DNA of 61,068 nucleotides from positions 1 to 61,068 of the forward strand of contig JAFSYY010000122.1 of assembly GCA_017455845.1 (NCBI GenBank), read 5' to 3'. The stretch is from Prevotella sp. Its GTDB lineage: Bacteria; Bacteroidota; Bacteroidia; Bacteroidales; Bacteroidaceae. Shown here piece by piece: positions 1 to 61,068 of this stretch. The notes under the pieces were generated by a model, which did no database searches, was not told the DNA's origin, and saw nothing but the letters and a program-made list of their open reading frames with translations. Position 1 is the stretch's first letter. The number at the start of each line of letters is the position of its first letter. A program made the translations under genes and the position numbers.

Positions 1-1509
1 ACTGTCCGCAATCCGCTGATGTGGGCCGACGTGCCCGATCCCGATGTCATTCGAGTGGGCGATACTTATTATATGGTGTCGACCACCATGCACCTGATGC
101 CCGGAGGACCGGTTTATGAATCGAAAGACCTGATACACTGGTCGCTCGCCAGTTATCTGTTCGACAGTCTTACCGACTCTCCGCTCTACGACCTGCAGGG
201 TGGTACCAACTACGGACGCGGCCAGTGGGCAACGTCGCTGAAGTATCATGATGGCACGTTCTACGCCCTCTTCTGCACCAACGATCCAAACAACTCTGAC
301 AGCTATGTATTCACTACGCAGGATCCCCGTGGGCGATGGACGATCCATAGCCGTCTGCCCCACTTTCACGACCCGTCGCTCTTCTTTGATGACGATGGAC
401 GCGTCTATGTGTTCCACGGCTCTGGCATGCTGACCGAATTGCAGCCCGACCTAAAAAAGGTAAAAACAGGAGGAATTAGCCAACTGGTGATAGGCCGTGA
501 CCGCGAGGAAAACGCATTGCTGGAAGGTAGCCGTGTCATCAAGAAAGACGGGAAATACTATGCACTCATGATCTCATGGCCTAAGGACAAGCCTCGGCGC
601 CAACTTTGCTACCGTGCCGACAATATCACTGGCCCTTACGGAAAAGCAGTCATTCTGGAGGACAACTTCGACGGCTTCCCGTACGTTGGACAGGGAACTA
701 TCGCCGACACCCCACAAGGCAACTGGTATGCCATTATCTTTCAAGACCGTAACGCTATTGGGCGTGTGCCTACCCTCTCGCCTGTCACGTGGGATGATGG
801 GTGGCCCATGATTGGGAAGGTGCCACACGAAGTCAATGTTGCTCTCACACCGCACGAAGATGAGCCTATCGTGACGAGCGATGACTTCTCTGGTCGCACA
901 CTGAAACCCCAGTGGCAGTGGAACCACAACCCCGTTGACAACGCCTGGTCGCTGACAAAACGAAAAGGGTGGTTGCGCCTGAAGACCTCGCGTGTCGTAG
1001 ATAACCTGTATGCCGCTCCTAATACCATTTCCCAGCGCATGGAGGGTCCGGTGTGCTCGGCCACCGTCTGCATAGACATCGCCCACATGAGGGATGGCGA
1101 CAGGGCAGGCTTTGCGGCGTTCAACGGCCATTCGGGTGTGCTAGTCGTGGAGCGCAATGGAGGCAAGAATACTTTGGCACAGCAGGCACAGGTGGTCAAT
1201 TTCATCGATGAACCTCTCCATGCCATTGGCAGTGTAGACATAGACGAGATACAACGTGTCGACTTGGGAAGGGTGAGGCGATTGTTCTTGCGCATTGACG
1301 GCGACTTTCGCCTGAACCGGAACATGGCCTCTTTCCAATATTCCACCGACGGCCATGAGTGGCACCAGATAGGTCTGCCGTTCCAAATGCGTTTCGACTA
1401 TACCCGTCTCTTCATGGGTACCCGCTTTGCAATTTTCAACTATGCCACGCGACAGACAGGTGGCTACATAGATATTGATTATTTTATCTATCATAAAACT
1501 GAGCTATGA
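1..1509 (+). CDS. GH43 family beta-xylosidase/arabinofuranosidase, 5' end missing
   Basis: Glycoside hydrolase family 43 enzyme, expected to release xylose or arabinose from xylo-oligosaccharides by inversion. The reading frame is open to the first base of the window, so the N-terminus lies outside. The five-bladed propeller comes first, with DPDVIRVGDTYYM near the start (general base Asp), FHDPSLF (pKa-modulating Asp) and LEGSRVIKK (general acid Glu). From about residue 290 a beta-sandwich of the DUF1349/concanavalin type follows (DDFSGRTLKPQWQWNHNP), the usual partner of GH43 xylosidases. It ends at TGA 1507-1509, and that stop overlaps the ATG of a gene remnant, so it once headed or sat inside an operon. 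Family assignment is firm; substrate is inferred. Confidence 0.9.
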   Translation, partial: TVRNPLMWADVPDPDVIRVGDTYYMVSTTMHLMPGGPVYESKDLIHWSLASYLFDSLTDSPLYDLQGGTNYGRGQWATSLKYHDGTFYALFCTNDPNNSDSYVFTTQDPRGRWTIHSRLPHFHDPSLFFDDDGRVYVFHGSGMLTELQPDLKKVKTGGISQLVIGRDREENALLEGSRVIKKDGKYYALMISWPKDKPRRQLCYRADNITGPYGKAVILEDNFDGFPYVGQGTIADTPQGNWYAIIFQDRNAIGRVPTLSPVTWDDGWPMIGKVPHEVNVALTPHEDEPIVTSDDFSGRTLKPQWQWNHNPVDNAWSLTKRKGWLRLKTSRVVDNLYAAPNTISQRMEGPVCSATVCIDIAHMRDGDRAGFAAFNGHSGVLVVERNGGKNTLAQQAQVVNFIDEPLHAIGSVDIDEIQRVDLGRVRRLFLRIDGDFRLNRNMASFQYSTDGHEWHQIGLPFQMRFDYTRLFMGTRFAIFNYATRQTGGYIDIDYFIYHKTEL

Positions 1510-1620
1510 AGTATTTCTTCTCTTTTCTTTTAGTAGGACATCAGCACTGACTATCCGGTAAGTTTCCGAGTGGGGGCAGGACCATATCGCCACCGTCCCG
1601 ATTTAAAAGTCATCTCGTAA
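1505..1620 (+). pseudogene. Remnant of a secreted-protein gene after the GH43 gene
   Basis: An ATG at 1505 overlaps the GH43 stop and opens MKYFFSFLLV, which looks like the beginning of a signal peptide, but a stop follows after 14 codons (1547-1549). In the +1 frame from 1549, 23 codons ending DLKVIS and TAA 1618-1620 read like the tail of a protein. The simplest reading is a large internal deletion joining the two ends of a former operon partner out of frame. The parent family cannot be recognised from so little sequence. Confidence 0.4.
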
Positions 1621-1629
1621 GGGTGACTA

Positions 1630-2020
1630 TTATTGATTTTGCTCTCCGAGATGGTCGATAAGGAATATAGTAGCATTTAGCAATGGTTGTAAGTCATCGT
1701 TAATGACTTCTGATATAATGTCTACGTCTATGTCAAAGTAGCCATGGGCAATTCTGTTCCTCAATCCGAAGACTTGATGCCAAGGGATTTCGGGACGAAT
1801 AGCCAGAAATTGTCCTTCGGTAATTTTGTCTATCTTTCTGAAGCCTTCACCTATTGCCATTATTGTCATACAGTCATACAGTTACCTGCAAGGTCCTGAA
1901 CTCCGCTTGGTGACATGAGCAACTGATTCATATCTGTGATGCCCTGATTCCATTTCATCAGGTTCTCAATGGACTCCTTTATTGGTGAAGTATGTCGAAC
2001 ACAACCTCACGCTTTTCCAA
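1630..2020 (-). pseudogene. hepT: hepT-like RNase toxin (DUF86), frameshifted
   Basis: HepT toxins are HEPN-type RNases (or RNase-like proteins) paired with MntA antitoxins. The 3' 79 codons (start 1869) keep the HEPN motif RNRIAHGY. The missing N-terminal part is present in other frames: from a TTG at 2020, EKREVVFDILHQ runs into TAA at 1981-1979; one base further the frame continues KESIENLMKWNQGI and on to SPSGVQDLAGNCM; then an 8-bp tandem duplication (1865-1880) shifts it again. Adding one base near 1980 and removing one 8-bp copy gives a continuous HepT of usual length. The frame arithmetic is exact: 110 bases between the two frame boundaries minus 8 equals 102. The gene would overlap the 3' end of mntA, the expected operon layout. 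The toxin is therefore inactive as read. Confidence 0.85.
1865..1880. repeat. 8-bp tandem duplication inside hepT
   Basis: GTCATACA occurs twice in direct tandem (1865-1872 and 1873-1880). Deleting one copy restores the downstream hepT frame relative to the conserved segment upstream, so this is the lesion, probably a slippage event and possibly reversible. Confidence 0.9.
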
Positions 2021-2315
2021 AGATATCGATTCCATACTTATTGATTTGGTTCAAGAAAAAGGGGCGCATGTTGTCATGTTTGCGTATCAAATCTACACTC
2101 GTACCAAGTATTGACTCCAGATAGTCGGCAGCGGCACATAGCGTATATGCCTTTGGAGACATGACAACAAAGAGGTCTACATCGCTGTCGCCATGATGCT
2201 CGTTCTTGGCAACAGAGCCGAATAGCCTCATATAGGTGATGCCATAGTTTGTTCTTAGCACATCAGCATGACTTTTAAGTATGTCAATGTATTCTTGTCG
2301 TGTCCTAAGCGTCAT
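2007..2315 (-). CDS. mntA: MntA-type nucleotidyltransferase antitoxin
   Basis: Minimal nucleotidyltransferase of 102 residues. The signature GSVAKNEHHGDSDVDLFV (G-S followed by D-x-D) is the metal and nucleotide-binding site of this family. In characterised HepT-MntA (type VII) systems the MntA enzyme AMPylates a tyrosine near the HepT active site and neutralises it. The partner gene lies directly downstream on the same strand and begins within the last codons of mntA. Since hepT is frameshifted, this intact antitoxin is now an orphan. The ATG at 2315 overlaps the stop region of an upstream gene fragment. Confidence 0.85.
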   Translation of the reverse strand: MTLRTRQEYIDILKSHADVLRTNYGITYMRLFGSVAKNEHHGDSDVDLFVVMSPKAYTLCAAADYLESILGTSVDLIRKHDNMRPFFLNQINKYGIDIFGKA

Positions 2316-2385
2316 AGATTAGTCTGAAAACATCCTTTTCCCATTGGTCGGCCTTACAAACGGCTTCTTCGGCCTCTGGATTCCA
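2305..2385 (-). pseudogene. C-terminal fragment of an unknown gene upstream of mntA
   Basis: On the minus strand, in the frame ending at TAG 2307-2305, a 26-codon stretch ends ADQWEKDVFRLIYDA and overlaps the mntA start (the ATG lies inside TATGACGCTTAG). A stop codon lies just before it (2388-2386), so no full gene remains. The composition and the tight overlap suggest the tail of a former operon member. The family is not recognised. Confidence 0.35.
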
Positions 2386-2597
2386 TCAATGTCGTGACCC
2401 GCCCTGCCGCACGCGGCTGGCTTAGTCGGGTGTAAATATACGAAGAATAATTGGAACAACCAAACTTTTTTGTCGGAAAAACAAAGAAAAAAGCGAAAAA
2501 AATTGGAGTACACAAAAGAAATGAAACACACCCTCTTTGAACCCTTAAAAAAACAAAAAATGTTGGGCGACCCTTTTAGGGTCTGTCTTCCTCTCAC

Positions 2598-2773
2598 CAA
2601 GTGACCTAAGTTGAGAGACCAAGTGACCTAAGTTGAGAGACCGATTGACCTAGTTCGACAGACCGATTGACCTAGTTCGACAGACCGATTGACCTAGGTC
2701 GGCAGATCGATTGACCTAGGTCGGCAGATCGGTTGACCTAGGTCGGCAGATCGATTGACCTAGGTCGGCAGGT
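2598..2773. repeat. 22-bp minisatellite, eight units
   Basis: Eight consecutive 22-bp units without spacers. Units 1-2 share one variant (core GTGACCTAAGTTGAGAG), units 3-4 another (ATTGACCTAGTTCGACAG) and units 5-8 a third with the palindrome GACCTAGGTC. The variants are blocked in pairs, as expected from stepwise duplication. No open frame runs through it. It sits in the 750-bp gap between mntA and the glycosyltransferase; the rest of that gap (2386-2597) is AT-rich with nothing recognisable. Confidence 0.95.
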
Positions 2774-2774
2774 A

Positions 2775-2815
2775 GCGAAAGAGGCTCCATCGCATTGCGG
2801 TGGAGCCTCTTTCGC
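2775..2815. repeat. Strong hairpin next to the 22-bp array
   Basis: A perfect 15-bp inverted repeat (GCGAAAGAGGCTCCA, 2775-2789, against 2801-2815) with a loop that can add CGC/GCG pairs. No T-tract follows on either side and no gene ends here, so it is more like a REP-type palindrome or mobile-element end than an ordinary terminator. A second weak inverted repeat (TTGCAAAAC...GTTTTGGAGTGCAA) follows at about 2817-2845. Confidence 0.75.
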
Positions 2816-2957
2816 GTTGCAAAACGGCCAGTTTTGGAGTGCAAGGACATGGCTGTTAGTCATCAATCCACCACGTGTTTACATGAAAAAATGCTGATTT
2901 TTTTGCTATTTTAGCAGAAAAGTGGGAGTGAGGGGTTGCAAATAGGATTATTATTCG

Positions 2958-2965
2958 TAACTTTG
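2958..2965 (+). promoter_or_regulatory. Promoter -7 element for the glycosyltransferase genes
   Basis: TAACTTTG matches the Bacteroidota -7 consensus TAnnTTTG, with a TTG near 2936 at suitable distance for the -33 element. Transcription should begin within a few bases of the first repeated ATG at 2974, so the ancestral message was probably leaderless or nearly so. Confidence 0.7.
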
Positions 2966-2973
2966 CAAACCGT

Positions 2974-3097
2974 ATGAAGGTACTGATAGCAAATACGAGT
3001 GACAATGAAGGTACTGATAGCAAATACGAGTGACAATGAAGGTACTGATAGCAAACACGAGTGACAATGAAGGTACTGATAGTAAACACGAGTGACA
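2974..3097 (+). repeat. 31-bp tandem repeat duplicating a gene start
   Basis: Four copies of a 31-bp unit begin at 2974, 3005, 3036 and 3067. Each carries ATGAAGGTACTGATAG, the translation start of the glycosyltransferase gene. Because 31 is not a multiple of three, each of the first three ATGs opens a 19-codon frame that stops at a TGA inside the next unit (3031, 3062, 3093); only the fourth ATG continues into the enzyme. Confidence 0.95.
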
Positions 3098-4341
3098 ATA
3101 AGGGTGGGGCGGCGGTGGCCGCCGGCCGCCTGATGGATGCGCTGAACAACCACGGGGTGAAGACCAGGATGCTGGTGCGCGACAAGCGGACCGACGACAT
3201 CTGCGTGGTGGCACTGAAGCATCGGCTGCTAAAGGAATGGTATTTTCTCTGGGAGCGCCTGGTGGTTTTCATGCGTCTGCATTTCAGTCGCGAGCATCTG
3301 TTTGAGGTGGACATAGCCAATGCGGGTACCGACATCACAGGTACGAGGGAGTTTCGCGAGGCCGACGTCATCCATCTGCACTGGATCAACCAGGGCATGC
3401 TCTCGTTGAACGGCATCCGAAAGATCCTGAAGTCGGGCAAGCCGGTGGTATGGACGATGCACGACATCTGGCCTGCCACGGCGGTATGCCACCTGACGCT
3501 GGGGTGCAACCACTACCGCACGGCCTGCCGCCACTGTAAGTACCTGCCGGGCGGCGGGGGCGACAGCGACCTGTCGGCCAAGGTGTGGAGGCGCAAGCAG
3601 ACCGTGCTCGGCAGCGGTAACATCACCTTCGTGGCGTGCAGCAAATGGCTGGAGCAGGAGGCGAAGAGCAGCGCCTTGCTGGGCGGCCACACCATCATGA
3701 GCATCCCCAACCCCATTGACACGCGCATCTTCTGTCCTGGCAACCGCGAGGAGGCCTGCCGTGCCGAGGGCTTGCCTGCCGACAAGCGTCTCATCCTGTT
3801 TGTCTGTCAGCGGGTTACCAATTCCAACAAAGGTATGCAGTACCTCATCGATGCCTGCCGACAGTTGGCCGATGCACAACCGCAGATGAAGGACGACACG
3901 GGCGTGGTGATACTGGGCCGCTATGCCGACGAGATGGCCTTCCAGTTGCCTTTCCCTGCCTATCCTCTGGGCTATGTCAGCGACCGCCAGCGCATCGTCA
4001 ATATCTATCGCTCGGCCAGTCTGTTTGTGCTGCCTTCGCTCAGCGAGAACCTGCCCAACACCATCATGGAGGCGATGGCCTGCGGCGTGCCCTGCCTGGG
4101 CTTCCGCGTGGGTGGCATCCCCGAGGAGATAGACCATCTGAAGAACGGCTATGTGGCCACCTACCGCTCTGTGGACGACCTGGCCCGCGGCATGGACTGG
4201 ATCCTGAACCAGGCCGATGCTGCCGCGCTGTCGGCCGAGGCGGTGAAGAAGGTGCGACACTCTTATTCCATGCAGCAGGTGGCTGTGCGCTACAGCGAGG
4301 TGTATCAGCAGGCCATGGCCCAGAAACATTTCATGCTATGA
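3067..4341 (+). CDS. Glycosyltransferase family 4
   Basis: GT4-type retaining glycosyltransferase of 424 residues, presumably building a surface polysaccharide. The N-terminal Rossmann domain starts MKVLIVNTSDNKGGAA. A Cys-rich loop CNHYRTACRHCKYLP is typical of Bacteroidota members. The C-terminal domain has the donor-site motif ENLPNTIMEAMACGVPC followed by GGIPE. I take the ATG at 3067, the last of four repeated starts, because it is the only one in frame. No ribosome-binding site is apparent, which is normal here. It overlaps the following GT2 gene by four bases (ATGA), so the two are translationally coupled. Acceptor and donor sugar are unknown. Confidence 0.92.
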   Translation: MKVLIVNTSDNKGGAAVAAGRLMDALNNHGVKTRMLVRDKRTDDICVVALKHRLLKEWYFLWERLVVFMRLHFSREHLFEVDIANAGTDITGTREFREADVIHLHWINQGMLSLNGIRKILKSGKPVVWTMHDIWPATAVCHLTLGCNHYRTACRHCKYLPGGGGDSDLSAKVWRRKQTVLGSGNITFVACSKWLEQEAKSSALLGGHTIMSIPNPIDTRIFCPGNREEACRAEGLPADKRLILFVCQRVTNSNKGMQYLIDACRQLADAQPQMKDDTGVVILGRYADEMAFQLPFPAYPLGYVSDRQRIVNIYRSASLFVLPSLSENLPNTIMEAMACGVPCLGFRVGGIPEEIDHLKNGYVATYRSVDDLARGMDWILNQADAAALSAEAVKKVRHSYSMQQVAVRYSEVYQQAMAQKHFML

Positions 4342-5138
4342 TACGATTCACGGTTGTTACCATCACCTATAATGCCGAGGCCGTGCTCCAGCGCACCCTC
4401 GACAGCGTGCTCCGCCAGACCTACGAGGGTGTGGAGCATCTGATCATCGACGGTGCCTCGACCGACGGCACCCTGCCGATGCTCGAAGCATACAAGGCCG
4501 CCAACGATACTCACCTCTCACCCCTCACCTCTCACCCCTCCCACAAGGTCATCATCCTCTCCGAGCCCGACCACGGCATCTATGATGCCATGAACAAAGG
4601 TCTCAGCCAGGCCTCGGGCGACTATATCGTCTATATGAATGCTGGCGACTGCTTCCCGCAGGACGACACCCTGGAGCAGATTGTGCACCGCTGCGGCCTG
4701 TCGGTGACGCCCAGTGCCGACCTGCCTGGCGTGCTCTATGGCAACACCGACATCGTTGACGACGAGGGCCGCTACCTGCGTCCGCGCCGGCTTCAGCCGC
4801 CTGCCCGCCTCACGTGGCGCTCCTTCCGTCATGGCATGCTGGTGTGCCATCAGGCGTTCTATGCCCGTTGCGACATAGCCAAGAACCTGCCGTATGACAC
4901 CCGCTACAGGTATTCGGCCGATGTGGACTGGTGCATCCGCGTGATGCGCGAGACAGAGCGCATGGGGCTCTCCTTATATAATATAAATATGGTGGTGGCC
5001 AACTACAGTGAAGAGGGCGAAACAACTCGCCATCACCGTGAGTCGCTGTTTGAGCGCTACAGGGTGATGGCGAGTCATTATGGCCAGGTGAGCACCTTCT
5101 TGATGCACTGCTGGTTTGTTGTCAGGTCTATGGTGTAA
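4338..5138 (+). CDS. Glycosyltransferase family 2
   Basis: GT2 (GT-A fold) inverting transferase of 266 residues. It opens IRFTVVTITYNAE and continues HLIIDGASTDGT, the nucleotide-binding strand and loop of the family; NAGD near residue 100 corresponds to the metal-binding DxD region. Between the first two blocks an in-frame low-complexity stretch THLSPLTSHPSH is encoded by CTCACC-type repeats at 4510-4545, which is not part of the fold. It forms an operon with the GT4 gene. Its 3' end overlaps the 3' end of the convergent amylase gene by 11 bp. It resembles the WcaA/colanic-acid type of capsule transferases; the product is not predictable. Confidence 0.9.
   Translation: MIRFTVVTITYNAEAVLQRTLDSVLRQTYEGVEHLIIDGASTDGTLPMLEAYKAANDTHLSPLTSHPSHKVIILSEPDHGIYDAMNKGLSQASGDYIVYMNAGDCFPQDDTLEQIVHRCGLSVTPSADLPGVLYGNTDIVDDEGRYLRPRRLQPPARLTWRSFRHGMLVCHQAFYARCDIAKNLPYDTRYRYSADVDWCIRVMRETERMGLSLYNINMVVANYSEEGETTRHHRESLFERYRVMASHYGQVSTFLMHCWFVVRSMV
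4510..4545. repeat. CTCACC-type repeat in frame within the GT2 gene
   Basis: A run of CTCACCTCTCACCC-like units encoding SPLTSHPSH. The same C/T repeat family occurs in the HerA-like gene at 10933-10988 and, in other forms, across the window. Confidence 0.8.
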
Positions 5139-7158
5139 CGCTGACCACGCCCTTCAGACCATCCTTGTTATAATAGCCGCCGTTCTGGAACGTGAGGTCA
5201 GCCGTCTGGGGCGAGCCATTGTTGCTGAAGATGATATTGGCGGGCTGGGTGGTCAGTGAGCCGCTGTAGGTCCATTTCCACACGCTGTTGCCGTTGTTGG
5301 CCGTGCCTATTTTCTGGCAGGCCTCGCCCGGCCAGTTGTTGCCGGTAAAGTTCTGCGTGCTCCATGCCCAGCACATGATGGTCTCTGTCCATGAGGCTGG
5401 TGCCTCGAAGAAGGCACATGTCTCGCCGGCATTGACCACGCAGCATGCCGGAATCTCCACGGGCTTGTCCTTCTCGCTCTCCTTCACGTCGTAGGTGCGG
5501 GTGACGACCTGCCCCACCTGTCCGCCTGTCAGCAGTGCTGCCTTCAGCGTGGTGGTGCCCACGGGTATGCTGACCATGGTGCCGCTGGCCACGGCGGTGC
5601 TGCCGGCTGTCGGTGCCGAGCCGTCGGTGGTGTAGACCACCTGTGCGCCAGCCGTTGTGGTGACGGCCGAGAGCATCACCTGCTGCGTGCCCTCATACTT
5701 GCCCGACGGCAGGTCGGCGTAGGCCGTGTTCATCGTGGCGGGGAGGTAGTAGGCATAGTGATAGCCCTGTGTAATCTTCGTCCACTGCTGGGCATCGACG
5801 AGCGCCTCTACAGCCGCCACGTCGCCAATAGCGGCGAGCAGGCAGTTGTTGCTGCCGGTCTTGGTGATGATGGAATAATATTTCTTGCCTGTGCGGTAGG
5901 CCTCGTAACTGCTCTCGCTGTTGATGCCGGCCGTCTTGCGTGCAGCCACCATGGCCTTGATCTGTGCCGGATAGTCCTGCCAGTGGGGGAGGAACACACA
6001 CGGCGTGCCCGGCATGGCCATCATGTAGGCGTTGGCAGCCAGGGTGTCCTTGCGCAGCGGGCCGTTGCTCGAGCCGTCATGGCGCACCTGCGTGTCGTGG
6101 TTCTCTACGAAGGTCACGGCATAGCGGCGATACTTGCCCTGCTCGTAGTTGCTGCTCACCAGCGGCCAACTGCCGTCGTTCTGCTGCGACAGGCTCACCC
6201 AGTTGCCGTTGTCGGTGGCATTGCGTACCACGTACTTGAACTGGAAGTCGAAGGCGGCACTCTGGATGACGCCATTCACCTTGGTGCCCTCTATCCAGTT
6301 CTTGATATTGTTTGTGTTGTCCCAGTATTCGCCCACGGAGAACTCCGGCTGCGAGGCGGCGTTATACATTCCCGTGTAGGATGCCGAATAGCCTTTCACC
6401 ATGTCGTAGCGGAAGCCGGCATAGCCCAGGTCGTTCTTCAGGCAGTCGAGGTATGCCTTGACAATGGTCTGCACGTTCTGGCTCTTATGGTCTATGTCGC
6501 GCATGCCGTCCCATCCTTCGCCGCTGTCGGCGTTGGTGCTTAGCGAGAAGCCGTTCTGCGTGGCCCAGGTCTTGGTGGCCCCTCCATCGTCGTTGGCGCA
6601 GATGTCGGTCGAGGTCATCTCGTAGGTCACGCCGTTATAGGTCTCCTTGGGGAAGTCCACCCAGTTAGACACGTTGCGGCGGTGGTTGATAACCACGTCG
6701 GCAATGGTCTTGATGCCTTTGCCCTTGAGGGTGTTGATGAGCGAGCGCAACTGCGCCTCGGTGCCAAACGAACTGGTATAGTGGTCGCTGCCGGGGAACC
6801 AGTAGTAGTCGTCGTAGCCCATCGACTTGCCGCCGCAGTTGCCGCTCTGTGGTATCCACACCAGGTCGAATGTGCCGGCCATCTCGTCGGCCTGGCTTTC
6901 CAGCACAGTCCACTGTGTGTCGTCGAACGAGTCCCAGTAGAAGGCCTGCAGCATCACGCCGCTGTAGGCGGCCGGCCATCCGATGGCCGCCGTGGTGTCG
7001 GGCTTCTCCGTCTGTGTGGTGTCGGGTTTCTCTTCGCCTCCCCCGTTAGGGTTCACGGGCGTGGGTTCTGCGGGGTCGTCGTCGCTACAGGCGGTAAACC
7101 CCAGCGTGAGTGCTCCCAGTAAAATGGCAGTCAGTAGTAAGAATGTATTCTTTTTCAT
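5128..7158 (-). CDS. Secreted lipoprotein alpha-amylase (GH13) with starch-binding domain
   Basis: Hydrolyses alpha-1,4 glucan; 676 residues from the ATG at 7158, chosen because MKKNTFLLL begins the signal peptide. The lipobox LGFTAC is followed by SDDDP, the acidic export signal that sends Bacteroidota lipoproteins to the cell surface, then a Pro/Thr/Glu linker. The GH13 barrel shows DVVINHRR (region I), GFRYDMVKG with nucleophile Asp at about 252, VGEYWD with acid/base Glu at about 277, and FVENHDTQ with Asp at about 355. After the barrel comes a chitobiase-C-terminal-like sandwich (VVYTTDGSAPT) and a C-terminal CBM26-type starch-binding module (AWSTQNFTGNNWPG). There is no SusCD pair next to it, so it is a stand-alone enzyme, with rhaT upstream on the same strand. 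Confidence 0.93.
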   Translation of the reverse strand: MKKNTFLLLTAILLGALTLGFTACSDDDPAEPTPVNPNGGGEEKPDTTQTEKPDTTAAIGWPAAYSGVMLQAFYWDSFDDTQWTVLESQADEMAGTFDLVWIPQSGNCGGKSMGYDDYYWFPGSDHYTSSFGTEAQLRSLINTLKGKGIKTIADVVINHRRNVSNWVDFPKETYNGVTYEMTSTDICANDDGGATKTWATQNGFSLSTNADSGEGWDGMRDIDHKSQNVQTIVKAYLDCLKNDLGYAGFRYDMVKGYSASYTGMYNAASQPEFSVGEYWDNTNNIKNWIEGTKVNGVIQSAAFDFQFKYVVRNATDNGNWVSLSQQNDGSWPLVSSNYEQGKYRRYAVTFVENHDTQVRHDGSSNGPLRKDTLAANAYMMAMPGTPCVFLPHWQDYPAQIKAMVAARKTAGINSESSYEAYRTGKKYYSIITKTGSNNCLLAAIGDVAAVEALVDAQQWTKITQGYHYAYYLPATMNTAYADLPSGKYEGTQQVMLSAVTTTAGAQVVYTTDGSAPTAGSTAVASGTMVSIPVGTTTLKAALLTGGQVGQVVTRTYDVKESEKDKPVEIPACCVVNAGETCAFFEAPASWTETIMCWAWSTQNFTGNNWPGEACQKIGTANNGNSVWKWTYSGSLTTQPANIIFSNNGSPQTADLTFQNGGYYNKDGLKGVVSVTP

Positions 7159-7239
7159 ATCGCAAAATTGTAAGTTAATAGTACATCGTAAATACATGGC
7201 AACCTCTGGAAATGGGGTCGCTTATGGTGTAAACCTGCA

Positions 7240-8280
7240 TTACAGGCTGTCGATAAGTGTTGGCAGGAAGGTAGAGATAATCAGCACGATGATGCCGGTG
7301 ATGAGCACGGCGATGGTCTTCGACGAACAGCCTTTCCACTCCTTCAGTATGATGCCCCACACATTAGAGAACACCACGTTCAGGGCCATGAGTATGCAGA
7401 ACGACAGGACGAACATCGTGCCGCCCGGCTCGAAGAAACTCTGCCCCAGCGACAGGCCGAAGAACTGCGAATACCACAGTGCGCCGGCCAGCAGGCAGAA
7501 GAGCAGGTTGTTGCCCCATACGCTGCCCTTGGCATAGTCGCCCCAGGTCTGGTTCTTCTGGTTCTGGTAGAAGCAGTATATGGCGTTGGTGACGAAGCCG
7601 CCCAGCGTCACGAGGAACGTGGCGGGCAAGCCGGCGAACATGGCCGGTGTCTCGTCAAACTTAATGTCGGCACCGAAGGTAAGGCCCACATTGAAGCAGC
7701 CGCTCATAAAGCCGGCGAGCAAGGCGATGGCCAGACCCTTGGGGAAGTTGAAGTCCTTCACGGCGGCTTTCTTCTCCTCCTCGGAGAGCGCTGCCGACTT
7801 CATCGAGCCGGCCACGCCGATGATGGCGATGCCTATGAGGGTGACCACCACGCCGATGATGACGGCCATGGTGAGTTTCGACAGCGGGTCCTGCTCAGGG
7901 AAGAAGATGTTGAGCAGCACCGGGCCCATGATGGTGCCCAGGCCGGCGCAGGTGCCCAGGGCTATCGACTGTCCGAGGGCCACGCCCAGATAGCGCATGC
8001 TGAGGCCGAAGGTGAGGCCCCCCACGCCCCACAGCACGCCGAAGAGGATGGTCATCCAGATGTTAAACGACTGCTCGGCGGTGAACAGTTCGAAGAGGGA
8101 ATGTCCCGAGGGCACGGCCAGCAGTGCGCCGAGGAAGGGCAGCAGCAGCCATGCGAAGACGCCCTGCACTATCCAGTACGACTCCCACGACCAGTCTTTG
8201 ATTTTGTTGATAGGCACATAGCAACTGCTCTGGCAGAATGCGCCGATAGCGATGATGAAAAGTCCAATTACAATTTCCAT
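7240..8280 (-). CDS. rhaT: L-rhamnose/proton symporter family permease
   Basis: Integral membrane transporter of 346 residues with about ten hydrophobic helices, of the RhaT family of the drug/metabolite transporter superfamily. The N-terminal block with QSSCYVPINKIKDWSWESYW is characteristic of RhaT. It would take up L-rhamnose with protons across the inner membrane. No rhamnose catabolic genes (rhaA, rhaB, rhaD) are adjacent, so the substrate is inferred from family only. A promoter element lies at 8308-8315. The amylase gene begins about 80 bp downstream and might be partly co-transcribed. Confidence 0.88.
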   Translation of the reverse strand: MEIVIGLFIIAIGAFCQSSCYVPINKIKDWSWESYWIVQGVFAWLLLPFLGALLAVPSGHSLFELFTAEQSFNIWMTILFGVLWGVGGLTFGLSMRYLGVALGQSIALGTCAGLGTIMGPVLLNIFFPEQDPLSKLTMAVIIGVVVTLIGIAIIGVAGSMKSAALSEEEKKAAVKDFNFPKGLAIALLAGFMSGCFNVGLTFGADIKFDETPAMFAGLPATFLVTLGGFVTNAIYCFYQNQKNQTWGDYAKGSVWGNNLLFCLLAGALWYSQFFGLSLGQSFFEPGGTMFVLSFCILMALNVVFSNVWGIILKEWKGCSSKTIAVLITGIIVLIISTFLPTLIDSL

Positions 8281-8307
8281 GTCTTAGTAAATTAAGTGAA
8301 TTTGGTG

Positions 8308-8315
8308 CAAAGGTA
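8308..8315 (-). promoter_or_regulatory. Promoter -7 element for rhaT
   Basis: On the minus strand the sequence reads TACCTTTG, matching TAnnTTTG, 28 bases ahead of the rhaT ATG. Confidence 0.7.
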
Positions 8316-8335
8316 GGAAAAAAAGAAATAAAAAC

Positions 8336-8389
8336 CAAACAAAACCGACAAAAACCAAGGTTTTATTTGGTTTTTGTCGGTTTTGTTTG
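8336..8389 (-). terminator. Intrinsic terminator of mdh
   Basis: A perfect 22-bp inverted repeat (8336-8357 and 8368-8389) with a 10-base loop, followed on the minus strand by a T-rich tract (TTTTTATTTCTTTTTTT). It lies downstream of mdh and just ahead of the rhaT promoter. The stem is longer and more AT-rich than most terminators. Confidence 0.8.
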
Positions 8390-8449
8390 ATTTTGTATCA
8401 GACGCGAAGCCTATTTTCACACAGGCGGAGTGTGGTGCGTCGCGAACCT

Positions 8450-9442
8450 TTAGAGGTTGGGGTTGATCTCGCTCCACTTGCTGATCTCGGGCACGATGTT
8501 CAGCGTCACCAGTTCGTCGCGCATCTTGCACAGGTGCTCGTAACTCTGGTCGAGTTTGGCATTCTCCTCGGCCGTGCCCTGGGGAACCTCATACTTGGCA
8601 CCCTCGGCTGTCATGGTGGTCTTCATGGCCATCATGATATGGTCGTACTTGTCGGTCTTCACATACGTGCCCACGGGGAAGCGGAAGGGCTCACCGCCCA
8701 TGGCAGCGCGTATCATCTCAACAGAGAGGTAGGCAGGGCTCTGGAACGACGAGCGGCCGCGCAGTTCGATGATCTTGGCACCGCCCTTGGTCACGTCGAC
8801 CTTCATCTGCTCCCACTCCTCGGCGGGGAACTCGGCCGTGCCGATGATGTCGGTCAGTTTGCGGCCGGCAACGGTGACGTGGCTGCCGAAGACGGCCATC
8901 TGCTCGCCGTGGCCGCCGTAGGTGGCACAGCCCTTGATGTCGCTCTGCTTCACGCCGAACTTCTTGGCCAGTGCACTCTGCAGGCGGGTGGTGTCGAGAC
9001 CGGCAAGCGTAGTGACCTGACCGGGCTTCAGGCCAGAGTAGAGCAGGGTGACCAGACCGGTGAGGTCGGCGGGGTTGAAGATGATGACCACGTGCTTCAC
9101 GTCGGGGCAGTATTTCTTGATGTTAAGGCCCAGTTCCTCGGCAATCTTACAGTTGCCGGCCAGCAGGTCCTCGCGTGTCATGCCAGCCTTGCGGGGAGCA
9201 CCGCCGCTGGAGATGATGTACTTGGCACCACGGAAAGCCTCCTCGGCATCGGTGGTGGCGGTGATGGTGGCCTCGTCGAAGCCGCTCTGACGCATCTCCT
9301 CTGCCACACCCTCGGGCGAGAACACGTCGTAAAGACACAGGTTGCTGGTGAGGCCCATCATCAGTGCGCTCTGGGCCATGTTCGATCCAATCATGCCGGC
9401 TGCGCCGACGATGACCAGTTTGTCGTTAGTCAAAAATGCCAT
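8450..9442 (-). CDS. mdh: Malate dehydrogenase
   Basis: Interconverts malate and oxaloacetate with NAD(H); in these bacteria it serves the reductive branch from oxaloacetate to succinate. At 330 residues it has usual length. The Rossmann nucleotide-binding loop is VIVGAAGMIGSN, the substrate region includes FNPADL and the catalytic-His segment is YGGHGEQM. It is monocistronic, with a -7 element at 9483-9490 and a terminator at 8336-8389. The sequence is of the Bacteroidota type. A lactate dehydrogenase of the same superfamily is less likely. Confidence 0.93.
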   Translation of the reverse strand: MAFLTNDKLVIVGAAGMIGSNMAQSALMMGLTSNLCLYDVFSPEGVAEEMRQSGFDEATITATTDAEEAFRGAKYIISSGGAPRKAGMTREDLLAGNCKIAEELGLNIKKYCPDVKHVVIIFNPADLTGLVTLLYSGLKPGQVTTLAGLDTTRLQSALAKKFGVKQSDIKGCATYGGHGEQMAVFGSHVTVAGRKLTDIIGTAEFPAEEWEQMKVDVTKGGAKIIELRGRSSFQSPAYLSVEMIRAAMGGEPFRFPVGTYVKTDKYDHIMMAMKTTMTAEGAKYEVPQGTAEENAKLDQSYEHLCKMRDELVTLNIVPEISKWSEINPNL

Positions 9443-9482
9443 AATACTAATATTAATTTAAAGTTATTCTTTTTTTGTGGCG

Positions 9483-9490
9483 CAAAGATA
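9483..9490 (-). promoter_or_regulatory. Promoter -7 element for mdh
   Basis: Minus-strand TATCTTTG matches TAnnTTTG and is followed by GCG, about 40 bases ahead of the start codon. Confidence 0.7.
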
Positions 9491-9594
9491 ATAAAAAAAG
9501 TAAAAAGGGGAAAATGTAAAAAGGTAAAAAATGTAAAAAAGCAAAAAAGAAAAAATATTAGCCCGTTATGCATTGCCTATTAAAAAATTTTTAC

Positions 9595-9602
9595 TACCTT
9601 TG
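9595..9602 (+). promoter_or_regulatory. Promoter -7 element for the ROK kinase operon
   Basis: TACCTTTG matches TAnnTTTG, with TTG near 9575 at suitable -33 spacing and about 40 bases ahead of the ATG. The flanking AT-rich gap (9491-9594) contains GTAAAAA repeats and nothing else. Confidence 0.75.
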
Positions 9603-9643
9603 TAATCTGGAAATAACAAAACCAATAACAAAACCGATCAATT

Positions 9644-10645
9644 ATGATGGAAACTATGGAAGAAACTGTTGACAAAATCAAAACGCGTGTCATAGGTATT
9701 GATATCCGTCTTGACAAGACAACTTACGGAATCGTGGATATCCGTGGTGAGATTGTGGTGCAGGATTATTTCGATACCACCGACTATCCCGACGTGAACG
9801 ACTATGTGACGGCCCTGGCCGAGAAGATCCTGACCCTGGCATCGGAGAACGGCGGGATAGAGTCTATCAGGTCGGTGGGCATCAGTGGCCCGAGTGCCAG
9901 TTCAGTGACGGGATGCATCGAGAATGCGGCCAACCTGCCGTGGAAAGGCGTCATACCCCTGGCCGCCATGCTGCGCGACCGCGTGGGCCTGGCCGTGGCA
10001 CTGGCCAACGATGGCTATATCACGGCCCTGGGCGAGAAAGCCTACGGCAGCGCCCACGGCATGAAGGACTTCGTGGTGGTGTCGATGAGCCACGGCGGGC
10101 TGGGCAGTTGCTTCTATTCCAACGGCACGCCGCATGTCGGTGCACAGGGCTTTGCCGGCGAGGTAGGCCATGTCTGCGTTGAGATTAACGGCCGTCAGTG
10201 CGGCTGCGGCAACAAAGGCTGCCTGGAGACCTATTGCACGGAGAAAGGTCTGATCAGGACCATTGAGGAAATGAAGGCGAAGACCAAGGAGCCTACCCTG
10301 CTGGACGACCTGCCCAGACTCGACATCCATGCGATAGCCAAATGCTGCGACAAGGGCGACCAACTGGCCATCCAGGCCGTGGAGCGCACGGGTGAGATAC
10401 TCGGTTTCGGACTGGCCAACTATGCCTCGGTGCTCAACCCCGAGGCCATCATCCTGACGGGCGACCTGACGCTGGCCGGCAAATGGCTGCTAAAGCCCAT
10501 GAAGAAAACGTTCGAGGCGCATGTCTTCCCCAATATCCGCTACACCACACGGATCCTCGTGTCTATCCTGAAGGAGGGCGAGCGCGACATCCTGGGTGCC
10601 AGCGCACTGGCCTGGGACGTGAAGGAATATTCGCTGTTTAAATAA
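9644..10645 (+). CDS. ROK family sugar kinase (glucokinase-like)
   Basis: ATP-dependent hexose kinase of the ROK family, 333 residues, cytoplasmic. The N-terminal phosphate-binding strand is GIDIRLDKTTYGIVD. The substrate region includes GEVGHVCVEI, and the zinc-binding ROK signature CGCGNKGCLE is complete. No N-terminal helix-turn-helix precedes the kinase, which argues for an enzyme rather than a repressor. The start is either of two adjacent ATGs; 9644 is the first. It is followed after 17 bp by the HerA-like ATPase gene on the same strand, so they probably share the promoter at 9595-9602. Glucose is the most likely substrate in Bacteroidota ROK proteins, but this is inference. Confidence 0.85.
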   Translation: MMETMEETVDKIKTRVIGIDIRLDKTTYGIVDIRGEIVVQDYFDTTDYPDVNDYVTALAEKILTLASENGGIESIRSVGISGPSASSVTGCIENAANLPWKGVIPLAAMLRDRVGLAVALANDGYITALGEKAYGSAHGMKDFVVVSMSHGGLGSCFYSNGTPHVGAQGFAGEVGHVCVEINGRQCGCGNKGCLETYCTEKGLIRTIEEMKAKTKEPTLLDDLPRLDIHAIAKCCDKGDQLAIQAVERTGEILGFGLANYASVLNPEAIILTGDLTLAGKWLLKPMKKTFEAHVFPNIRYTTRILVSILKEGERDILGASALAWDVKEYSLFK

Positions 10646-10662
10646 TTGGTTGATATAATATT

Positions 10663-12372
10663 ATGTACGACAAAGAACGGGGGCTGTATATAGCCCATTG
10701 CGACAACGGTGCACTGAGCATCATAGGTAAGATGGCCAACCGCCACGGACTGATAGCGGGAGCCACGGGTACAGGAAAGACCGTCACGCTGCAAGTGATG
10801 GCCGAGTCGTTCTGCCAGGCCGGCGTGCCATGCTTCATGGCCGACATGAAGGGCGACCTGAGCGGCATTTCGCAGACAGGCAAGATGAGTGGCTTCATAG
10901 AGAAGCGACTGCCGGAATTCTTTCCCTCTGCCGTCTCTCAACCCTCAACCCTCACCTCCCACCCCTCACCTCTCACCTCCCACCTCCCCTTTGAGTTCCA
11001 GCCTTGCCCGGTCAGGTTCTTCGATGTCTATGGCGAGCAGGGCCATCCCATGCGGGCTACGGTGAGCCAGATGGGGCCACAGTTGCTGTCGCGCCTGCTG
11101 GGACTTAACGAGACGCAGGACGGCGTGCTGAACATCGTGTTCCGCGTGGCCGACGAGCGCGGCCTGCTCATCCTCGACCTGAAAGACCTGCGCTCCATGC
11201 TCGACTATGTGTCGAAGCATGCCAAGGAGTACACCACGCAGTACGGCAACGTCTCGACGGCATCGGTAGGGGCCATCCAGCGTGCCCTGCTGCAACTGGA
11301 GGCGCAAGGTGCCGACCGCTTCTTCGGCGAGCCCTCCTTCGACATTCTCGACCTCCTCGCCACCGTCCCTGCCACCACTCCCGACGGTTTTTCGTCGGGC
11401 GCCTCTCCGTCGGGCAAAAAAGGCATCATGAATGTCCTCGCCGCCGATAAACTGATGCTGCAGCCCAAACTCTACAGCACCTTCCTCCTTTGGCTCCTCT
11501 CCGAACTCTACAGCACCCTGCCCGAGGTGGGCGACCAGCCCCTGCCCCGCCTGGTGTTCTTCTTCGACGAGGCCCACATGCTGTTCGACGGCACCTCGAA
11601 AGCCCTGCTCGACAAGATAGAACAGGTGATACGCCTCATACGCTCCAAGGGCGTGGGCATCTATTTCGTCACGCAGAGCCCCACCGACATCCCCGAAGTG
11701 ATCCTCGGACAGTTGGGCAACCGCGTGCAGCATGCCCTGCGTGCCTATACGCCGAAGGACCAGAAAGCCGTGAAGACGGCTGCCGATACCTTCCGTGCTA
11801 ATCCCGCGTTCAAGACCGACGAGGCCATCATGAACCTGGAGACGGGCGAGGCCCTCGTCTCGTTCCTCGACGAGAAGGGCGCACCCAGCATCGTGGAGCG
11901 TGCCAAGATTCTGTTCCCCCTGTCGCAGATAGGCGCCATCACCGAGGGCCAGCGCCTGGACATCATCAAGCAGAGCGGCATCTACGGCAAGTACGACCAG
12001 ATGATTGACCGCGAGAGTGCCTACGAGATGCTGCTCAAGGAGGCTGAGGAGAGAGACCGGCAACTGCAAGCCTCCTCCGGCGATGAAGAAACGGGGTTGG
12101 AGAAAAGAGGCTCGAAAGGCGATGACGATGACGACGCCTCTGGGAAAAAGAAGCCGGGCATCATGGGCAAGGTCTGGAAGGCCGTGCTGACGGCAGTCAC
12201 CTCGACGGCGGCCACCATCCTGGGCACCTGGGTCAGCGACAAGGTGTCGGGCAAGAAAACCAAGAACCGTAAGTCGGCCAAGGAGAAGGTGGTGAAGAGT
12301 GCTACCAGTGCCGCCACGCGCACTATCACCAAGGAACTGACCCGCGACATCCTGGGCAATCTGATAAAATAA
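10663..12372 (+). CDS. HerA-like ATPase of the DUF853 family
   Basis: Hexameric FtsK/HerA-type P-loop ATPase of 569 residues. Walker A is GATGTGKT and Walker B is LVFFFDEAH; the N-terminal block [15 protein letters not shown] and the ILAADKL-type block are typical of DUF853. Function in vivo is not established for this family; DNA translocation is presumed. Two in-frame insertions interrupt otherwise conserved sequence: a Ser/Pro/Thr stretch encoded by CTCACC repeats (10933-10988) and a Gly/Ser stretch [15 protein letters not shown] built on a CGACGG/CGTCGG palindrome (11380-11399). The C-terminal 80 residues are Lys/Ser-rich. It forms an operon with the ROK kinase. Confidence 0.88.
10933..10988. 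repeat. CTCACC-type repeat in frame within the HerA-like gene
   Basis: Repeated CTCAACC and CTCACCTCCC units encode [13 protein letters not shown], between two conserved segments of the ATPase. Similar to the repeat in the GT2 gene at 4510-4545. Confidence 0.85.
11380..11399. repeat. Palindrome in frame within the HerA-like gene
   Basis: CCCGACG and CGTCGGG flank GTTTTT. The layout (GC arm, run of T or A, GC arm) matches the palindromes inside holB and the propeller lipoprotein gene. Confidence 0.75.
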
Positions 12373-12438
12373 CCCATTGATGTTTATTTTTTTTTTCATT
12401 TTTTTACCATTTTATTTCTTTTTATAAAAATTATTACT

Positions 12439-12446
12439 TATCTTTG
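12439..12446 (+). promoter_or_regulatory. Promoter -7 element for the kinase locus
   Basis: TATCTTTG matches TAnnTTTG, 25 bases ahead of the first kinase ATG, in a very AT-rich gap. It is the clearest promoter for the 12.5-16 kb part of the signalling locus. Confidence 0.75.
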
Positions 12447-12471
12447 CATCCAATTAAGCAAGAAAAAGAAT

Positions 12472-13638
12472 ATGTTACAACAAGGCCAAACGTTTGGAAT
12501 AGATGATAGATACTTGTTAATCAGTCAGTTAGGAAAAGGAGGCTTCTCGGAGGTCTGGCTGGCTGACGACACTAGGACTCATGTTCAGGTGGCTATCAAG
12601 ATCTATGCTCCTGGCACCGGACTGGATGCTGCCGGCATCGAGATTTTTACGAAAGAGTTCTCGCTGGTGTTCGACATGAACCACACTAACCTGCTGAAAC
12701 CTACGTACTTCGACAGTTACGAGAATCAGCCCTACCTGATTCTGCCGTTGTGCAAGAACGGTTCTGCCTTCAAGTTTTTGGCCGATGGCAGGCGTATCAC
12801 GGAGCAGGAGTGTTGGAACATGCTGCACGACGTGGGTGCCGGCCTGGCCTATCTCCACAGCAAGAATCCTCCCATTATCCATCAGGACATCAAGCCGGAC
12901 AATATACTCATCAGCGACGAGGGGCATTATATGATTACCGACTTTGGCATCAGTGCCCGTGTGCGCAGCACCATTCGCCGTGGCCGTAGCACCAAGGGCG
13001 GTGAAGGCGGCACGCTGGCCTATATGGCTCCCGAGCGTTTCAGTTCACGCCCGAAGGCTATCATGGCCAGCGATGTGTGGTCGTTGGGTGCCATGATGTA
13101 TGAGTTGATGACGGGTGATCCTCCTTTCGGCGACAGTGGCGGTTCCGCCCAGCGTGGCGGTGAGCCTATACCAGATATCGAGGAGAACTACTCTGAGCAA
13201 CTGAAAGGCTTAGTCTATCAGTGTCTCTCGAAGGAGCCGGAGAACCGTCCGCTGGCCTCGAAGATTGAGGATCTGACCTATAAGTACCTGCATGGTATTG
13301 CCTGGAGCAGCAATGACTTGCCCAAGCCTAAGCCCGCCCCGCAGCCCGAGCCGGAACCGAAGCCTGCCCCGAAGCCGAAGGCGGAGCCGCAGCAGCCCTC
13401 GCGTCCTCTTTACGGTTCGCAGGCGATAGGTACACAGTCGGTACAGGGCTCGCAGATGAACCGCGGCTCGCAGATGCATTATTCCGACCAAGACCGCTAT
13501 TCCGAGCAGATGCCTCCCGAGATACCTGTTCCGCAGAAGAGCAACAATATATGGATGTGGGTTGCCGTGGGCGTTGCCGCCGTGCTGGCCCTCTGTATCT
13601 TTGTTGCTGTCCTGGTGTTTGTAGTCTTTGGCCGGTAG
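12472..13638 (+). CDS. Single-pass membrane Ser/Thr protein kinase (HQD type)
   Basis: Eukaryotic-type protein kinase, 388 residues. The glycine loop is GKGGFSEVW (21-29), the ATP-binding Lys is in VAIK (about 43), the catalytic loop is HQDIKPDN (137-144) and the metal loop DFG starts at 157, followed by APE. The Arg of the usual HRD is Gln, so activation-loop control probably differs, but the catalytic Asp and Asn are present. A Pro/Glu/Lys linker and a Ser/Gln/Tyr-rich segment precede one C-terminal membrane helix (about 361-384), leaving almost nothing outside. Closest relatives in the window are the kinases at 19606 and 29881. First gene of the locus, directly behind a promoter. Confidence 0.93.
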   Translation: MLQQGQTFGIDDRYLLISQLGKGGFSEVWLADDTRTHVQVAIKIYAPGTGLDAAGIEIFTKEFSLVFDMNHTNLLKPTYFDSYENQPYLILPLCKNGSAFKFLADGRRITEQECWNMLHDVGAGLAYLHSKNPPIIHQDIKPDNILISDEGHYMITDFGISARVRSTIRRGRSTKGGEGGTLAYMAPERFSSRPKAIMASDVWSLGAMMYELMTGDPPFGDSGGSAQRGGEPIPDIEENYSEQLKGLVYQCLSKEPENRPLASKIEDLTYKYLHGIAWSSNDLPKPKPAPQPEPEPKPAPKPKAEPQQPSRPLYGSQAIGTQSVQGSQMNRGSQMHYSDQDRYSEQMPPEIPVPQKSNNIWMWVAVGVAAVLALCIFVAVLVFVVFGR

Positions 13639-13710
13639 GCAGTCCTTAAATTTTCTGGCGCCAAGGAAAAGAAAAATTGAATACATAAGAACTAAAAAAC
13701 AGATAATACT

Positions 13711-14649
13711 ATGAGATGTAATAATTGTGGATGGGACAACGATCCCGGTAGCAGCAACTGCGTGAAATGCGGTCATTCCCTGTCTGGCGGCAACGCTGGC
13801 GGCGGTCACCCGTATCAGGGCGTGAATGTTCCAGACTACAGCCAGGATGGCGGTGCGCGTGCGCCGCGCCCCACCGTGATAGGTACGGATGCCATACGCA
13901 GGGAGATACAGGAGCGTGCTCCGCGCCCCACCGTGATGTCGCCCGGCTATGGCGGTGGCGCACCTGCTGAGCCTCGCCCCACCGTGATGTCGCCCGGCTA
14001 TGGTGGTGGTGCTCCCGCACAGAAGGTGCCGCGCCCCACAGTGGCCATGACAGGCGTAGGCCGTGGACACGCCGAGGAGGAGCCTGCTCCCGCCAGCGCA
14101 GCCAAGAGCGCCGCATCGCAACCTTTATGTCCTCACTGCGGCTTTGTGCTGGTAGGCGATTTCGCCTGTTGTCCTAATTGTGGCGCCACGCTCATCAATC
14201 AGTCGCCTGCCAAGGAAGAGCCCGTCATCCAGACCACGGTGAAGGAACAGGTGACATGTCCTAAGTGTCACTCCGAGGTATCGTCGAAGTTTGCTTTCTG
14301 TCCGATGTGTGGAGAGCGTCTGGTTCAGGAGCAGCCCGTAGCCAAGGGTCCGCAGTGCTCGCTGACCATGATCCCCGACGAGGATGAGGACGACATAGCC
14401 ACAACCAACAACTATGAGGGCGAGACCATTGTGCTCAACCGCGACAATACCGAGCCGTCGAACCGTACTATCACGTCGAAGGAGCAGGCCGTGCTCATCT
14501 GTGAGGAGGGCAAATGGTATATAGAGAACCGCAGCGAGCAGTGCTCCACCTATCTGGAGGCCAACCGCCGCCTGGAGGTGTTGCCGGGTGATGTCATCAT
14601 GCTGGGCGACCGCCGGTTTAAGTTCAATGCTGAATTGAATCAAGCATAA
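13711..14649 (+). CDS. Zinc-ribbon protein with PRPTV repeats and C-terminal FHA domain
   Basis: A 312-residue cytoplasmic adaptor. A zinc ribbon opens the protein (CNNCGWDN..CVKCG), two more lie centrally (CPHCG..CPNCG and CPKCH..CPMCG). Between the first and second is a Gly/Pro/Ala-rich linker with four PRPTV motifs, their Thr at about 55, 74, 91 and 110. The last 85 residues resemble an FHA domain (TIVLNRD...IENRSEQCSTYLEANRRL...GDVIMLGDRRFKF), though the usual SxxH is not obvious. I infer that the Thr residues are phosphorylated by the neighbouring kinases and bound by FHA domains. It sits between two kinase genes, 12 bp ahead of the next. Confidence 0.82.
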   Translation: MRCNNCGWDNDPGSSNCVKCGHSLSGGNAGGGHPYQGVNVPDYSQDGGARAPRPTVIGTDAIRREIQERAPRPTVMSPGYGGGAPAEPRPTVMSPGYGGGAPAQKVPRPTVAMTGVGRGHAEEEPAPASAAKSAASQPLCPHCGFVLVGDFACCPNCGATLINQSPAKEEPVIQTTVKEQVTCPKCHSEVSSKFAFCPMCGERLVQEQPVAKGPQCSLTMIPDEDEDDIATTNNYEGETIVLNRDNTEPSNRTITSKEQAVLICEEGKWYIENRSEQCSTYLEANRRLEVLPGDVIMLGDRRFKFNAELNQA

Positions 14650-14661
14650 AGTGTAGGAGAT

Positions 14662-15951
14662 ATGGCCAACTATCAAGTGGTAGACAGATGTGACTTCCAG
14701 CCCGGACAGAACGTCAACGGCAGGTACACGGTCATGAAGACCCTGGGCGAGGGCTCTTTTGGCGTGGTCTATCTGGTGGAGGACTCGCGTGGGAGCAAAT
14801 ACGCTCTGAAGTTGCTTCGCCTGTGGGAGGTGCCCTCGGAGATCCGCCAGCCGCTGATAGACCGTTTTGAGATGGAATACCAGACGGGGCAGATAGCCAG
14901 CGACAATCTGGTGCAGTCGCTCGACTATGGCAAGGTGGGCGGCAATCCGTTCATCGTCATGGAGTTCTGTCCGGGCGGCGACCTCGAACGGTTGTTGGGA
15001 AAGGCAGGCTACAGGGCGCCCCGCATCTGTCAGGAGGTGCTTTCTGGTCTGAAGGCGCTCCACAACCATGGCAAGGTGCACCGTGACCTGAAGCCCGAGA
15101 ACGTGCTGTTCAAGGAGAGTGGCGTGGCCGCCCTGACCGACTTCGGCATTGCCGGCGACCGTACGCACCGCATGACGCAGTGCAACTTCTTCGGCAAACC
15201 CAACCAGATCTTCGGCACCTACGCCTATATGCCGCCAGAGCAGGTGTCACGAGCCCGTGGCGGTGCCACCGTGAAGTTCACCACCGACATCTTCTCCTTC
15301 GGTGTCATGGCCTACCAGTTGCTGACGGGCGAGTTGCCCTTCGGCTCGCTGGAGTCGCATAATGAACTGGCCAGGTATCAGTCGAACGGCAAGAAAGGCC
15401 TCTGGAACAGAAGCCTGCTGCGCAGCCTGCCGGAGGGACAGCAGTGGGCACGCGCTATTGAGGCCTGCCTCGTGCCAAACTATAAGGAGCGCGTGCAGAC
15501 GGTCGACGAGGTGATGGAGATGATTCCAAGGAGTAACACCGGTGTGGTCAGACAGCGCCCTGCGGCAGCCTACGTAGAGCGGCCCGCCCAGCAGGTCAGC
15601 GGCTATCGACTACAGGTGATGCAGGGCGAGGAGCATGGCAAGACCTACGACCTGACCCAGATGGTACAGAGGGGTATGAGACGACTGACCATAGGCCGCC
15701 AGAGCGACAATAACGTCTATGTGAAGTCCGACTTCTCTGACTTCCTCTCCCGCCACCACTGCACCATAGAGCCCGACACAGGCCAGTGGCGCCTGATGGA
15801 CGGGCAGTGGAGTTCCGACAGGATGTGCTGGGTAGACTCTACCAACGGTACATTTGTAAACTCACGTCCCATTACCCGGACAGGCTTCTACCTTAAGCCA
15901 GGCGACATTATCTCCATGGGCGACGTTACCCTGCGCTTTGAGTCATATTAA
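14662..15951 (+). CDS. Ser/Thr protein kinase fused to a C-terminal FHA domain
   Basis: Soluble 429-residue kinase. The kinase domain (about 21-275) has GEGSFGVVY, ALKLL, a canonical HRDLKPEN loop (140-147), DFG, and PPEQ in place of APE. It is the only HRD kinase of the four here. After a linker, a well-preserved FHA domain (about 313-427) shows LTIGRQSDNNV, LSRHHC and STNGTFVNSRPI, so it should bind phospho-threonine peptides, perhaps its own or those of the PRPTV protein encoded upstream. No membrane helix is present. It probably belongs to the same transcript as the two upstream genes. An AT-rich gap of 102 bp follows. Confidence 0.93.
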   Translation: MANYQVVDRCDFQPGQNVNGRYTVMKTLGEGSFGVVYLVEDSRGSKYALKLLRLWEVPSEIRQPLIDRFEMEYQTGQIASDNLVQSLDYGKVGGNPFIVMEFCPGGDLERLLGKAGYRAPRICQEVLSGLKALHNHGKVHRDLKPENVLFKESGVAALTDFGIAGDRTHRMTQCNFFGKPNQIFGTYAYMPPEQVSRARGGATVKFTTDIFSFGVMAYQLLTGELPFGSLESHNELARYQSNGKKGLWNRSLLRSLPEGQQWARAIEACLVPNYKERVQTVDEVMEMIPRSNTGVVRQRPAAAYVERPAQQVSGYRLQVMQGEEHGKTYDLTQMVQRGMRRLTIGRQSDNNVYVKSDFSDFLSRHHCTIEPDTGQWRLMDGQWSSDRMCWVDSTNGTFVNSRPITRTGFYLKPGDIISMGDVTLRFESY

Positions 15952-16053
15952 ATTCTTTGGAACTATATAATAAATATGTATACATTATATAATATATAAG
16001 AGACATTTTTTATTTAAAATAAATATAGTATTAACCCTAAAACAAGTTGTATT

Positions 16054-17745
16054 ATGCAAGAGCAAAACACTTACAAACGCACTGTGGCCGGCTCAGTAGG
16101 AGCAGGTATGGGTGCCATCTTCAACGGCTCGGGACGTACTTACTACATCCTGGAGCACAAGACAAACTCCAAGTATCATCAGGCTGGTGAGTCTCAGAAG
16201 ATTATCATCGACGAGATTGAGATGGGTCGCGACGCCTCCTGTCAGGTTCGTTGGGAAGACACTGCTGAGTTCGAGATGGTCAGCCGCAAGCATGCTGCCA
16301 TCGTCCGCGACGGACAGAACTGGAAACTGGTACACCTCTCACAGTCGAACCCCACACTGGTAAACGGACGTCCCATACAGGGCACCTACTATCTGCAGTC
16401 GGGTGATGAGATCCAGTTGGCTGCCAACGGTCCACGCATGGGCTTCATCGTGCCGCAGGGTAAGCAGGCCATGACCTCCAGCATCAAACTGACAGAACGT
16501 ATGAACCTCTTCCGCCAGCAGGCTTTGGCTCCCTATAAGAAGGCTCTCTGGGCTATGGCCATCCTGTTGCTGCTCGTCATCATCGGATTCGGTGCATGGA
16601 ACTATAAACTGACTCAGGACAACAAGGAACTGATGGCTCAGGCAGAGGAACTCATGGAGCAGAGCGCAGCCCTCGACATGCAGATTGCCGACATGGAAGA
16701 GCAGATCAGGAACAATCCTGAGAATGCTGAGTTGAGAAAGCAAATCGAGGAGGTGAAGCAGCAGAAGCAGCAGGTGCAGACCCGCTACACCACCATCTAC
16801 CGCGACAACCCCGCCCTGCAGAGAGAACTGAACCGCCTGAAGGAGCAGATCAAGGAAGAGACGCCTGCTGCCGATGACATCATCGTTCCCAGCGGCGGCA
16901 CTACCGACAATGGCAATACCAGCAACGCTGACCCGAACGCCAAGAAGGATGCCCGCGAATACTATGGCAGCATCTACCGCATCATCGTGGAGAACATCAC
17001 CATCGAGGGTCCTGACGGTGTATCACGCCCGTCGAACCTCAGCACCAGCAAGATTGACTGCGGCTCCGGCTTCGTGACACCTAACGGCACATTCGTTACC
17101 GCACGCCAGAACATCCAGCCCTGGATCTATGTCGATGGCAACACACCGGCTGACAGTTGGCGCCGTCGCCTCGCAGTGCTCTATGCTCTGGGCAACGACA
17201 TCATCATCAACTACTCGGCTTACAGCACCGAGGGTCCTGCTGCACGCCTGCAGTTCAGCAGCCGCGACTTCAGCATGCCTACCGGCGGTGACATCGTCAT
17301 GGCTCACATCGCTATCACCGAGGAAGAGATTACCTTCATCGATGCTATCGGAGGCGTTTCCTACAACAAGAAGCAACTGCTGAAGGAAGGTCTCGACATC
17401 AAGCACGCCACAGCAGCAGCACGCTCATACGCTACACTGCCCGGCACTGGCCGCGCCGGTATACCTACCGATGCCGGTGCATCGCACAGCATCGCTGGTG
17501 GTCAGGCTCTTGACATCGTCTACTACGAGACTTCTAATGTGCAGAACCTCGCCGGTGCCGCTACCTACCGCACGGTTAACACGGAGAAGACCGACAATGC
17601 CGGTGGTACCATCCATCTGCAGGGCGGTCCTGGCGCAACAGCATTCGGCGCTCCGGTATTCATCCGTGAGAACGACGGTTCGCTGATGGTTGTCGGCTGC
17701 TACGTGGGTGGCGCAAAGGTTGTTCCCGTACACCGCTTCCAGTAA
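16054..17745 (+). CDS. FHA domain, membrane helix, coiled coil, and inactive trypsin-like domain
   Basis: A 563-residue transmembrane adaptor. The N-terminal cytoplasmic FHA domain (about 30-135) has MGRDASCQVRW, VSRKHAAIV and PTLVNGRPI. One membrane helix follows (about 165-184), then a coiled coil to about residue 270. The C-terminal domain has the trypsin-fold landmark GSGFVTPNGTFVTARQ, but the catalytic His position is Gln (about 352), and the GDSGGP region reads GATAFGAPVF with no Ser nucleophile. I read it as a periplasmic pseudoprotease that binds a ligand or peptide, coupled to phospho-dependent binding inside the cell. DegS/HtrA-like proteins are the nearest known architecture, but FHA is at the inner end here. 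A hairpin terminator follows at 17757-17794. Confidence 0.85.
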   Translation: MQEQNTYKRTVAGSVGAGMGAIFNGSGRTYYILEHKTNSKYHQAGESQKIIIDEIEMGRDASCQVRWEDTAEFEMVSRKHAAIVRDGQNWKLVHLSQSNPTLVNGRPIQGTYYLQSGDEIQLAANGPRMGFIVPQGKQAMTSSIKLTERMNLFRQQALAPYKKALWAMAILLLLVIIGFGAWNYKLTQDNKELMAQAEELMEQSAALDMQIADMEEQIRNNPENAELRKQIEEVKQQKQQVQTRYTTIYRDNPALQRELNRLKEQIKEETPAADDIIVPSGGTTDNGNTSNADPNAKKDAREYYGSIYRIIVENITIEGPDGVSRPSNLSTSKIDCGSGFVTPNGTFVTARQNIQPWIYVDGNTPADSWRRRLAVLYALGNDIIINYSAYSTEGPAARLQFSSRDFSMPTGGDIVMAHIAITEEEITFIDAIGGVSYNKKQLLKEGLDIKHATAAARSYATLPGTGRAGIPTDAGASHSIAGGQALDIVYYETSNVQNLAGAATYRTVNTEKTDNAGGTIHLQGGPGATAFGAPVFIRENDGSLMVVGCYVGGAKVVPVHRFQ

Positions 17746-17756
17746 ACTGCAACACT

Positions 17757-17794
17757 CTTTTGGGACGACGGACACTGGTTCGTCGTCTCAAAAG
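17757..17794 (+). terminator. Hairpin terminator or attenuator
   Basis: CTTTTGGGACGACG (17757-17770) pairs with CGTCGTCTCAAAAG (17781-17794) with one G-T wobble, followed by AAATCTTTAATAATATTTTT. It separates the FHA/pseudoprotease gene from the small lipoprotein gene 33 bp downstream. Confidence 0.65.
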
Positions 17795-17827
17795 AAATCT
17801 TTAATAATATTTTTAATCACCAAAACA

Positions 17828-18130
17828 ATGAAAGCAATGAAGATAAAGAATATAGCCGTCATCGCTGTCATGGCACTTTTCACCATCGGACTGGCCGGAT
17901 GTCATACTACCAAAAAGACTGTTAATACTAAGACCAAGGAAGTTAGCACTGTGCTCAGCGACCAGGAGAAGCCCTTGACAGACTGGGTGAAGTGTACCAC
18001 ATGCAGCGGCAAGGGTACTTGCAGCAACTGCAACGGTAAAGGAAAGATAAACGGACGCACCTGCGCCGCATGCAGCGGAACAGGCAAGTGCAATATCTGT
18101 GGTGGCGAAGGTGGCCATCGCGCTTATTAA
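17828..18130 (+). CDS. Small lipoprotein with DnaJ-like cysteine-rich repeats
   Basis: A 100-residue exported protein. The start at 17828 gives MKAMKIKNIA followed by a hydrophobic core and a lipobox TIGLAGC. The mature part ends in four CxxC pairs of the CxxCxGxG type (CTTCSGKG, CSNCNGKG, CAACSGTG, CNICGGEG), the zinc-finger pattern of the DnaJ cysteine-rich domain, but with no J domain. Such a fold would bind two zinc ions and could act on unfolded or redox-active protein segments. It lies between the pseudoprotease and the phosphatase genes. Function is unknown. Confidence 0.8.
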   Translation: MKAMKIKNIAVIAVMALFTIGLAGCHTTKKTVNTKTKEVSTVLSDQEKPLTDWVKCTTCSGKGTCSNCNGKGKINGRTCAACSGTGKCNICGGEGGHRAY

Positions 18131-18163
18131 AAACCGTGCTTATTAAAATTATTTGATTAGATT

Positions 18164-19594
18164 ATGTCAGAAGTGAGATTCAAGTTGGCCGCAGGCACCA
18201 ACGTAGGACTTATCAGAACAAACAATGAAGATAACTTCGTGGTGTGTCCCGACCTCAGCACTTCACAATGGCTCATCCCCCAAGACGGCGACTATGCCGT
18301 CCTGGGGGAACTGGGAGCATTGCTCGTCGTGGCTGACGGTATGGGTGGCGCTAATGCAGGTGAGGTGGCTTCGGCTATTGCCGTTGAGACCATCCAGCAA
18401 CTGTTCGTACCGGACAAAATCCGTGGCGTGGTAAATGATGAAGCAGCCATCCAGAACTTCATGAAGGATGTCGTGAAGTCGGCTGACTTGAATATCCTGC
18501 AACGAAGCAAACAGGACGAGTCTGCCAAGGGAATGGGCACCACAGTGGTTATGGCCTGGATAATAGGACAGAGGGCCTACGTATGCTGGTGCGGAGACAG
18601 CCGTTGCTATTCCTTTAACTATAACAGGGGATTGTTGCAGATATCTAAAGACCATTCCTACGTGCAGGAACTGGTAGATCAGGGAGAACTGGAGCCAGAG
18701 TTCATGCACGACCATCCGCTGTCAAACGTCATCACTCGTTGCCTGGGCGACATGGAGAAGAGGGCCAACCCCGACACCAAGGTGTATGAGTTGTCCAACG
18801 GCGACAGCATCATGCTCTGTAGCGACGGTCTCTCAGGGCTTTGCTATGACGACCAGATTACGGAGATTATCGACAAGTTTGGCGAGAACCCCATGGACTG
18901 TAAGAACGAACTGATCTCGGCGGCTCTCAACAATGGCGGCCATGATAATGTGACCGTGGCGATGATTACCGTCAAGACAGATGATGACGCAGAACAGACC
19001 GTCAGGCCTGCGGCACCGCGTACGAAAGAGGAGAAGGAAGAGGCCGACACACTGAAGGACACCGTGAAGTCCTATCCAAAGATAAAGAAGAGACCCGTAC
19101 AGGAAAAGATAGAGGAAAAGCCCGTCGTCGTGGAAACACCTGCCGTGGTTGAGCCTGTTGTGGAGGAACCCGTGGCAGAACCTGTTGTGGAGACACCCGT
19201 AGTAGCAGAGCCTGTCGTGGAGAAACCCGTGGCAGAGCCTGTCGTGGAGAAACCCGTAAAGCCCGAGCCTGTTGCCAAGAAACCTGCCGAGAAGGAAAAG
19301 CCCGTCGAAGACAAAGAGGCTACGGAAGAAGCACCGGCCAAGGAGGATACCAAGGAGCAGGAGACAGAGGAAAAGAAAGATAATCCAGATGACAATGCTA
19401 CCGATGATCCTAAGTCTACCGCCAAGCCTGCCGCTCCGGTCAAGGTAAAAGGAACGTCGTGGACGGTGTGGCTGGTCGTTGTCATTGTATTCCTCTTGAT
19501 AGTGGCTTGCTGTATCTATTTCATCCCGGCATTTGCTCCCGTCAGGGAAGCCATCAGTCAGATGATTGGTGGCCAGTCGGCTAATCCTCAGTAA
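18164..19594 (+). CDS. PP2C-type Ser/Thr protein phosphatase with membrane anchor
   Basis: Metal-dependent phosphatase, 476 residues, expected to reverse the phosphorylation made by the kinases of this locus. Conserved motifs: RTNNEDN, VADGMGG (metal Asp), GMGTTVV, GDSRCY, LCSDGLSG and GGHDN. The catalytic domain covers about 1-275. A long Pro/Val/Glu repeat region (PVVEKPVAEPVVE type) forms a spacer to a single C-terminal membrane helix (about 430-455), the same topology as the kinases. It is followed after 11 bp by the second membrane kinase gene. It is the only phosphatase seen in the locus. Confidence 0.95.
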   Translation: MSEVRFKLAAGTNVGLIRTNNEDNFVVCPDLSTSQWLIPQDGDYAVLGELGALLVVADGMGGANAGEVASAIAVETIQQLFVPDKIRGVVNDEAAIQNFMKDVVKSADLNILQRSKQDESAKGMGTTVVMAWIIGQRAYVCWCGDSRCYSFNYNRGLLQISKDHSYVQELVDQGELEPEFMHDHPLSNVITRCLGDMEKRANPDTKVYELSNGDSIMLCSDGLSGLCYDDQITEIIDKFGENPMDCKNELISAALNNGGHDNVTVAMITVKTDDDAEQTVRPAAPRTKEEKEEADTLKDTVKSYPKIKKRPVQEKIEEKPVVVETPAVVEPVVEEPVAEPVVETPVVAEPVVEKPVAEPVVEKPVKPEPVAKKPAEKEKPVEDKEATEEAPAKEDTKEQETEEKKDNPDDNATDDPKSTAKPAAPVKVKGTSWTVWLVVVIVFLLIVACCIYFIPAFAPVREAISQMIGGQSANPQ

Positions 19595-19605
19595 CTTGAT
19601 TTGAC

Positions 19606-21258
19606 ATGGAAGAAGAATTGTTCTATAATAAATATCGGAAAGAAGAATGTATTGGTCGTGGCGCGTCAGCAGAAGTGTGGCGTGTCACGGACATGCAAAC
19701 GGGGGTTACACAGGCTCTGAAGATCTATGACCCGGCACTGGCCAAGGAAGAGGACGGCCTGGACCTCATGCGACATGAGTTTGCCCTGATGGCAAATATC
19801 AACCACCAGAACCTGCTTAGGCCACTCTTCTTTGATATTTGGGACAAAACAAACACACCATTCCTTGTCTTACCCTATTGCAAAAACGGAAACCTTTCGA
19901 AAAAGAAAGGTGACTTCACTGATAAGGACACATGGGAACTGCTGCGCGACGTGGCCAGCGGACTGGCCTATCTGCACAAACAAGACCCGCCCATCATTCA
20001 TCAGGACATCAAACCCGAGAATATCCTTATCAACGACGACGGCTCATACATGCTGACCGACTTCGGTGTCAGTGCACATGCCAAGGCCACCATGCACCGC
20101 ACCATCAGTGCCAAACTGACCGATGTGGGAACCATGGCCTATATGGCACCGGAGAAGTTTGGAAAGGACAAGACACTGATTATCCTCAGCGATATCTGGT
20201 CGCTCGGCGCCATGGCCTACGAGATGGTGTCGGGCGAAGTGCCTTTCTGCATCGGACAGATGGAAGGCGGCGTGCTGCAACTAAAAGGTGCAGAACTGCC
20301 CGAATTGCCCGAAACCGTTTCGCCGGAACTCAGAGAAATGATTTACAAATGCCTCGAACTGGATCCCTGGGACCGCCCGCAGGCGTCCGATATCGAGGCT
20401 ACCGCCCGCATTGCACTGGGCGAAGAACGCATCTCCATACTGCCAGGAACGCTCACCGGCACCATAGGAGGTGCAATGGGTGGCACGCAGGGAAGAGGAA
20501 ACTTGCGTGGCACGCAGGTGATGACGGACGGCAGGAATCCTCAGGGGGGGCAGACGGTCACGCCGGGCGGTCAGTATGCCCCGCAGGGTGGCGCGAATGT
20601 GCCGCCAAAGAGTTGGGAAGCACCTAAGCAAAAGAAGCCATGGGCACTGATAGCCGCCATCGCCGGCGTGTTTGTCATCCTTGCCATCGCCGCTGTCACC
20701 TTGCTTCTCATGCTGCCTAAAGATGCAACAACGACGGCAGAGTCGGAGGTGACAGAGGCATCTACAATCGAGACAACCAATCCTGTTGTGAATATAGATA
20801 AGATTGAAAGTATGCTAAGGGAATCCAGTACTGCATTGGAAGGATGGCAATTGCTTTGCAACCTTGTTAATCAGGGAAATGATGCTGATGCATGTTTCCT
20901 TATGAGTCGTCTGTGCTTTAACCATGAAGTGAACGATAAGACATTGGAACTCAGACAGATACAGAGGATACTGAAACGGCAGAATGCGGTAGACTTCTAT
21001 ATAGACGATGAGAAGGCTCTTGAGTTGTTGAATAAAACTATAGAACTTAATCCAAAACATTATAAAGCCTTGTATGAGTTGGGAAATTATTATTTGTCTA
21101 TGGCACCAAAAGAAGGAGACTTTTACAAATATATTCCTATGGCAGACAATTATTTCAGGCAGTCACTGGAGTGGGCCAGTAAGGTAAATGATACTGATTA
21201 TTATGACCTGATAAAAGATAAAATGGCAAGTTATGAAGATTGGCTTAAAAACAAATAA
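19606..21258 (+). CDS. Membrane Ser/Thr kinase with extracytoplasmic TPR-like domain
   Basis: Protein kinase of 550 residues. The glycine loop is GRGASAEVW, the Lys is in ALKIY, the catalytic loop is HQDIKPEN (132-139), then TDFG and APEK. Like the first kinase it has Gln for the HRD Arg. A Gly/Gln-rich linker leads to a membrane helix (about 345-366). The outside part has a Thr/Glu stretch and TPR-like helices (LLNKTIELNPKHYKALYELG). Base composition falls towards AT in the last 400 bp, unlike the kinase part, suggesting that the outer domain was acquired separately. The next gene starts inside its last codons (26-bp overlap), so the two are tightly coupled. Confidence 0.92.
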   Translation: MEEELFYNKYRKEECIGRGASAEVWRVTDMQTGVTQALKIYDPALAKEEDGLDLMRHEFALMANINHQNLLRPLFFDIWDKTNTPFLVLPYCKNGNLSKKKGDFTDKDTWELLRDVASGLAYLHKQDPPIIHQDIKPENILINDDGSYMLTDFGVSAHAKATMHRTISAKLTDVGTMAYMAPEKFGKDKTLIILSDIWSLGAMAYEMVSGEVPFCIGQMEGGVLQLKGAELPELPETVSPELREMIYKCLELDPWDRPQASDIEATARIALGEERISILPGTLTGTIGGAMGGTQGRGNLRGTQVMTDGRNPQGGQTVTPGGQYAPQGGANVPPKSWEAPKQKKPWALIAAIAGVFVILAIAAVTLLLMLPKDATTTAESEVTEASTIETTNPVVNIDKIESMLRESSTALEGWQLLCNLVNQGNDADACFLMSRLCFNHEVNDKTLELRQIQRILKRQNAVDFYIDDEKALELLNKTIELNPKHYKALYELGNYYLSMAPKEGDFYKYIPMADNYFRQSLEWASKVNDTDYYDLIKDKMASYEDWLKNK

Positions 21259-22804
21259 TACATTCAGCAGTAGCCTGTTGTTACCTCTGTTGATGTTCCT
21301 GTTGCCAGGCAGCATTCAGGCACAGACCATGCGCTGGGCCGTGAAACCTACGTCGGCTCATTTGGAGAACTATGGCAGCCTGGTGAAGGTGAACAAAGGC
21401 GGCAAGTATGGTTTAATCAACCGCCAGAACCAGGAAATCATTCCTGCAGAGTACGATGTCATCACATCGTTTCGCGACGGCTATGCGCTGGCGATGAACT
21501 ACAGAGGCCATAATTTGAAGATCGAAGGCATCATCACCGAGGGGAGTTATGAGTTGCAGACACCCACCGAGGATGTCTATGCCACAGACTACCAATGGTT
21601 TAGCGAGGGTCTGATGCCGGTAGTGTCGCCATCGGGCAGTTATGGCTATATGGATCCGTCGGGCGACCTCTATATCCCTTGCCAGTTTGAGGAGGCTCAT
21701 CCCTTCAGCGAGGGACTGGCATCGGTAACCATCAACGAGCAGGCCTTCTATATCACCCGACGTATGGACTATCTGCCCGTGGAGGCTGGCTATGGCGACC
21801 TGGTCTTTGCATCCACCTTCTCTGGCGGCGAGGCGGTGGTCTATAGCCGTAATATGAAGGGCTATGTCATCAACCGGCAGGGGCGTACCGTCAGGTCATA
21901 CAAAGTGAAGGCCGATAATGTGGAGGTCAATGATTATGACTACTCTATTGGCGACAACACCAAAAGCCTGCAGCAGCAAACCATGAACCTGCCTAAAGAC
22001 GAGCGTTACTCCGTCTATGAGGAGAATGGCTTGTATGGCTATAAGTGCGGCGATAAAGTCATACTTCCTGCCCAACTGGATAAGGCAGAGCCGGTGCGTG
22101 GCGGCTATGCCAACGTGCAGATGAAAGGACAGAACGGCATTCTGGAGGTCGTCGACGGCGACATCTCTACCGTGTGGAAAAACACGTCTATCAACATCAA
22201 CTCAGATGGCGTCAGCAGCGGAGGCCTGCAACTGCTTCTGCCAGAAGGTCTGAAGGATGCCGCCGTAAGACTGCACCTCGGCGACGGCCAAGGCCATGAC
22301 CTCGCCCTGCAGAACCTGTCGGAAGAGGGTACGGAGGGTACGCTGCGCGATTATGCTTTCACCTTCCGCCCCAAGGAGGAACCCAAGAGCAGCGGCAAGT
22401 CTAACGGCGACCTGGAGGTGTGGGTCGACAACTTGCTGATGGCCAAAGACCGCTGCGACCTGACCTATAACGTGGTTACCGCGCCTGTCGTGGTGCGTAA
22501 GCCTGCTGCACTGTCTATCTCCAAACCGCAAGCCAAGAACAAACGAGCCAACCCCAAAGGCGAGTTCTTCGTGAATGTGGCCGTTACCAATACGGGTGAT
22601 GAACCGGGCGATGTACAGGTGGCCTTGACGGTCAATGGCAAAAAGGTGGGCACCAGGAAAGTCAGCGTGAATGGTCGCGGTACCAGGAACTACTCGTTCC
22701 CCGTTACGGTGAAGAAACCTTTCTTTGGCAAGACCAAAGCCTCTACGGGTAGTGGACAGAAAGAAAAGGAGAACGATATTTATTATCAGCCCTTTATGGA
22801 ATAA
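21233..22804 (+). CDS. Exported WG-repeat protein
   Basis: A 523-residue protein with a signal peptide (hydrophobic core SLLLPLLMFLLP, cleavage near SIQA-QT). The first half has WG-type repeats: GKYGLINRQNQEIIPAEYD, GSYGYMDPSGDLYIP, MKGYVINRQGR and NGLYGYKCGDKVILPAQLD. The C-terminal third looks like an Ig/CARDB-like sandwich (FFVNVAVTNTGDEPGDVQV). WG repeats are common in cell-surface proteins but have no fixed biochemical role. The ATG overlaps the kinase gene by 26 bp, which suggests that the kinase and this protein work together. Its 3' end is part of a 25-bp tandem repeat. Confidence 0.82.
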   Translation: MKIGLKTNNTFSSSLLLPLLMFLLPGSIQAQTMRWAVKPTSAHLENYGSLVKVNKGGKYGLINRQNQEIIPAEYDVITSFRDGYALAMNYRGHNLKIEGIITEGSYELQTPTEDVYATDYQWFSEGLMPVVSPSGSYGYMDPSGDLYIPCQFEEAHPFSEGLASVTINEQAFYITRRMDYLPVEAGYGDLVFASTFSGGEAVVYSRNMKGYVINRQGRTVRSYKVKADNVEVNDYDYSIGDNTKSLQQQTMNLPKDERYSVYEENGLYGYKCGDKVILPAQLDKAEPVRGGYANVQMKGQNGILEVVDGDISTVWKNTSININSDGVSSGGLQLLLPEGLKDAAVRLHLGDGQGHDLALQNLSEEGTEGTLRDYAFTFRPKEEPKSSGKSNGDLEVWVDNLLMAKDRCDLTYNVVTAPVVVRKPAALSISKPQAKNKRANPKGEFFVNVAVTNTGDEPGDVQVALTVNGKKVGTRKVSVNGRGTRNYSFPVTVKKPFFGKTKASTGSGQKEKENDIYYQPFME

Positions 22805-22864
22805 TCATTAATAGCCCTTTATGGAATAATCATTAATAGCCCTTTATGGAATAATCATTAATAA
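22790..22864 (+). repeat. 25-bp tandem repeat containing a gene's last codons and stop
   Basis: Three copies of a 25-bp unit starting CCCTTTATGGAATAATC. The first copy encodes the terminal PFME and the TAA stop of the WG-repeat protein; the next two lie behind it, so the tail of the gene has been triplicated downstream of itself. Confidence 0.95.
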
Positions 22865-22878
22865 TAACAAAGATAAGT

Positions 22879-23568
22879 ATGAAGAAAATATTTCTTATGA
22901 TGGTTGCCCTTGGGATGCTGACCACAGCCAGTGCTCAGCCAGCACCGAAGGCAGACAGTGGCAAGAAGTCTGGCGTCGTCATCAAAGACGTGCGCAAAAG
23001 CGTAGTAAAACTGGGCGTAAAGGCCGGCGTTAACTTCGCCTCCATGAGCAGTTACGACAAAGTGGACCTGGGGCTTAAGAGCGGTACCAGTTTCCAGGCT
23101 GGTGCACTGCTCAGTGCTCGTTTCGGCAAGCGCACGAAAGCCAGCGATCCCGGCACGGGCTCGTTCGGCGCACAGGTGGAGTTCCTTTATATGCAGAACT
23201 CTATCAAGAACGACTATGCCGACGCTATCAAACTGAACTATTTCGCCGCTCCTATCCTGGGTAAGTGGTATTTCCTGCCTGACTTCAACGTCGAGGCTGG
23301 CATCTGCATCGCCACGATGCTCTCCTCCAGTCCTGACATGATTGAGGTGACACGCGATGGGCTGCCTATGGCAAAGATACCTACAGGCAAGTTCAAGGGC
23401 TTTGACTTCCGTCCTACCGTCGGCCTGGCCTATACCGTGGGCAATACCGGTCTGGGGCTCGGCGCACGTTACTACTTCGGCACCAGCGACTTGGCCAAGG
23501 ACTTCCCCTGCAAGGTCAACACCATCGAGGCATCTGTGTCCTACTCCTTCGACCTCTTTAAGTTCTAA
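22879..23568 (+). CDS. Outer membrane beta-barrel protein (PorT/OMP_b-brl_2 type)
   Basis: A 229-residue protein with a signal peptide (MKKIFLMMVALGMLTTASAQ) and a small barrel with alternating strands, typified by LGVKAGVNFASM, AGALLSARFG, LGLGARYYFG and the C-terminal SYSFDLFKF ending in an aromatic residue, as outer membrane proteins do. PorT-like proteins have varied roles, including in type IX secretion, but this short generic barrel gives no specific function. It is separated from the WG-repeat gene by the 25-bp repeats and followed after 35 bp by a lipoprotein gene. Confidence 0.82.
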   Translation: MKKIFLMMVALGMLTTASAQPAPKADSGKKSGVVIKDVRKSVVKLGVKAGVNFASMSSYDKVDLGLKSGTSFQAGALLSARFGKRTKASDPGTGSFGAQVEFLYMQNSIKNDYADAIKLNYFAAPILGKWYFLPDFNVEAGICIATMLSSSPDMIEVTRDGLPMAKIPTGKFKGFDFRPTVGLAYTVGNTGLGLGARYYFGTSDLAKDFPCKVNTIEASVSYSFDLFKF

Positions 23569-23603
23569 TTCCAGTTTCACATTATTATATAAGATATACG
23601 ATT

Positions 23604-24620
23604 ATGAAAAAGATATATTTTTTAGCAGTATTGTTCGCAGGCATGGCTTTCACCTCCTGTGAGAACGATGAAATTGGCGTTGTACTGGAAGATGCTCTGG
23701 TTAAAGGTACGGGACAACTGTCCATTACAGTTAATCCGTCGGATTTCTTTGCCTGTTATAACTATGAGGATACCTATCATAATATCAATACAGCCGAACG
23801 GTTCAGAACCTTTAATTCGAGTTACGGATATTTTATTGAGTTACGCTCTATGGTTTATAACCAAGAGACCGACGAACTGGTAGACTCTGTGGTCGTAAAG
23901 ACCCTCACCAATACCAATAGTTACACCAGTCCGAAGCCTATTGAACTGGCTGCCGGTAAATACACCGTCGTTTCTACGCTCTCCTTTGCAGTAGAGAACA
24001 ACGGCTCGTATATATCTTTATGGAACGTGGTTGACCGTGAGAAACTGTCAACGGTCAATATGCAGGCTCGCTCAAGAAGCAGCATGTGGTGCATCCTGTC
24101 TGTTTCTACAGACGATGTGGAGGTCGTTTCTGACCAGACCGCAACGCTCGCTACCACGCCGCATCCTGTCGGTTCACTGGTCTATTCACTCTTTGAGAAC
24201 TTCCAGTTCACCAGCGAGGCATCCTACGGTTACACACCCGACAAGACCGACCTGCAGAGAGTCAGCCTGTACACCCAGCGAACGGCTATCTCTTACAACC
24301 TGAGTCCAAAGGCCGTTAATAAGGTGAATTACCTCAATGAAGGAACAACCAGCCAGATGAAAGCCCTTATCGGTGCTTCCAAAAGCAGCGAGGGCTATAT
24401 CAAGAACACGGCTGCTTTCTCCTTCTTGCTCGAACCGCAGGAGACCATCGCCTTTGGTCTGATGCATGTTGATGAGACCACTTTCACACCGTATGGACAG
24501 AGCACCGTACAGTTGGAGGCTGGCAAGACCTACCTCGCCTATTGGGATCACTTCAGGTTGGGTGCACCCTATTTCGGCTTGGCAGATAACAATCATTTCA
24601 ATACCTACACCAAGAAATAA
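23604..24620 (+). CDS. Lipoprotein of unknown function
   Basis: A 338-residue lipoprotein. The signal peptide ends in the lipobox AFTSC, followed by ENDE, an acidic stretch consistent with surface export. The rest is predicted beta-rich with no motif I recognise; the size and pattern recall fimbrial-anchor-like lipoproteins (FimB/Mfa2 type), but I see no clear match. It has two bases between its stop and the next start, so it is co-translated with the C10 protease gene. A role as protease partner or inhibitor is possible but only inferred from position. Confidence 0.7.
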   Translation: MKKIYFLAVLFAGMAFTSCENDEIGVVLEDALVKGTGQLSITVNPSDFFACYNYEDTYHNINTAERFRTFNSSYGYFIELRSMVYNQETDELVDSVVVKTLTNTNSYTSPKPIELAAGKYTVVSTLSFAVENNGSYISLWNVVDREKLSTVNMQARSRSSMWCILSVSTDDVEVVSDQTATLATTPHPVGSLVYSLFENFQFTSEASYGYTPDKTDLQRVSLYTQRTAISYNLSPKAVNKVNYLNEGTTSQMKALIGASKSSEGYIKNTAAFSFLLEPQETIAFGLMHVDETTFTPYGQSTVQLEAGKTYLAYWDHFRLGAPYFGLADNNHFNTYTKK

Positions 24621-24622
24621 CA

Positions 24623-25633
24623 ATGTTGCGTCGTCGTCTGATAACAGTCTGCCTCTTACTGCCATTGTCTATGGCAGTCATGGCATCACCCCTCCTGTCA
24701 GAAGGGGTGGGGGAGAGACTGTCTATCGCTCCGTTGACCACCTCGCACTGGCATCAGAATGCCCCGTACAACGGGCTGTGCCCCGTGGTGGCCGACGGCA
24801 ATCTGAAGACGGCGGCGGGCTGCGTGGCTATCGCTGCCGCGCAAATCATCTATTATTGGCGCGACCATAACCCAGCCACCACGACTTACGACACCCCCAC
24901 CTATCCTTATGGTAAGGCACCTGTAACCTATTCCGTGCCGGCAGGTACACCCTACGAATGGGAACTGATGAAGGACTCTTATACCGTTGACGACTCTGAG
25001 GCATCACGCGATGCCGTGGCGCGGCTGGTGTATGTCATTGGCACGTCGGCATGGCTTTCTTACGGTGCAACCACTGGTGGCAGCATCTATGATGTCATCA
25101 ATCCGCTAGTCTCTCAGTTTCAGATGACGGCGCAGTATGCCACCAAGAATGTCTTCTCGCAAGAAGAGTGGGAGGAATTGCTCTATCAGGAGTTGGCTAA
25201 CGGGCGTCCGGTGCTTTATGCCGGCACAAAAAATGGTTCAGGACATGCTGTGGTCATCGACGGCTATGATGCCACACGGCGACTGTTCCATTTTAATTTC
25301 GGATGGGGTGGCGACGAGGATGGCTACTATACGGTGGACGATGCCACGGGCATGGACGGCTATAGCCAAAGCCAGAAGTGCGTCTATGGCATCCTGCCCA
25401 AAAGTATCGCTGAAGACACGGCGATGCGTCCTGCAACAAAGCGGCAGAACCAGGCGCTGCGCCTGTCGCACAGTGGCGACGGCTGTCTGCAGGTGGAGTC
25501 AACCGAGGACGTGGCTGTCACCATCTGCCGCATGGACGGCCAGGTGGTGTCAAGATTCCATGTCAGCGGGCGCGAAGAGGTTAGACTTCCCCGGGGACTC
25601 TATGTGATTAATGGCCAGAAATGGTTGCAATAA
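24623..25633 (+). CDS. C10 family (streptopain-like) cysteine protease without the usual propeptide
   Basis: Secreted papain-fold protease, 336 residues. Catalytic Cys is about 67 in AAGCVAIAAAQ, catalytic His about 208 in GSGHAVVIDGYD, and FHFNFGWGGDEDGYY completes the family signature. Streptopain-type enzymes usually have a propeptide of over 100 residues before the Cys; here only about 45 residues separate the signal peptide from the catalytic domain, so control must come from elsewhere, perhaps the preceding lipoprotein. The C-terminus resembles a small secretion/adhesion sandwich. Just after the signal peptide, the codons for SPLLSEGV form a CACCCCT/AGGGGTG palindrome (24687-24709), one of the in-frame repeats of this genome. 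Confidence 0.88.
   Translation: MLRRRLITVCLLLPLSMAVMASPLLSEGVGERLSIAPLTTSHWHQNAPYNGLCPVVADGNLKTAAGCVAIAAAQIIYYWRDHNPATTTYDTPTYPYGKAPVTYSVPAGTPYEWELMKDSYTVDDSEASRDAVARLVYVIGTSAWLSYGATTGGSIYDVINPLVSQFQMTAQYATKNVFSQEEWEELLYQELANGRPVLYAGTKNGSGHAVVIDGYDATRRLFHFNFGWGGDEDGYYTVDDATGMDGYSQSQKCVYGILPKSIAEDTAMRPATKRQNQALRLSHSGDGCLQVESTEDVAVTICRMDGQVVSRFHVSGREEVRLPRGLYVINGQKWLQ
24687..24709. repeat. In-frame palindrome in the C10 protease gene
   Basis: CACCCCT and AGGGGTG flank a nine-base centre. The encoded SPLLSEGV resembles the SPLLGRGV encoded by the larger palindrome in the helicase gene at 49144-49258. Confidence 0.6.
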
Positions 25634-25683
25634 ATTGCGAATTGTGAATTGTTAATTGTGAACTATGAACTAAAAACTATAAA

Positions 25684-26295
25684 ATGAATATGGAGAAAAT
25701 ACTAGGAAATCCAGAGCGCATGTTCGACGGCGACAATATCTACGTCATCAGCGAGATGGCCGAGGTAGGGCAGACCTACGGCTTTATATGCCCCACATGC
25801 CATAACTACTTCGACGTAAAGGTCGAACGTGAGGAAAACTATAAGGTAAACTGTCCAGAATGTGACACCACTATCTGCTTCACCAGCACAAAGAACGGAG
25901 GGCCTAAGGCCACGGCCGACACCAACATTCATAGGACACAGGTGTCGCTGCGCTCCAAGATGATGAAGTCGGCAGGTATGCTGAAATGGACACTCGACGG
26001 CAAGGAACAGACGAAGAAACTGAAGAAGGGAACGTATGTCATCGGCCGCCAGGATTCGTTGGAACCCTCAGACATCTCTCTGTCTGACTCTACGGCCAGC
26101 CGACGTTCCGTGCAGATAGAGGTGCACAAAGGGTCACGGTCGGGCAACTATTCGTTTAAACTGACCGTGCTCAAGACCACTAACGCCGTGTTTGTAAACA
26201 ACAACATGCTCTATGCCAACGACTGCGTTTACTTGAACTATGGCGATATTCTCAAGATTGGTGACACCGCACTACTTTTTGACAAGGCTGATTAA
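25684..26295 (+). CDS. Zinc-ribbon and FHA domain protein
   Basis: A 203-residue cytoplasmic protein without signal peptide. An N-terminal zinc ribbon (CPTC..CPEC, about 37-62) is followed by an FHA domain (about 115-200) with YVIGRQDSLEPSDISL, a degenerate SxxH region (TASRRSVQI) and VFVNNNML. It should bind phosphorylated partners of the locus, although the core Arg/Ser residues need checking. Its start is preceded by a dispersed repeat (GAATTGTGAATTG, 25636-25675), so the link to the upstream protease gene was remodelled by repeat sequence. A lipoprotein gene follows after 21 bp. Confidence 0.85.
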   Translation: MNMEKILGNPERMFDGDNIYVISEMAEVGQTYGFICPTCHNYFDVKVEREENYKVNCPECDTTICFTSTKNGGPKATADTNIHRTQVSLRSKMMKSAGMLKWTLDGKEQTKKLKKGTYVIGRQDSLEPSDISLSDSTASRRSVQIEVHKGSRSGNYSFKLTVLKTTNAVFVNNNMLYANDCVYLNYGDILKIGDTALLFDKAD

Positions 26296-26316
26296 TCATT
26301 AAAAACAAGTAATAAT

Positions 26317-28251
26317 ATGAAAGCAAACACTTTTTTCAGACTTATGGCTGCTCCGACCCTTCTCGTCGGCGGCATGATGACAGTTGGCTGTACTGACAGC
26401 AACTACGACCTGGGCAATATCGACAAGACGGTGGCCATCGGCAGTGAGCAGGGTATAGCACTGCCAGGTAATAACTCTACAAAGGAGTTGAAATTGAAAG
26501 ACTTCTTCAGCCTGCCCGAAAATGGTGTCATCAAAGTGGATGAGACCACGGGCGAATATGTGTTCTCCGAGTCTGCCTCACCCGATGCAACGAATATCCT
26601 CATCGAGCAGGTGGAGATGAGCAAGGAAAGTGAGTCAGAAGATGACTATAACTATGATTTTGCCGAGATTTTCAACGACATCCTCGGGGCTAGAGGTGCT
26701 AACAAGGCACCTGCTTCTGACGAGGGCTTCCGCGAGATTAAGCATTTCTCTTTCTATGGCGATGTACCCGAGGCTATTAAGACACTGAAAGAGGCTCGTT
26801 TTAATTCTACCATCGACATCACCCTCGACTTCTCGCAAGACCTGCAAGACAATATCAATGAACTGAAGAAAATGGTGGTCTATGTGCCTACATACTTCAT
26901 GCTTGGGGTGGATGTGTATCAGGTAAAGAAGGATGGTAGTGCTGAGACAAAATATCCAGAGAGCGTCTTTGATGCCTCTACCAACACCATGACGCTTACC
27001 TCGTTTGCATCCAACCAGAGAGGTGTGCACGTGGTTATTGCGCTGAAGGGCGTCTTCTTCAATACCACAAACGAGCGAGACCAGAAGGATAAATACTTCC
27101 TCAAGATGGATGAAAATGGTATCTCGATGGAGGGCGGCGTCTTTATGCAGGCGCTCTATGAGGATGCTGCCAGTGCACGCGGAAATCGTGTGGCTGCTAA
27201 CAAAGACCTGAAAATTGATTGTACAACCAAGGTGGGCGACATCACCATTGAGGGTGGTAAAGGTAACTTCAAGCCCGACATCGACTTCCAGGATGGCCTC
27301 GGCAATTTCTCCATCGGTGAGTTGCCCGACTTCCTTGATGATGATGAGGTGAAACTCAAGGTGAAGAATCCGCGTATCGTGCTGAATATCAGCAACGACA
27401 TCAACCTCTATGGACTGATTACCGATCCCTTTATCGTGGCTAATTATAAGGATGGCTCGCAGAAGAAAGTCGCCATCCAACCCTTTAAGATCAATCGCCA
27501 CGACAACAACGAAACCAGTCAGGAAACATCTACCACCACTACTGTCGTCGTGGTCAACGATGAGGCTTCACTCGGCGACATCAACAACGACTATGACTAT
27601 AGTTCCACCGTCACCTCCAACGAAAACCTCACCGAACTGCTGGAAGACATCAACGATATAGAGAACATCTCGTTCGAATGTAGTGCTACGACCGACGACA
27701 GCGAGGAAGGTGATGTTGAACTGGGCTATGAGTACACCATCCAGCCAGAGTTCGAGTTCTTCGCTCCCCTGGAGTTCGAGGCTGGCTCCACCATCGTCTA
27801 TAGCGACACCATCAGCGGTTGGCACGACGACCTGGAGAAACTGTCGTTCACAAAGGATACTTACGTCGAGATGACGGCCGATGTGTCCAACCAGTTGCCT
27901 ATGAACCTCATTGCTGAGGTGATTCCTGTGGAGGTCTATGCCGACGGCACCCTTCATAAAATGACCGCCGACCAGTTCACGGTGACCGTATGGACGGGCG
28001 ACGACGAGGCCCTCGGCCAGAATCTTATCTTTGCAGGCACTGCCTCTTCGCCCAGAGTCACCAAGTTGCATGTCAGACTCACCCAGAAGGATGATAACGC
28101 ACTCTCGCGCATCGACGGCATCATCTACCGTGCCAATGGTGTCACTCCCGATGATAACCTGTCTGAGGCCATCAAGGAGACCAGCCACCTGAAGTTGGAG
28201 AATGTAGGCATCTTCCTCAAAGGAAAGGTTGTCACCGACCTGGACGACTAA
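26317..28251 (+). CDS. Large lipoprotein paired with a DUF5723 outer membrane protein
   Basis: A 644-residue exported protein. The signal peptide has a hydrophobic core LLVGGMM and a lipobox TVGC followed by TDSNYD. The mature protein is acidic and beta-rich, with repeated strand-turn patterns such as IDITLDFSQDL and IVLNISNDINLYGL; no catalytic motif is visible. Position just before a DUF5723 barrel suggests that the two form an outer membrane pair, which I recall as a common arrangement in Bacteroidales but cannot verify here. Function unknown. Confidence 0.72.
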   Translation: MKANTFFRLMAAPTLLVGGMMTVGCTDSNYDLGNIDKTVAIGSEQGIALPGNNSTKELKLKDFFSLPENGVIKVDETTGEYVFSESASPDATNILIEQVEMSKESESEDDYNYDFAEIFNDILGARGANKAPASDEGFREIKHFSFYGDVPEAIKTLKEARFNSTIDITLDFSQDLQDNINELKKMVVYVPTYFMLGVDVYQVKKDGSAETKYPESVFDASTNTMTLTSFASNQRGVHVVIALKGVFFNTTNERDQKDKYFLKMDENGISMEGGVFMQALYEDAASARGNRVAANKDLKIDCTTKVGDITIEGGKGNFKPDIDFQDGLGNFSIGELPDFLDDDEVKLKVKNPRIVLNISNDINLYGLITDPFIVANYKDGSQKKVAIQPFKINRHDNNETSQETSTTTTVVVVNDEASLGDINNDYDYSSTVTSNENLTELLEDINDIENISFECSATTDDSEEGDVELGYEYTIQPEFEFFAPLEFEAGSTIVYSDTISGWHDDLEKLSFTKDTYVEMTADVSNQLPMNLIAEVIPVEVYADGTLHKMTADQFTVTVWTGDDEALGQNLIFAGTASSPRVTKLHVRLTQKDDNALSRIDGIIYRANGVTPDDNLSEAIKETSHLKLENVGIFLKGKVVTDLDD

Positions 28252-28260
28252 CGATTTCGT

Positions 28261-28354
28261 ACCTCGAAAACTATCCTCGTACCTCGTACCCCCGTACCTC
28301 GTACCTCGAAAACTATCCTCGTACCTCGTACCCCCGTACCTCGTACCTCGAAAA
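28261..28354. repeat. GTACCTCG-type tandem repeat between two genes
   Basis: Two full 42-bp units and a partial third, built from GTACCTCGTACC motifs. The same motif family appears in frame in the propeller lipoprotein gene (40899-40935) and the WbqC gene (55774-55835), and ahead of folP (34997-35016). The adjoining ATTATGAACTATGAAC provides the start codon of the next gene. Confidence 0.95.
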
Positions 28355-28366
28355 TAATTATGAACT

Positions 28367-29857
28367 ATGAACTATAAGATCAAGCAATATGCCCTGGTGG
28401 TCTTCATGGCCGCCATGGGCAGTGCGGTGTACGCACAGGAGTTGAACTCCGCCTACTTCATCGACGGCGTGACCTCCCGTCATGAGTTGAACCCAGCCTT
28501 CGGCAATGACCAGAGTTATTTCTCCTTCCCAGCATTGGGCTCGTTCAATGTCAAGTTGCAAGGCAATTTCGGACTGCAGGATGTGCTCTTTAAGAATCCC
28601 AGCAGCGGCTACTACAACCGCACCTTCATGCACCCCGACGTATCTGTCGGCGAGGCACTCTCCGGCTTCAACAAGGGCGACAATAAAATTCTCGAAGACC
28701 TTAGCATCACCATCCTCTCTGCCGGATTCAAGGGCTTTGGAGGCTACAACACCATTGAACTGAAGGAACGCTCCGTGGGAGGCATCTCCCTCCCCTACGA
28801 ACTCTTCGAGTTTGCCAAGGACATCAACAACCGCAGTTACGAGTTTGATGACATCCGTGCCAAGGTCAATATCTATACCGAACTGGCCTTTGGACACTCC
28901 CATCAGATATCAGACAAACTGCGTATCGGTGCCAAGGTGAAACTGCTCTTTGGCCATGCCAATGCCGACCTCTCCATCGAAGACATGAAAGCCAACCTCG
29001 TTGGCAACCAATGGCAACTAAGCAGTGGCAAGGCCGAAGCCAACGTCAACATGAAGGACATCAAGTTCAAGAACAAAGTCAGTGAATATAAGGTCTCCGG
29101 AACCTACGAGCATGTTGACTTCGGCGAGACCGACATTGACGGCGTCGGCATCAGCGGCTTCGGCCTCGGCCTCGACCTCGGTGCAGAGTACCAGGTCATG
29201 GAAGGCCTGAAGGTCAGTGCCGCCGTCAAGGACATCGGCTTCATCTCCTGGAGCAACAACTACCTGCTCAAGCAGCGTAAGTCCACCTTCACCTTCGACG
29301 GCTTCCACGATGTTGCCATCAAGGGCGATGATGCTAAGCCCGGTGAGTTGCTCGACGATAAAGCCAACGGCTACGCCGACCAGTTGTCCGACTTCATGTC
29401 GCTCTCTAACGAGGGAGATACCGGTGGCAAGACAACAGCACTCGCTGCCACCATCAGCCTTGCGGGAGAGTACACCCTGCCCATGTACCAGCCCCTCTCG
29501 GCAGGACTGCTCTTCCAGCAGCGCATCAACGGGCCCTTCTCTTGGACGGAAGGCCGCCTCAGTGCCAACTGGAAACCCCTCTCGTGGCTCAATGGCGGCA
29601 TGAACTTTGGCTTGAGCACCTTCGGTGCCAGTGCCGGATGGATTATTAACTTCCATCCCAACGGCTTTAACTTCTTCGTCGGCATGGACCATATCCTGGG
29701 AAAGATGTCGAAGGAGATGGTTCCCCTCAGTTCCAATGCCAGTTTCTCCATGGGCATGGCGTTCACCTGGGGTGGCAGCAAGAAAGAGAAGCAGGCCGCC
29801 AATCGTTCCGTAGCCATACCCGAAACCCGCTACGACTCTGATGACTATAACTGGTAA
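28367..29857 (+). CDS. DUF5723 family outer membrane beta-barrel
   Basis: A 496-residue outer membrane protein. The signal peptide ends near YAQ-ELNSAYFIDG; the motif ELNSAYF.DG..RHELNPAF is typical of DUF5723 proteins. The remainder shows long amphipathic strands (LDLGAEYQVMEGLKVSAAVKD) as in FadL/PorV-like barrels. The start ATG at 28367 is contributed by the dispersed repeat upstream. It ends 23 bp before the last kinase gene and follows the large lipoprotein, placing an envelope pair between cytoplasmic signalling genes. Function of the family is not established. Confidence 0.85.
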   Translation: MNYKIKQYALVVFMAAMGSAVYAQELNSAYFIDGVTSRHELNPAFGNDQSYFSFPALGSFNVKLQGNFGLQDVLFKNPSSGYYNRTFMHPDVSVGEALSGFNKGDNKILEDLSITILSAGFKGFGGYNTIELKERSVGGISLPYELFEFAKDINNRSYEFDDIRAKVNIYTELAFGHSHQISDKLRIGAKVKLLFGHANADLSIEDMKANLVGNQWQLSSGKAEANVNMKDIKFKNKVSEYKVSGTYEHVDFGETDIDGVGISGFGLGLDLGAEYQVMEGLKVSAAVKDIGFISWSNNYLLKQRKSTFTFDGFHDVAIKGDDAKPGELLDDKANGYADQLSDFMSLSNEGDTGGKTTALAATISLAGEYTLPMYQPLSAGLLFQQRINGPFSWTEGRLSANWKPLSWLNGGMNFGLSTFGASAGWIINFHPNGFNFFVGMDHILGKMSKEMVPLSSNASFSMGMAFTWGGSKKEKQAANRSVAIPETRYDSDDYNW

Positions 29858-29880
29858 ACAAACAGACGACTATTCAGCCA

Positions 29881-31257
29881 ATGGAGCGACTTCAGATTAA
29901 CGAAGGGATGTTGTGGGCCGCCCGCTATCAACTCGTGAAGAGACTCGGGCGCGGCAGTTTTGCCAGTGTATGGCTGGCATACGACACAGAGGCGGAAGTC
30001 GAAGTTGCGCTTAAGATTTTTGCGCCAGACACAGGCATGGAAGACGAGGACTTGGATAATTTCCGCGACGAGTATCGCCTGATGTTCAACCTCAACCATA
30101 CAAATATCCTGCACATCAATCATTATGATGTGCAGGATAATCGTCCTTATATTGTCCTGCCATTCTGTAGTAATGGCTCTGCCCAGAAACTTATTGGCAG
30201 GGCTACTGAGGAACAGACATGGGACTTTTTGGAGCAAGTCGCATCCGGACTTCATTATCTTCACGGGCAAGCAAACAGGATCATTCATCAAGACATTAAG
30301 CCTGCTAATATCCTCATCAATTCAGAGGGCCGGTATCTTATTTCCGACTTTGGCATCAGTCTGCGAATGCATAAGACAATAGTGCGTACCATGAAAACCT
30401 CTGAGGGATTCGACTATGAACGAGCCTCGGAGAAAGAGAAACTGAAAGCAGTGAGCGGAACGCTGGCCTACATGGGGCCTGAACGATTCACTGAAAAGCC
30501 GCAGGTGGTGAAAGCCAGCGACATTTGGTCGCTGGGAGCCTCTGCATACGAATTGCTGGAGGGTGAGCCGCCGTTTGGAGAGTATGGCGGCGATTCTCAG
30601 ATAGATATCCAGGCCGATCAGCCCGGGCTGGTGGGAAAGGTGCCTGCCATCAAAGCACCTGTGTCAGATGAACTGAAAAATCTCATTTATTCTTGCTTGG
30701 AAGAGACTATTTGGCCACGCCCTACGGCTCAGCGCATAGTGGAAATATGCCAGGCACGGAGAACGGTAAAAGATGCGCCGCCTCCTCCCAAGCCCCCAAA
30801 GCCTATAGTGTGGATAGCGTTGGCAGCAATAGCATTGGTATTAGTCTCGGCCGTTCTGTTGATATGGACTATGATGAGCGAAGAATCCACAGACAACCGC
30901 CAGCAATATGCCACTTTGTGCGCCGCCGGCGATTCGATAGTCAACGACCTGAAGCAGGGCGTGTTCAATGATCAGGAACTTGTTAAGGTAACCGACGTGA
31001 ACCTGAAACTAGAGCGTGCCCGTGAGAAATATGCCGAGGCACTGGCTGTCAATACCGGCGAAGAGACTTCTACGGCAGACGTCAATCTGCGTATGGAGCG
31101 TATGGATGTTATTACTGATTCCTGTCGTAAGATGACCCATTATGCCGACACCATTGCTATCCTGTATAATGAAGGACGTGTAGCCACGGCCGATGATTTC
31201 AAGGAAATGCAACAGGGATTGTCCAATAACATCAAAAAACTAATTTCCAACTTATGA
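29881..31257 (+). CDS. Membrane Ser/Thr kinase with helical outer domain (HQD type)
   Basis: Protein kinase of 458 residues. Glycine loop GRGSFASVW, Lys in VALKIF, catalytic loop HQDIKPAN (136-143), SDFG, and GPER in place of APE. It shares the LPFCSNGSAQKL segment with the two other HQD kinases (LPLCKNGSAFKF and LPYCKNGNLSKK), so the three are paralogues. A poly-Pro linker (PPPPKPPKP) leads to a membrane helix at about 309-331 and a mostly helical outer domain of about 125 residues. The stop overlaps the next start (ATGATGA), coupling it to the BACON/barrel gene. The insert after DFG contains an extended Lys/Glu-rich activation segment. Confidence 0.92.
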   Translation: MERLQINEGMLWAARYQLVKRLGRGSFASVWLAYDTEAEVEVALKIFAPDTGMEDEDLDNFRDEYRLMFNLNHTNILHINHYDVQDNRPYIVLPFCSNGSAQKLIGRATEEQTWDFLEQVASGLHYLHGQANRIIHQDIKPANILINSEGRYLISDFGISLRMHKTIVRTMKTSEGFDYERASEKEKLKAVSGTLAYMGPERFTEKPQVVKASDIWSLGASAYELLEGEPPFGEYGGDSQIDIQADQPGLVGKVPAIKAPVSDELKNLIYSCLEETIWPRPTAQRIVEICQARRTVKDAPPPPKPPKPIVWIALAAIALVLVSAVLLIWTMMSEESTDNRQQYATLCAAGDSIVNDLKQGVFNDQELVKVTDVNLKLERAREKYAEALAVNTGEETSTADVNLRMERMDVITDSCRKMTHYADTIAILYNEGRVATADDFKEMQQGLSNNIKKLISNL

Positions 31258-33173
31258 TGAATAAAAGAATAACAGTATTGTCTGTGCTGCTGCTGTCTGT
31301 TGCCTTGGCAGAACCTGCAGCAGGTCAGACATGCAAAGAATTATGGCGTAAGGCTGAGACACTGCGCAAGGGTGAGAACTATGACGCAGCCATCTCTACT
31401 TACCAGCAGGTAAAGGAATGTAACGACAAATCGTATGTCAAGGACTGTAATTATGCCATCAACTGGATTAAGCAAAACCGTCCTGTCAAGAAATCACAGC
31501 AGCCTGTCACCTTCAGTCTTTCCACCAAAGACATCACGCTGCCTTATCAGGGTGGTGAGTGGATAGTAAGGGTCTATGGTGGCAATGCATGGACATATAG
31601 TGTCGACGGCGACTGGTGCATAGTGAAGAAAAAGGGCAACCAACTCATCGTGTCAAGTGCCCAGGAAAATGAGAGCACCCAGCCGCGAAAGGCTAAACTT
31701 AAAGTGCAGAGTGGCGGTAAGACAAACACTGTAGATATTACAAATGAGGGGGCACCAGAGAAACTGCTCAGTTCGGTAAGCACACTCAACTTCCCTGCCC
31801 AGGGCGAGAATACAGACGTGGACATCTATGCCAATATCGACTGGCAGGTGGCTGAGAAAGCCTCTTGGGTAACGGCCGAGAAAGAGTCTGAGGGTCATGT
31901 GCGCTTTACTGTAGAGCCCAACCATCAGGGCAGTGAACGACAGTCTGTAGTGAAGATCGCGTCGCCATCCAATGCCATCATCTACATACAGATTAATCAG
32001 GGTGCAGGCGACGAGAAACTCTCGTTCTCAAAGAACAACCTGCTCTTTGGGCCTGACGGTGGCGACGAGTATGTGAAGGTATATACTGATGCTTCTAAGT
32101 GGAGGTTCGACAACATTCCCTCTTGGGTGCAGGTGTCGCGGGTCGGTGATGATATAGTACGCATCCACTGCGCTCCTAATGACCCCATCAACGAAAAACG
32201 TGAAGGCAGCGTTGGCATTTCAACAGGCCTACAGGTGTTAGGCATCAATATTGCTCAGGAGGCCAAGCCCGTGAGTTATCTTATTCCCATGCCCAACATC
32301 GGTGGCCGCAAACTGTCGTTCGGCATCAGCGCCTCGCTGGTCAAACCCACCATATCTGCGTCCTCTGACGGCTCCTTCACCGGCAGCCCCGTCAACTATT
32401 CGCTGGCCAACAGTGAAGAGAACTGTTCCTATACCACCAGCATGGGGTTCAGCGTCAATGCCTTTGCCGACATCCACCTCTACCGTAACCTCTACTTGCA
32501 GGCAGGACTGGGCATCACCCATTACACCTACAAGAACGAGTTTGAGGCTAACGTTGTACGCACCGTCCCACAGACCACCAATCTCTATTTGCAAGGTCGC
32601 ACTCAGAACAAATACTCCGAGGAGTATTCCATGACCATGCTGGAAGTACCTGTGCTGGCCAGTTACCGCTTCCCCATTACACGTATCAGCCATGTGCAAT
32701 TGAATCTCGGACCGGTGGTGACATACGGGCTGAACGCCAAACTGAAACTGGATGGCTATACGGATAGCGAGACAATGGAGTTCCATGAGGTGAAGACGGG
32801 CAACCGCTTCGGCACCGACTATGCTGCCATCCATTACCATGGCACCGGCGAGTTCAACCTTTACGACACCAGCGTTGACTACAAGGAAAAACATAGCGAA
32901 CTGGGCGGTATTGATGTAGGCCGCTCGCAGACGCTCGACGACTCACCCTTGAGTAGGCTGAACGTGGGGCTGCGTGCCGGCGTTGCCTTCGAGTATGCGG
33001 GCATAGGCATCGGCCTGGAATACACCTATATGCTGACCAATATGGCCAACAAACGCTTCTGGGACGGTGACCGATGGAAGATCTTCGACCAGAATGTCAA
33101 CTCGCCAATGTCTGGCTATAGCGAGCGTCACCACTATCTGGGCATCAAGATTGGCTATACCTTCAGGTATTAA
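31254..33173 (+). CDS. BACON-domain protein with C-terminal outer membrane barrel
   Basis: A 639-residue exported protein. After the signal peptide (to about residue 24) come TPR-like helices (LRKGENYDAAISTYQQVKE), then three BACON-type sandwiches between about 85 and 350 (for example WTYSVDGDWCIVKKKGNQL, VDIYANIDWQVAEKASWV and VKVYTDASKWRFDNIPSWV). The last 280 residues form a beta-barrel ending IKIGYTFRY. BACON domains usually bind carbohydrate, mucin or protein outside the cell; here they would face the periplasm or surface depending on topology. The start overlaps the stop of the kinase gene, as does the WG gene with its kinase, a recurring kinase-exported-protein pairing. Confidence 0.85.
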   Translation: MMNKRITVLSVLLLSVALAEPAAGQTCKELWRKAETLRKGENYDAAISTYQQVKECNDKSYVKDCNYAINWIKQNRPVKKSQQPVTFSLSTKDITLPYQGGEWIVRVYGGNAWTYSVDGDWCIVKKKGNQLIVSSAQENESTQPRKAKLKVQSGGKTNTVDITNEGAPEKLLSSVSTLNFPAQGENTDVDIYANIDWQVAEKASWVTAEKESEGHVRFTVEPNHQGSERQSVVKIASPSNAIIYIQINQGAGDEKLSFSKNNLLFGPDGGDEYVKVYTDASKWRFDNIPSWVQVSRVGDDIVRIHCAPNDPINEKREGSVGISTGLQVLGINIAQEAKPVSYLIPMPNIGGRKLSFGISASLVKPTISASSDGSFTGSPVNYSLANSEENCSYTTSMGFSVNAFADIHLYRNLYLQAGLGITHYTYKNEFEANVVRTVPQTTNLYLQGRTQNKYSEEYSMTMLEVPVLASYRFPITRISHVQLNLGPVVTYGLNAKLKLDGYTDSETMEFHEVKTGNRFGTDYAAIHYHGTGEFNLYDTSVDYKEKHSELGGIDVGRSQTLDDSPLSRLNVGLRAGVAFEYAGIGIGLEYTYMLTNMANKRFWDGDRWKIFDQNVNSPMSGYSERHHYLGIKIGYTFRY

Positions 33174-33228
33174 GCGATGCTAACCAATAATAGAATAACA
33201 AATAATAACTAAAACAATCTTATTGACA

Positions 33229-34995
33229 ATGAAGAAAATTATCATGCTGTTTGTGAGTGCCTTGTGCTTGGCGGGATGCAGCGAGTCAGACCTTGTTGAA
33301 TCAATCATTAAACCAGAGAAACTGTCTGGCGAGTGGGTCTACGACCATCCCGAGGAAGGCGTATGGGAAACGATGAAGTTCACGGAGTCGGGCGTGTTCT
33401 ACTACTCTAACGACGTGGCTACATGGAACATAAACAACGACCGAAATGATGGACGCTATTCCGTGTCAGGTGACCATGGCGAATATCTGCATGGATCATA
33501 CACGGAGAATGGACAGCCCATGGAAGTGAACATGACCTTCTCCGTTCTCAACGACTATAGTTTCACGGCCACGTTTGCCGAGACAGGGCTTACCTTTACA
33601 TACTCCCGTCTGCTTACCACGCAGCGCTTGAAACAGGGCGAGACAATAACGCCCAACTATCAGTCACTGGTGAGTGCCGAGATTAATTGGTACAGGTCGC
33701 ACGACACCAGCATTGCCACGGTAGACACCTATTCCGGTGAGATAACCGGCGTGGCGGTCAGCGGACGTACTTATATCGACGTGGTCACCACTAAGGGCAC
33801 GGCTGTCGTCGAAGTCCTTGTCTCAGACCCGGAGAATCTCTTCGACGACTATTACTGGGCCTTCGGCCTCACGGTCAACGAAGTGGAACAGCAACTGGGC
33901 AGTAAATATCTGTATAAGAATGAGGCCTCTGGTATCTCCTATAAATCAAAGAACCTTGCAGTAGATAAGGAGACCTATATGACAAGTGTTATTGATGATC
34001 TCCATATCGAATTCGTGCAATTGGATTTGAACAGCACAGTTACTTCAAGCCAGGTGCTGAATCTGCTGAATAAGACATATCGTAGTTTAGGAAAGAACGA
34101 GCAAGGTAACGACCTCTTTTATGAGGATAGTAGGGGATTGTTGGTGATATATGATTCCTCTGAGTCCAAATTGTCCTTTGCAAAGCAGATAGCATGGCCT
34201 GATTTTGGGGGCTATTTCGGACTGAATAGCATAGAGGTGCGGACGCGCATGGAGACAAACGGTCATTCGTTCTTTGGCAGTTACGAGTCCTATTCGGTCA
34301 ATGGCTCTGAGGGATATATACTCGAAGCAGGCAATACTTACATTGGAGCCGTGGAGTTTGTGTTTAATACAGACAATGTCGTTTCTGTCTATTTGCTCTA
34401 TCCGCAGTCCAGGACTACCACAAAACTGATAAACCAGCACTTCACTGACATGGGGCTGACAAAGGATAGTGAAAGCGGAATCTACTATAATGCCAAAAGA
34501 ACACTGAGTGCTGTCTACGACAAAAGGATTGGTGCCATTGCCGTTACCGACTTGACTAAGAAGGCCTTTGAAAGGAATATCCTGGGTGACTACTGGAGAA
34601 TGCTTGGAAAAACCCAGGCTCAGGTCAAGGAGGACTATGGTCAGCCTACTGTTTCGGCCAGCGACCATCTGACTTACAGTGTCGTTGGTGCGAATACGGA
34701 GTATGCCCAGTATGTGAACTTTATCTTTAACAACAACTCCAGCGAGGTAAATCTCATTAACCTCTTCCTGCAGACATCGGTTCAAGAGAGTACCATCAAG
34801 TATTTCCTCTCCAAACTCTACAAGACATTCGACGATGGCACGAACGCCAACGGCAGGTACTACCGCTACATCAACGGACAGGCACGCGAATCGTCGTCAA
34901 TGATGATTACTTACTATCCGGAGTATCAGGTAGTGGTCTATCAGCATCCTAGCACGGCCAGTGCCCGCGAGGTGCAGTCGTTCGGTGACAGGTAA
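33229..34995 (+). CDS. Lipoprotein with bacterial Ig-like domain
   Basis: A 588-residue lipoprotein; the ATG at 33229 starts the signal peptide MKKIIMLFVSALCLAGC with a clear lipobox. Residues about 145-205 look like a Big_2 Ig-like domain (SAEINWYRSHDTSIATVDTYSG). The N-terminal part is a lipocalin-like strand set (LSGEWVYDHPEEGVWETMKF). Two similar internal segments (TVNEVEQQLGSKYLYKNEASG and MLGKTQAQVKEDYGQPTVSASD) hint at an internal repeat. No catalytic motif. It is the last exported protein of the signalling locus, followed by folP after a GTACCTCG repeat. Confidence 0.75.
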   Translation: MKKIIMLFVSALCLAGCSESDLVESIIKPEKLSGEWVYDHPEEGVWETMKFTESGVFYYSNDVATWNINNDRNDGRYSVSGDHGEYLHGSYTENGQPMEVNMTFSVLNDYSFTATFAETGLTFTYSRLLTTQRLKQGETITPNYQSLVSAEINWYRSHDTSIATVDTYSGEITGVAVSGRTYIDVVTTKGTAVVEVLVSDPENLFDDYYWAFGLTVNEVEQQLGSKYLYKNEASGISYKSKNLAVDKETYMTSVIDDLHIEFVQLDLNSTVTSSQVLNLLNKTYRSLGKNEQGNDLFYEDSRGLLVIYDSSESKLSFAKQIAWPDFGGYFGLNSIEVRTRMETNGHSFFGSYESYSVNGSEGYILEAGNTYIGAVEFVFNTDNVVSVYLLYPQSRTTTKLINQHFTDMGLTKDSESGIYYNAKRTLSAVYDKRIGAIAVTDLTKKAFERNILGDYWRMLGKTQAQVKEDYGQPTVSASDHLTYSVVGANTEYAQYVNFIFNNNSSEVNLINLFLQTSVQESTIKYFLSKLYKTFDDGTNANGRYYRYINGQARESSSMMITYYPEYQVVVYQHPSTASAREVQSFGDR

Positions 34996-34996
34996 T

Positions 34997-35033
34997 CTCG
35001 TACCTCGTACCTCGAATTATGAATTATACATTG
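34997..35033. repeat. GTACCTCG/AATTATGAATTATA repeat at the folP start
   Basis: CTCGTACCTCGTACCTCG followed by AATTATGAATTATAC. The folP start codon (35019) lies inside the second part, so the translation start is built from repeat sequence. Confidence 0.75.
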
Positions 35034-35810
35034 AATATCAAGGGGCGGCTGCTCGATCTCAACGAGCCTAGGGTGATGGGCATCCTTAATGCCACGCCCG
35101 ACTCGTTTTATGCCGGCAGCCGCCGGCAGACGGAGCACGACATTGCCGGCAGGGCCGACGAGATTGTGGCTCAGGGTGGCTCCTTTATCGATGTGGGGGC
35201 CTATTCCACCCGCCCCGGCGCACAGGAGGTGTCGGTGCAGGAGGAGATCAGCAGGCTGCGCATGGCCCTCGGCGTGGTGAGGCGCGTGCAGCCCGATATA
35301 CCGCTGTCGGTAGATACCTTCCGTGCCGACGTAGCCCGCATGGCGGTAGAGGAATACGGGGCCGACATCATCAACGATGTGAGCGAGGGTGCCGATGCCG
35401 AGATGTTCCGCATGGTGAGCCGGTTGCGCGTACCTTATATATTAATGTCGGTGCAGAAAGACTTGCGCCACACGCTGATGGCCTTTGCACAGAAGGTGCA
35501 GATGCTGCGCGACATGGGGCAGAAGGATATTATCCTGGACCCTGGCTTCGGCTTTGGCAAGACCCTTGACGACAACTATCGGCTGATGAACGCCCTGGAC
35601 CGCTTGCAGGTGATGCAGTTGCCCGTGCTGGTGGGCGTCTCGCGCAAGTCGATGATCTACAAACTGCTGGCCACCACCCAGGAAAAGGCTCTCAACGGCA
35701 CCACGGTGCTCAACACCGTAGCACTGATGAAGGGGGCGAGCATACTGCGTGTGCACGACGTGAAAGAAGCCATAGAAACGATAAGGATATATGATAGAAT
35801 TCGGAATTAA
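35019..35810 (+). CDS. folP: Dihydropteroate synthase
   Basis: Joins 4-aminobenzoate to 6-hydroxymethyl-7,8-dihydropterin diphosphate in folate synthesis; cytoplasmic TIM barrel of 263 residues. Motifs: VMGILNATPDSFYAGS, FIDVGAYSTRPGA, IPLSVDTFRADV, INDVSEG, ILDPGFGFGKT and VGVSRKSMI. These cover the pterin and diphosphate sites. The start at 35019 gives the usual N-terminal length. It overlaps cdaA by 20 bp, the folP-cdaA arrangement known in Bacteroidota. Confidence 0.96.
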   Translation: MNYTLNIKGRLLDLNEPRVMGILNATPDSFYAGSRRQTEHDIAGRADEIVAQGGSFIDVGAYSTRPGAQEVSVQEEISRLRMALGVVRRVQPDIPLSVDTFRADVARMAVEEYGADIINDVSEGADAEMFRMVSRLRVPYILMSVQKDLRHTLMAFAQKVQMLRDMGQKDIILDPGFGFGKTLDDNYRLMNALDRLQVMQLPVLVGVSRKSMIYKLLATTQEKALNGTTVLNTVALMKGASILRVHDVKEAIETIRIYDRIRN

Positions 35811-36573
35811 GGATGCGGTGGATATCCTCCTGGTGGCGGTGATGCTCTATTACATCTACCGGCTGATGCGCGACTCCCGTTCGCTGAACGTGTTTATAGG
35901 CATCCTCGTGTTTGTCGTCGTGTGGATCTTCGTGTCTCAGGTGTTGGAGATGCGCCTTTTGGGTACTATCCTCGACAAACTGGTGTCGGTGGGTGTCATT
36001 GCATTGATCGTGCTCTTTCAGGACGATATCCGCAAGGTGCTCTATAACCTGGGAGCCCATCAGAGCATGCGCCGTCTTCAGAGCCTGTTCACGCCGAAGC
36101 GCTTTCGCGATATGAAGAAAGACGATGTGAAGCAGGACATCATGCCCGTGGTGATGGCCTGTATCAATATGAGCCGTGGCAAGGTGGGTGCGCTCATCGT
36201 GTTTGAGCGCACCATGCCGCTGGACGATATCGTCAAGACGGGCGACCGTATTGACGCTAACATCAACCAGCGCCTCATAGAAAACATCTTCTTCAAGAAC
36301 TCGCCGCTCCACGACGGTGCCGTGATCATCAGCAACCACCGCATCAAGGCGGCCGGATGCATACTGCCCGTGAGCCACGACCTTGACATCCCCAAGGAAC
36401 TGGGCCTGCGCCATCGCTCCGCCATGGGCGTTGCACAGGAGAGCGACGCCCTGGCCGTGGTGGTGAGCGAAGAGACGGGAGCCATCTCCATCGCCGTCCA
36501 TGGCGAACTGCACCTCCGCCTGTCGGCCGAGGAACTGGAGAGTCTGTTGACGAAGGCACTTTTTACGCAATAG
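35791..36573 (+). CDS. cdaA: Diadenylate cyclase
   Basis: Makes c-di-AMP from two ATP. 260 residues: three N-terminal membrane helices (about 10-85), then a DisA_N/DAC domain with the catalytic DGA (LHDGAVII) and RHR (GLRHRSAMG) motifs. It is membrane-bound with a cytoplasmic active site. It overlaps the 3' end of folP by 20 bp, which implies translational coupling. c-di-AMP controls turgor, potassium transport and cell wall in other bacteria. No CdaR regulator gene is next to it here. Confidence 0.95.
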   Translation: MIEFGIKDAVDILLVAVMLYYIYRLMRDSRSLNVFIGILVFVVVWIFVSQVLEMRLLGTILDKLVSVGVIALIVLFQDDIRKVLYNLGAHQSMRRLQSLFTPKRFRDMKKDDVKQDIMPVVMACINMSRGKVGALIVFERTMPLDDIVKTGDRIDANINQRLIENIFFKNSPLHDGAVIISNHRIKAAGCILPVSHDLDIPKELGLRHRSAMGVAQESDALAVVVSEETGAISIAVHGELHLRLSAEELESLLTKALFTQ

Positions 36574-36618
36574 ATTAAATTTTTTTGTCAAAAACTTGGA
36601 TATATTAAAAATATTTCG

Positions 36619-36626
36619 TATTTTTG
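36619..36626 (+). promoter_or_regulatory. Promoter -7 element ahead of the small membrane protein
   Basis: TATTTTTG matches TAnnTTTG, about 65 bases before the ATG at 36691. Confidence 0.6.
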
Positions 36627-36690
36627 CCAACGATAAATCAATAACTTTTGGAAAATCAAAACCGGCTGACACCTAAAACTAGTTATCATC

Positions 36691-37164
36691 ATGGAACAAA
36701 GGGCTACTGCACTGCATACATACGCTATGACCTCCCAGATAATATGGGGCGTCGTGGCTCTGTTGTGCGGCTGTGCCATCTATCTCCTCTTCCGCAGCCA
36801 GACCATCCATCTTTACCAGTGGGCGGTGGTGGCGGGACTCTCAAGCATCCTTGACACCCTGCGGCAGAGCGTCCAGCATTGGCAGGTGTCCGACTTTGTG
36901 AGATACAGCCTGCCCGACGGCCTGTATTGCGCCTCCTATATCCTCCTGATGGATGCCGTCTGGAAGGGTGGCAAGGCATCCAGGACTCTCGCCGTGTCGT
37001 TCATGCCCCTTGTCGCCATCACCCATGAGTTGCTTCAGGGTGCCGGCCTGGTGCGGGGAACCTTCGACGTGTGCGACCTGCTTTGCTACGCAGTGCCTCT
37101 GCTCGCTTATTTTGTTGTTTCCAATAAATTTTTTATACATTTTTTTTCAATAACTAAATCTTAA
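36691..37164 (+). CDS. Small VanZ-like membrane protein
   Basis: A 157-residue protein with four hydrophobic helices (for example IIWGVVALLCGCAIYLL and FVVSNKFFIHFF at the end). The size and layout, with MPLVAITHELLQG between helices 3 and 4, resemble VanZ-like proteins, but no signature allows a firm assignment. It has its own promoter and lies directly before the vWA protein gene (4 bp gap), so the two are probably co-transcribed. Function unknown. Confidence 0.6.
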   Translation: MEQRATALHTYAMTSQIIWGVVALLCGCAIYLLFRSQTIHLYQWAVVAGLSSILDTLRQSVQHWQVSDFVRYSLPDGLYCASYILLMDAVWKGGKASRTLAVSFMPLVAITHELLQGAGLVRGTFDVCDLLCYAVPLLAYFVVSNKFFIHFFSITKS

Positions 37165-37168
37165 AATT

Positions 37169-38950
37169 ATGAAGAAGTATTTTTTACCGATGCTCTTAGC
37201 ATCAATCTTTGCCATCGGATTCACCGCATCCGATGACGATGACAACATCCTCGTGGGGCCCGACGGCCCAACTCCCACTCCTACTGTGTCGGGAATCGTT
37301 GAACTGAAGGAAGGTATAGGCGATGCAGATGCTGCCTACGTTACAGACGCCGGCTTCTTCTGCTACAACGAGGATGCCAACAATGAGGCCGAGGACGGCG
37401 AACTCAGTTCTATCTCCTATCTGTCGAAGAATGGTGTCGACATTGCCACACTGCTGTTCACCAAAGCCGACCTTATGCCCTCACAGTTAGTCATTAAGGA
37501 CGAGGGTATTATCTATTTCAGTTATCCCAGCGAGAATATCGTTGAGATAGTCTTCGACAACGGCACAACGGTCTCTTTCATTGGCAGTTACGAGTTCGAC
37601 CCCGCCACGCTGCCCGGCGTCGCACTGGCTGCAAATGGCGATGTCTTCAAGGCTGCGCTGGCCAATGCTGCCGCACTGATGAAACTCACTACTCCCAGTG
37701 CTGCACGTGCCACCAGAGGCTTCTTCGAGGATCTCATTGCCGAATGGGCCAACCTGTTTGACACAATCGTAGGCCAGGACTATACCGACGACCCCGACGC
37801 GCTTGAAAACCTGCCCACCGACGGCGACGGCAACTATCAGTTCGTAGATGTTATCGATGAATGGTACGACGAAGAGATCAGCGATGTGGTCTACTACACA
37901 CTGTCGCTCTGGACCGGCGAGGCTACCTTTAAGGTTGGCGGCTCTTCCTGTACGCTCAGCGCTACTGTCTGGTGCCCGTCCAATGTGTACAACGACTACG
38001 GTGCATACGGTATCCTCTGCGATGCTGATCCCGCCAAACTGGTTCTTGGCGAGGCAGAGTATCAGGATATTGGCTATCAGGGCCCCGACGATAAGAGTTT
38101 CAGCGTCGACTTCCGTGGCTTCAAGCCCAACACCACTTATTACTATCGTGCATATTATGAGTTCCACAGTGCCGACCACGGACCCATCATCACCAAGTAT
38201 GGCGATGCTACCGACAACGTGGTCTATGACACCACCATCAAGTCGTTCACCACGGGCGACAACGTACTGACTGTCGATGTTGTAATGTGTATCGACGTCA
38301 CCGGCAGCATGAGCGGCCTCATCAACACTGTCAAGAGCAATGCCATTGGATTCTACGATGCCTTCAAGACTGTCTGCGACGACCAGGGTATCGGCCTGAC
38401 AGGTCTTAACGCACAGGTTATTGGCTTCGGCGACAAGAATGTAGATGGTCCCAACTGGCTGGATGTCAGCGAGACCTATTGGCTCCCCGAGCAGAAGACC
38501 GAGTTCGACGCCTGTGTAAACAAGTTGTATGCCCACGGTGGCGGTGACACGCCCGAAAGCGGCCTCGAGGCATTGAATGCAGCCTTCAACAAGACCGACT
38601 GGAGCGTTGACGACGGCTATCATCGTCAGGTTGTTATCCTCTGGACCGATGCTGACTATCTGATTGGTTCTTATTCAGATATCGTGTTGAGCGACCTTGA
38701 GGCCAAATGGAACGCCATGCCTTCTGGCCGGCGCATGATTCTGTTCGCTCCCAGTGGAACATGGGGTGGGGGAAACTGGTCCAACCTGGATAGTTGGAAG
38801 AACGTTATCCACTTGACTGACCTGTACAGCGGCTTCAACAACTTCACATACGTCCTGGAGCAGATCGTTGGCGAGTTGACCAGCAAGGCAAGAACCAACA
38901 CGCCGATGGAAAATATCTCCAAGGAGTACTTCGGACGTCCCAACGAATAA
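37169..38950 (+). CDS. Exported von Willebrand A domain protein with altered lipobox
   Basis: A 593-residue exported protein. The N-terminus MKKYFLPMLLASIFAIGFTA runs straight into SDDDDN, whereas a normal family lipoprotein (compare the amylase here) has C between A and S. The lipid-attachment Cys appears lost as an exact codon. Residues about 240-360 include a fibronectin-like segment (NTTYYYRAYYEFHS). A vWA domain at about 368-575 has a MIDAS-type start DVTGSMS and GGGDTPESGLEAL, so it should bind divalent metal and a protein partner. Signal peptidase I could still cleave it and release the protein to the periplasm or outside. Confidence 0.82.
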   Translation: MKKYFLPMLLASIFAIGFTASDDDDNILVGPDGPTPTPTVSGIVELKEGIGDADAAYVTDAGFFCYNEDANNEAEDGELSSISYLSKNGVDIATLLFTKADLMPSQLVIKDEGIIYFSYPSENIVEIVFDNGTTVSFIGSYEFDPATLPGVALAANGDVFKAALANAAALMKLTTPSAARATRGFFEDLIAEWANLFDTIVGQDYTDDPDALENLPTDGDGNYQFVDVIDEWYDEEISDVVYYTLSLWTGEATFKVGGSSCTLSATVWCPSNVYNDYGAYGILCDADPAKLVLGEAEYQDIGYQGPDDKSFSVDFRGFKPNTTYYYRAYYEFHSADHGPIITKYGDATDNVVYDTTIKSFTTGDNVLTVDVVMCIDVTGSMSGLINTVKSNAIGFYDAFKTVCDDQGIGLTGLNAQVIGFGDKNVDGPNWLDVSETYWLPEQKTEFDACVNKLYAHGGGDTPESGLEALNAAFNKTDWSVDDGYHRQVVILWTDADYLIGSYSDIVLSDLEAKWNAMPSGRRMILFAPSGTWGGGNWSNLDSWKNVIHLTDLYSGFNNFTYVLEQIVGELTSKARTNTPMENISKEYFGRPNE

Positions 38951-38977
38951 TCATTGACTCAACTTTTAGTAGTTAAT

Positions 38978-39096
38978 GTAGTTAAAGTAGTTAAAGTAGT
39001 TAAAGACAATAGTCTTATCCCCTGCTCATCCTTTCGGAGCGTGGAATCTGAAGCAGCAAATCTAATGTCTTTAACTACTTTAACTACTTTAACTAC
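38978..39096. repeat. Long inverted repeat after the vWA gene
   Basis: A perfect 31-bp inverted repeat (38978-39008 against 39066-39096), each arm itself made of GTAGTTAAA repeats, around a 57-base centre. It starts shortly after the vWA stop and could end transcription from either side, though no T-tract is present. Confidence 0.9.
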
Positions 39097-39149
39097 TTTA
39101 ACTCCCTTAACTACTCAACTTGCGAAAGTTGAGTTGACTTATAGAAACT

Positions 39150-39265
39150 GTATACAACTCGTATTCCGGCTGTATACAAATTGTATTCAGGCCGAATACA
39201 GTTTGTATACAGCCGGAATACAGTTTGTATACAGCCGGAATACATTTTGTATTCGGCCGGAATAC
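39150..39265. repeat. 11-bp-phased array of GTATAC/GTATTC hexamers
   Basis: Eleven hexamers, each GTATAC, GTATTC or its complement GAATAC, are spaced by exactly five bases, giving an 11-bp period. The spacers alternate between AT-rich (AACTC, AAATT, AGTTT, ATTTT) and GC-rich (CGGCT, AGGCC, AGCCG, GGCCG), so the full unit is 22 bp. It lies between the convergent ends of the vWA and Rid-family genes, in a 342-bp gap with no gene. Confidence 0.95.
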
Positions 39266-39292
39266 AAATCAAAGAAAAAAATGGTGGTGAAA

Positions 39293-40315
39293 TTACTTGG
39301 ATAGCGATGCGATGCACTCCATCTCGACGAGCCAGGCAGGACGGCACACCTTGGCGTGGGTGATGATGTGGGGCACGCAGGGATAGGCCTGCTGCATATA
39401 CTCTTCGATGGTGGCAGCATCGGCCAGGTCGCGCAGGTAGATGATAAAGTACTTCACGTCGGCCATGGTGGCACCGCCGTCGGCCAGCAGGGCTCCGATG
39501 TTCTCCAGCAGTCGCTCGGCCTGCTTGGTGACATTGCCGATATTAATCACTTCGCCATGATGGTTGATGCTTGCCGTGCCCGAGATGAAATACTCGTATT
39601 TATGCGGCAGGCAGACGCGCACACCACGCTCGAAGGCCACCCCGTATTCATGGGTGGGGTTCAGGTGGTCGAGGGCTTTCAGATAGAGCAGGTCGTCGGG
39701 CGTGATTCCGGGGGCGGTGAGGAAGTCGATGGCTACGCACACGTTCTTGCCCATGGCGCGCCCGCCGATGCCTGTGCTGGCAATGAAATGGGTGTCGATG
39801 GTGAGTCCGTGCTGCCGGAAGATGTCGTTGCGTGCCTTGACGACGCCGTCGTAGTTGGTGTCGATGTCGCGCACGTAGATCCATGTTCTCACGCAGTGGT
39901 CTTTGAGGCTTAGGCCTTTTTCCTGGAGCAGTGCGAGGTATTTGTCGAAGAGCATGACGGTCTGCATGTACGAGCCGAAGTTCATCACCTCCTCGTCGGT
40001 GAGGCGCAGGCTGTGCATAATGAAATGGCTCTGCTCGTCGCTGGTTTTCAGCAGCAGACCGATCTTCGCGCCGCCGATGGGCGACTGCTGTATGATGGTG
40101 CAGGCGGCATGGCCTATCTGTTCGGTCATGAGCGGCGACTGACGCAACTGTTCTTCCTGGTTGGCAATGTCGCTGAGGAAGCATTTGGCATAGCAGAGGG
40201 TGCGTTGCTGCTGTCGCTCCTTTTCCAGATAGTCTTTTACTTGCAGGTAAATATCGTCGAGACGCTGCTCAAAGAGTCCACGCCCGTGGTCGGTAAATAT
40301 CTCGTAACGGTCCAT
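39293..40315 (-). CDS. Rid/YjgF family protein, chorismatase-like
   Basis: A 340-residue cytoplasmic protein. The C-terminal 120 residues have the YjgF/RidA fold pattern (YEYFISGTASINHHGEV, GNVTKQAERLLENIGALL, MADVKYFIIYLRD). The N-terminal half has a second related domain (VMNFGSYMQTVMLF, RTWIYVRDID). This two-domain length matches the FkbO/Hyg5-like chorismatase group rather than single-domain RidA deaminases, but the substrate is uncertain. The next gene upstream on the same strand is the propeller lipoprotein, separated by a 200-bp palindromic element, so joint expression is possible. Confidence 0.75.
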   Translation of the reverse strand: MDRYEIFTDHGRGLFEQRLDDIYLQVKDYLEKERQQQRTLCYAKCFLSDIANQEEQLRQSPLMTEQIGHAACTIIQQSPIGGAKIGLLLKTSDEQSHFIMHSLRLTDEEVMNFGSYMQTVMLFDKYLALLQEKGLSLKDHCVRTWIYVRDIDTNYDGVVKARNDIFRQHGLTIDTHFIASTGIGGRAMGKNVCVAIDFLTAPGITPDDLLYLKALDHLNPTHEYGVAFERGVRVCLPHKYEYFISGTASINHHGEVINIGNVTKQAERLLENIGALLADGGATMADVKYFIIYLRDLADAATIEEYMQQAYPCVPHIITHAKVCRPAWLVEMECIASLSK

Positions 40316-40343
40316 CGATTTTAATTTTCGATTTACATATTTT

Positions 40344-40547
40344 GAGTCTACTTTAAAAAGTCCCTGTTACTGCCTGCAAACAAGCCGCATGGCACTCCCC
40401 TCCCATGTAGGGGAGGGGTAGGGGTGGGGTGACAAACTTGTTCAGTGACAGGAAGATACAGACCCCACCCCTGCCCCTCCCCTTGGAAGGGAGGGGAGTG
40501 CCATGCGGCTTGCTCTCTCGCGATAGTGGACTTTTTCAAGTGGACTC
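40344..40547. repeat. About 200-bp palindromic element
   Basis: Nested inverted repeats: imperfect outer 20-bp arms (40344-40363 and 40528-40547), a perfect 24-bp pair (40381-40404 and 40489-40512) and an inner G/C-rich pair (about 40408-40430 and 40463-40484). No coding sequence. It looks like a MITE or REP-type element and lies between two genes on the minus strand. Its G/C-rich core is of the same style as the element in the helicase gene. Confidence 0.92.
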
Positions 40548-40567
40548 ATATTTTCTATTTTCTATTT

Positions 40568-42199
40568 TCAATCTTCAATTCTCAATCTCCGAACGTATTT
40601 CACGGGCTCGCCGTCGCTGCCTTTCAGGGTACTTGCAAACGTCTGGGGCGTTACTTCGACGGGGCCGCGCATAAACTCGGGGATGTTGTAACTCTTCATG
40701 AACTGGCGGTGGTAGTCGGGGTCGGCCTGTGGCAGTTCGAAGGCTTTGCTGCCCTTGCCATCAGCATCGATGTGGGCGATGAACGGGCGTGTGAAGCCGC
40801 CGTCGTTGCGCCTGCTGCTGAAGACCACCCATCGGCCGTTGCTCGACCAGGAGTGGTAACTCTCCGTGTCGTCGCTGTTGATTTCCTCTATTTTTCGAGG
40901 TGCGAGGTACGAGGTACGAGGTACGAGGTCCCTCGAAAGATCCATCATCCACAGGTCTGCCTCATGGTGCCAGATATGGAACACGCCGTAGTTGCCCAGG
41001 GTGAACATCAGGAAGCGTCCGTCGGGCGAGATGCGTGGCAGCGTGGCGCTCTTGTCGAGGCTGTCGGCAGCAAAGACCAGTTCGCGTGGGCCGAAGGTGT
41101 AGGTGTCGGGGTCGAAGGATTTGCGGTAGATGTTGTATTTGATTTCCTTGGCCCGCAGGATGACTTCCATTTCTTTGCTGACGGTGTCGCGGAACTCGAA
41201 ATGCGCACTGCAGTAGTAGATGCTACGGCCGTCGGGTGCCCAGCAGGGATAGACCTCAAACTCGGTGGTGTCGTTCTCGATGTTGGTCACCTCGTTGTTC
41301 TCCACGTCGTAGGCAATGAGGTCGCTGGCCGAGTCGAAGACCTCGATCTTGTTGTTGTTGTGCGTGTGGAAACTCTGGCCGGTGTGGTTGGTGGAATAGA
41401 CGATGAGCGGCAGCCAGGGATGCCAGGCGGGATAGACGCCGGCGGAGATGATGGAGTCGTTGCGCATATTGATCTTGCGCACCGTGCCGTCGTAGCATAT
41501 CACCGTGCCGCCGTGGTTCTGGCGGGCATGAAACTGCATGCGCTTCGGGTTGTACTGCTGGTAGTTGTGGCAGTTCACGCACTGGCCCTTGTCCTCGGTG
41601 CTGCAGAGCATGTTGTCTACCATCACCGTCTCGTCGTAGTTCTCCAGGCAGCGCTGGTTCAGCGTGAGTTCCTCGTAGGCCACGTAGGAGGGCGAGATCA
41701 GACGGTAACTGATATAGGGGTCAATGCTGTCGGGCGAGACGTAGATCTTGAAGGGGTTGTAGTGCTGCCACTGGTTGCCGCTGCGGGTGAAGACGTCCAC
41801 CAGTATGGCTTCTCCCTTGGCGGCGGCGGTGAGTTGGCGCCAGTCGGCTATGTCGGGCTGCACCTTGTCGCCGCCGCAGACGAGGGTGATGGCCGCAGCG
41901 GGAAAACCGCTGCGCACGGACGCATCATGGGGGGTGATGGCCGCAGCGGGAAAACCGCTGCGCACGGACGCATCATGGGGGGTGCTGGCGAGGGTGAAGC
42001 GGGCCACCACCTCCTCGCAGGTGCTGTCGTTCATCTCGAAGGTTAGCGGAGCGATGTTGACGGGTATGGTGACGTCGCGGTAGTCGGGATAGATGTCTGG
42101 TGCCTTGTTCACGTCGGTATAGTGTTCTGGCACGGAGGCATGATGACAGCCCGTCAGCACGGTGGCGATGGCAAACACATATAGAAATATTCGTTTCAT
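40568..42199 (-). CDS. WD40-like propeller lipoprotein with a CxxCH motif
   Basis: A 543-residue lipoprotein starting at 42199 (MKRIFLYV) with lipobox VLTGC. The body is a TolB/PD40-like propeller (WAPDGRSIYYCSAH, RISPDGRFLMFTLG, WSSNGRWVVFSSRR). Near residue 205, CVNCH is a c-type heme-binding pattern, so it may be a periplasmic monoheme protein, although other cytochrome features are not clear. Two repeats are inserted in frame: PHDASVRSGFPAAAIT twice in tandem (48-bp unit) in the N-terminal part, and LVPRTSYLAPRK near residues 421-433. Both belong to repeat families seen elsewhere in the window. Confidence 0.8.
   Translation of the reverse strand: MKRIFLYVFAIATVLTGCHHASVPEHYTDVNKAPDIYPDYRDVTIPVNIAPLTFEMNDSTCEEVVARFTLASTPHDASVRSGFPAAAITPHDASVRSGFPAAAITLVCGGDKVQPDIADWRQLTAAAKGEAILVDVFTRSGNQWQHYNPFKIYVSPDSIDPYISYRLISPSYVAYEELTLNQRCLENYDETVMVDNMLCSTEDKGQCVNCHNYQQYNPKRMQFHARQNHGGTVICYDGTVRKINMRNDSIISAGVYPAWHPWLPLIVYSTNHTGQSFHTHNNNKIEVFDSASDLIAYDVENNEVTNIENDTTEFEVYPCWAPDGRSIYYCSAHFEFRDTVSKEMEVILRAKEIKYNIYRKSFDPDTYTFGPRELVFAADSLDKSATLPRISPDGRFLMFTLGNYGVFHIWHHEADLWMMDLSRDLVPRTSYLAPRKIEEINSDDTESYHSWSSNGRWVVFSSRRNDGGFTRPFIAHIDADGKGSKAFELPQADPDYHRQFMKSYNIPEFMRGPVEVTPQTFASTLKGSDGEPVKYVRRLRIED
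40899..40935. repeat. GTACGAGG-type repeat in frame within the propeller gene
   Basis: GAGGTACGAGGTACGAGG units, the complement of the GTACCTCG family. On the minus strand they encode LVPRTSYLAPR. Confidence 0.85.
41885..41980. repeat. 48-bp tandem repeat with hairpin, in frame
   Basis: Two 48-bp units, each with the palindrome GCAGCGG-GAAAA-CCGCTGC. The encoded 16-residue unit is PHDASVRSGFPAAAIT. The period is a multiple of three, so the frame is kept. Confidence 0.92.
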
Positions 42200-42287
42200 T
42201 CGTTCAATTCGTTCTTGCTCTGGCAAGCGTCTCCTTACGTCGCCGAGCGGTCGTTAAAAGGGATGGGAAAGTTCAGTTACTTATTTA

Positions 42288-43217
42288 TTACTTACTCCCT
42301 TTCTCCCCTGCTTCCTTCAGGAAGAAGTCGGTCATCTGCTTGAAGGTGGACTCGTTGAACGTCACCGGGCCATGCTGTCCGTTGGGCACGCTGACAAAAG
42401 TCTCCAGGCGGCCTGCCTTCTTCAGGGCTTCGGAGAAGTTGACACCCTGGCAGTGGGGCACTACGTTGTCGGCATCGCCGTGGAAGACGATGAAGGGCGG
42501 GTTGCTCTCGCTGACGTATGTGATGGGGCTGATGAGTGCCACGAGGTCGGGGTTGCCGGCAGGTGCGCAGCCCATGAGTGCGGCTTCTGGCGAGCGTCCG
42601 TCCTTCACGGTCTCACAGTTCTCCATGTGGGCCATGTCTACAGGTCCGAACCAGTCGGCCACGGCATCCACGGTGCTCGGGAAGTCGAGGTTGCCGCCCA
42701 CGTTGCCTTCGAGGTCAACGGTGACATTTCCCACGGTGCGCTCCTTCATGCCGTTGGTCACGCCGGCCAGCGACGACAGGTGCCCGCCGCTGGAGAAGCC
42801 GGTGATGCCCACAAACGAGGTGTCGAGTTTATATTCCTTGGCATGGGCACGGATGAAACGCAGGGCGGCCTTCACGTCGTGGATCTGTGCGGGGAACTTT
42901 GCGTCGCTGCTGCTGCGGTGGTTGATGCACACCACGGCGAAGCCGGCATCGGTCAGTGGCTTGCCCATCGACATATAGGTCATCTGCTTCATGTTGTTAG
43001 CGAACCAGGCACTGCCGTAGATGGCCACCACGACCTTGTATTTGTCCTTGCCGGTGTCGGGCAGGTAGATGTCGAGCAGGTGGGCCTCCATGTCGTCGCC
43101 TGCATAGTTCACGTTTTTGAATGTAGCATTGTTTTCAGGCATCTGGAAGCCTCCTTGCGGCTGTGCGGTTGCAATCATGGCCATGCATAGCATGATGGAA
43201 AGAATAATTGTTTTCAT
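42288..43217 (-). CDS. Secreted alpha/beta-hydrolase esterase
   Basis: A 309-residue exported esterase; start at 43217 (MKTIILSIMLCMAMIATA signal peptide). The long open frame upstream of this is out-of-frame holB sequence. Catalytic Ser lies in GFSSGGH, Asp in HGDADNVVP and His in NGQHGP; an oxyanion motif AIYGSAW replaces HGG. The type is the hormone-sensitive-lipase/carbohydrate acetyl or feruloyl esterase group common in polysaccharide-degrading Bacteroidota. It might deacetylate xylan or pectin fragments and so serve the GH43 and GH51 enzymes of this window, but no substrate is proven. It follows holB on the same strand with only 20 bp between. Confidence 0.82.
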   Translation of the reverse strand: MKTIILSIMLCMAMIATAQPQGGFQMPENNATFKNVNYAGDDMEAHLLDIYLPDTGKDKYKVVVAIYGSAWFANNMKQMTYMSMGKPLTDAGFAVVCINHRSSSDAKFPAQIHDVKAALRFIRAHAKEYKLDTSFVGITGFSSGGHLSSLAGVTNGMKERTVGNVTVDLEGNVGGNLDFPSTVDAVADWFGPVDMAHMENCETVKDGRSPEAALMGCAPAGNPDLVALISPITYVSESNPPFIVFHGDADNVVPHCQGVNFSEALKKAGRLETFVSVPNGQHGPVTFNESTFKQMTDFFLKEAGEKGSK

Positions 43218-43237
43218 TGTATGTGTATGTTTTATGT

Positions 43238-44458
43238 TTATTTCTGTATGAGTAGCACGATGACTTGGAGTGCGAAGTCGAAGAACACCACCTTTGCGTT
43301 GGCGTTCTGTGTGATGTCGCGTATGGCACGGTTGGCCAGGTCGTAGAGTGGCAGGATGTTGGCCTCGTTGATGAAGCGTGCGAAGTTGCGTGAGAAGTTC
43401 TCTTCCTCTTGCGTCATGTAGCACAGTTCCTGCTGTTGGAAGTTGTACATGAAGTTTTCGCGCAGCATGCGGAGGAAGAACAGCAGGAAGCGTTTCTGCT
43501 TCTCTCGGCCGAAGGCGGCCATGGTCTCGCTCCATTTGCGCAGGTCGCGTATCTTGCGCTGGTAGGCTAGTCGCATGAGCATGATAAAGAGGTCGAGGAA
43601 CTGCTCGTTCTCGGTGCCCGACTGCAGGGCCTCCAGTGCCTTGAGCCACGAGCCGTTGGCCAGTCGGCTGATGCGCTGGGCGGCCTCCTCGCTGATGCCG
43701 CGGCGGTCGATGAGTGCCTGGCGCACGGTCTCGTTGTCGATTTTCTTCACATCGATGCGCTGCACGCGGCTGCGGATGGTCTCCAGCAGTTTGTCGGGCT
43801 CTTCGCACACCATGATAAACACGGTCTGTGAGGGTGGCTCCTCAATGAGTTTCAGCAGTTTGTTGGCACATTCGATGTTCATGCGCTCAGGCAGCCAGAT
43901 GATGCTCACCTTATAGCCGCCCTGACTCGATTTCAGCGACAGTTTGCGCACCAGGTCGTCGCTCTCGCCGGCGGTGATGATAGCCTGCTGGTTCTCTGCA
44001 CCGATGGCCGTGAGCCACTGATCCAGGGTGAAATAAGGGCCCTGCATGATGAGGTCGTGCCACTCACGGGCGAAGTCGTCGCTCACGGGCTTGTGGTCGG
44101 AGCCCATCGAAGGCAGTTTGATGGTGGGGTAGGTAAAGTGCAGGTCGGGGTGCTCCAGTTTCTGGAGCATGGGGGGCTCTGGCTGGTCAGGGATGGATTC
44201 CGACGGGAAAACCGCCGGACACGAACTATCCGACGGGAAAACCGCCGGACACGAACTATCCGGCGGGAAAACCGCCGGACACGAACTATCCGGCCTTTTA
44301 TTATTTAAGAGGTAGCAGCCAAAGGCCACGGCCAGCGCCATCTTGCCGCTGCCGGTGGGGCCGCAGAGCATGATGGCATGGGGCAGGCGGTCCTCACTGA
44401 CCATCTGCACCAGACGCTCCTGCACCTCCTTCTGTCCTATCACCTCACTCCAGCGCAT
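43238..44458 (-). CDS. holB: DNA polymerase III delta' subunit with repeat-encoded insert
   Basis: Clamp-loader subunit of 406 residues. The AAA+ fold shows VIGQKEVQERL, the P-loop CGPTGSGKMALA and IEEPPSQTVFIM. Homologues I know carry a short Cys cluster between the P-loop helix and the HPDLHF segment, a zinc module. Here that place (about residues 57-88) holds three copies of DSSCPAVFP-type sequence from a 30-bp tandem repeat; the usual CxxC pairs are absent and each unit has one Cys. The protein is otherwise complete, so it probably still works. metF lies upstream and the esterase downstream on the same strand. Confidence 0.88.
   Translation of the reverse strand: MRWSEVIGQKEVQERLVQMVSEDRLPHAIMLCGPTGSGKMALAVAFGCYLLNNKRPDSSCPAVFPPDSSCPAVFPSDSSCPAVFPSESIPDQPEPPMLQKLEHPDLHFTYPTIKLPSMGSDHKPVSDDFAREWHDLIMQGPYFTLDQWLTAIGAENQQAIITAGESDDLVRKLSLKSSQGGYKVSIIWLPERMNIECANKLLKLIEEPPSQTVFIMVCEEPDKLLETIRSRVQRIDVKKIDNETVRQALIDRRGISEEAAQRISRLANGSWLKALEALQSGTENEQFLDLFIMLMRLAYQRKIRDLRKWSETMAAFGREKQKRFLLFFLRMLRENFMYNFQQQELCYMTQEEENFSRNFARFINEANILPLYDLANRAIRDITQNANAKVVFFDFALQVIVLLIQK
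44201..44290. repeat. 30-bp tandem repeat with hairpin, in frame within holB
   Basis: Three 30-bp units, each with a GCGGGAAAACCGC-like palindrome and the sequence GGACACGAACTATC. The last unit has CGGCGG in place of CGACGG. The period keeps the reading frame. Confidence 0.95.
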
Positions 44459-44467
44459 TTTTTAATT

Positions 44468-44502
44468 CTTAACTCTCATCTCTCATCTCTCAACTCTCAA
44501 TT
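44468..44502. repeat. CTCTCAACTCTCATC repeat at the metF/holB junction
   Basis: Repeated AACTCTCATCTCTC units span the metF stop and its last codons and reach towards the holB start. Confidence 0.75.
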
Positions 44503-45448
44503 CCTTCACGATCTCCACCACTGAGTCTACGGCTCCCACGGTATAGAAGTGGATGTCGTTGACACCGTGCTGGTAGAGTTCGCGGCACTGCTGCACCGTC
44601 CATTCTATTCCCAACTGGCGGGCGTCGTTGTCCGTCTTGCATTTTATAATCTCGCGGGCCAGGGCTTCAGGGATGTCGCAATGGAACGTGCGTGGCACCA
44701 CCGACAGTTGATTCAACTTGGCCAGCGGCTTGATGCCGGGGATGATGGGTATGGTGATGCCCATCTGTCGTGCCTTTTCCACGAACGCGAAATACTTCCC
44801 GTTGTCGTAGAACAACTGCGTCACGGCATACTGTGCCCCCATGTCCTGCTTCTCTTTCAGATACTGCATATCCATCTCCAGGTTGGGCGCCTCCTCGTGT
44901 TTCTCGGGATAGCATGCCACGCCGATGTCGAACTTCGGCCCCGGATTCTTGATGGCCTCGCCGTTGGCGAAGAAACCATCGTTGAAGCACTGCACCTGAC
45001 GGAGCAGGTCGGTGGTATGGGCATGACCGCCCGGCGTAGGCGTGAACACGCGGTCGTCCTTGGCCTTGTCGCCGCGCAGCAGCAGCAGGTCGGTGATGCC
45101 CAGGAACTGCAGGTCGAGCAACTCGTATTCTATGTCCTCCACCGTGGCACCGCTGCAGATGATATGTGGCTGCACAGGCACATGGAAGTGCTGCTGTATG
45201 GCGGCGGCCACGGCAATGGTGCCCGGCCGCAGGCGCAGGCGCTGCCGCTCGAAGCGCCCGTCGCTCAGTTCCTTGTAGACATACTCGCTGTGGTGCGTGG
45301 TGATATTGATGAAGGCAGGGTTGAGCCGGCATAGTTTCTCAATGTCGGCAAACAACCGCCCGGTGCCCGTCCCCTTCAGCGGGGGCAGCACCTCGAACGA
45401 GAACTGGTGCTCGTCGTTATTCTGGGTTATCAGGTTTGCTACGGCCAT
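44483..45448 (-). CDS. metF: 5,10-Methylenetetrahydrofolate reductase
   Basis: FAD-dependent reduction of methylene-THF to methyl-THF for methionine synthesis; 321 residues, cytoplasmic. Motifs: FSFEVLPPLKG, PAFINITTHHSEY, PHIICSGAT, LLLRGDKAKDD (FAD/folate site) and IPIIPGIKPL. The last codons (KELRVER and the stop) are made of a CTCTCAACTCTCATC repeat at 44468-44502. Its promoter element is at 45459-45466 and it is divergent to argR. holB begins 24 bp downstream on the same strand. Confidence 0.95.
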   Translation of the reverse strand: MAVANLITQNNDEHQFSFEVLPPLKGTGTGRLFADIEKLCRLNPAFINITTHHSEYVYKELSDGRFERQRLRLRPGTIAVAAAIQQHFHVPVQPHIICSGATVEDIEYELLDLQFLGITDLLLLRGDKAKDDRVFTPTPGGHAHTTDLLRQVQCFNDGFFANGEAIKNPGPKFDIGVACYPEKHEEAPNLEMDMQYLKEKQDMGAQYAVTQLFYDNGKYFAFVEKARQMGITIPIIPGIKPLAKLNQLSVVPRTFHCDIPEALAREIIKCKTDNDARQLGIEWTVQQCRELYQHGVNDIHFYTVGAVDSVVEIVKELRVER

Positions 45449-45458
45449 AATTTAGTTG

Positions 45459-45466
45459 CAAAGTTA
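45459..45466 (-). promoter_or_regulatory. Promoter -7 element for metF
   Basis: Minus-strand TAACTTTG matches TAnnTTTG, eleven bases ahead of the ATG, implying a very short leader. Confidence 0.75.
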
Positions 45467-45569
45467 CGAATAATTCCCATAATAACAAAATTTTTTGCTG
45501 AAATAGTGAATTATTAGGTGTTGACTGAAAATTTATGCAAAAATATTTGGTGAAATTCGGAATATTTTG

Positions 45570-45577
45570 TACTTTTG
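45570..45577 (+). promoter_or_regulatory. Promoter -7 element for argR
   Basis: TACTTTTG matches TAnnTTTG, 30 bases ahead of the argR ATG. The AT-rich sequence around it (for example TGAATTATTAGG and GAATAAATAT) could contain ArgR operators, but I cannot define a box with confidence. Confidence 0.7.
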
Positions 45578-45606
45578 CAACCGTTTTTACGAATAAATAT
45601 ACCAGC

Positions 45607-46086
45607 ATGAAAGTAAAGAATAACAGGTTGGAAGCCATTCGGCTCATCATTTCGACCCAGCAGTTGGGTAGTCAGGAAGAACTCCTGAACGCTCTTCAGA
45701 AGGAGGGATTCAGTCTGACGCAGGCCACGCTGAGCCGTGACTTGAAGCAACTGAAGGTGGCCAAGGCAGCAACGATGAGCGGCAACTATGTCTATGTGTT
45801 GCCCAACGAGGCGATGTACAAGCGTGTGAGCACCACTGCGAGCAACATTCGCGAGATGATGCAGATGTCCGGTTATGTCTCTGCGAGTTTCTCAGGTAAT
45901 ATGTGCGTCATCAAGACCCGCCCCGGCTATGCCAGTTCGCTGGCCTGGCATATAGACAACAGTAATATTTCTGCCATCCTCGGCACCATTGCCGGCGACG
46001 ACACCATATTTCTCGTGTTGAAAGAAGGCTGTTCGCGACAGGACCTGATAGATGCCCTGAACGAGAAACTGCCCAACATGAAATAA
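45607..46086 (+). CDS. argR: Arginine repressor
   Basis: Hexameric DNA-binding regulator of arginine genes, 159 residues. The N-terminal winged helix includes RLIISTQQLGSQEELLNALQ and TLSRDLKQLKV, the recognition-helix signature of ArgR. The C-terminal oligomerisation and arginine-binding domain has GTIAGDDTIFLVL. The start at 45607 gives the standard length. It is followed by the GNAT gene (30 bp) and argG, so it is likely to regulate its own operon. Confidence 0.95.
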   Translation: MKVKNNRLEAIRLIISTQQLGSQEELLNALQKEGFSLTQATLSRDLKQLKVAKAATMSGNYVYVLPNEAMYKRVSTTASNIREMMQMSGYVSASFSGNMCVIKTRPGYASSLAWHIDNSNISAILGTIAGDDTIFLVLKEGCSRQDLIDALNEKLPNMK

Positions 46087-46116
46087 TATAGGTATGTTTT
46101 TTTACTGACTGTTATC

Positions 46117-46731
46117 ATGGAAAAGGAAGATATAGAAGTATTGGTGGCCGGCCCTGAACATGAAGTCTATGTGGACACCATCCTCGACACCATAGCCAAG
46201 GCTGCAAAGGTGAGGGGTACCGGCATTGCGAAGCGCACACATGAATATGTGGCCAAGAAGATGATGGAAGCCAAGGCGGTCATTGCCCTGCGCAAGAGCG
46301 ACAAACGCTTTGCCGGCTTCAGTTACATCGAGACGTGGGCCAACCAACAGTATGTCACCACTTCGGGACTTATCGTGCATCCCGACTTCCGGGGGCTGGG
46401 GCTGGCCAAGCGTATCAAGGACATGACCTTCTCGCTGGCACGCACGCGCTGGCCGCATGCCAAGATATTCTCGTTGACCAGCGGTGCGGCCGTGATGGCC
46501 ATGAACACCCAACTGGGCTACAAGCCGGTGACCTTTGCCGACCTGACCGACGACGAGGCTTTCTGGAAAGGCTGCGAGGGCTGTGTCAACGTGGATGTGC
46601 TGCATCGCACGGGGCGTAAATACTGCATCTGCACGGGCATGCTGTTCGACCCCACCGAGCAGTTGCCTGCCAAGATTCCCGATGAGGTGCTGGCACGCAT
46701 ACGCCATCTGGAGGAGATTGAGGAAAGGTGA
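46117..46731 (+). CDS. GNAT acyltransferase of the arginine cluster
   Basis: GNAT-fold transferase, 204 residues. The acyl-CoA site is VHPDFRGLGLAKRIKDM, following TTSGLIV. Position between argR and argG suggests the first committed step, N-acylation of glutamate. Bacteroidota such as B. fragilis are known to use N-succinyl intermediates in arginine synthesis, so the donor could be succinyl-CoA rather than acetyl-CoA. This role is inferred from context. The gene ends 145 bp before argG, a gap filled with an 8-bp repeat array. Confidence 0.82.
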   Translation: MEKEDIEVLVAGPEHEVYVDTILDTIAKAAKVRGTGIAKRTHEYVAKKMMEAKAVIALRKSDKRFAGFSYIETWANQQYVTTSGLIVHPDFRGLGLAKRIKDMTFSLARTRWPHAKIFSLTSGAAVMAMNTQLGYKPVTFADLTDDEAFWKGCEGCVNVDVLHRTGRKYCICTGMLFDPTEQLPAKIPDEVLARIRHLEEIEER

Positions 46732-46741
46732 GGGGAAAGGA

Positions 46742-46869
46742 TCGAAATTTCGAAATGTCTAAATGTCGAGATGTCGAAATGTCGAAATAACGAAATAACG
46801 AAATGTCGAAATGACGAAATAACGAAATGTCGAAATGACGAAATAACGAAATGTCGAAAAATCGAAAAA
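46742..46869. repeat. 8-bp array ahead of argG
   Basis: Sixteen consecutive 8-bp units of the form TCGAAATG/ACGAAATA with few changes, ending seven bases before the argG ATG. It forms most of the argG leader. No promoter element is visible in it. Confidence 0.95.
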
Positions 46870-46876
46870 ATAGAAT

Positions 46877-48070
46877 ATGAAGAAAGTAGTAGTAGCCTTT
46901 TCTGGTGGGCTTGACACCAGTTACACCGTGATGAAACTGGCTCAGGACGGCTGGGAAGTATATGCCGCCTGCGCCAATACCGGCGGCTTCAGTGCCGAGC
47001 AGTTGAAAACCAACGAGGAGAACGCCTATAAACTGGGTGCGAAGACCTACGTCACGTTGGATGTGACGCAGGAGTATTATGCCAAGTCGCTGAAATACAT
47101 GATCTTTGGCAATGTGCTCCGGAATAATTGCTACCCAATATCAGTGAGCAGTGAGCGCATCTTCCAGGCTATCGCCATTGCCCGTTATGCCAAGGAGATA
47201 GGTGCCGATGCCATTGCGCATGGCTCTACGGGTGCAGGCAACGACCAGATCCGTTTCGACATGACGTTCCTCGTGATGGCTCCCGGCGTGGAGATTATCA
47301 CCCTGACACGCGACAAGAAACTGACGCGCAAGGAGGAGGTGGACTACCTCAACGCGCACGGCTTCACGGCCGACTTCACCAAACTGAAGTACAGTTACAA
47401 CGTGGGCATCTGGGGCACCTCTATCTGCGGCGGCGAGTTGCTCGATCCCACGCAGGGGTTGCCCGAGGAGGCTTACCTGAAGCATGTCACCGCCAAGGAG
47501 GACGCGCTGTTGAAGATTACCTTCGACAAGGGAGAGATAGTGGCTGTCAACGGTGAGCAGTTCGACGACCGTGTGAAGGCCATCCAGAAGATTGAAGAGA
47601 TAGGCGCCTCTTACGCCATCGGCCGTGATGCCAACGTGGGCGACACCATCATCGGCATCAAGGGACGTGTAGGCTTCGAGGCCGCTGCGCCCAAACTCAT
47701 CATCGAGGCTCACCGCCTGCTGGAGAAGTCGACGCTCTCGAAATGGCAGCAGTATTGGAAGGACCAGGTGGCCAACTGGTACGGCATGTTCCTGCACGAG
47801 AGCCAGTATCTGGAGCCAGTGATGCCCGACATCGAGGCCATGCTCACCAGCAGCCAGCGTAACGTCAGCGGCACCGCCATCCTGCGCCTTCGTCCTTACG
47901 GCTTTGAGACCGTGGGCATTGACAGTCCCAACGACCTGACACGCTCGAAGTTAGGCGAATATGGTGAGACGCAGACTGGCTGGACGGCAGACGAGGCCAA
48001 GGGCTTCATCAAGGTGAGCAGCACCCCGCTGCTCGTCTACTACGGCATCCATCCTGACGAGAAACGGTAA
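46877..48070 (+). CDS. argG: Argininosuccinate synthase
   Basis: Ligates citrulline and aspartate with ATP to give argininosuccinate; 397 residues, cytoplasmic. The N-terminal PP-loop is AFSGGLDTSYTV; other family segments are HGSTGAGNDQIRFD and NVGIWGTSICGGEL. In related genomes argC and argD commonly follow; here the next gene is a helicase, so the cluster is shorter than usual or split. The 8-bp array precedes its start. Confidence 0.95.
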   Translation: MKKVVVAFSGGLDTSYTVMKLAQDGWEVYAACANTGGFSAEQLKTNEENAYKLGAKTYVTLDVTQEYYAKSLKYMIFGNVLRNNCYPISVSSERIFQAIAIARYAKEIGADAIAHGSTGAGNDQIRFDMTFLVMAPGVEIITLTRDKKLTRKEEVDYLNAHGFTADFTKLKYSYNVGIWGTSICGGELLDPTQGLPEEAYLKHVTAKEDALLKITFDKGEIVAVNGEQFDDRVKAIQKIEEIGASYAIGRDANVGDTIIGIKGRVGFEAAAPKLIIEAHRLLEKSTLSKWQQYWKDQVANWYGMFLHESQYLEPVMPDIEAMLTSSQRNVSGTAILRLRPYGFETVGIDSPNDLTRSKLGEYGETQTGWTADEAKGFIKVSSTPLLVYYGIHPDEKR

Positions 48071-48104
48071 CTGGAACGCCACGCGTCTTCTGTTTGGGAT
48101 TACC

Positions 48105-49745
48105 ATGATAGGCGACGAACTGATTTTTCAGATAGAGCAGCATTTCGGACATGTGCCGACAGAGGAGCAGCGGCAGGCGTTGCGGCTGTTTGCAGACTTT
48201 ATGACCGACCGCGGCTTACAGGCCGGCGACTCTTCCACCTCCCGGCATCGTGGTGGCATAGGCGATGCGGTGATGATTCTGCGGGGCTCGGCCGGCACGG
48301 GCAAGACCACGCTGGCGGCGGCCATCGTCAGGGGACTGCTGGCCCTGAACCAGAAACTGGTGCTGATGGCACCGACGGGACGTGCCGCCAAGGTGTTTGC
48401 CAACTATTCCGGACACGACGCCCATACCATTCACCGGCGCATCTACCGCCAGAAGACGGCGGGCGACATGTCGGCCTTCAGCCTGAATGTCAACCTGAGC
48501 ACCGACACGCTGTTTGTGGTCGACGAGGCCTCGATGATCAGCAGACGTGGTGGCAACGAGATATTCGGCTCTGGCAGTCTGCTCGACGACCTGATACAGT
48601 TTGTGTATAACGGGCAGAACTGCCGCCTGCTGCTCATCGGCGACAAGGCGCAGTTGCCACCCGTCGGCGAGACAGAGAGTCCTGCGCTGACGGCCGGCGT
48701 GCTGCGCGGCTATGGGTTGAGGGTCTATGAGACCGACCTCGTCGAGGTGCTCCGCCAGAGTCAGGAGTCGGGCATCCTGTGGAATGCCACGAAGATTCGG
48801 GAGTACGAGAGTACTATCAGTTCACAGTTCACAGTTCACAGTTCACAGGCACCTTCCTCTCTTCTCCTTCCTCCCTCCTCCCCCGTCCCTCCTCCTTCCT
48901 CCCTCCTCCTTCCTCCAAAAATAAAGACAGCAGGATTCTCCGACATCTGCCGTATGCCCGGCGACGAACTCATCGAGTCGCTGGCCAGCAGTTACAGTCG
49001 GGTGGGCATGGACGAGACCATGGTGGTGACCCGCAGCAACAAACGGGCGAATATCTACAATCAGGGCATCCGCAACACCGTGCTCGACCGCGAGGACGAA
49101 CTGTGTCGCGGCGACCATATCATGATTGTGAAGAACAACTACAGCCTCACCCCCAACCCCTCTCCCAAGGAGAGGGGAGTATATAGTTCTGCTACCAACA
49201 ATTCTTGCAACGGGTCTATTTACTCCCCTCTCCTTGGGAGAGGGGTCGGGGGTGAGGCTCCTTCCTTCATTGCCAACGGCGACATGGCCGTGGTGCAGCG
49301 CGTGCGTAACATCCACTCGCTATATGGTTTCCGCTTTGCCGAGGTCACGATGACCTTTCCCGACTACAACGACTATGAACTGACGGCCATGGTGCTGCTC
49401 GACACACTGACCTCGGAAGCCCCCGCCCTGACCCGTGAGCAGCAGGAGCAACTGTTTGAGCGGGTGATGGATGACTATCAGGACATTCCCTTCAAGGCCG
49501 ACCGCCTGAAAAAAATAAAGGAGGACAAATATTACAATGCCCTCCAGATAAAGTTCGCTTACGCGGCCACCTGCCACAAGACGCAGGGTGGCCAGTGGGC
49601 GCACATTTACATAGACCAAGGTTATATCACTGAGGATATGCTGACCTCAGACTATTACCACTGGCTCTACACCGCCCTGACACGCGCCACGGAAAAAGTG
49701 TTTCTGGTGAACTGGCCGGAAGAGTTCACAGTTCAGAGTTCATAG
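48105..49745 (+). CDS. RecD-like superfamily 1 helicase with repeat-encoded inserts
   Basis: ATP-dependent DNA helicase, 546 residues, of the short RecD/UvrD_C_2 group. Walker A GSAGTGKTTLA, FVVDEASM (motif II), IGDKAQLPPVG (motif III) and YAATCHKTQGGQW with YTALTRATEK (motifs V-VI) are intact. Two low-complexity inserts lie between motifs III and V: residues about 238-271 (SSQFTVHSSQ and a Pro/Ser/Leu tract) and about 347-385 (NPSPKERGV...SPLLGRGV). Both come from repeats. The final residues EEFTVQSS also derive from the GTTCACAGTTCA repeat. Conserved motifs suggest that the enzyme is still active. It lies 34 bp after argG on the same strand. Confidence 0.88.
   Translation: MIGDELIFQIEQHFGHVPTEEQRQALRLFADFMTDRGLQAGDSSTSRHRGGIGDAVMILRGSAGTGKTTLAAAIVRGLLALNQKLVLMAPTGRAAKVFANYSGHDAHTIHRRIYRQKTAGDMSAFSLNVNLSTDTLFVVDEASMISRRGGNEIFGSGSLLDDLIQFVYNGQNCRLLLIGDKAQLPPVGETESPALTAGVLRGYGLRVYETDLVEVLRQSQESGILWNATKIREYESTISSQFTVHSSQAPSSLLLPPSSPVPPPSSLLLPPKIKTAGFSDICRMPGDELIESLASSYSRVGMDETMVVTRSNKRANIYNQGIRNTVLDREDELCRGDHIMIVKNNYSLTPNPSPKERGVYSSATNNSCNGSIYSPLLGRGVGGEAPSFIANGDMAVVQRVRNIHSLYGFRFAEVTMTFPDYNDYELTAMVLLDTLTSEAPALTREQQEQLFERVMDDYQDIPFKADRLKKIKEDKYYNALQIKFAYAATCHKTQGGQWAHIYIDQGYITEDMLTSDYYHWLYTALTRATEKVFLVNWPEEFTVQSS
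48820..48916. repeat. GTTCACA and CTCCTTCC repeats in frame within the helicase gene
   Basis: Four GTTCACA units (48824-48847) followed by a C/T tract of CTTCCTCC-like units. They encode QFTVHSSQ and a Ser/Leu/Pro run between conserved helicase motifs. Confidence 0.9.
49144..49258. repeat. 115-bp palindromic element in frame within the helicase gene
   Basis: Long near-perfect inverted repeat: CCTCACCCCCAACCCCTCTC on the left and GAGAGGGGTCGGGGGTGAGG on the right, around a 40-base centre. It is read through as NPSPKERGV...SPLLGRGVGGEA without a stop. Related in style to the element at 40344-40547. Confidence 0.95.
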
Positions 49746-49760
49746 TTCAGAGTTATTGGA

Positions 49761-52229
49761 TTAGAAGTGAATCCTGACATCCACGCCTACCTGCAGGGGG
49801 TTGGCACGCTGAGCAAAGTACGCGGCACTGCCGGCAGCCTCGCTCTTCACGGCAAAGGTGTTGTACTCGGTGTCAGTGAGGTTGCGGCCCCACAGCGTCA
49901 CCACGGCTGGCCCGAAGTCATAGTCGGCATGTGCGCCAAGCAGGGCGTAGAACTTCTGTGAGTAGGTGTTGGCCTCATCCCACCAGGTCTTGCCCTGAGC
50001 CGTCATATTCAGCCCTAAGGTAAAACGTCCCTGGTGCCAGTCGGCGGCAGCGGCGAAGGTGTGCTGCGGGACGAAGGGCACGTAGTTGTCTTTGTAGTCC
50101 AGGCGATTCAAGATGTCGTCCGCTAGTTGTTCTTCCTGATATTCATCGAACTTGGCATTGGTGAAGCCGTAGGCGGCCGACCAGTCCAGATGTCCGTCAA
50201 AGAAAGTGCCGCGCAGACTCGCTTCCAGTCCGCAGGAGTGGCTCTTGCCCGCATTGGTGATGATGCGCCCGTAGTTATACTGTGGCGACATGACGGACAG
50301 TTGCTGGTTGCGGATCTGCATGTAGTAGAGGGCGAGGTCGAAATGCAACTGATTGTTGAAGAGGTTCAGGTGCGTGCCCACCTCATAGTTCCACGACTCC
50401 TCGGGCTTGTAGGCGATGGTTTCCTCGATATTGTCATAGTCCTGCGCCGTATGCGTCACGTCGTAGTCGCCGCGCATGGCATCCTGCCGATGGGCGTTGA
50501 GGTCGGTCTGCAGGATGTCGCTGAACATCTGGATGTTGTAGCCGCCGGTGCGGTAGCCCTTTGACACCAGGGCATAGACATTGCCCAGGTTATTGTCGAG
50601 GGAATAGGTGAGCCCTACCTTGGGCAACAACTGGAAATAGTTCTTCGACAGGTTGTCGATCACGTGCGACGTGAGGTGATAGGTGGCCTGCCGTTCTGCC
50701 GTGCCGCCGGTCATGTTCATATAGGCCAGTGCATCGTAGTCGATGGCCATGAGGTCGTAGTTCAGGCGAAGTCCCAGCGTCAGTTTCAGGCGGTCGTTGA
50801 GCAGGATGTTCGACTCATGGAACAGGGCGTAGTTGAGTTGGGGCGTATGGAATGTCTCTGGGACGCCCATCTCTGCCGTCATGCTCACGCCTTCGAGTGC
50901 AGCCTGCAACGCTTTATTGGCGGCAGCCTCGGCAGCGGCCTGCGGCATGCCCTGCGCCAGCATCTGCTGGAGCAGGCGCGGATACATGGACTGCTGCATG
51001 GCACCCCTCATGGCATTGGTGATGGCCGTGCCTATAGGACCGGTGATGGCGTCGCCGAAACAGACGGGCGCATCGGTGCGCAGATACTGGTAGGAGCCGA
51101 ACAGCCCACTGGCATGCTGCCAGCGCGTCTGTCCCTGTGAGCGCAGCACAAACTCCTGCGTCAGCGCGTTCATCTTCTGCCGCTGTTCAAGGCGTAGGTA
51201 GTCGGGTGTCATGTAATCCTGATCCATCAGCATCTGGTCTTTGAGATACTGGAAACTGGTAGTAGAGGTGAAGAGCAGCGGTGCCGTGAGCAGGTCGTCG
51301 CCAACGCCGGTGCTCATGGTCAGACCCGTGGTGAACATGTTGCGCTTATAGCCGTTCATGATGGTGGTCGATGGATCGGCCACATTATAGTCGGGGGGAA
51401 GGGTTGTCGTAAAAGAGCCGGGCCCAGGAACCTTAATACCCATGGGAAAGAATTCTCCATAGCCGAAGCCGTTTTGGTTGACATACTGATAGTCGGCCGT
51501 CCAGTCGAACTTCAGGTTCGTACTGGGCTGGTAGATCAGTCGCACCTTGCCGCCGGCCTCGTTGGTCTTATCGTTCTTCTCGGAGAAGTTCTGGTTGTTG
51601 ATAAAACCGTTCAGGCCGCTATAGAAGCCTGCCACGGTAAAGGCCAGACGCTCGCTGGGACGATGGTGATGGGCCACCTCCACATTGCGGTAGAAGCCCG
51701 TGCCTATGCCCAACTGTATGTCGGTGCCCTGATAGTTCATGGGGTTCTTGGAGTAGACACGCACCAGTCCGCCCTCGGTGTTCTGGCCATAGAGCGTACC
51801 CTGCGGGCCGCGCAACACGTCCACGCGATCGAGCATATAGAAGTGGTTGTTGAAAGCAGCCTTCGACATCAGCGGCACATTGTCGTAATAGACACCCACG
51901 GCGGGGCTGTTGATACGGGAGCCTATGCCGCGCACGTACATAGAAGAGGTGAGACGCGAGCCGTAGGCCGGCATGGAGAACGACGGCACGTACTGTGACA
52001 ACTGACTCAGGTCGTGCACGTTCAACTGCTGTAACTGCCTGTTGCCGAATACGTTGCTGCTGACAGGCTGCCGTCGCAACGGCATATTTTCTTTTGGCTG
52101 AGACACGATGACGACTTCATCGAGTGCCACCACGCGGCTGGTGTCCGACAATTGCTCAGCAATCTCCTCAGCCCCAACAGACAGTACCTGCATGAGGCCG
52201 AGTGCTAAAATCAACGGTTTCTTAATCAT
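49761..52229 (-). CDS. TonB-dependent outer membrane receptor
   Basis: Ligand-gated outer membrane transporter, 822 residues, start at 52229 with a signal peptide (ILALGLMQVLSVGA). The plug domain includes LDEVVIVSQ, YVRGIGSRI and VDVLRGPQGTLYGQNTEGG; the barrel ends VGVDVRIHF. There is no N-terminal carboxypeptidase-like domain, so it is not a SusC protein but the classical type used for siderophores, heme, vitamins or nickel. A long extracellular loop rich in Ala, Met and Gln (AQGMPQAAAEAAANKALQ) is unusual. The regulator gene is divergent. Ligand unknown. Confidence 0.9.
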   Translation of the reverse strand: MIKKPLILALGLMQVLSVGAEEIAEQLSDTSRVVALDEVVIVSQPKENMPLRRQPVSSNVFGNRQLQQLNVHDLSQLSQYVPSFSMPAYGSRLTSSMYVRGIGSRINSPAVGVYYDNVPLMSKAAFNNHFYMLDRVDVLRGPQGTLYGQNTEGGLVRVYSKNPMNYQGTDIQLGIGTGFYRNVEVAHHHRPSERLAFTVAGFYSGLNGFINNQNFSEKNDKTNEAGGKVRLIYQPSTNLKFDWTADYQYVNQNGFGYGEFFPMGIKVPGPGSFTTTLPPDYNVADPSTTIMNGYKRNMFTTGLTMSTGVGDDLLTAPLLFTSTTSFQYLKDQMLMDQDYMTPDYLRLEQRQKMNALTQEFVLRSQGQTRWQHASGLFGSYQYLRTDAPVCFGDAITGPIGTAITNAMRGAMQQSMYPRLLQQMLAQGMPQAAAEAAANKALQAALEGVSMTAEMGVPETFHTPQLNYALFHESNILLNDRLKLTLGLRLNYDLMAIDYDALAYMNMTGGTAERQATYHLTSHVIDNLSKNYFQLLPKVGLTYSLDNNLGNVYALVSKGYRTGGYNIQMFSDILQTDLNAHRQDAMRGDYDVTHTAQDYDNIEETIAYKPEESWNYEVGTHLNLFNNQLHFDLALYYMQIRNQQLSVMSPQYNYGRIITNAGKSHSCGLEASLRGTFFDGHLDWSAAYGFTNAKFDEYQEEQLADDILNRLDYKDNYVPFVPQHTFAAAADWHQGRFTLGLNMTAQGKTWWDEANTYSQKFYALLGAHADYDFGPAVVTLWGRNLTDTEYNTFAVKSEAAGSAAYFAQRANPLQVGVDVRIHF

Positions 52230-52269
52230 ATATATATAATAATGTGTAATTGTTTCTGAAAAACGACTG

Positions 52270-52277
52270 CAAAGGTA
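52270..52277 (-). promoter_or_regulatory. Promoter -7 element for the TonB receptor
   Basis: Minus-strand TACCTTTG matches TAnnTTTG about 40 bases before the receptor ATG. The 153-bp divergent gap has room for regulator sites but none is evident. Confidence 0.75.
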
Positions 52278-52355
52278 CGCTCTTTTTGCCGTTCCCGCAA
52301 TCCTCATTTGTAAGGAAAAAGATACGGAGGCCATTGGTTTTTCAGAAAAAAGTAG

Positions 52356-52363
52356 TACCTTTG
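52356..52363 (+). promoter_or_regulatory. Promoter -7 element for the LuxR-type regulator
   Basis: TACCTTTG with TTG at 52335-52337, 18 bases upstream, a good Bacteroidota promoter pair, ending 19 bases before the ATG. Confidence 0.75.
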
Positions 52364-52382
52364 CACCATCAACGCGACTATC

Positions 52383-52979
52383 ATGCACAAAAGTATTACC
52401 ACACCCTCTATCGCCATAGCCGACCCGAACACGCTGTCGGCTATCGGCATGCAGCAGATTCTGTCGGAAATCATCCCGTCGGTTGACATCAAGACGTTTG
52501 GAACATTCAACGAGTTGCAGGCCGCCGACCAAGGGCAGTTTGTACATTATTTCATAGCCTCGCGCATCTATTTTGAGCATACCGCCTTCTTCCGTGATAA
52601 TGCTCACCGCTCCATTGTGCTCGTCAACGGCGACATGCAGATACAGGGTGTAGCAACTCTTAACGTGTGCCAGAGTCAGACGCTGCTCATTAAATCCATT
52701 ATGTCACTGCATCATCAGGGGCACCAGTCCGTTGGCCATCACTCCAGTCACACCCTTCCTCAGCGAAATGCCTCGCTGCTGTCGCCACGGGAGATGGAGG
52801 TCACCATCCTGCTGGCCAAGGGGCTCATCAACAAGGAGATTGCCGACTGTCTGAACATCAGCATCACCACCGTTATCACACACCGGAAAAATATCATGGA
52901 GAAACTGCACGCACGTTCGCTCGTTGACATTATTCTATATGCTGTTGTCAACGGGCTGGTGGATGTGGGCGAACTGTAG
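52383..52979 (+). CDS. LuxR-family regulator with degenerate receiver domain
   Basis: A 198-residue transcription factor. The C-terminal LuxR helix-turn-helix (about 130-190) reads LSPREMEVTILLAKGLINKEIAD and ITTVITHRKNIMEKL. The N-terminal 110 residues have the receiver layout (SIAIADPNTLSAIGMQQIL) but the phospho-acceptor Asp is not evident, so it is probably controlled by a ligand or by another protein. Divergent from the TonB receptor gene, whose expression it may regulate. Confidence 0.85.
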   Translation: MHKSITTPSIAIADPNTLSAIGMQQILSEIIPSVDIKTFGTFNELQAADQGQFVHYFIASRIYFEHTAFFRDNAHRSIVLVNGDMQIQGVATLNVCQSQTLLIKSIMSLHHQGHQSVGHHSSHTLPQRNASLLSPREMEVTILLAKGLINKEIADCLNISITTVITHRKNIMEKLHARSLVDIILYAVVNGLVDVGEL

Positions 52980-52990
52980 CAGCCCTTCTC

Positions 52991-53344
52991 TCAGCCGATA
53001 TACTTGGCAATCGTCTCCAGACACTTGGTACTGCTCACCGGTTTGGTGAGGAAATCCGTGCAACCGGCATCCATGGCCAACTGGCGGTCGCTGTCGAAAG
53101 CGTTGGCTGTCAGGGCGACAATAGGCAGGTCGGGCATCTTCTCCCTGATGGCTGCCGTGGCTTCCAAACCGTCCATGACAGGCATCTTAATGTCCATCAG
53201 CACAAGGTCATATACACCTGTAAGCGTCTTGTCCACAGCCTCCTTGCCATCCTTGGCCCTTTCGAACTCATAACGATGTTTCAGGATATAGGTCATCAGG
53301 ATATAATTGCTGTCGTTGTCCTCTGCCACTAATATTTTCTTCAT
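52991..53344 (-). CDS. Single-domain response regulator (CheY-like)
   Basis: A 117-residue receiver domain with no output domain. Acidic pocket EDND (8-11 region), phospho-acceptor Asp in LMDIKMPVMDG, Thr in ALTANAF and Lys in LTKPVS are all present, so it can be phosphorylated. Such domains act in hybrid-kinase phosphorelays or bind partners. No histidine kinase gene is in this window. It is convergent with the LuxR gene (11 bp gap) and has its own promoter element at 53384-53391. Confidence 0.92.
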   Translation of the reverse strand: MKKILVAEDNDSNYILMTYILKHRYEFERAKDGKEAVDKTLTGVYDLVLMDIKMPVMDGLEATAAIREKMPDLPIVALTANAFDSDRQLAMDAGCTDFLTKPVSSTKCLETIAKYIG

Positions 53345-53383
53345 GATATAATAACAATAAATAATGAGTTAGTTAAAGAGTTA

Positions 53384-53391
53384 CAAAAGTA
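53384..53391 (-). promoter_or_regulatory. Promoter -7 element for the CheY-like gene
   Basis: Minus-strand TACTTTTG matches TAnnTTTG, 40 bases before the ATG. Confidence 0.7.
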
Positions 53392-53484
53392 ACATTTTTT
53401 TTCGACAATTGCTTGCTTCCTTGCGTTTTTTTAACTAATTTTGCACGTGTTGTATCGAGAATGTACTCAACAGACCAAAAAACT

Positions 53485-53561
53485 AACTCGCAAACGTATT
53501 CAATAAACTAAAAACGAACTCGCAAACGTATTCAATAAACTAAAAACTAACTCATAAACGT
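53485..53561 (+). repeat. 32-bp tandem repeat leading into the GH51 start
   Basis: Two full 32-bp units (53485-53516 and 53517-53548) beginning AACTCGCAAACGTATTC, and a third diverged copy whose AACTCATAAACGTATGAATC runs into the start codon of the arabinofuranosidase gene. The unit ATTCAAT corresponds to ATGAAT at the true start, so the translation-start region appears duplicated upstream. Confidence 0.9.
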
Positions 53562-55598
53562 ATGAATCTAAAACTTTTCACACTCGCCGTGACGCTCACG
53601 GCTTCCATGGCTGCCAATGCCCAGCATGTGATGAACGTGAACACCCAGAAACTGGGGGCTCCCGTACAGTCAACAATGTATGGCATCTTCTTCGAGGACA
53701 TCAACTATGCCGCCGACGGCGGACTGTATGCCGAACTGGTGATGAACCGCTCCTTCGAGTATCCCAACCATTTCGCAGGATGGGACACCTCGGGCAAGGT
53801 GATGCTGCTGTCCGACAGCCCCTTCGACAAGAACCCCAACTGCGTGCGTCTGGCCCCTGCCGGCCACGGCGATAAGCACACGATGATTGAGAACCACGGT
53901 TTCTTCGGCATCGGCGTGAAGGGCGGCGAGGACTACCGCTTCTCCGTCTGGGCCCGCGTGCCTGGTGGCGGCAGTGCGAAGTTGTGGATTGACCTGGTGG
54001 ACAATGCCACGATGGGCGACGATCAGAAGATCGGCAACACCAGTGTGGAGGTCAGCGGCAAGGAGTGGAAGAAATACACGGCCATCATCAAGCCCAAGCG
54101 CACCCTCGACAAGGCCCACCTCCGCGTGTGGGGCGACAGCAAGGTGACCACCGACGTGGACCACGTCAGCCTCTTCCCTGTGAAGACATGGAAGGGCCGC
54201 GAGAACGGCATGCGCCAGGACCTGGCACAGGCACTCTTCGACATGCACCCGGGCGTGTTCCGCTTCCCCGGCGGCTGCATCGTAGAGGGCACCGACCTGG
54301 AGACCCGCTACAACTGGAAGAACAGCGTAGGCCCCGTGGAGAACCGTCCGTTGAACGAGAACCGCTGGCACTACACCTTCACCAGCCGCTACTTCCCCAA
54401 CTACTATCAGAGTTACGGCCTCGGCTTCTTCGAGTTCTTCCAACTCTGCGAGGACTTCGGCTGCGAGCCGCTGCCTGTCATCTCCTGTGGTCTCTCCTGC
54501 CAGTTCCAGAACCCTGACCCGACGAAGCCAGGCGTGCATGTGCCCGTCGATGCCCTCGACGACTATATCCAGGATGCCCTCGACCTCGTGGAGTTTGCCA
54601 ACGGCCCCGTCGACTCGAAGTGGGGTAAGGTGCGTGCCGACATGGGTCACCCCGAGCCCTTCAACCTGAAGTTCCTCGGGGTGGGCAATGAGCAGTGGGA
54701 CTACGACGAGAAGCATGGCGGCTACGGCCCCGTCTTCACTGAGCGTCTAAAGAAATTCTCTGATGCCCTCCGTAAGAAATACCCCACGCTGAAACTCATC
54801 GGCACCACTGGCCCGAACTCTGAGGGCTGGGACTTCGACCTCCTGCAGCCGCGCATGAAGGAACTGAAGGTCGATCTCTACGACGAGCACTACTACCGCA
54901 ACGAGCAGTGGTTCCTCTCCCACGGCCTGCGCTACGACTCGTATGACCGCAAGGGCCCGCGTGTGTTCGCCGGCGAATATGCCTGCCACGGCAAGGGAAA
55001 GAAATGGAACCACTTCGAGACCTCACTCTATGAGGCCGCCCACATGACGGGTATCGAGCGTAATGCCGACCTCGTCCACATGGCTACCTACGCCCCGCTC
55101 TTCGCCCATGTGGAGGGCTGGCAGTGGCGCCCCGATGCCATCTGGTTCGACAACCTCCGCATGTTTAAGTCGGTGAGTTACTACGTGCAGCAGATGTTTG
55201 CCATGAACAAAGGCACCAACGTGCTCTCGCTCACCACCGTGCCCAGCGGCTCCGCCAAGGGTAAGAAGGCGGTTCCCGTGGCCGGACAGGAAGGACAGGA
55301 CGGACTGTTTGCCTCGTCGGTCTTCGACAGTACAACGGGCGAGGTCATCATCAAGGTGGTGAACACCTCGAAGCAGGCACAGCCCATTACCGTCAACCTG
55401 CTGGGCATGAAGGGCGAGCGCACCGCACAGACGCTCACCCTGAGTCACAACGGCTCGATGGACGACGAGAACACCCTCGACCAGCCGGAGAAAATCACGC
55501 CGAAGGCCGGCACGGCCAAGGTGGAGGCCGGCAAGAAGAATGTCATCCTTACTGACGAGATGCCTGCTATGGCCTTCCGCATCTACAGGGTGAAATAA
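53562..55598 (+). CDS. GH51 alpha-L-arabinofuranosidase
   Basis: Exported retaining arabinofuranosidase, 678 residues, releasing arabinose from arabinan or arabinoxylan. Signal peptide to about residue 20 (MAANA-QHV). A CBM4-like sandwich (about 85-210) interrupts the start, then the TIM barrel: RFPGGCIVEGTD, acid/base Glu in LGVGNEQWDY and nucleophile Glu in VFAGEYACHG. The C-terminal sandwich ends FRIYRVK. With the GH43 arabinanase at 59226 it points to arabinan use, although the two are on opposite strands. Confidence 0.94.
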   Translation: MNLKLFTLAVTLTASMAANAQHVMNVNTQKLGAPVQSTMYGIFFEDINYAADGGLYAELVMNRSFEYPNHFAGWDTSGKVMLLSDSPFDKNPNCVRLAPAGHGDKHTMIENHGFFGIGVKGGEDYRFSVWARVPGGGSAKLWIDLVDNATMGDDQKIGNTSVEVSGKEWKKYTAIIKPKRTLDKAHLRVWGDSKVTTDVDHVSLFPVKTWKGRENGMRQDLAQALFDMHPGVFRFPGGCIVEGTDLETRYNWKNSVGPVENRPLNENRWHYTFTSRYFPNYYQSYGLGFFEFFQLCEDFGCEPLPVISCGLSCQFQNPDPTKPGVHVPVDALDDYIQDALDLVEFANGPVDSKWGKVRADMGHPEPFNLKFLGVGNEQWDYDEKHGGYGPVFTERLKKFSDALRKKYPTLKLIGTTGPNSEGWDFDLLQPRMKELKVDLYDEHYYRNEQWFLSHGLRYDSYDRKGPRVFAGEYACHGKGKKWNHFETSLYEAAHMTGIERNADLVHMATYAPLFAHVEGWQWRPDAIWFDNLRMFKSVSYYVQQMFAMNKGTNVLSLTTVPSGSAKGKKAVPVAGQEGQDGLFASSVFDSTTGEVIIKVVNTSKQAQPITVNLLGMKGERTAQTLTLSHNGSMDDENTLDQPEKITPKAGTAKVEAGKKNVILTDEMPAMAFRIYRVK

Positions 55599-55604
55599 TC
55601 ATCA

Positions 55605-56282
55605 TCAAAGATAGAAAATGCTTTCCTGCCCCATATTCAGCAACAAGTCAAGGATGCTGAGGTTGGGCAGGAAGCCTTGTTTTTGCCGGTAGACCTGATA
55701 ATAGGGTAGGGGCTCAAAGTCGGGGTCAGGCAAGGGGTGCTTGGGGTTGATGACGGAGCGGAAATCTGTTGAGGAGGTGCGAGGTACGAGGTGCGAGGTG
55801 CGAGGTTCGAGGTGCGAGGTGCGAGGTACGAGGTTTGGATGGATGTCGAGGAGTTCGCACATCTTTTGGCAGATGGCATCATTGAAGTCAATGAGGTATT
55901 CCCAGTTGTGCTCTGTGAAGAAAGGACGCAGGTCGTCCTCGTAATATTCAAAGAAAGGCGACTCGCCGTAGGCCGACTGTATTGCCTGCCAGTGCAGGTG
56001 GCGCCAGTTGCCATGGTCGGAAACCTTTGTCAGTGCACAGTTCACGGTGCGCAGTTCACTGTTTGGCTGCGCGTCGTTACCACCCATAGACAACTGTGAA
56101 TTGTGAACTACCGGCACCGTCAGCGCCTGGATGCCGTTGGTGGTGGCAATGAGACAGCGGTTGCGGTAGGTCTGCTTCACAAACGGTTCCTGACGGTCAA
56201 TGACCACCTGCTCATAGCGATACAGTTTCTGATACCACTGGATGGGGCCGAAGTAGGTGGTGGAAAGCAGGGCGGTAGCCAT
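55605..56282 (-). CDS. WbqC-like family protein with repeat-encoded inserts
   Basis: A 225-residue protein of the WbqC family (ALLSTTYFGPIQWYQKLYRY at the start, LPYYQVYRQKQGFLPNLSILDLL at the end), often encoded near polysaccharide genes but without a settled enzyme activity. Start at 56282 preferred over an upstream TTG. Two stretches are not family-like: HNSQLSMGGNDAQPNSELRT (56030-56110) and LVPRTSHLEPRTSHLVPRTS (55774-55835). The first comes from a GTTCACAG/GAATTGTGAAC-type repeat and the second from the GTACGAGG family. It lies between the lep genes and the GH51 gene, convergent with the latter. Confidence 0.82.
   Translation of the reverse strand: MATALLSTTYFGPIQWYQKLYRYEQVVIDRQEPFVKQTYRNRCLIATTNGIQALTVPVVHNSQLSMGGNDAQPNSELRTVNCALTKVSDHGNWRHLHWQAIQSAYGESPFFEYYEDDLRPFFTEHNWEYLIDFNDAICQKMCELLDIHPNLVPRTSHLEPRTSHLVPRTSSTDFRSVINPKHPLPDPDFEPLPYYQVYRQKQGFLPNLSILDLLLNMGQESIFYL
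55774..55835. repeat. GAGGTGCGAGGTACGAGG repeat in frame within the WbqC gene
   Basis: Six or more 9-bp-like GAGGTGC/GAGGTAC units, the complement of the GTACCTCG family, encoding LVPRTS-type repeats. Confidence 0.92.
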
Positions 56283-56284
56283 TA

Positions 56285-56320
56285 ACAAAACTATGAACTA
56301 TGAATTATGAATTATGAACT
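56285..56320. repeat. ATGAACTATGAATTATGAATT repeat between wbqC and lep genes
   Basis: Repeated TATGAACTATGAATTATGAA units fill the gap between the two minus-strand genes, matching the sequence that supplies starts for folP and the DUF5723 gene. Confidence 0.85.
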
Positions 56321-56837
56321 AAATCGGCAGTAGTATGCGGTCTGGCCGCCATCCCGTCCAAGGACGCGCTTCCGGGTCGTGGCTATATACCACCATAAAC
56401 ACCCGCCCGATGATATATTCCTCGGCAATGAAGCCCAGCGTCAGCGAGTCGGACTCCATCCAGTAATAGTCGCGGTCGGCACAGTTTTTCAGGCTGGGCA
56501 CGACGACGGTCTGACCGTTGCTGATGACGGTGTCGCCAGGCAAGGCCGTGCAGCGGCATATCAGCACCTGGTCAGGGCTGCGTGGATTCTCGAACGCCAC
56601 CATGTCGCCCTTGCCGACCGCTTGCCGGATGATGCGGCCGTAATCAAAGAGACCGTCCTTACCCCCAACCCTCAGGCCGTAACTCCATCGGTTGACCATC
56701 ACGCGGTCGCCGGCCTGGAACAGAGGCTCCAGGCCGGAGCCGTCGATGGTGTAGATGGTGATGCCTATCGTCCTGACAACCATCATCAAGGCGAAGGCTG
56801 TCAGGAATGCGAGTAGGAATCGGAGGACATTTCTCAT
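56319..56837 (-). CDS. Signal peptidase I paralogue lacking the catalytic lysine
   Basis: A 172-residue S26-family protein with one N-terminal membrane helix. The box with the catalytic Ser is kept as DGSGLEPLFQAGDRV (Ser about 34, Met of SM replaced by Gly). The box that normally reads KRxxGLPGD is CRCTALPGD, with Cys (about 94) where the catalytic Lys should be. It is therefore likely inactive, or mechanistically different. It lies directly downstream of the intact lepB, and their junction is end to end (stop at 56838-56840, start at 56837), so the two proteins are probably made together. Confidence 0.82.
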   Translation of the reverse strand: MRNVLRFLLAFLTAFALMMVVRTIGITIYTIDGSGLEPLFQAGDRVMVNRWSYGLRVGGKDGLFDYGRIIRQAVGKGDMVAFENPRSPDQVLICRCTALPGDTVISNGQTVVVPSLKNCADRDYYWMESDSLTLGFIAEEYIIGRVFMVVYSHDPEARPWTGWRPDRILLPI

Positions 56838-58352
56838 TTACTTGATATTGTCGACAAAGCGGAACAGGCGGCTCCAACGGATGCCACCGCCGAAGAGACC
56901 ACGGTCGGGGTCGCTCGACCACCAGATGAAGATGGGCTTGCCCACGATGTGGTCTTCGGGCACGAAGCCCCAGTAGCGCGAGTCGGCGGAGTTGTGGCGG
57001 TTGTCGCCCATCATCCAGTAATAGTCCATCTTAAAGGTGTAGGTGTCGGTCTGCTCTCCGTTGATGAAGATCTTGCCGTCGCGTATCTGCAGGTCGTTCT
57101 TCTCATATACCTTGATAGGACGCTCGTAGATGGCATAGTTGTCGAGTGTAAGCCGGATGCTCTCGCCTTTCTTCGGAATCCAGATGGGACCGTAGTTGTC
57201 GCGTGTCCAGTCCTTCACCATGTTCAGCGGGTAGAGTTCGGCAGGATTGCCGCCCGTGACGGGTGCCATGGCCTGCACCAGGTCTTTGCGGCTCTGCAGC
57301 ACCTGTGCCGTCTGCTTCGTCATGGGCATGATGACACGGTTGTTGCGGAACTGCTGCGTCAACTGTATCTTCCCCTCGCTGCGGAAGTAGGCACGGTCGG
57401 CATCGCTCAGACCGAGGTCCTCACAGGTGATGCCGTTCTCCTTGCAGAAGTCGTTGGTCAGGACGGCACCGTCGTTGAACAGCACGTCGTAGGTGTACTG
57501 CACATTGTCGGGCTCCTTGTTGGCCTTGCCGTTCAGATAAACGATGTGGTCTTTGATCTGCAGGGTGTCGCCCGGCAGACCGACGCAGCGCTTCACGTAG
57601 TTCTCGCGGCGGTCGGTAGGCCGGTAGCCTATGCTGCCAAACTGGCGCTGGTTGGCCACGAGATAGGCCCGTCCCCAGGCGTAGATCTCCTCGAAGCGTT
57701 TCAGTTGCGCTGCCCGCGGCAGTGAGTCTACAGGCACGGCACCGGGGTTCATCTGCTCGTAGATGCCGCGGCCGAAGCCATAGCACATGCTGTAATACTC
57801 CGTCTGGTAAGGCTGGTTCATGCAGAGGCTGTCGCCGGCGGGATAGTTGAACACCACGATGTCGTTCAACTCCACCTTGCCCAGACCCTTTACGCGGCGG
57901 TAGTCCCAGTGGGGCCATTCGATATACGACTTCAGGTCGCCGATGGGCAGGGTGTGCTGCGTCAGTGGCACCGTCAGCGGGGTCTCAGGGATGCGCGGGC
58001 CGTAACTCACCTTCGACACGAAGAGATAGTCGCCCGTGAGCAGCGACTTCTCCAGCGAACTGGAAGGAATGACGTAGTTCTGGAAGAAGAACTGGTTGAT
58101 GAAATAGACGGCCACCAACGCAAAGACGATGGCGTCGACCCACGACATCACCATGCGTATAGGGCCTTCGGCATCCTTCCACCACTGCCAGTTGATTTTC
58201 TTGGATATATAGGCATCGTAGATGAAGGGAATCACGATGAGTCCCAGCCACGACTTTACCCAGTAAAGGAAGAGCAGGTAGAGCACCAAGACGATGATGA
58301 ACTTGGCCCACTGCTTCTTCATGTTCAGTTTTGCTTTTTCTCTTTTTTCCAT
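56838..58352 (-). CDS. lepB: Signal peptidase I
   Basis: Membrane-bound peptidase that removes signal peptides; 504 residues, longer than the E. coli enzyme because of a large insert in the periplasmic part. Hydrophobic helices near 17-45 and 70-90. Catalytic Ser about 99 (IPSSSLEKSLLTGD), catalytic Lys in YVKRCVGLPGD, and the late box MMGDNRHNSADSR. The paralogue without Lys follows immediately, and dapB lies upstream after a short CTTATAGGG repeat region, so dapB, lepB and the paralogue may be co-transcribed. Confidence 0.94.
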   Translation of the reverse strand: MEKREKAKLNMKKQWAKFIIVLVLYLLFLYWVKSWLGLIVIPFIYDAYISKKINWQWWKDAEGPIRMVMSWVDAIVFALVAVYFINQFFFQNYVIPSSSLEKSLLTGDYLFVSKVSYGPRIPETPLTVPLTQHTLPIGDLKSYIEWPHWDYRRVKGLGKVELNDIVVFNYPAGDSLCMNQPYQTEYYSMCYGFGRGIYEQMNPGAVPVDSLPRAAQLKRFEEIYAWGRAYLVANQRQFGSIGYRPTDRRENYVKRCVGLPGDTLQIKDHIVYLNGKANKEPDNVQYTYDVLFNDGAVLTNDFCKENGITCEDLGLSDADRAYFRSEGKIQLTQQFRNNRVIMPMTKQTAQVLQSRKDLVQAMAPVTGGNPAELYPLNMVKDWTRDNYGPIWIPKKGESIRLTLDNYAIYERPIKVYEKNDLQIRDGKIFINGEQTDTYTFKMDYYWMMGDNRHNSADSRYWGFVPEDHIVGKPIFIWWSSDPDRGLFGGGIRWSRLFRFVDNIK

Positions 58353-58408
58353 AATAATAGGTCTTATAGGGCTAATAGGGCTTATAGGCCCAATGGGACT
58401 TGTAGGCC
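58353..58408. repeat. CTTATAGGGC direct repeats between lepB and dapB
   Basis: Four related units (CTTATAGGG, CTAATAGGG, CTTATAGGCC, CTTGTAGGCCC) in the gap between the dapB stop and the lepB start. Confidence 0.75.
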
Positions 58409-59122
58409 CTAAAACTTAAACATATCGCTAATCGTCAACAACCCCTGATGGTCCTTGGTATATTCGGCTGCCAGCACGGCTCCCAGGGCAAAGCCACGAC
58501 GCGAATGGGCATCATGGGTGATGGTGATGCAGTCGGCATCAGAATCGTAGCGGATGGTATGGATGCCGGGCACCTCTCCCCTGCGGATATGATCTACACG
58601 CAGCAGTTTCGGGTCGGTGGTGTCCTCGGCCCAAGCCTCCTTGCGGTCGATACGTTCCACGATTTCCTCGGCCAGCGTGATGGCCGTGCCGCTAGGATGG
58701 TCGAGTTTATGCACATGGTGCGTCTCCTCCATCTCCACGTCGTACTGCGGGAACTGGTTCATGATCTTGGCCAGGTAGCGGTTGACGGCCGAGAAGATAG
58801 CCACGCCGATGCTGAAGTTCGAGGCCCAGAAGAGTGTCTTGCCATCGGCACAGGCCTGCCGCACCTCGTCGCCGTGCTCCTTCATCCAGCCGGTGCTGCC
58901 CGACACCACCTTCACGCCTCTGGCCCACGCCTTCAGGTAGTTGCCGTAGGCCGCCTGGGGTGCGGTAAACTCAATGGCCACGTCGGCCGATGCAAACTGC
59001 GGACTGTCAAAGTCCTGTTGATTGTCAATATCGATGATACTGACAATCTCATGGCCACGGCTGCGGGCTATCTCTTCAATCATCTTGCCCATCTTGCCAT
59101 AGCCGATTAATGCTATTTTCAT
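58409..59122 (-). CDS. dapB: 4-Hydroxy-tetrahydrodipicolinate reductase
   Basis: NAD(P)H-dependent step of lysine and diaminopimelate synthesis; 237 residues from the ATG at 59122. Nucleotide site ALIGYGKMGKMIEE, catalytic segment EETHHVHKLDHPSGTA with His and Lys, and SGSTGW for the central loop. Cytoplasmic. Promoter element on the minus strand at 59147-59154. It supplies precursor for peptidoglycan; no other dap gene is in the window. Confidence 0.95.
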   Translation of the reverse strand: MKIALIGYGKMGKMIEEIARSRGHEIVSIIDIDNQQDFDSPQFASADVAIEFTAPQAAYGNYLKAWARGVKVVSGSTGWMKEHGDEVRQACADGKTLFWASNFSIGVAIFSAVNRYLAKIMNQFPQYDVEMEETHHVHKLDHPSGTAITLAEEIVERIDRKEAWAEDTTDPKLLRVDHIRRGEVPGIHTIRYDSDADCITITHDAHSRRGFALGAVLAAEYTKDHQGLLTISDMFKF

Positions 59123-59146
59123 TTTAATTCGAATTAAATACGGGTG

Positions 59147-59154
59147 CAAAGTTA
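59147..59154 (-). promoter_or_regulatory. Promoter -7 element for dapB
   Basis: Minus-strand TAACTTTG matches TAnnTTTG, 24 bases ahead of the ATG. Confidence 0.75.
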
Positions 59155-59225
59155 CAAAATAATGCTGACACGGCAAAGCGATTTTGGAAGATTAACGCAG
59201 TTCACCCCATAAATAGGCAGCGTCA

Positions 59226-60269
59226 TCATCTCAGTTCCGGCCATCCGTCGGCCGTCCAGTTGATGGTGCGCTGTATGAGGATGGCCGCTCCGTTGCGGGT
59301 GGTGCTATAGCCGTGGCAGATAAAGATGTCCTCACCGTCTAACGTATAGGCGGCGCAGTGGCCTGCAGCCTCCCATTCTTTCTTGTCACCCTCCAGGAAG
59401 AGCGTTCCGCCGCCCAGGAGCATGTCCTTGCCGCTGCGGTCGAGATAGGGCCCGCCCACATGTTTGCTGCGCCCCACGGCCACGCGGTAGTTGCTCTTCG
59501 CTCCCCGGCAGCAGTAGTCCCACGACACGAAGAGGTAGTAATAGCCGCCATGGTGGAAGATGAAGGGGGCTTCAATGGCATTGCGGCCGGCAAAGCGTGA
59601 GGTGGGGTTCTCCGGGGCATTAGCATCACCCGGACTATAGCGGCGGGCAATGGTGACGGGGGCAGATGCCAGATGCATGGTCGTGTCGAGGCGGGCCAGT
59701 TGGATGCCGTCCCAAAAGGAGCCCCAAACGAGCCAGGGGGTGTCTGTCTCGTCGACCACGAAGTTCGGGTCTATGGCGTTCCAGTTGTCGCCCGTAGTCC
59801 TGCCCTGGCCGCCGGTCTTCCTGTCGTGTGAGCAGACGATACACCCTTCGTCCTTCCAGAGGTTGGCTGCCAGCGAGCGACTGCTGAGCAGGCCTATGGC
59901 CGAGCCGTTCTTGCCGAAGGTGGAGCAACTGTATGCCAGCCACCAGCGGCCGTGCCACCGGATGATGTCGGGTGCCCACACATGACTCCTGAAGCCGGGA
60001 ACGGAGTCGGCGGTCCATCCCGGTATCACTGTCATCACGGGTTGTGGCATCACCGTCCATGTGTGGCGATCCTTTGATGTCATCTGTTGGATGCCATTGC
60101 CAGTAGCATATATATAATAGGTGTCGCCTTCTTTGGCCATGACGGGGTCGTGGACCATGGGTGCGTCTGTCTGGAATGGCTCGCGCTGATGCCACTGGTG
60201 GCGGGGCTCCTGAGCCGAAATATTCAGGGTGACAGCCATGACGGCTGTTGTAATTAGAATCTTTTTCAT
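59226..60269 (-). CDS. GH43 endo-arabinanase-like hydrolase
   Basis: Exported GH43 enzyme, 347 residues, resembling arabinan endo-1,5-alpha-L-arabinosidases. Signal peptide MKKILITTAVMAVTLNISAQ. The catalytic triad is seen as Asp in MVHDPVM, Asp in AIDPNF and Glu in AIEAPF; SHVWAPDI and SYRVAVG-like segments are propeller landmarks. There is no C-terminal sandwich, unlike the GH43 at the window's start, consistent with the endo-arabinanase group. It would generate arabino-oligosaccharides that the GH51 enzyme can finish. A NigD-like lipoprotein gene lies upstream. Confidence 0.9.
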   Translation of the reverse strand: MKKILITTAVMAVTLNISAQEPRHQWHQREPFQTDAPMVHDPVMAKEGDTYYIYATGNGIQQMTSKDRHTWTVMPQPVMTVIPGWTADSVPGFRSHVWAPDIIRWHGRWWLAYSCSTFGKNGSAIGLLSSRSLAANLWKDEGCIVCSHDRKTGGQGRTTGDNWNAIDPNFVVDETDTPWLVWGSFWDGIQLARLDTTMHLASAPVTIARRYSPGDANAPENPTSRFAGRNAIEAPFIFHHGGYYYLFVSWDYCCRGAKSNYRVAVGRSKHVGGPYLDRSGKDMLLGGGTLFLEGDKKEWEAAGHCAAYTLDGEDIFICHGYSTTRNGAAILIQRTINWTADGWPELR

Positions 60270-60296
60270 TGTGCTTTAGTTTGAGTGTTGTATAGA

Positions 60297-60983
60297 TTAT
60301 AGTTTCATCCGTTTTACGACCGTGCCCTTATAGGTGTTCACAGTCAGTTCCACAGAGTCGGCATCCATGTCTTCTGTGGGGATGCTCAAGTAGGTGCGCT
60401 GGGAGTAGTATTGCGGCACGTCGTTTTGGTCGTGAAAGAGGGTGAGACGCAGGGTGCGGGTGCTGTCGTCGTTGTGTACGAGCGTGTCGCGGCTACAGCC
60501 AAACATCTGTTTGGCGGTCTCATCGTCGGTGGTGCCCAGCATCACATACACCGAGAGGTTGATATAACGTCGCGACTTGCCCATCCACACGCTTTCCAGG
60601 TGCACGGGGTCGGTCTTCAGAGTGTCTATCAGACGTGGGCGAGCCACGCCGACGGTGTTCAGGCCTTTCACCTCGGCCTGCTGTCCTGTCTTGTTATAAT
60701 AGAAGACGGCCCGATAGACGGTGTCGGCCTTGGGCATCGCCTTAGAGGTGAACGGCGTGGCCACCGTGAGTTCCTCGCCGTCGTCGGTCACGAAGCGTGT
60801 CACCTTTTTCTCTGACGAGGTATAGCCGTCGGCCATCTCTGCCGTCATCTGCGAATAGTCACCCTCTCCTTTCTCGTAGGCATCCTGCGTACAGGATGTT
60901 TCAGAAATGAGAAATAAGACATGAGAAATGAGAAATATTCCCATCCCCAACCTATATGCTAATCCTCGTTTTTCCCTCATCAT
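60297..60983 (-). CDS. NigD-like lipoprotein with a repeat-derived signal peptide
   Basis: A 228-residue lipoprotein resembling NigD-like proteins (Ig-type domains, YSQRTYLSIPTE near the end). The signal peptide is FLISHVLFLISETSC, with Cys as the lipidation site. The codons for its hydrophobic core come from an ATTTCTCAT/GAGAAATGAG repeat at 60901-60942, a family like those seen between genes elsewhere. It precedes the GH43 arabinanase on the same strand with 27 bp between. The role of NigD-like proteins is not settled. Confidence 0.78.
   Translation of the reverse strand: MMREKRGLAYRLGMGIFLISHVLFLISETSCTQDAYEKGEGDYSQMTAEMADGYTSSEKKVTRFVTDDGEELTVATPFTSKAMPKADTVYRAVFYYNKTGQQAEVKGLNTVGVARPRLIDTLKTDPVHLESVWMGKSRRYINLSVYVMLGTTDDETAKQMFGCSRDTLVHNDDSTRTLRLTLFHDQNDVPQYYSQRTYLSIPTEDMDADSVELTVNTYKGTVVKRMKL
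60901..60942. repeat. GAGAAATGAGAAATAAGACAT repeat in the NigD signal peptide
   Basis: GAGAAAT units alternating with AAGACAT; on the minus strand they encode LISHVLFLIS, the hydrophobic core of the lipoprotein signal. Confidence 0.85.
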
Positions 60984-61068
60984 CTCCCTTCAAGCGGTAG
61001 CCGCTCGGCTTTGCCGCTTTTACAAAGCGTAGCGACTAAAAGAAATTCTTCACTCTTCACTCTTCACT
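60984..61068. other. Window end without a gene
   Basis: Holds an imperfect palindrome (AAGCGGTAGCCGCT ... AGCGGCAAAGC-like, 61004-61042) and CTCTTCACTCTTCACT repeats to the last base. No coding sequence seen. Confidence 0.7.

What the first reader, a model, noticed from the sequence alone, without database searches (positions are those of the whole stretch)
12472..34995. A kinase-phosphatase-FHA network interleaved with exported proteins
Four Ser/Thr kinases, one PP2C phosphatase and four FHA-bearing proteins share one strand with about nine exported proteins, and two kinase genes overlap the start of an exported-protein gene (21233-21258 and 31254-31257). Kinase/PP2C/FHA sets are known beside type VI secretion loci, but no tss gene is here. 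I infer an envelope-sensing or envelope-building phosphorylation system that I do not recognise as described.
Basis: partly seen in the sequence, partly recalled or inferred. Interest (0 to 1): 0.85.

Follow-up and report, generated by a model that had tools for sequence, protein, structure and literature searches.

The report
Envelope phosphorylation hub with plug-in sensors
A gut Prevotella-like bacterium carries a conserved set of protein kinases, a phosphatase and phospho-binding proteins, with membrane kinases usually encoded beside an exported protein, that looks like a way to pass signals between the cell surface and the cell interior and that I could not find described.

Summary
In detail: four Ser/Thr kinases, one PP2C, four FHA or FHA-like proteins and nine predicted exported proteins share one strand at 12472-34995, with both overlaps as stated. 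The stretch is not one system.

(1) A conserved core: zinc-ribbon/FHA-like protein, soluble kinase-FHA, FHA-TM-trypsin-like hub, PP2C-TM. All four families are in 74 of 80 named loci (chosen by the hub) and in 9 of 9 loci from other families; 71 of the 80 have a membrane kinase, 61 an HQD one.

(2) Plug-in units of membrane kinase plus exported partner: K3-WG-OMP-lipoprotein and K4-BACON/barrel-lipoprotein. Both modules recur beside kinases of other systems.

(3) Probable passengers: the lipoprotein-DUF5723 pair stands alone in 31 same-genus genomes, none with the core. No linkage was found for the C10 peptidase or the second zinc-binding FHA.

A T6SS is not needed: TssC was not found in 7 of 7 core-bearing same-genus genomes (several incomplete) or in 43 of 49 genomes behind the named loci. 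The hub's HtrA-like domain has an intact triad in many relatives but is a pseudoprotease in the window's clade.

I infer trans-envelope phospho-signalling that works like the T6SS threonine-phosphorylation pathway. Signal, direction and output are not shown.

The parts
12472..13638 (+). K1: HQD (non-RD) kinase with C-terminal TM and no periplasmic tail
   Evidence: Pkinase E 8e-48; tail 0 residues, while the 25 membrane kinases of L034-L056 whose best match is K1 have tails of 101-242 aa
13711..14649 (+). ZF1: zinc ribbons plus C-terminal degenerate FHA; core gene
   Evidence: DZR; FHA in 30 of 49 family members, not in the window copy; family in 76 of 80 loci
14662..15951 (+). K2: soluble HRD (RD) kinase with C-terminal FHA; core gene
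   Evidence: Pkinase 3.5e-39, FHA 4.5e-15; 79 of 80 loci
16054..17745 (+). FHA-TM hub with coiled coil and periplasmic degenerate trypsin/HtrA-like domain; core gene
   Evidence: FHA 3.7e-13; FHA key residues in 80 of 80; hhalign to the active-triad domain 99.9%
17828..18130 (+). small lipoprotein with CxxCxGxG repeats, near the PP2C gene in some Prevotella loci
   Evidence: read from the DNA; best-hit family in 14 of 80 loci
18164..19594 (+). PP2C phosphatase with C-terminal TM; core gene
   Evidence: PP2C_2 1.4e-15; 79 of 80 loci
19606..21258 (+). K3: HQD kinase, TM, periplasmic TPR-like tail
   Evidence: Pkinase 4.6e-48, TPR_17 below cut-off
21233..22804 (+). WG-repeat + CARDB-like exported protein, partner of K3
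   Evidence: WG_beta_rep 1.3e-24, CARDB below cut-off; pair conserved
22879..23568 (+). outer-membrane barrel following WG
   Evidence: OMP_b-brl_2 8e-11; WG-OMP-lipoprotein order also in L070, L123 and L126; WG-OMP in L042
23604..24620 (+). lipoprotein following WG-OMP
   Evidence: no Pfam; homologues in the same order in L070, L123 and L126
24623..25633 (+). C10 peptidase; linkage to the system not shown
   Evidence: Peptidase_C10 1.3e-50; best-hit in 1 of 80 loci
25684..26295 (+). second zinc-binding FHA protein; linkage not shown
   Evidence: FHA 1.1e-9; best-hit in 0 of 80 loci
26317..28251 (+). lipoprotein of the LP2-DUF5723 pair; probably a passenger
   Evidence: with its neighbour in 31 other same-genus genomes, none with the core; but beside the cluster in L042
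28367..29857 (+). DUF5723 protein, outer-membrane type by eye; probably a passenger
   Evidence: DUF5723 3.5e-93
29881..31257 (+). K4: HQD kinase with TM and about 130-aa periplasmic tail
   Evidence: Pkinase 3.6e-48
31254..33173 (+). exported BACON + outer-membrane barrel protein, partner of K4; starts inside the end of the K4 gene
   Evidence: BACON 1.2e-17, OMP_b-brl_2 3e-11; kinase-BACON/barrel pair upstream of the core in L071, L074, L076, L083, L094 and L137
33223..34995 (+). lipoprotein; its family follows PP2C in the BACON/barrel-type loci

Best explanation
A T6SS-independent trans-envelope Ser/Thr phosphorylation system. Non-RD (HQD) membrane kinases are coupled through the periplasm to exported partners: WG/OMP/lipoprotein for K3, BACON/barrel/lipoprotein for K4; K1 has lost its partner. 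When a partner signals an envelope state, the cytoplasmic kinase domain phosphorylates the core. The core is the RD kinase K2 with its FHA, the zinc-ribbon FHA-like adaptor, and the FHA-TM hub whose conserved N-terminal Thr/Ser is a candidate site. FHA docking clusters phosphorylated proteins at the membrane, and the hub carries the change into the periplasm through an HtrA-like domain, a protease in many relatives and a binding pseudoprotease here. The membrane PP2C resets it. Shown: domains, gene order, intact FHA residues in the hub, triad loss, kinase-partner linkage. Inferred: direction of the signal, that K2 lies downstream, the acceptor site, the output.
For: All four core families in 74 of 80 loci, selected by the hub, and in 9 of 9 loci from other families or class. 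HQD in 102 of 120 membrane kinases. The next non-core gene after a membrane kinase is exported in 86 of 90 scored cases against 158 of 319 for flanking genes; the exported ones fall in 27 clusters, the others in 4. Partner type follows the kinase tree: 19 changes against 44.0 shuffled, lowest of 100 shuffles 37. Exported modules recur beside kinases of other systems. Window K1 lacks both its tail and the BACON partner gene that its clade has. Hub: FHA residues 80 of 80, Thr/Ser at position 10 in 80 of 80; in 28 sequences chosen for His and Ser motifs the Asp is invariant too; the window-type domain is homologous to theirs.
Against: Other core genes are also often followed by an exported gene (53 of 65), so part of the enrichment belongs to the neighbourhood. 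Apart from window K1, 12 short-tailed kinases were scored and 11 still have an exported neighbour, so tail-partner contact is not general. Nine of 80 loci show no membrane kinase in the fetched stretch (some are cut by contig ends). Position 10 is Ser in 28 of 80 and FHA domains prefer pThr (recalled), which weakens an intramolecular switch. In the distant loci 3 of 6 kinases found by motif had an exported next gene, one had a kinase and two neither. Related sequences are not independent. No phosphorylation, interaction, expression or localisation data; signal peptides are heuristic.
Confidence: 0.57

Rival explanations
1. It is the threonine-phosphorylation branch of a type VI secretion system whose tss genes are elsewhere or lost.
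For: A Pfam-checked T6SS locus of a relative (G110) ends in a related kinase, weakly WG-like protein and PP2C; the same trio lies on TssC-bearing contigs of G059 and G097. Seven of 80 loci hold a cluster whose one scanned member matches TssR, and so does a protein in the core locus of G032.
Against: The hub profile gave no match in the T6SS-type genomes G110, G097, G047 and G068 and only a weak partial one in G059. T6SS-type kinases form their own clade.
Confidence: 0.13
2. The neighbourhood is a stack of unrelated operons; only the cytoplasmic core is one system and the exported genes are chance neighbours.
For: LP2-DUF5723 stands alone in 31 other genomes. Flanking genes in these loci are exported in 158 of 319 cases. 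One WG and one BACON/barrel homologue have no kinase beside them (L127, L129).
Against: 86 of 90 against 158 of 319, 27 exported partner clusters, partner type clustered on the kinase tree, and the same modules beside different kinase systems.
Confidence: 0.14
3. An anti-phage or mobile-element system: kinases held in check by the phosphatase.
For: Patchy distribution (7 of 120 genus, 9 of 295 order). MotA/ExbB-like genes, as in some defence systems (recalled), in a minority of loci.
Against: Of ten window proteins scanned with PADLOC, the four kinases give only kinase-type matches, PP2C one weak match and the hub two weak ones. Exported barrels, lipoproteins and a periplasmic HtrA-like domain fit surface sensing better.
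Confidence: 0.07
4. An envelope-building or secretion regulator in which the kinases report assembly of the outer-membrane partners and the real output is export or folding of surface proteins through the HtrA-like domain.
For: HtrA/Do/DegS profile match of the active-triad domain; TssR-like, ABC/FtsX and MotA/ExbB genes in sub-types.
Against: Those sub-type genes are not in the window, and the window's HtrA-like domain has lost its triad.
Confidence: 0.18

Closest known systems
Threonine phosphorylation pathway of T6SS (TagQRST-PpkA-Fha-PppA; PMC10482370, passages read)
   Same: Membrane kinase, FHA target, phosphatase, and envelope proteins upstream of the kinase.
   Different: TssC not found in most core-bearing genomes searched; several membrane kinases; a soluble kinase-FHA; an FHA-TM-HtrA-like hub; partners are WG, BACON and barrel proteins. 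No TagQRST-like set was recognised in the window.
T6SSiii membrane complex TssNQOPR (PMC10781749, passages read)
   Same: A TssR-like protein lies beside the core in one sub-type.
   Different: No tss gene recognised in the window; the term count for that paper's text gave 0 for kinase and for FHA.
HtrA/Do/DegS proteases
   Same: The periplasmic domain of the hub family's active-triad members matches them by profile; the membrane-anchored layout recalls DegS (recalled).
   Different: Cytoplasmic FHA; no PDZ among the Pfam matches of the three copies scanned (window, L028, L012); catalytic triad lost in the window's clade.
KKP prophage kinase-kinase-phosphatase module (PMC11341870, passages read)
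   Same: Kinases, PP2C and an FHA-bearing kinase.
   Different: KKP is phosphatase then two kinases, one with a cold-shock domain, mostly in prophages; here no cold-shock domain was found and the order and partners differ.
PASTA kinase/Stp pairs
   Same: Membrane kinase with an extracytoplasmic tail, plus PP2C (221 bits against a cut-off of 230 for Stp1).
   Different: No PASTA domain found by Pfam; scores of K1-K3 far below the kinase family cut-off.

Membership tests
T6SS threonine phosphorylation pathway | membrane kinase, FHA protein and PP2C encoded together | tested here: met
T6SS threonine phosphorylation pathway | coupled to a T6SS apparatus (TssC as marker) | tested here: not met
T6SS threonine phosphorylation pathway | periplasmic/outer-membrane activator of the kinase | not testable with these tools
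   exported partners are linked but activation needs experiments
HtrA/Do serine protease (hub C-terminus) | trypsin-like domain with His-Asp-Ser triad | tested here: not met
   homology met; triad conserved in 28 of 62 aligned sequences, absent from the window copy
KKP | PP2C followed by two kinases, one with a cold-shock domain and one with FHA | tested here: not met
   gene order and Pfam; definition from passages of PMC11341870
PASTA kinase (PknB/Stk1) | PASTA repeats and score over the family cut-off | tested here: not met
   no PASTA in Pfam for K1-K4; NF033483 160, 148 and 140 bits for K1, K2 and K3 against 450; K4 not scanned with NCBIfam
FHA phosphopeptide-binding domain (hub) | conserved binding residues G-R, S-R-x-H, N-x-T, N | tested here: met
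   80 of 80 sequences, window included

The most novel reading that the evidence does not exclude
A Bacteroidota-wide phospho-signalling chassis, separate from T6SS, in which exchangeable pairs of HQD membrane kinase and exported sensor plug into one FHA/kinase/PP2C core. An FHA-TM-HtrA hub works across the inner membrane and became a signalling pseudoprotease in Prevotella. The same sensor modules were shared with T6SSiii loci, so T6SS control may have borrowed from it, or the reverse.
Probability: 0.41. Interest if true: 0.82.

Novelty: new variant of a known kind. Interest (0 to 1): 0.63.

Why it matters
Ser/Thr kinase signalling is, as far as I recall, poorly charted in Bacteroidales. If right, this gives abundant gut and rumen bacteria a defined route from outer-membrane sensors to cytoplasmic phosphorylation, with testable kinase-sensor pairs, a phosphatase and an unusual FHA-TM-HtrA hub. 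It would also show that TPP-like control is not tied to T6SS.

Tried and rejected
One system over the whole stretch: rejected, because LP2-DUF5723 is independent and no linkage was found for the C10 peptidase or the second zinc-binding FHA.

T6SS by default: rejected. In Palleniella (L101) a T6SS lies on the same contig, about 16 kb from the core to TssC, on the other strand, with other genes between. For the other five TssC-positive genomes the TssC contig differs in length from the core's contig, so linkage was not seen.

First background for exported neighbours (225 of 776): replaced, because it counted core genes as next genes. The fairer controls are 158 of 319 and, after other core genes, 53 of 65.

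Kinase tree: the first run (20 changes against 48.4) carried six T6SS-linked kinases labelled WG by hand. Only three of their next genes match the window's WG protein, weakly, though five of the six are clearly one family. Without those rows: 19 changes against 44.0.

HxD count: (101 of 109 membrane HQD, 77 of 80 soluble HRD) admitted only R or Q. With any letter, 102 of 120 membrane kinases are HQD (8 HRD, 6 HHD, 4 others or none). Of 78 soluble ones 62 are HRD, and in 16 the motif was not found in the slice searched.

Dropped rows: the fourth BACON match (G031, E 1e-16) covers BACON repeats only. In one search, 37 of 120 genomes had some hub-profile match at E 0.001, but all beyond the 7 are weak (best 8e-19, part of the profile).

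Empty-site test with HerA: 44 of 100 genomes matched, 30 loci were fetched (one the window's own), and in none of the other 29 was another of the 26 window genes tested found within about 1.5 kb. No insertion site was shown. GC is about 0.49-0.54 from 18 to 38 kb and mostly higher outside, a weak hint only.

Active-site regex: an over-strict first version missed GCSGGP; redone on an alignment of 62 sequences, 61 of 73 long relatives plus the window. Short hubs without the domain: 6.

No structure was obtained. The pseudoprotease profile matched no solved structure up to E 1. The last protein (L133) was given in the wrong orientation; its result is not used.

Not in print: papers searched; nothing describing the cluster was seen. 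The listings were cut (for instance 8 of 1,128). Passages only were read. The library holds open-licence papers only.


Full report
Observation. The own assembly has 5 Pkinase matches over the cut-off and four of them lie here. The fifth (C73) belongs to a different locus with AAA ATPase and PP2C genes.

Conservation. In 120 same-genus genomes the FHA-TM hub is strongly present in 7, the own genome included (E below 1e-150). An alignment search of named genomes found 148 relatives, of which 80 loci were kept. In these, by best match to the window's genes, PP2C is found in 79, kinase-FHA in 79, the hub in 79 (the bait) and the zinc-ribbon FHA-like protein in 76. All four are in 74 loci, three in 5 and two in 1; 71 loci have a membrane kinase and 61 an HQD one. 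In the order 9 of 295 genomes have the hub and in the phylum sample 2 of 247, the own genome counted in both. The 9 loci fetched from those other genomes all hold the four core families (in L134 the kinase-FHA gene reads as two ORFs, in L140 the hub family as two genes). Seven of 9 have a further kinase gene of the membrane type nearby, one cut by the contig end.

Membrane kinases and exported partners. Of 120 membrane kinases in the 80 loci 102 have HQD. By established kinase knowledge (recalled) HQD makes a non-RD kinase, so K1, K3 and K4 should not need activation-loop phosphorylation while K2 (HRD) may. Where the next gene within 250 bases on the same strand is not a core gene, it is exported in 86 of 90 cases (83 of 90 with a stricter rule); the exported ones fall in 27 clusters, the others in 4. 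Flanking genes give 158 of 319 and other core genes 53 of 65. On a tree of 119 kinase domains, with 88 labelled rows, the partner type needs 19 changes against a shuffled mean of 44.0, lowest 37 of 100 shuffles (quick tree, long branches noted; related sequences are not independent). Window K1 sits in a set of 24 rows of which 20 have a BACON-type partner, one another exported partner and three no label. It has lost both that partner gene and its periplasmic tail. Other short-tailed kinases still have exported neighbours (11 of 12 scored), so the coupling need not run through the tail.

Modules move. The WG protein has homologues in 5 other same-genus genomes. Four of the 5 lie in other kinase/PP2C/FHA loci (FHA partly by eye) or, in G049, on a TssC-bearing contig. 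In L123 and L126 it is followed by the same barrel and lipoprotein families in the window's order; in L124 and L125 it follows an FHA-like gene, not a kinase. The BACON/barrel protein has strong homologues in 3 others: two beside HQD kinases (G072, G068), one not (G116). The order kinase-BACON/barrel-ZF1-K2-hub-C4-PP2C-LP3 occurs in L071, L074, L076, L083, L094 and L137, which explains the window's K4-BACON/barrel-LP3 block. By contrast LP2 and DUF5723 are found together in 31 other same-genus genomes, next to each other by coordinates, and in none of the 6 other core-bearing ones. In the 12 loci fetched, some cut by contig ends, no match to the window's kinase, FHA or PP2C genes was found. 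One locus, L042, does have LP2 beyond K3-WG-OMP, so an old linkage is possible.

The hub. In 80 sequences, window included, the FHA contact positions (G58, R59, S77, R78, H80, N99, T101, N104) are invariant. Position 10, in the near-invariant N-terminal YKR[TS] motif, is Thr in 52 and Ser in 28. The C-terminal domain of relatives is trypsin-like (Pfam Trypsin 1.3e-10 in L028). In 28 of 62 aligned sequences both His and Ser motifs are present, and there the Asp is invariant too. Their profile matches HtrA, Do and DegS proteases of solved structure, best E 1e-8. The window-type domain is homologous to it (99.9%, E 3e-33) but has Gln for His and lacks the Asp and Ser. So the protease became a pseudoprotease in this clade (the direction of change is inferred), and some other lineages also lack part of the triad.

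Link to T6SS and other machines. A Pfam-checked T6SS locus (G110) ends in an HQD kinase, a weakly WG-like exported protein and a PP2C. G059, G047 and G097 have the same trio, with TssC on the same contig in G059 and G097, and the middle proteins are one family. These kinases form one separate clade. In one sub-type, and in G032, the core is followed by a TssR-like protein and ABC/FtsX-like genes; G032 is 97% complete and has no TssC match. Another sub-type has MotA/ExbB-like and MotB-like genes (the MotB likeness is by eye).

Mechanism. I propose that exported partners report the state of the surface to HQD kinases, that these phosphorylate the FHA core, and that the hub passes the change back to the periplasm, with PP2C as reset. 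Domain content, order and linkage are shown; direction, substrates and output are inferred. The closest working parallel is the T6SS threonine phosphorylation pathway (PMC10482370, passages). The system works like it, but membership fails on the apparatus.

The tree figure was recomputed without hand-given labels, the HxD count was widened to any letter, and the overlap of two genomes between the T6SS counts is now told. Confidence, the novel-case odds and interest were each lowered by 0.01 for these.

Noticed in passing
L021 and L020 (genome G110): A T6SSiii locus (TssC, VgrG) contains E1 (ThiF), borderline E2 (UQ_con) and weak JAB matches, an 804-aa protein with a weak RING match (FHA and VWA parts only by eye), and a small protein that looks ubiquitin-like by eye (no Pfam match): a possible ubiquitin-like conjugation set.
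   Followed up: partly
L016:9743-12166 (genome G032) and cluster C17 in 7 of 80 loci: A TssR-like protein with ABC ATPase and FtsX-like permease beside the core, in a 97% complete genome without a TssC match.
   Followed up: partly
L082, L088, L097, L100, L108 and L109; L133, L134 and L136: MotA/ExbB-like (Pfam on one member) and N-terminal-TM coiled-coil (MotB-like by eye) genes lie beside the kinase core in a minority of loci, L109 with the second only.
   Followed up: partly
L030 (own genome, contig C73): A second, different kinase locus: 1068-aa kinase, multi-AAA protein and small PP2C.
   Followed up: no
window 24623-25633: The C10 peptidase has a C-terminus that looks like a type IX secretion sorting tail (by eye, recalled; not tested).
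   Followed up: no
window 35791-36573: A diadenylate cyclase gene (cdaA) follows a folP-like gene (named by eye) directly downstream of the cluster.
   Followed up: no
L123, L124 and L125 (genomes G023, G037, G051): Other kinase-PP2C clusters with FHA-like genes (by eye), also carrying WG-type exported proteins.
   Followed up: partly
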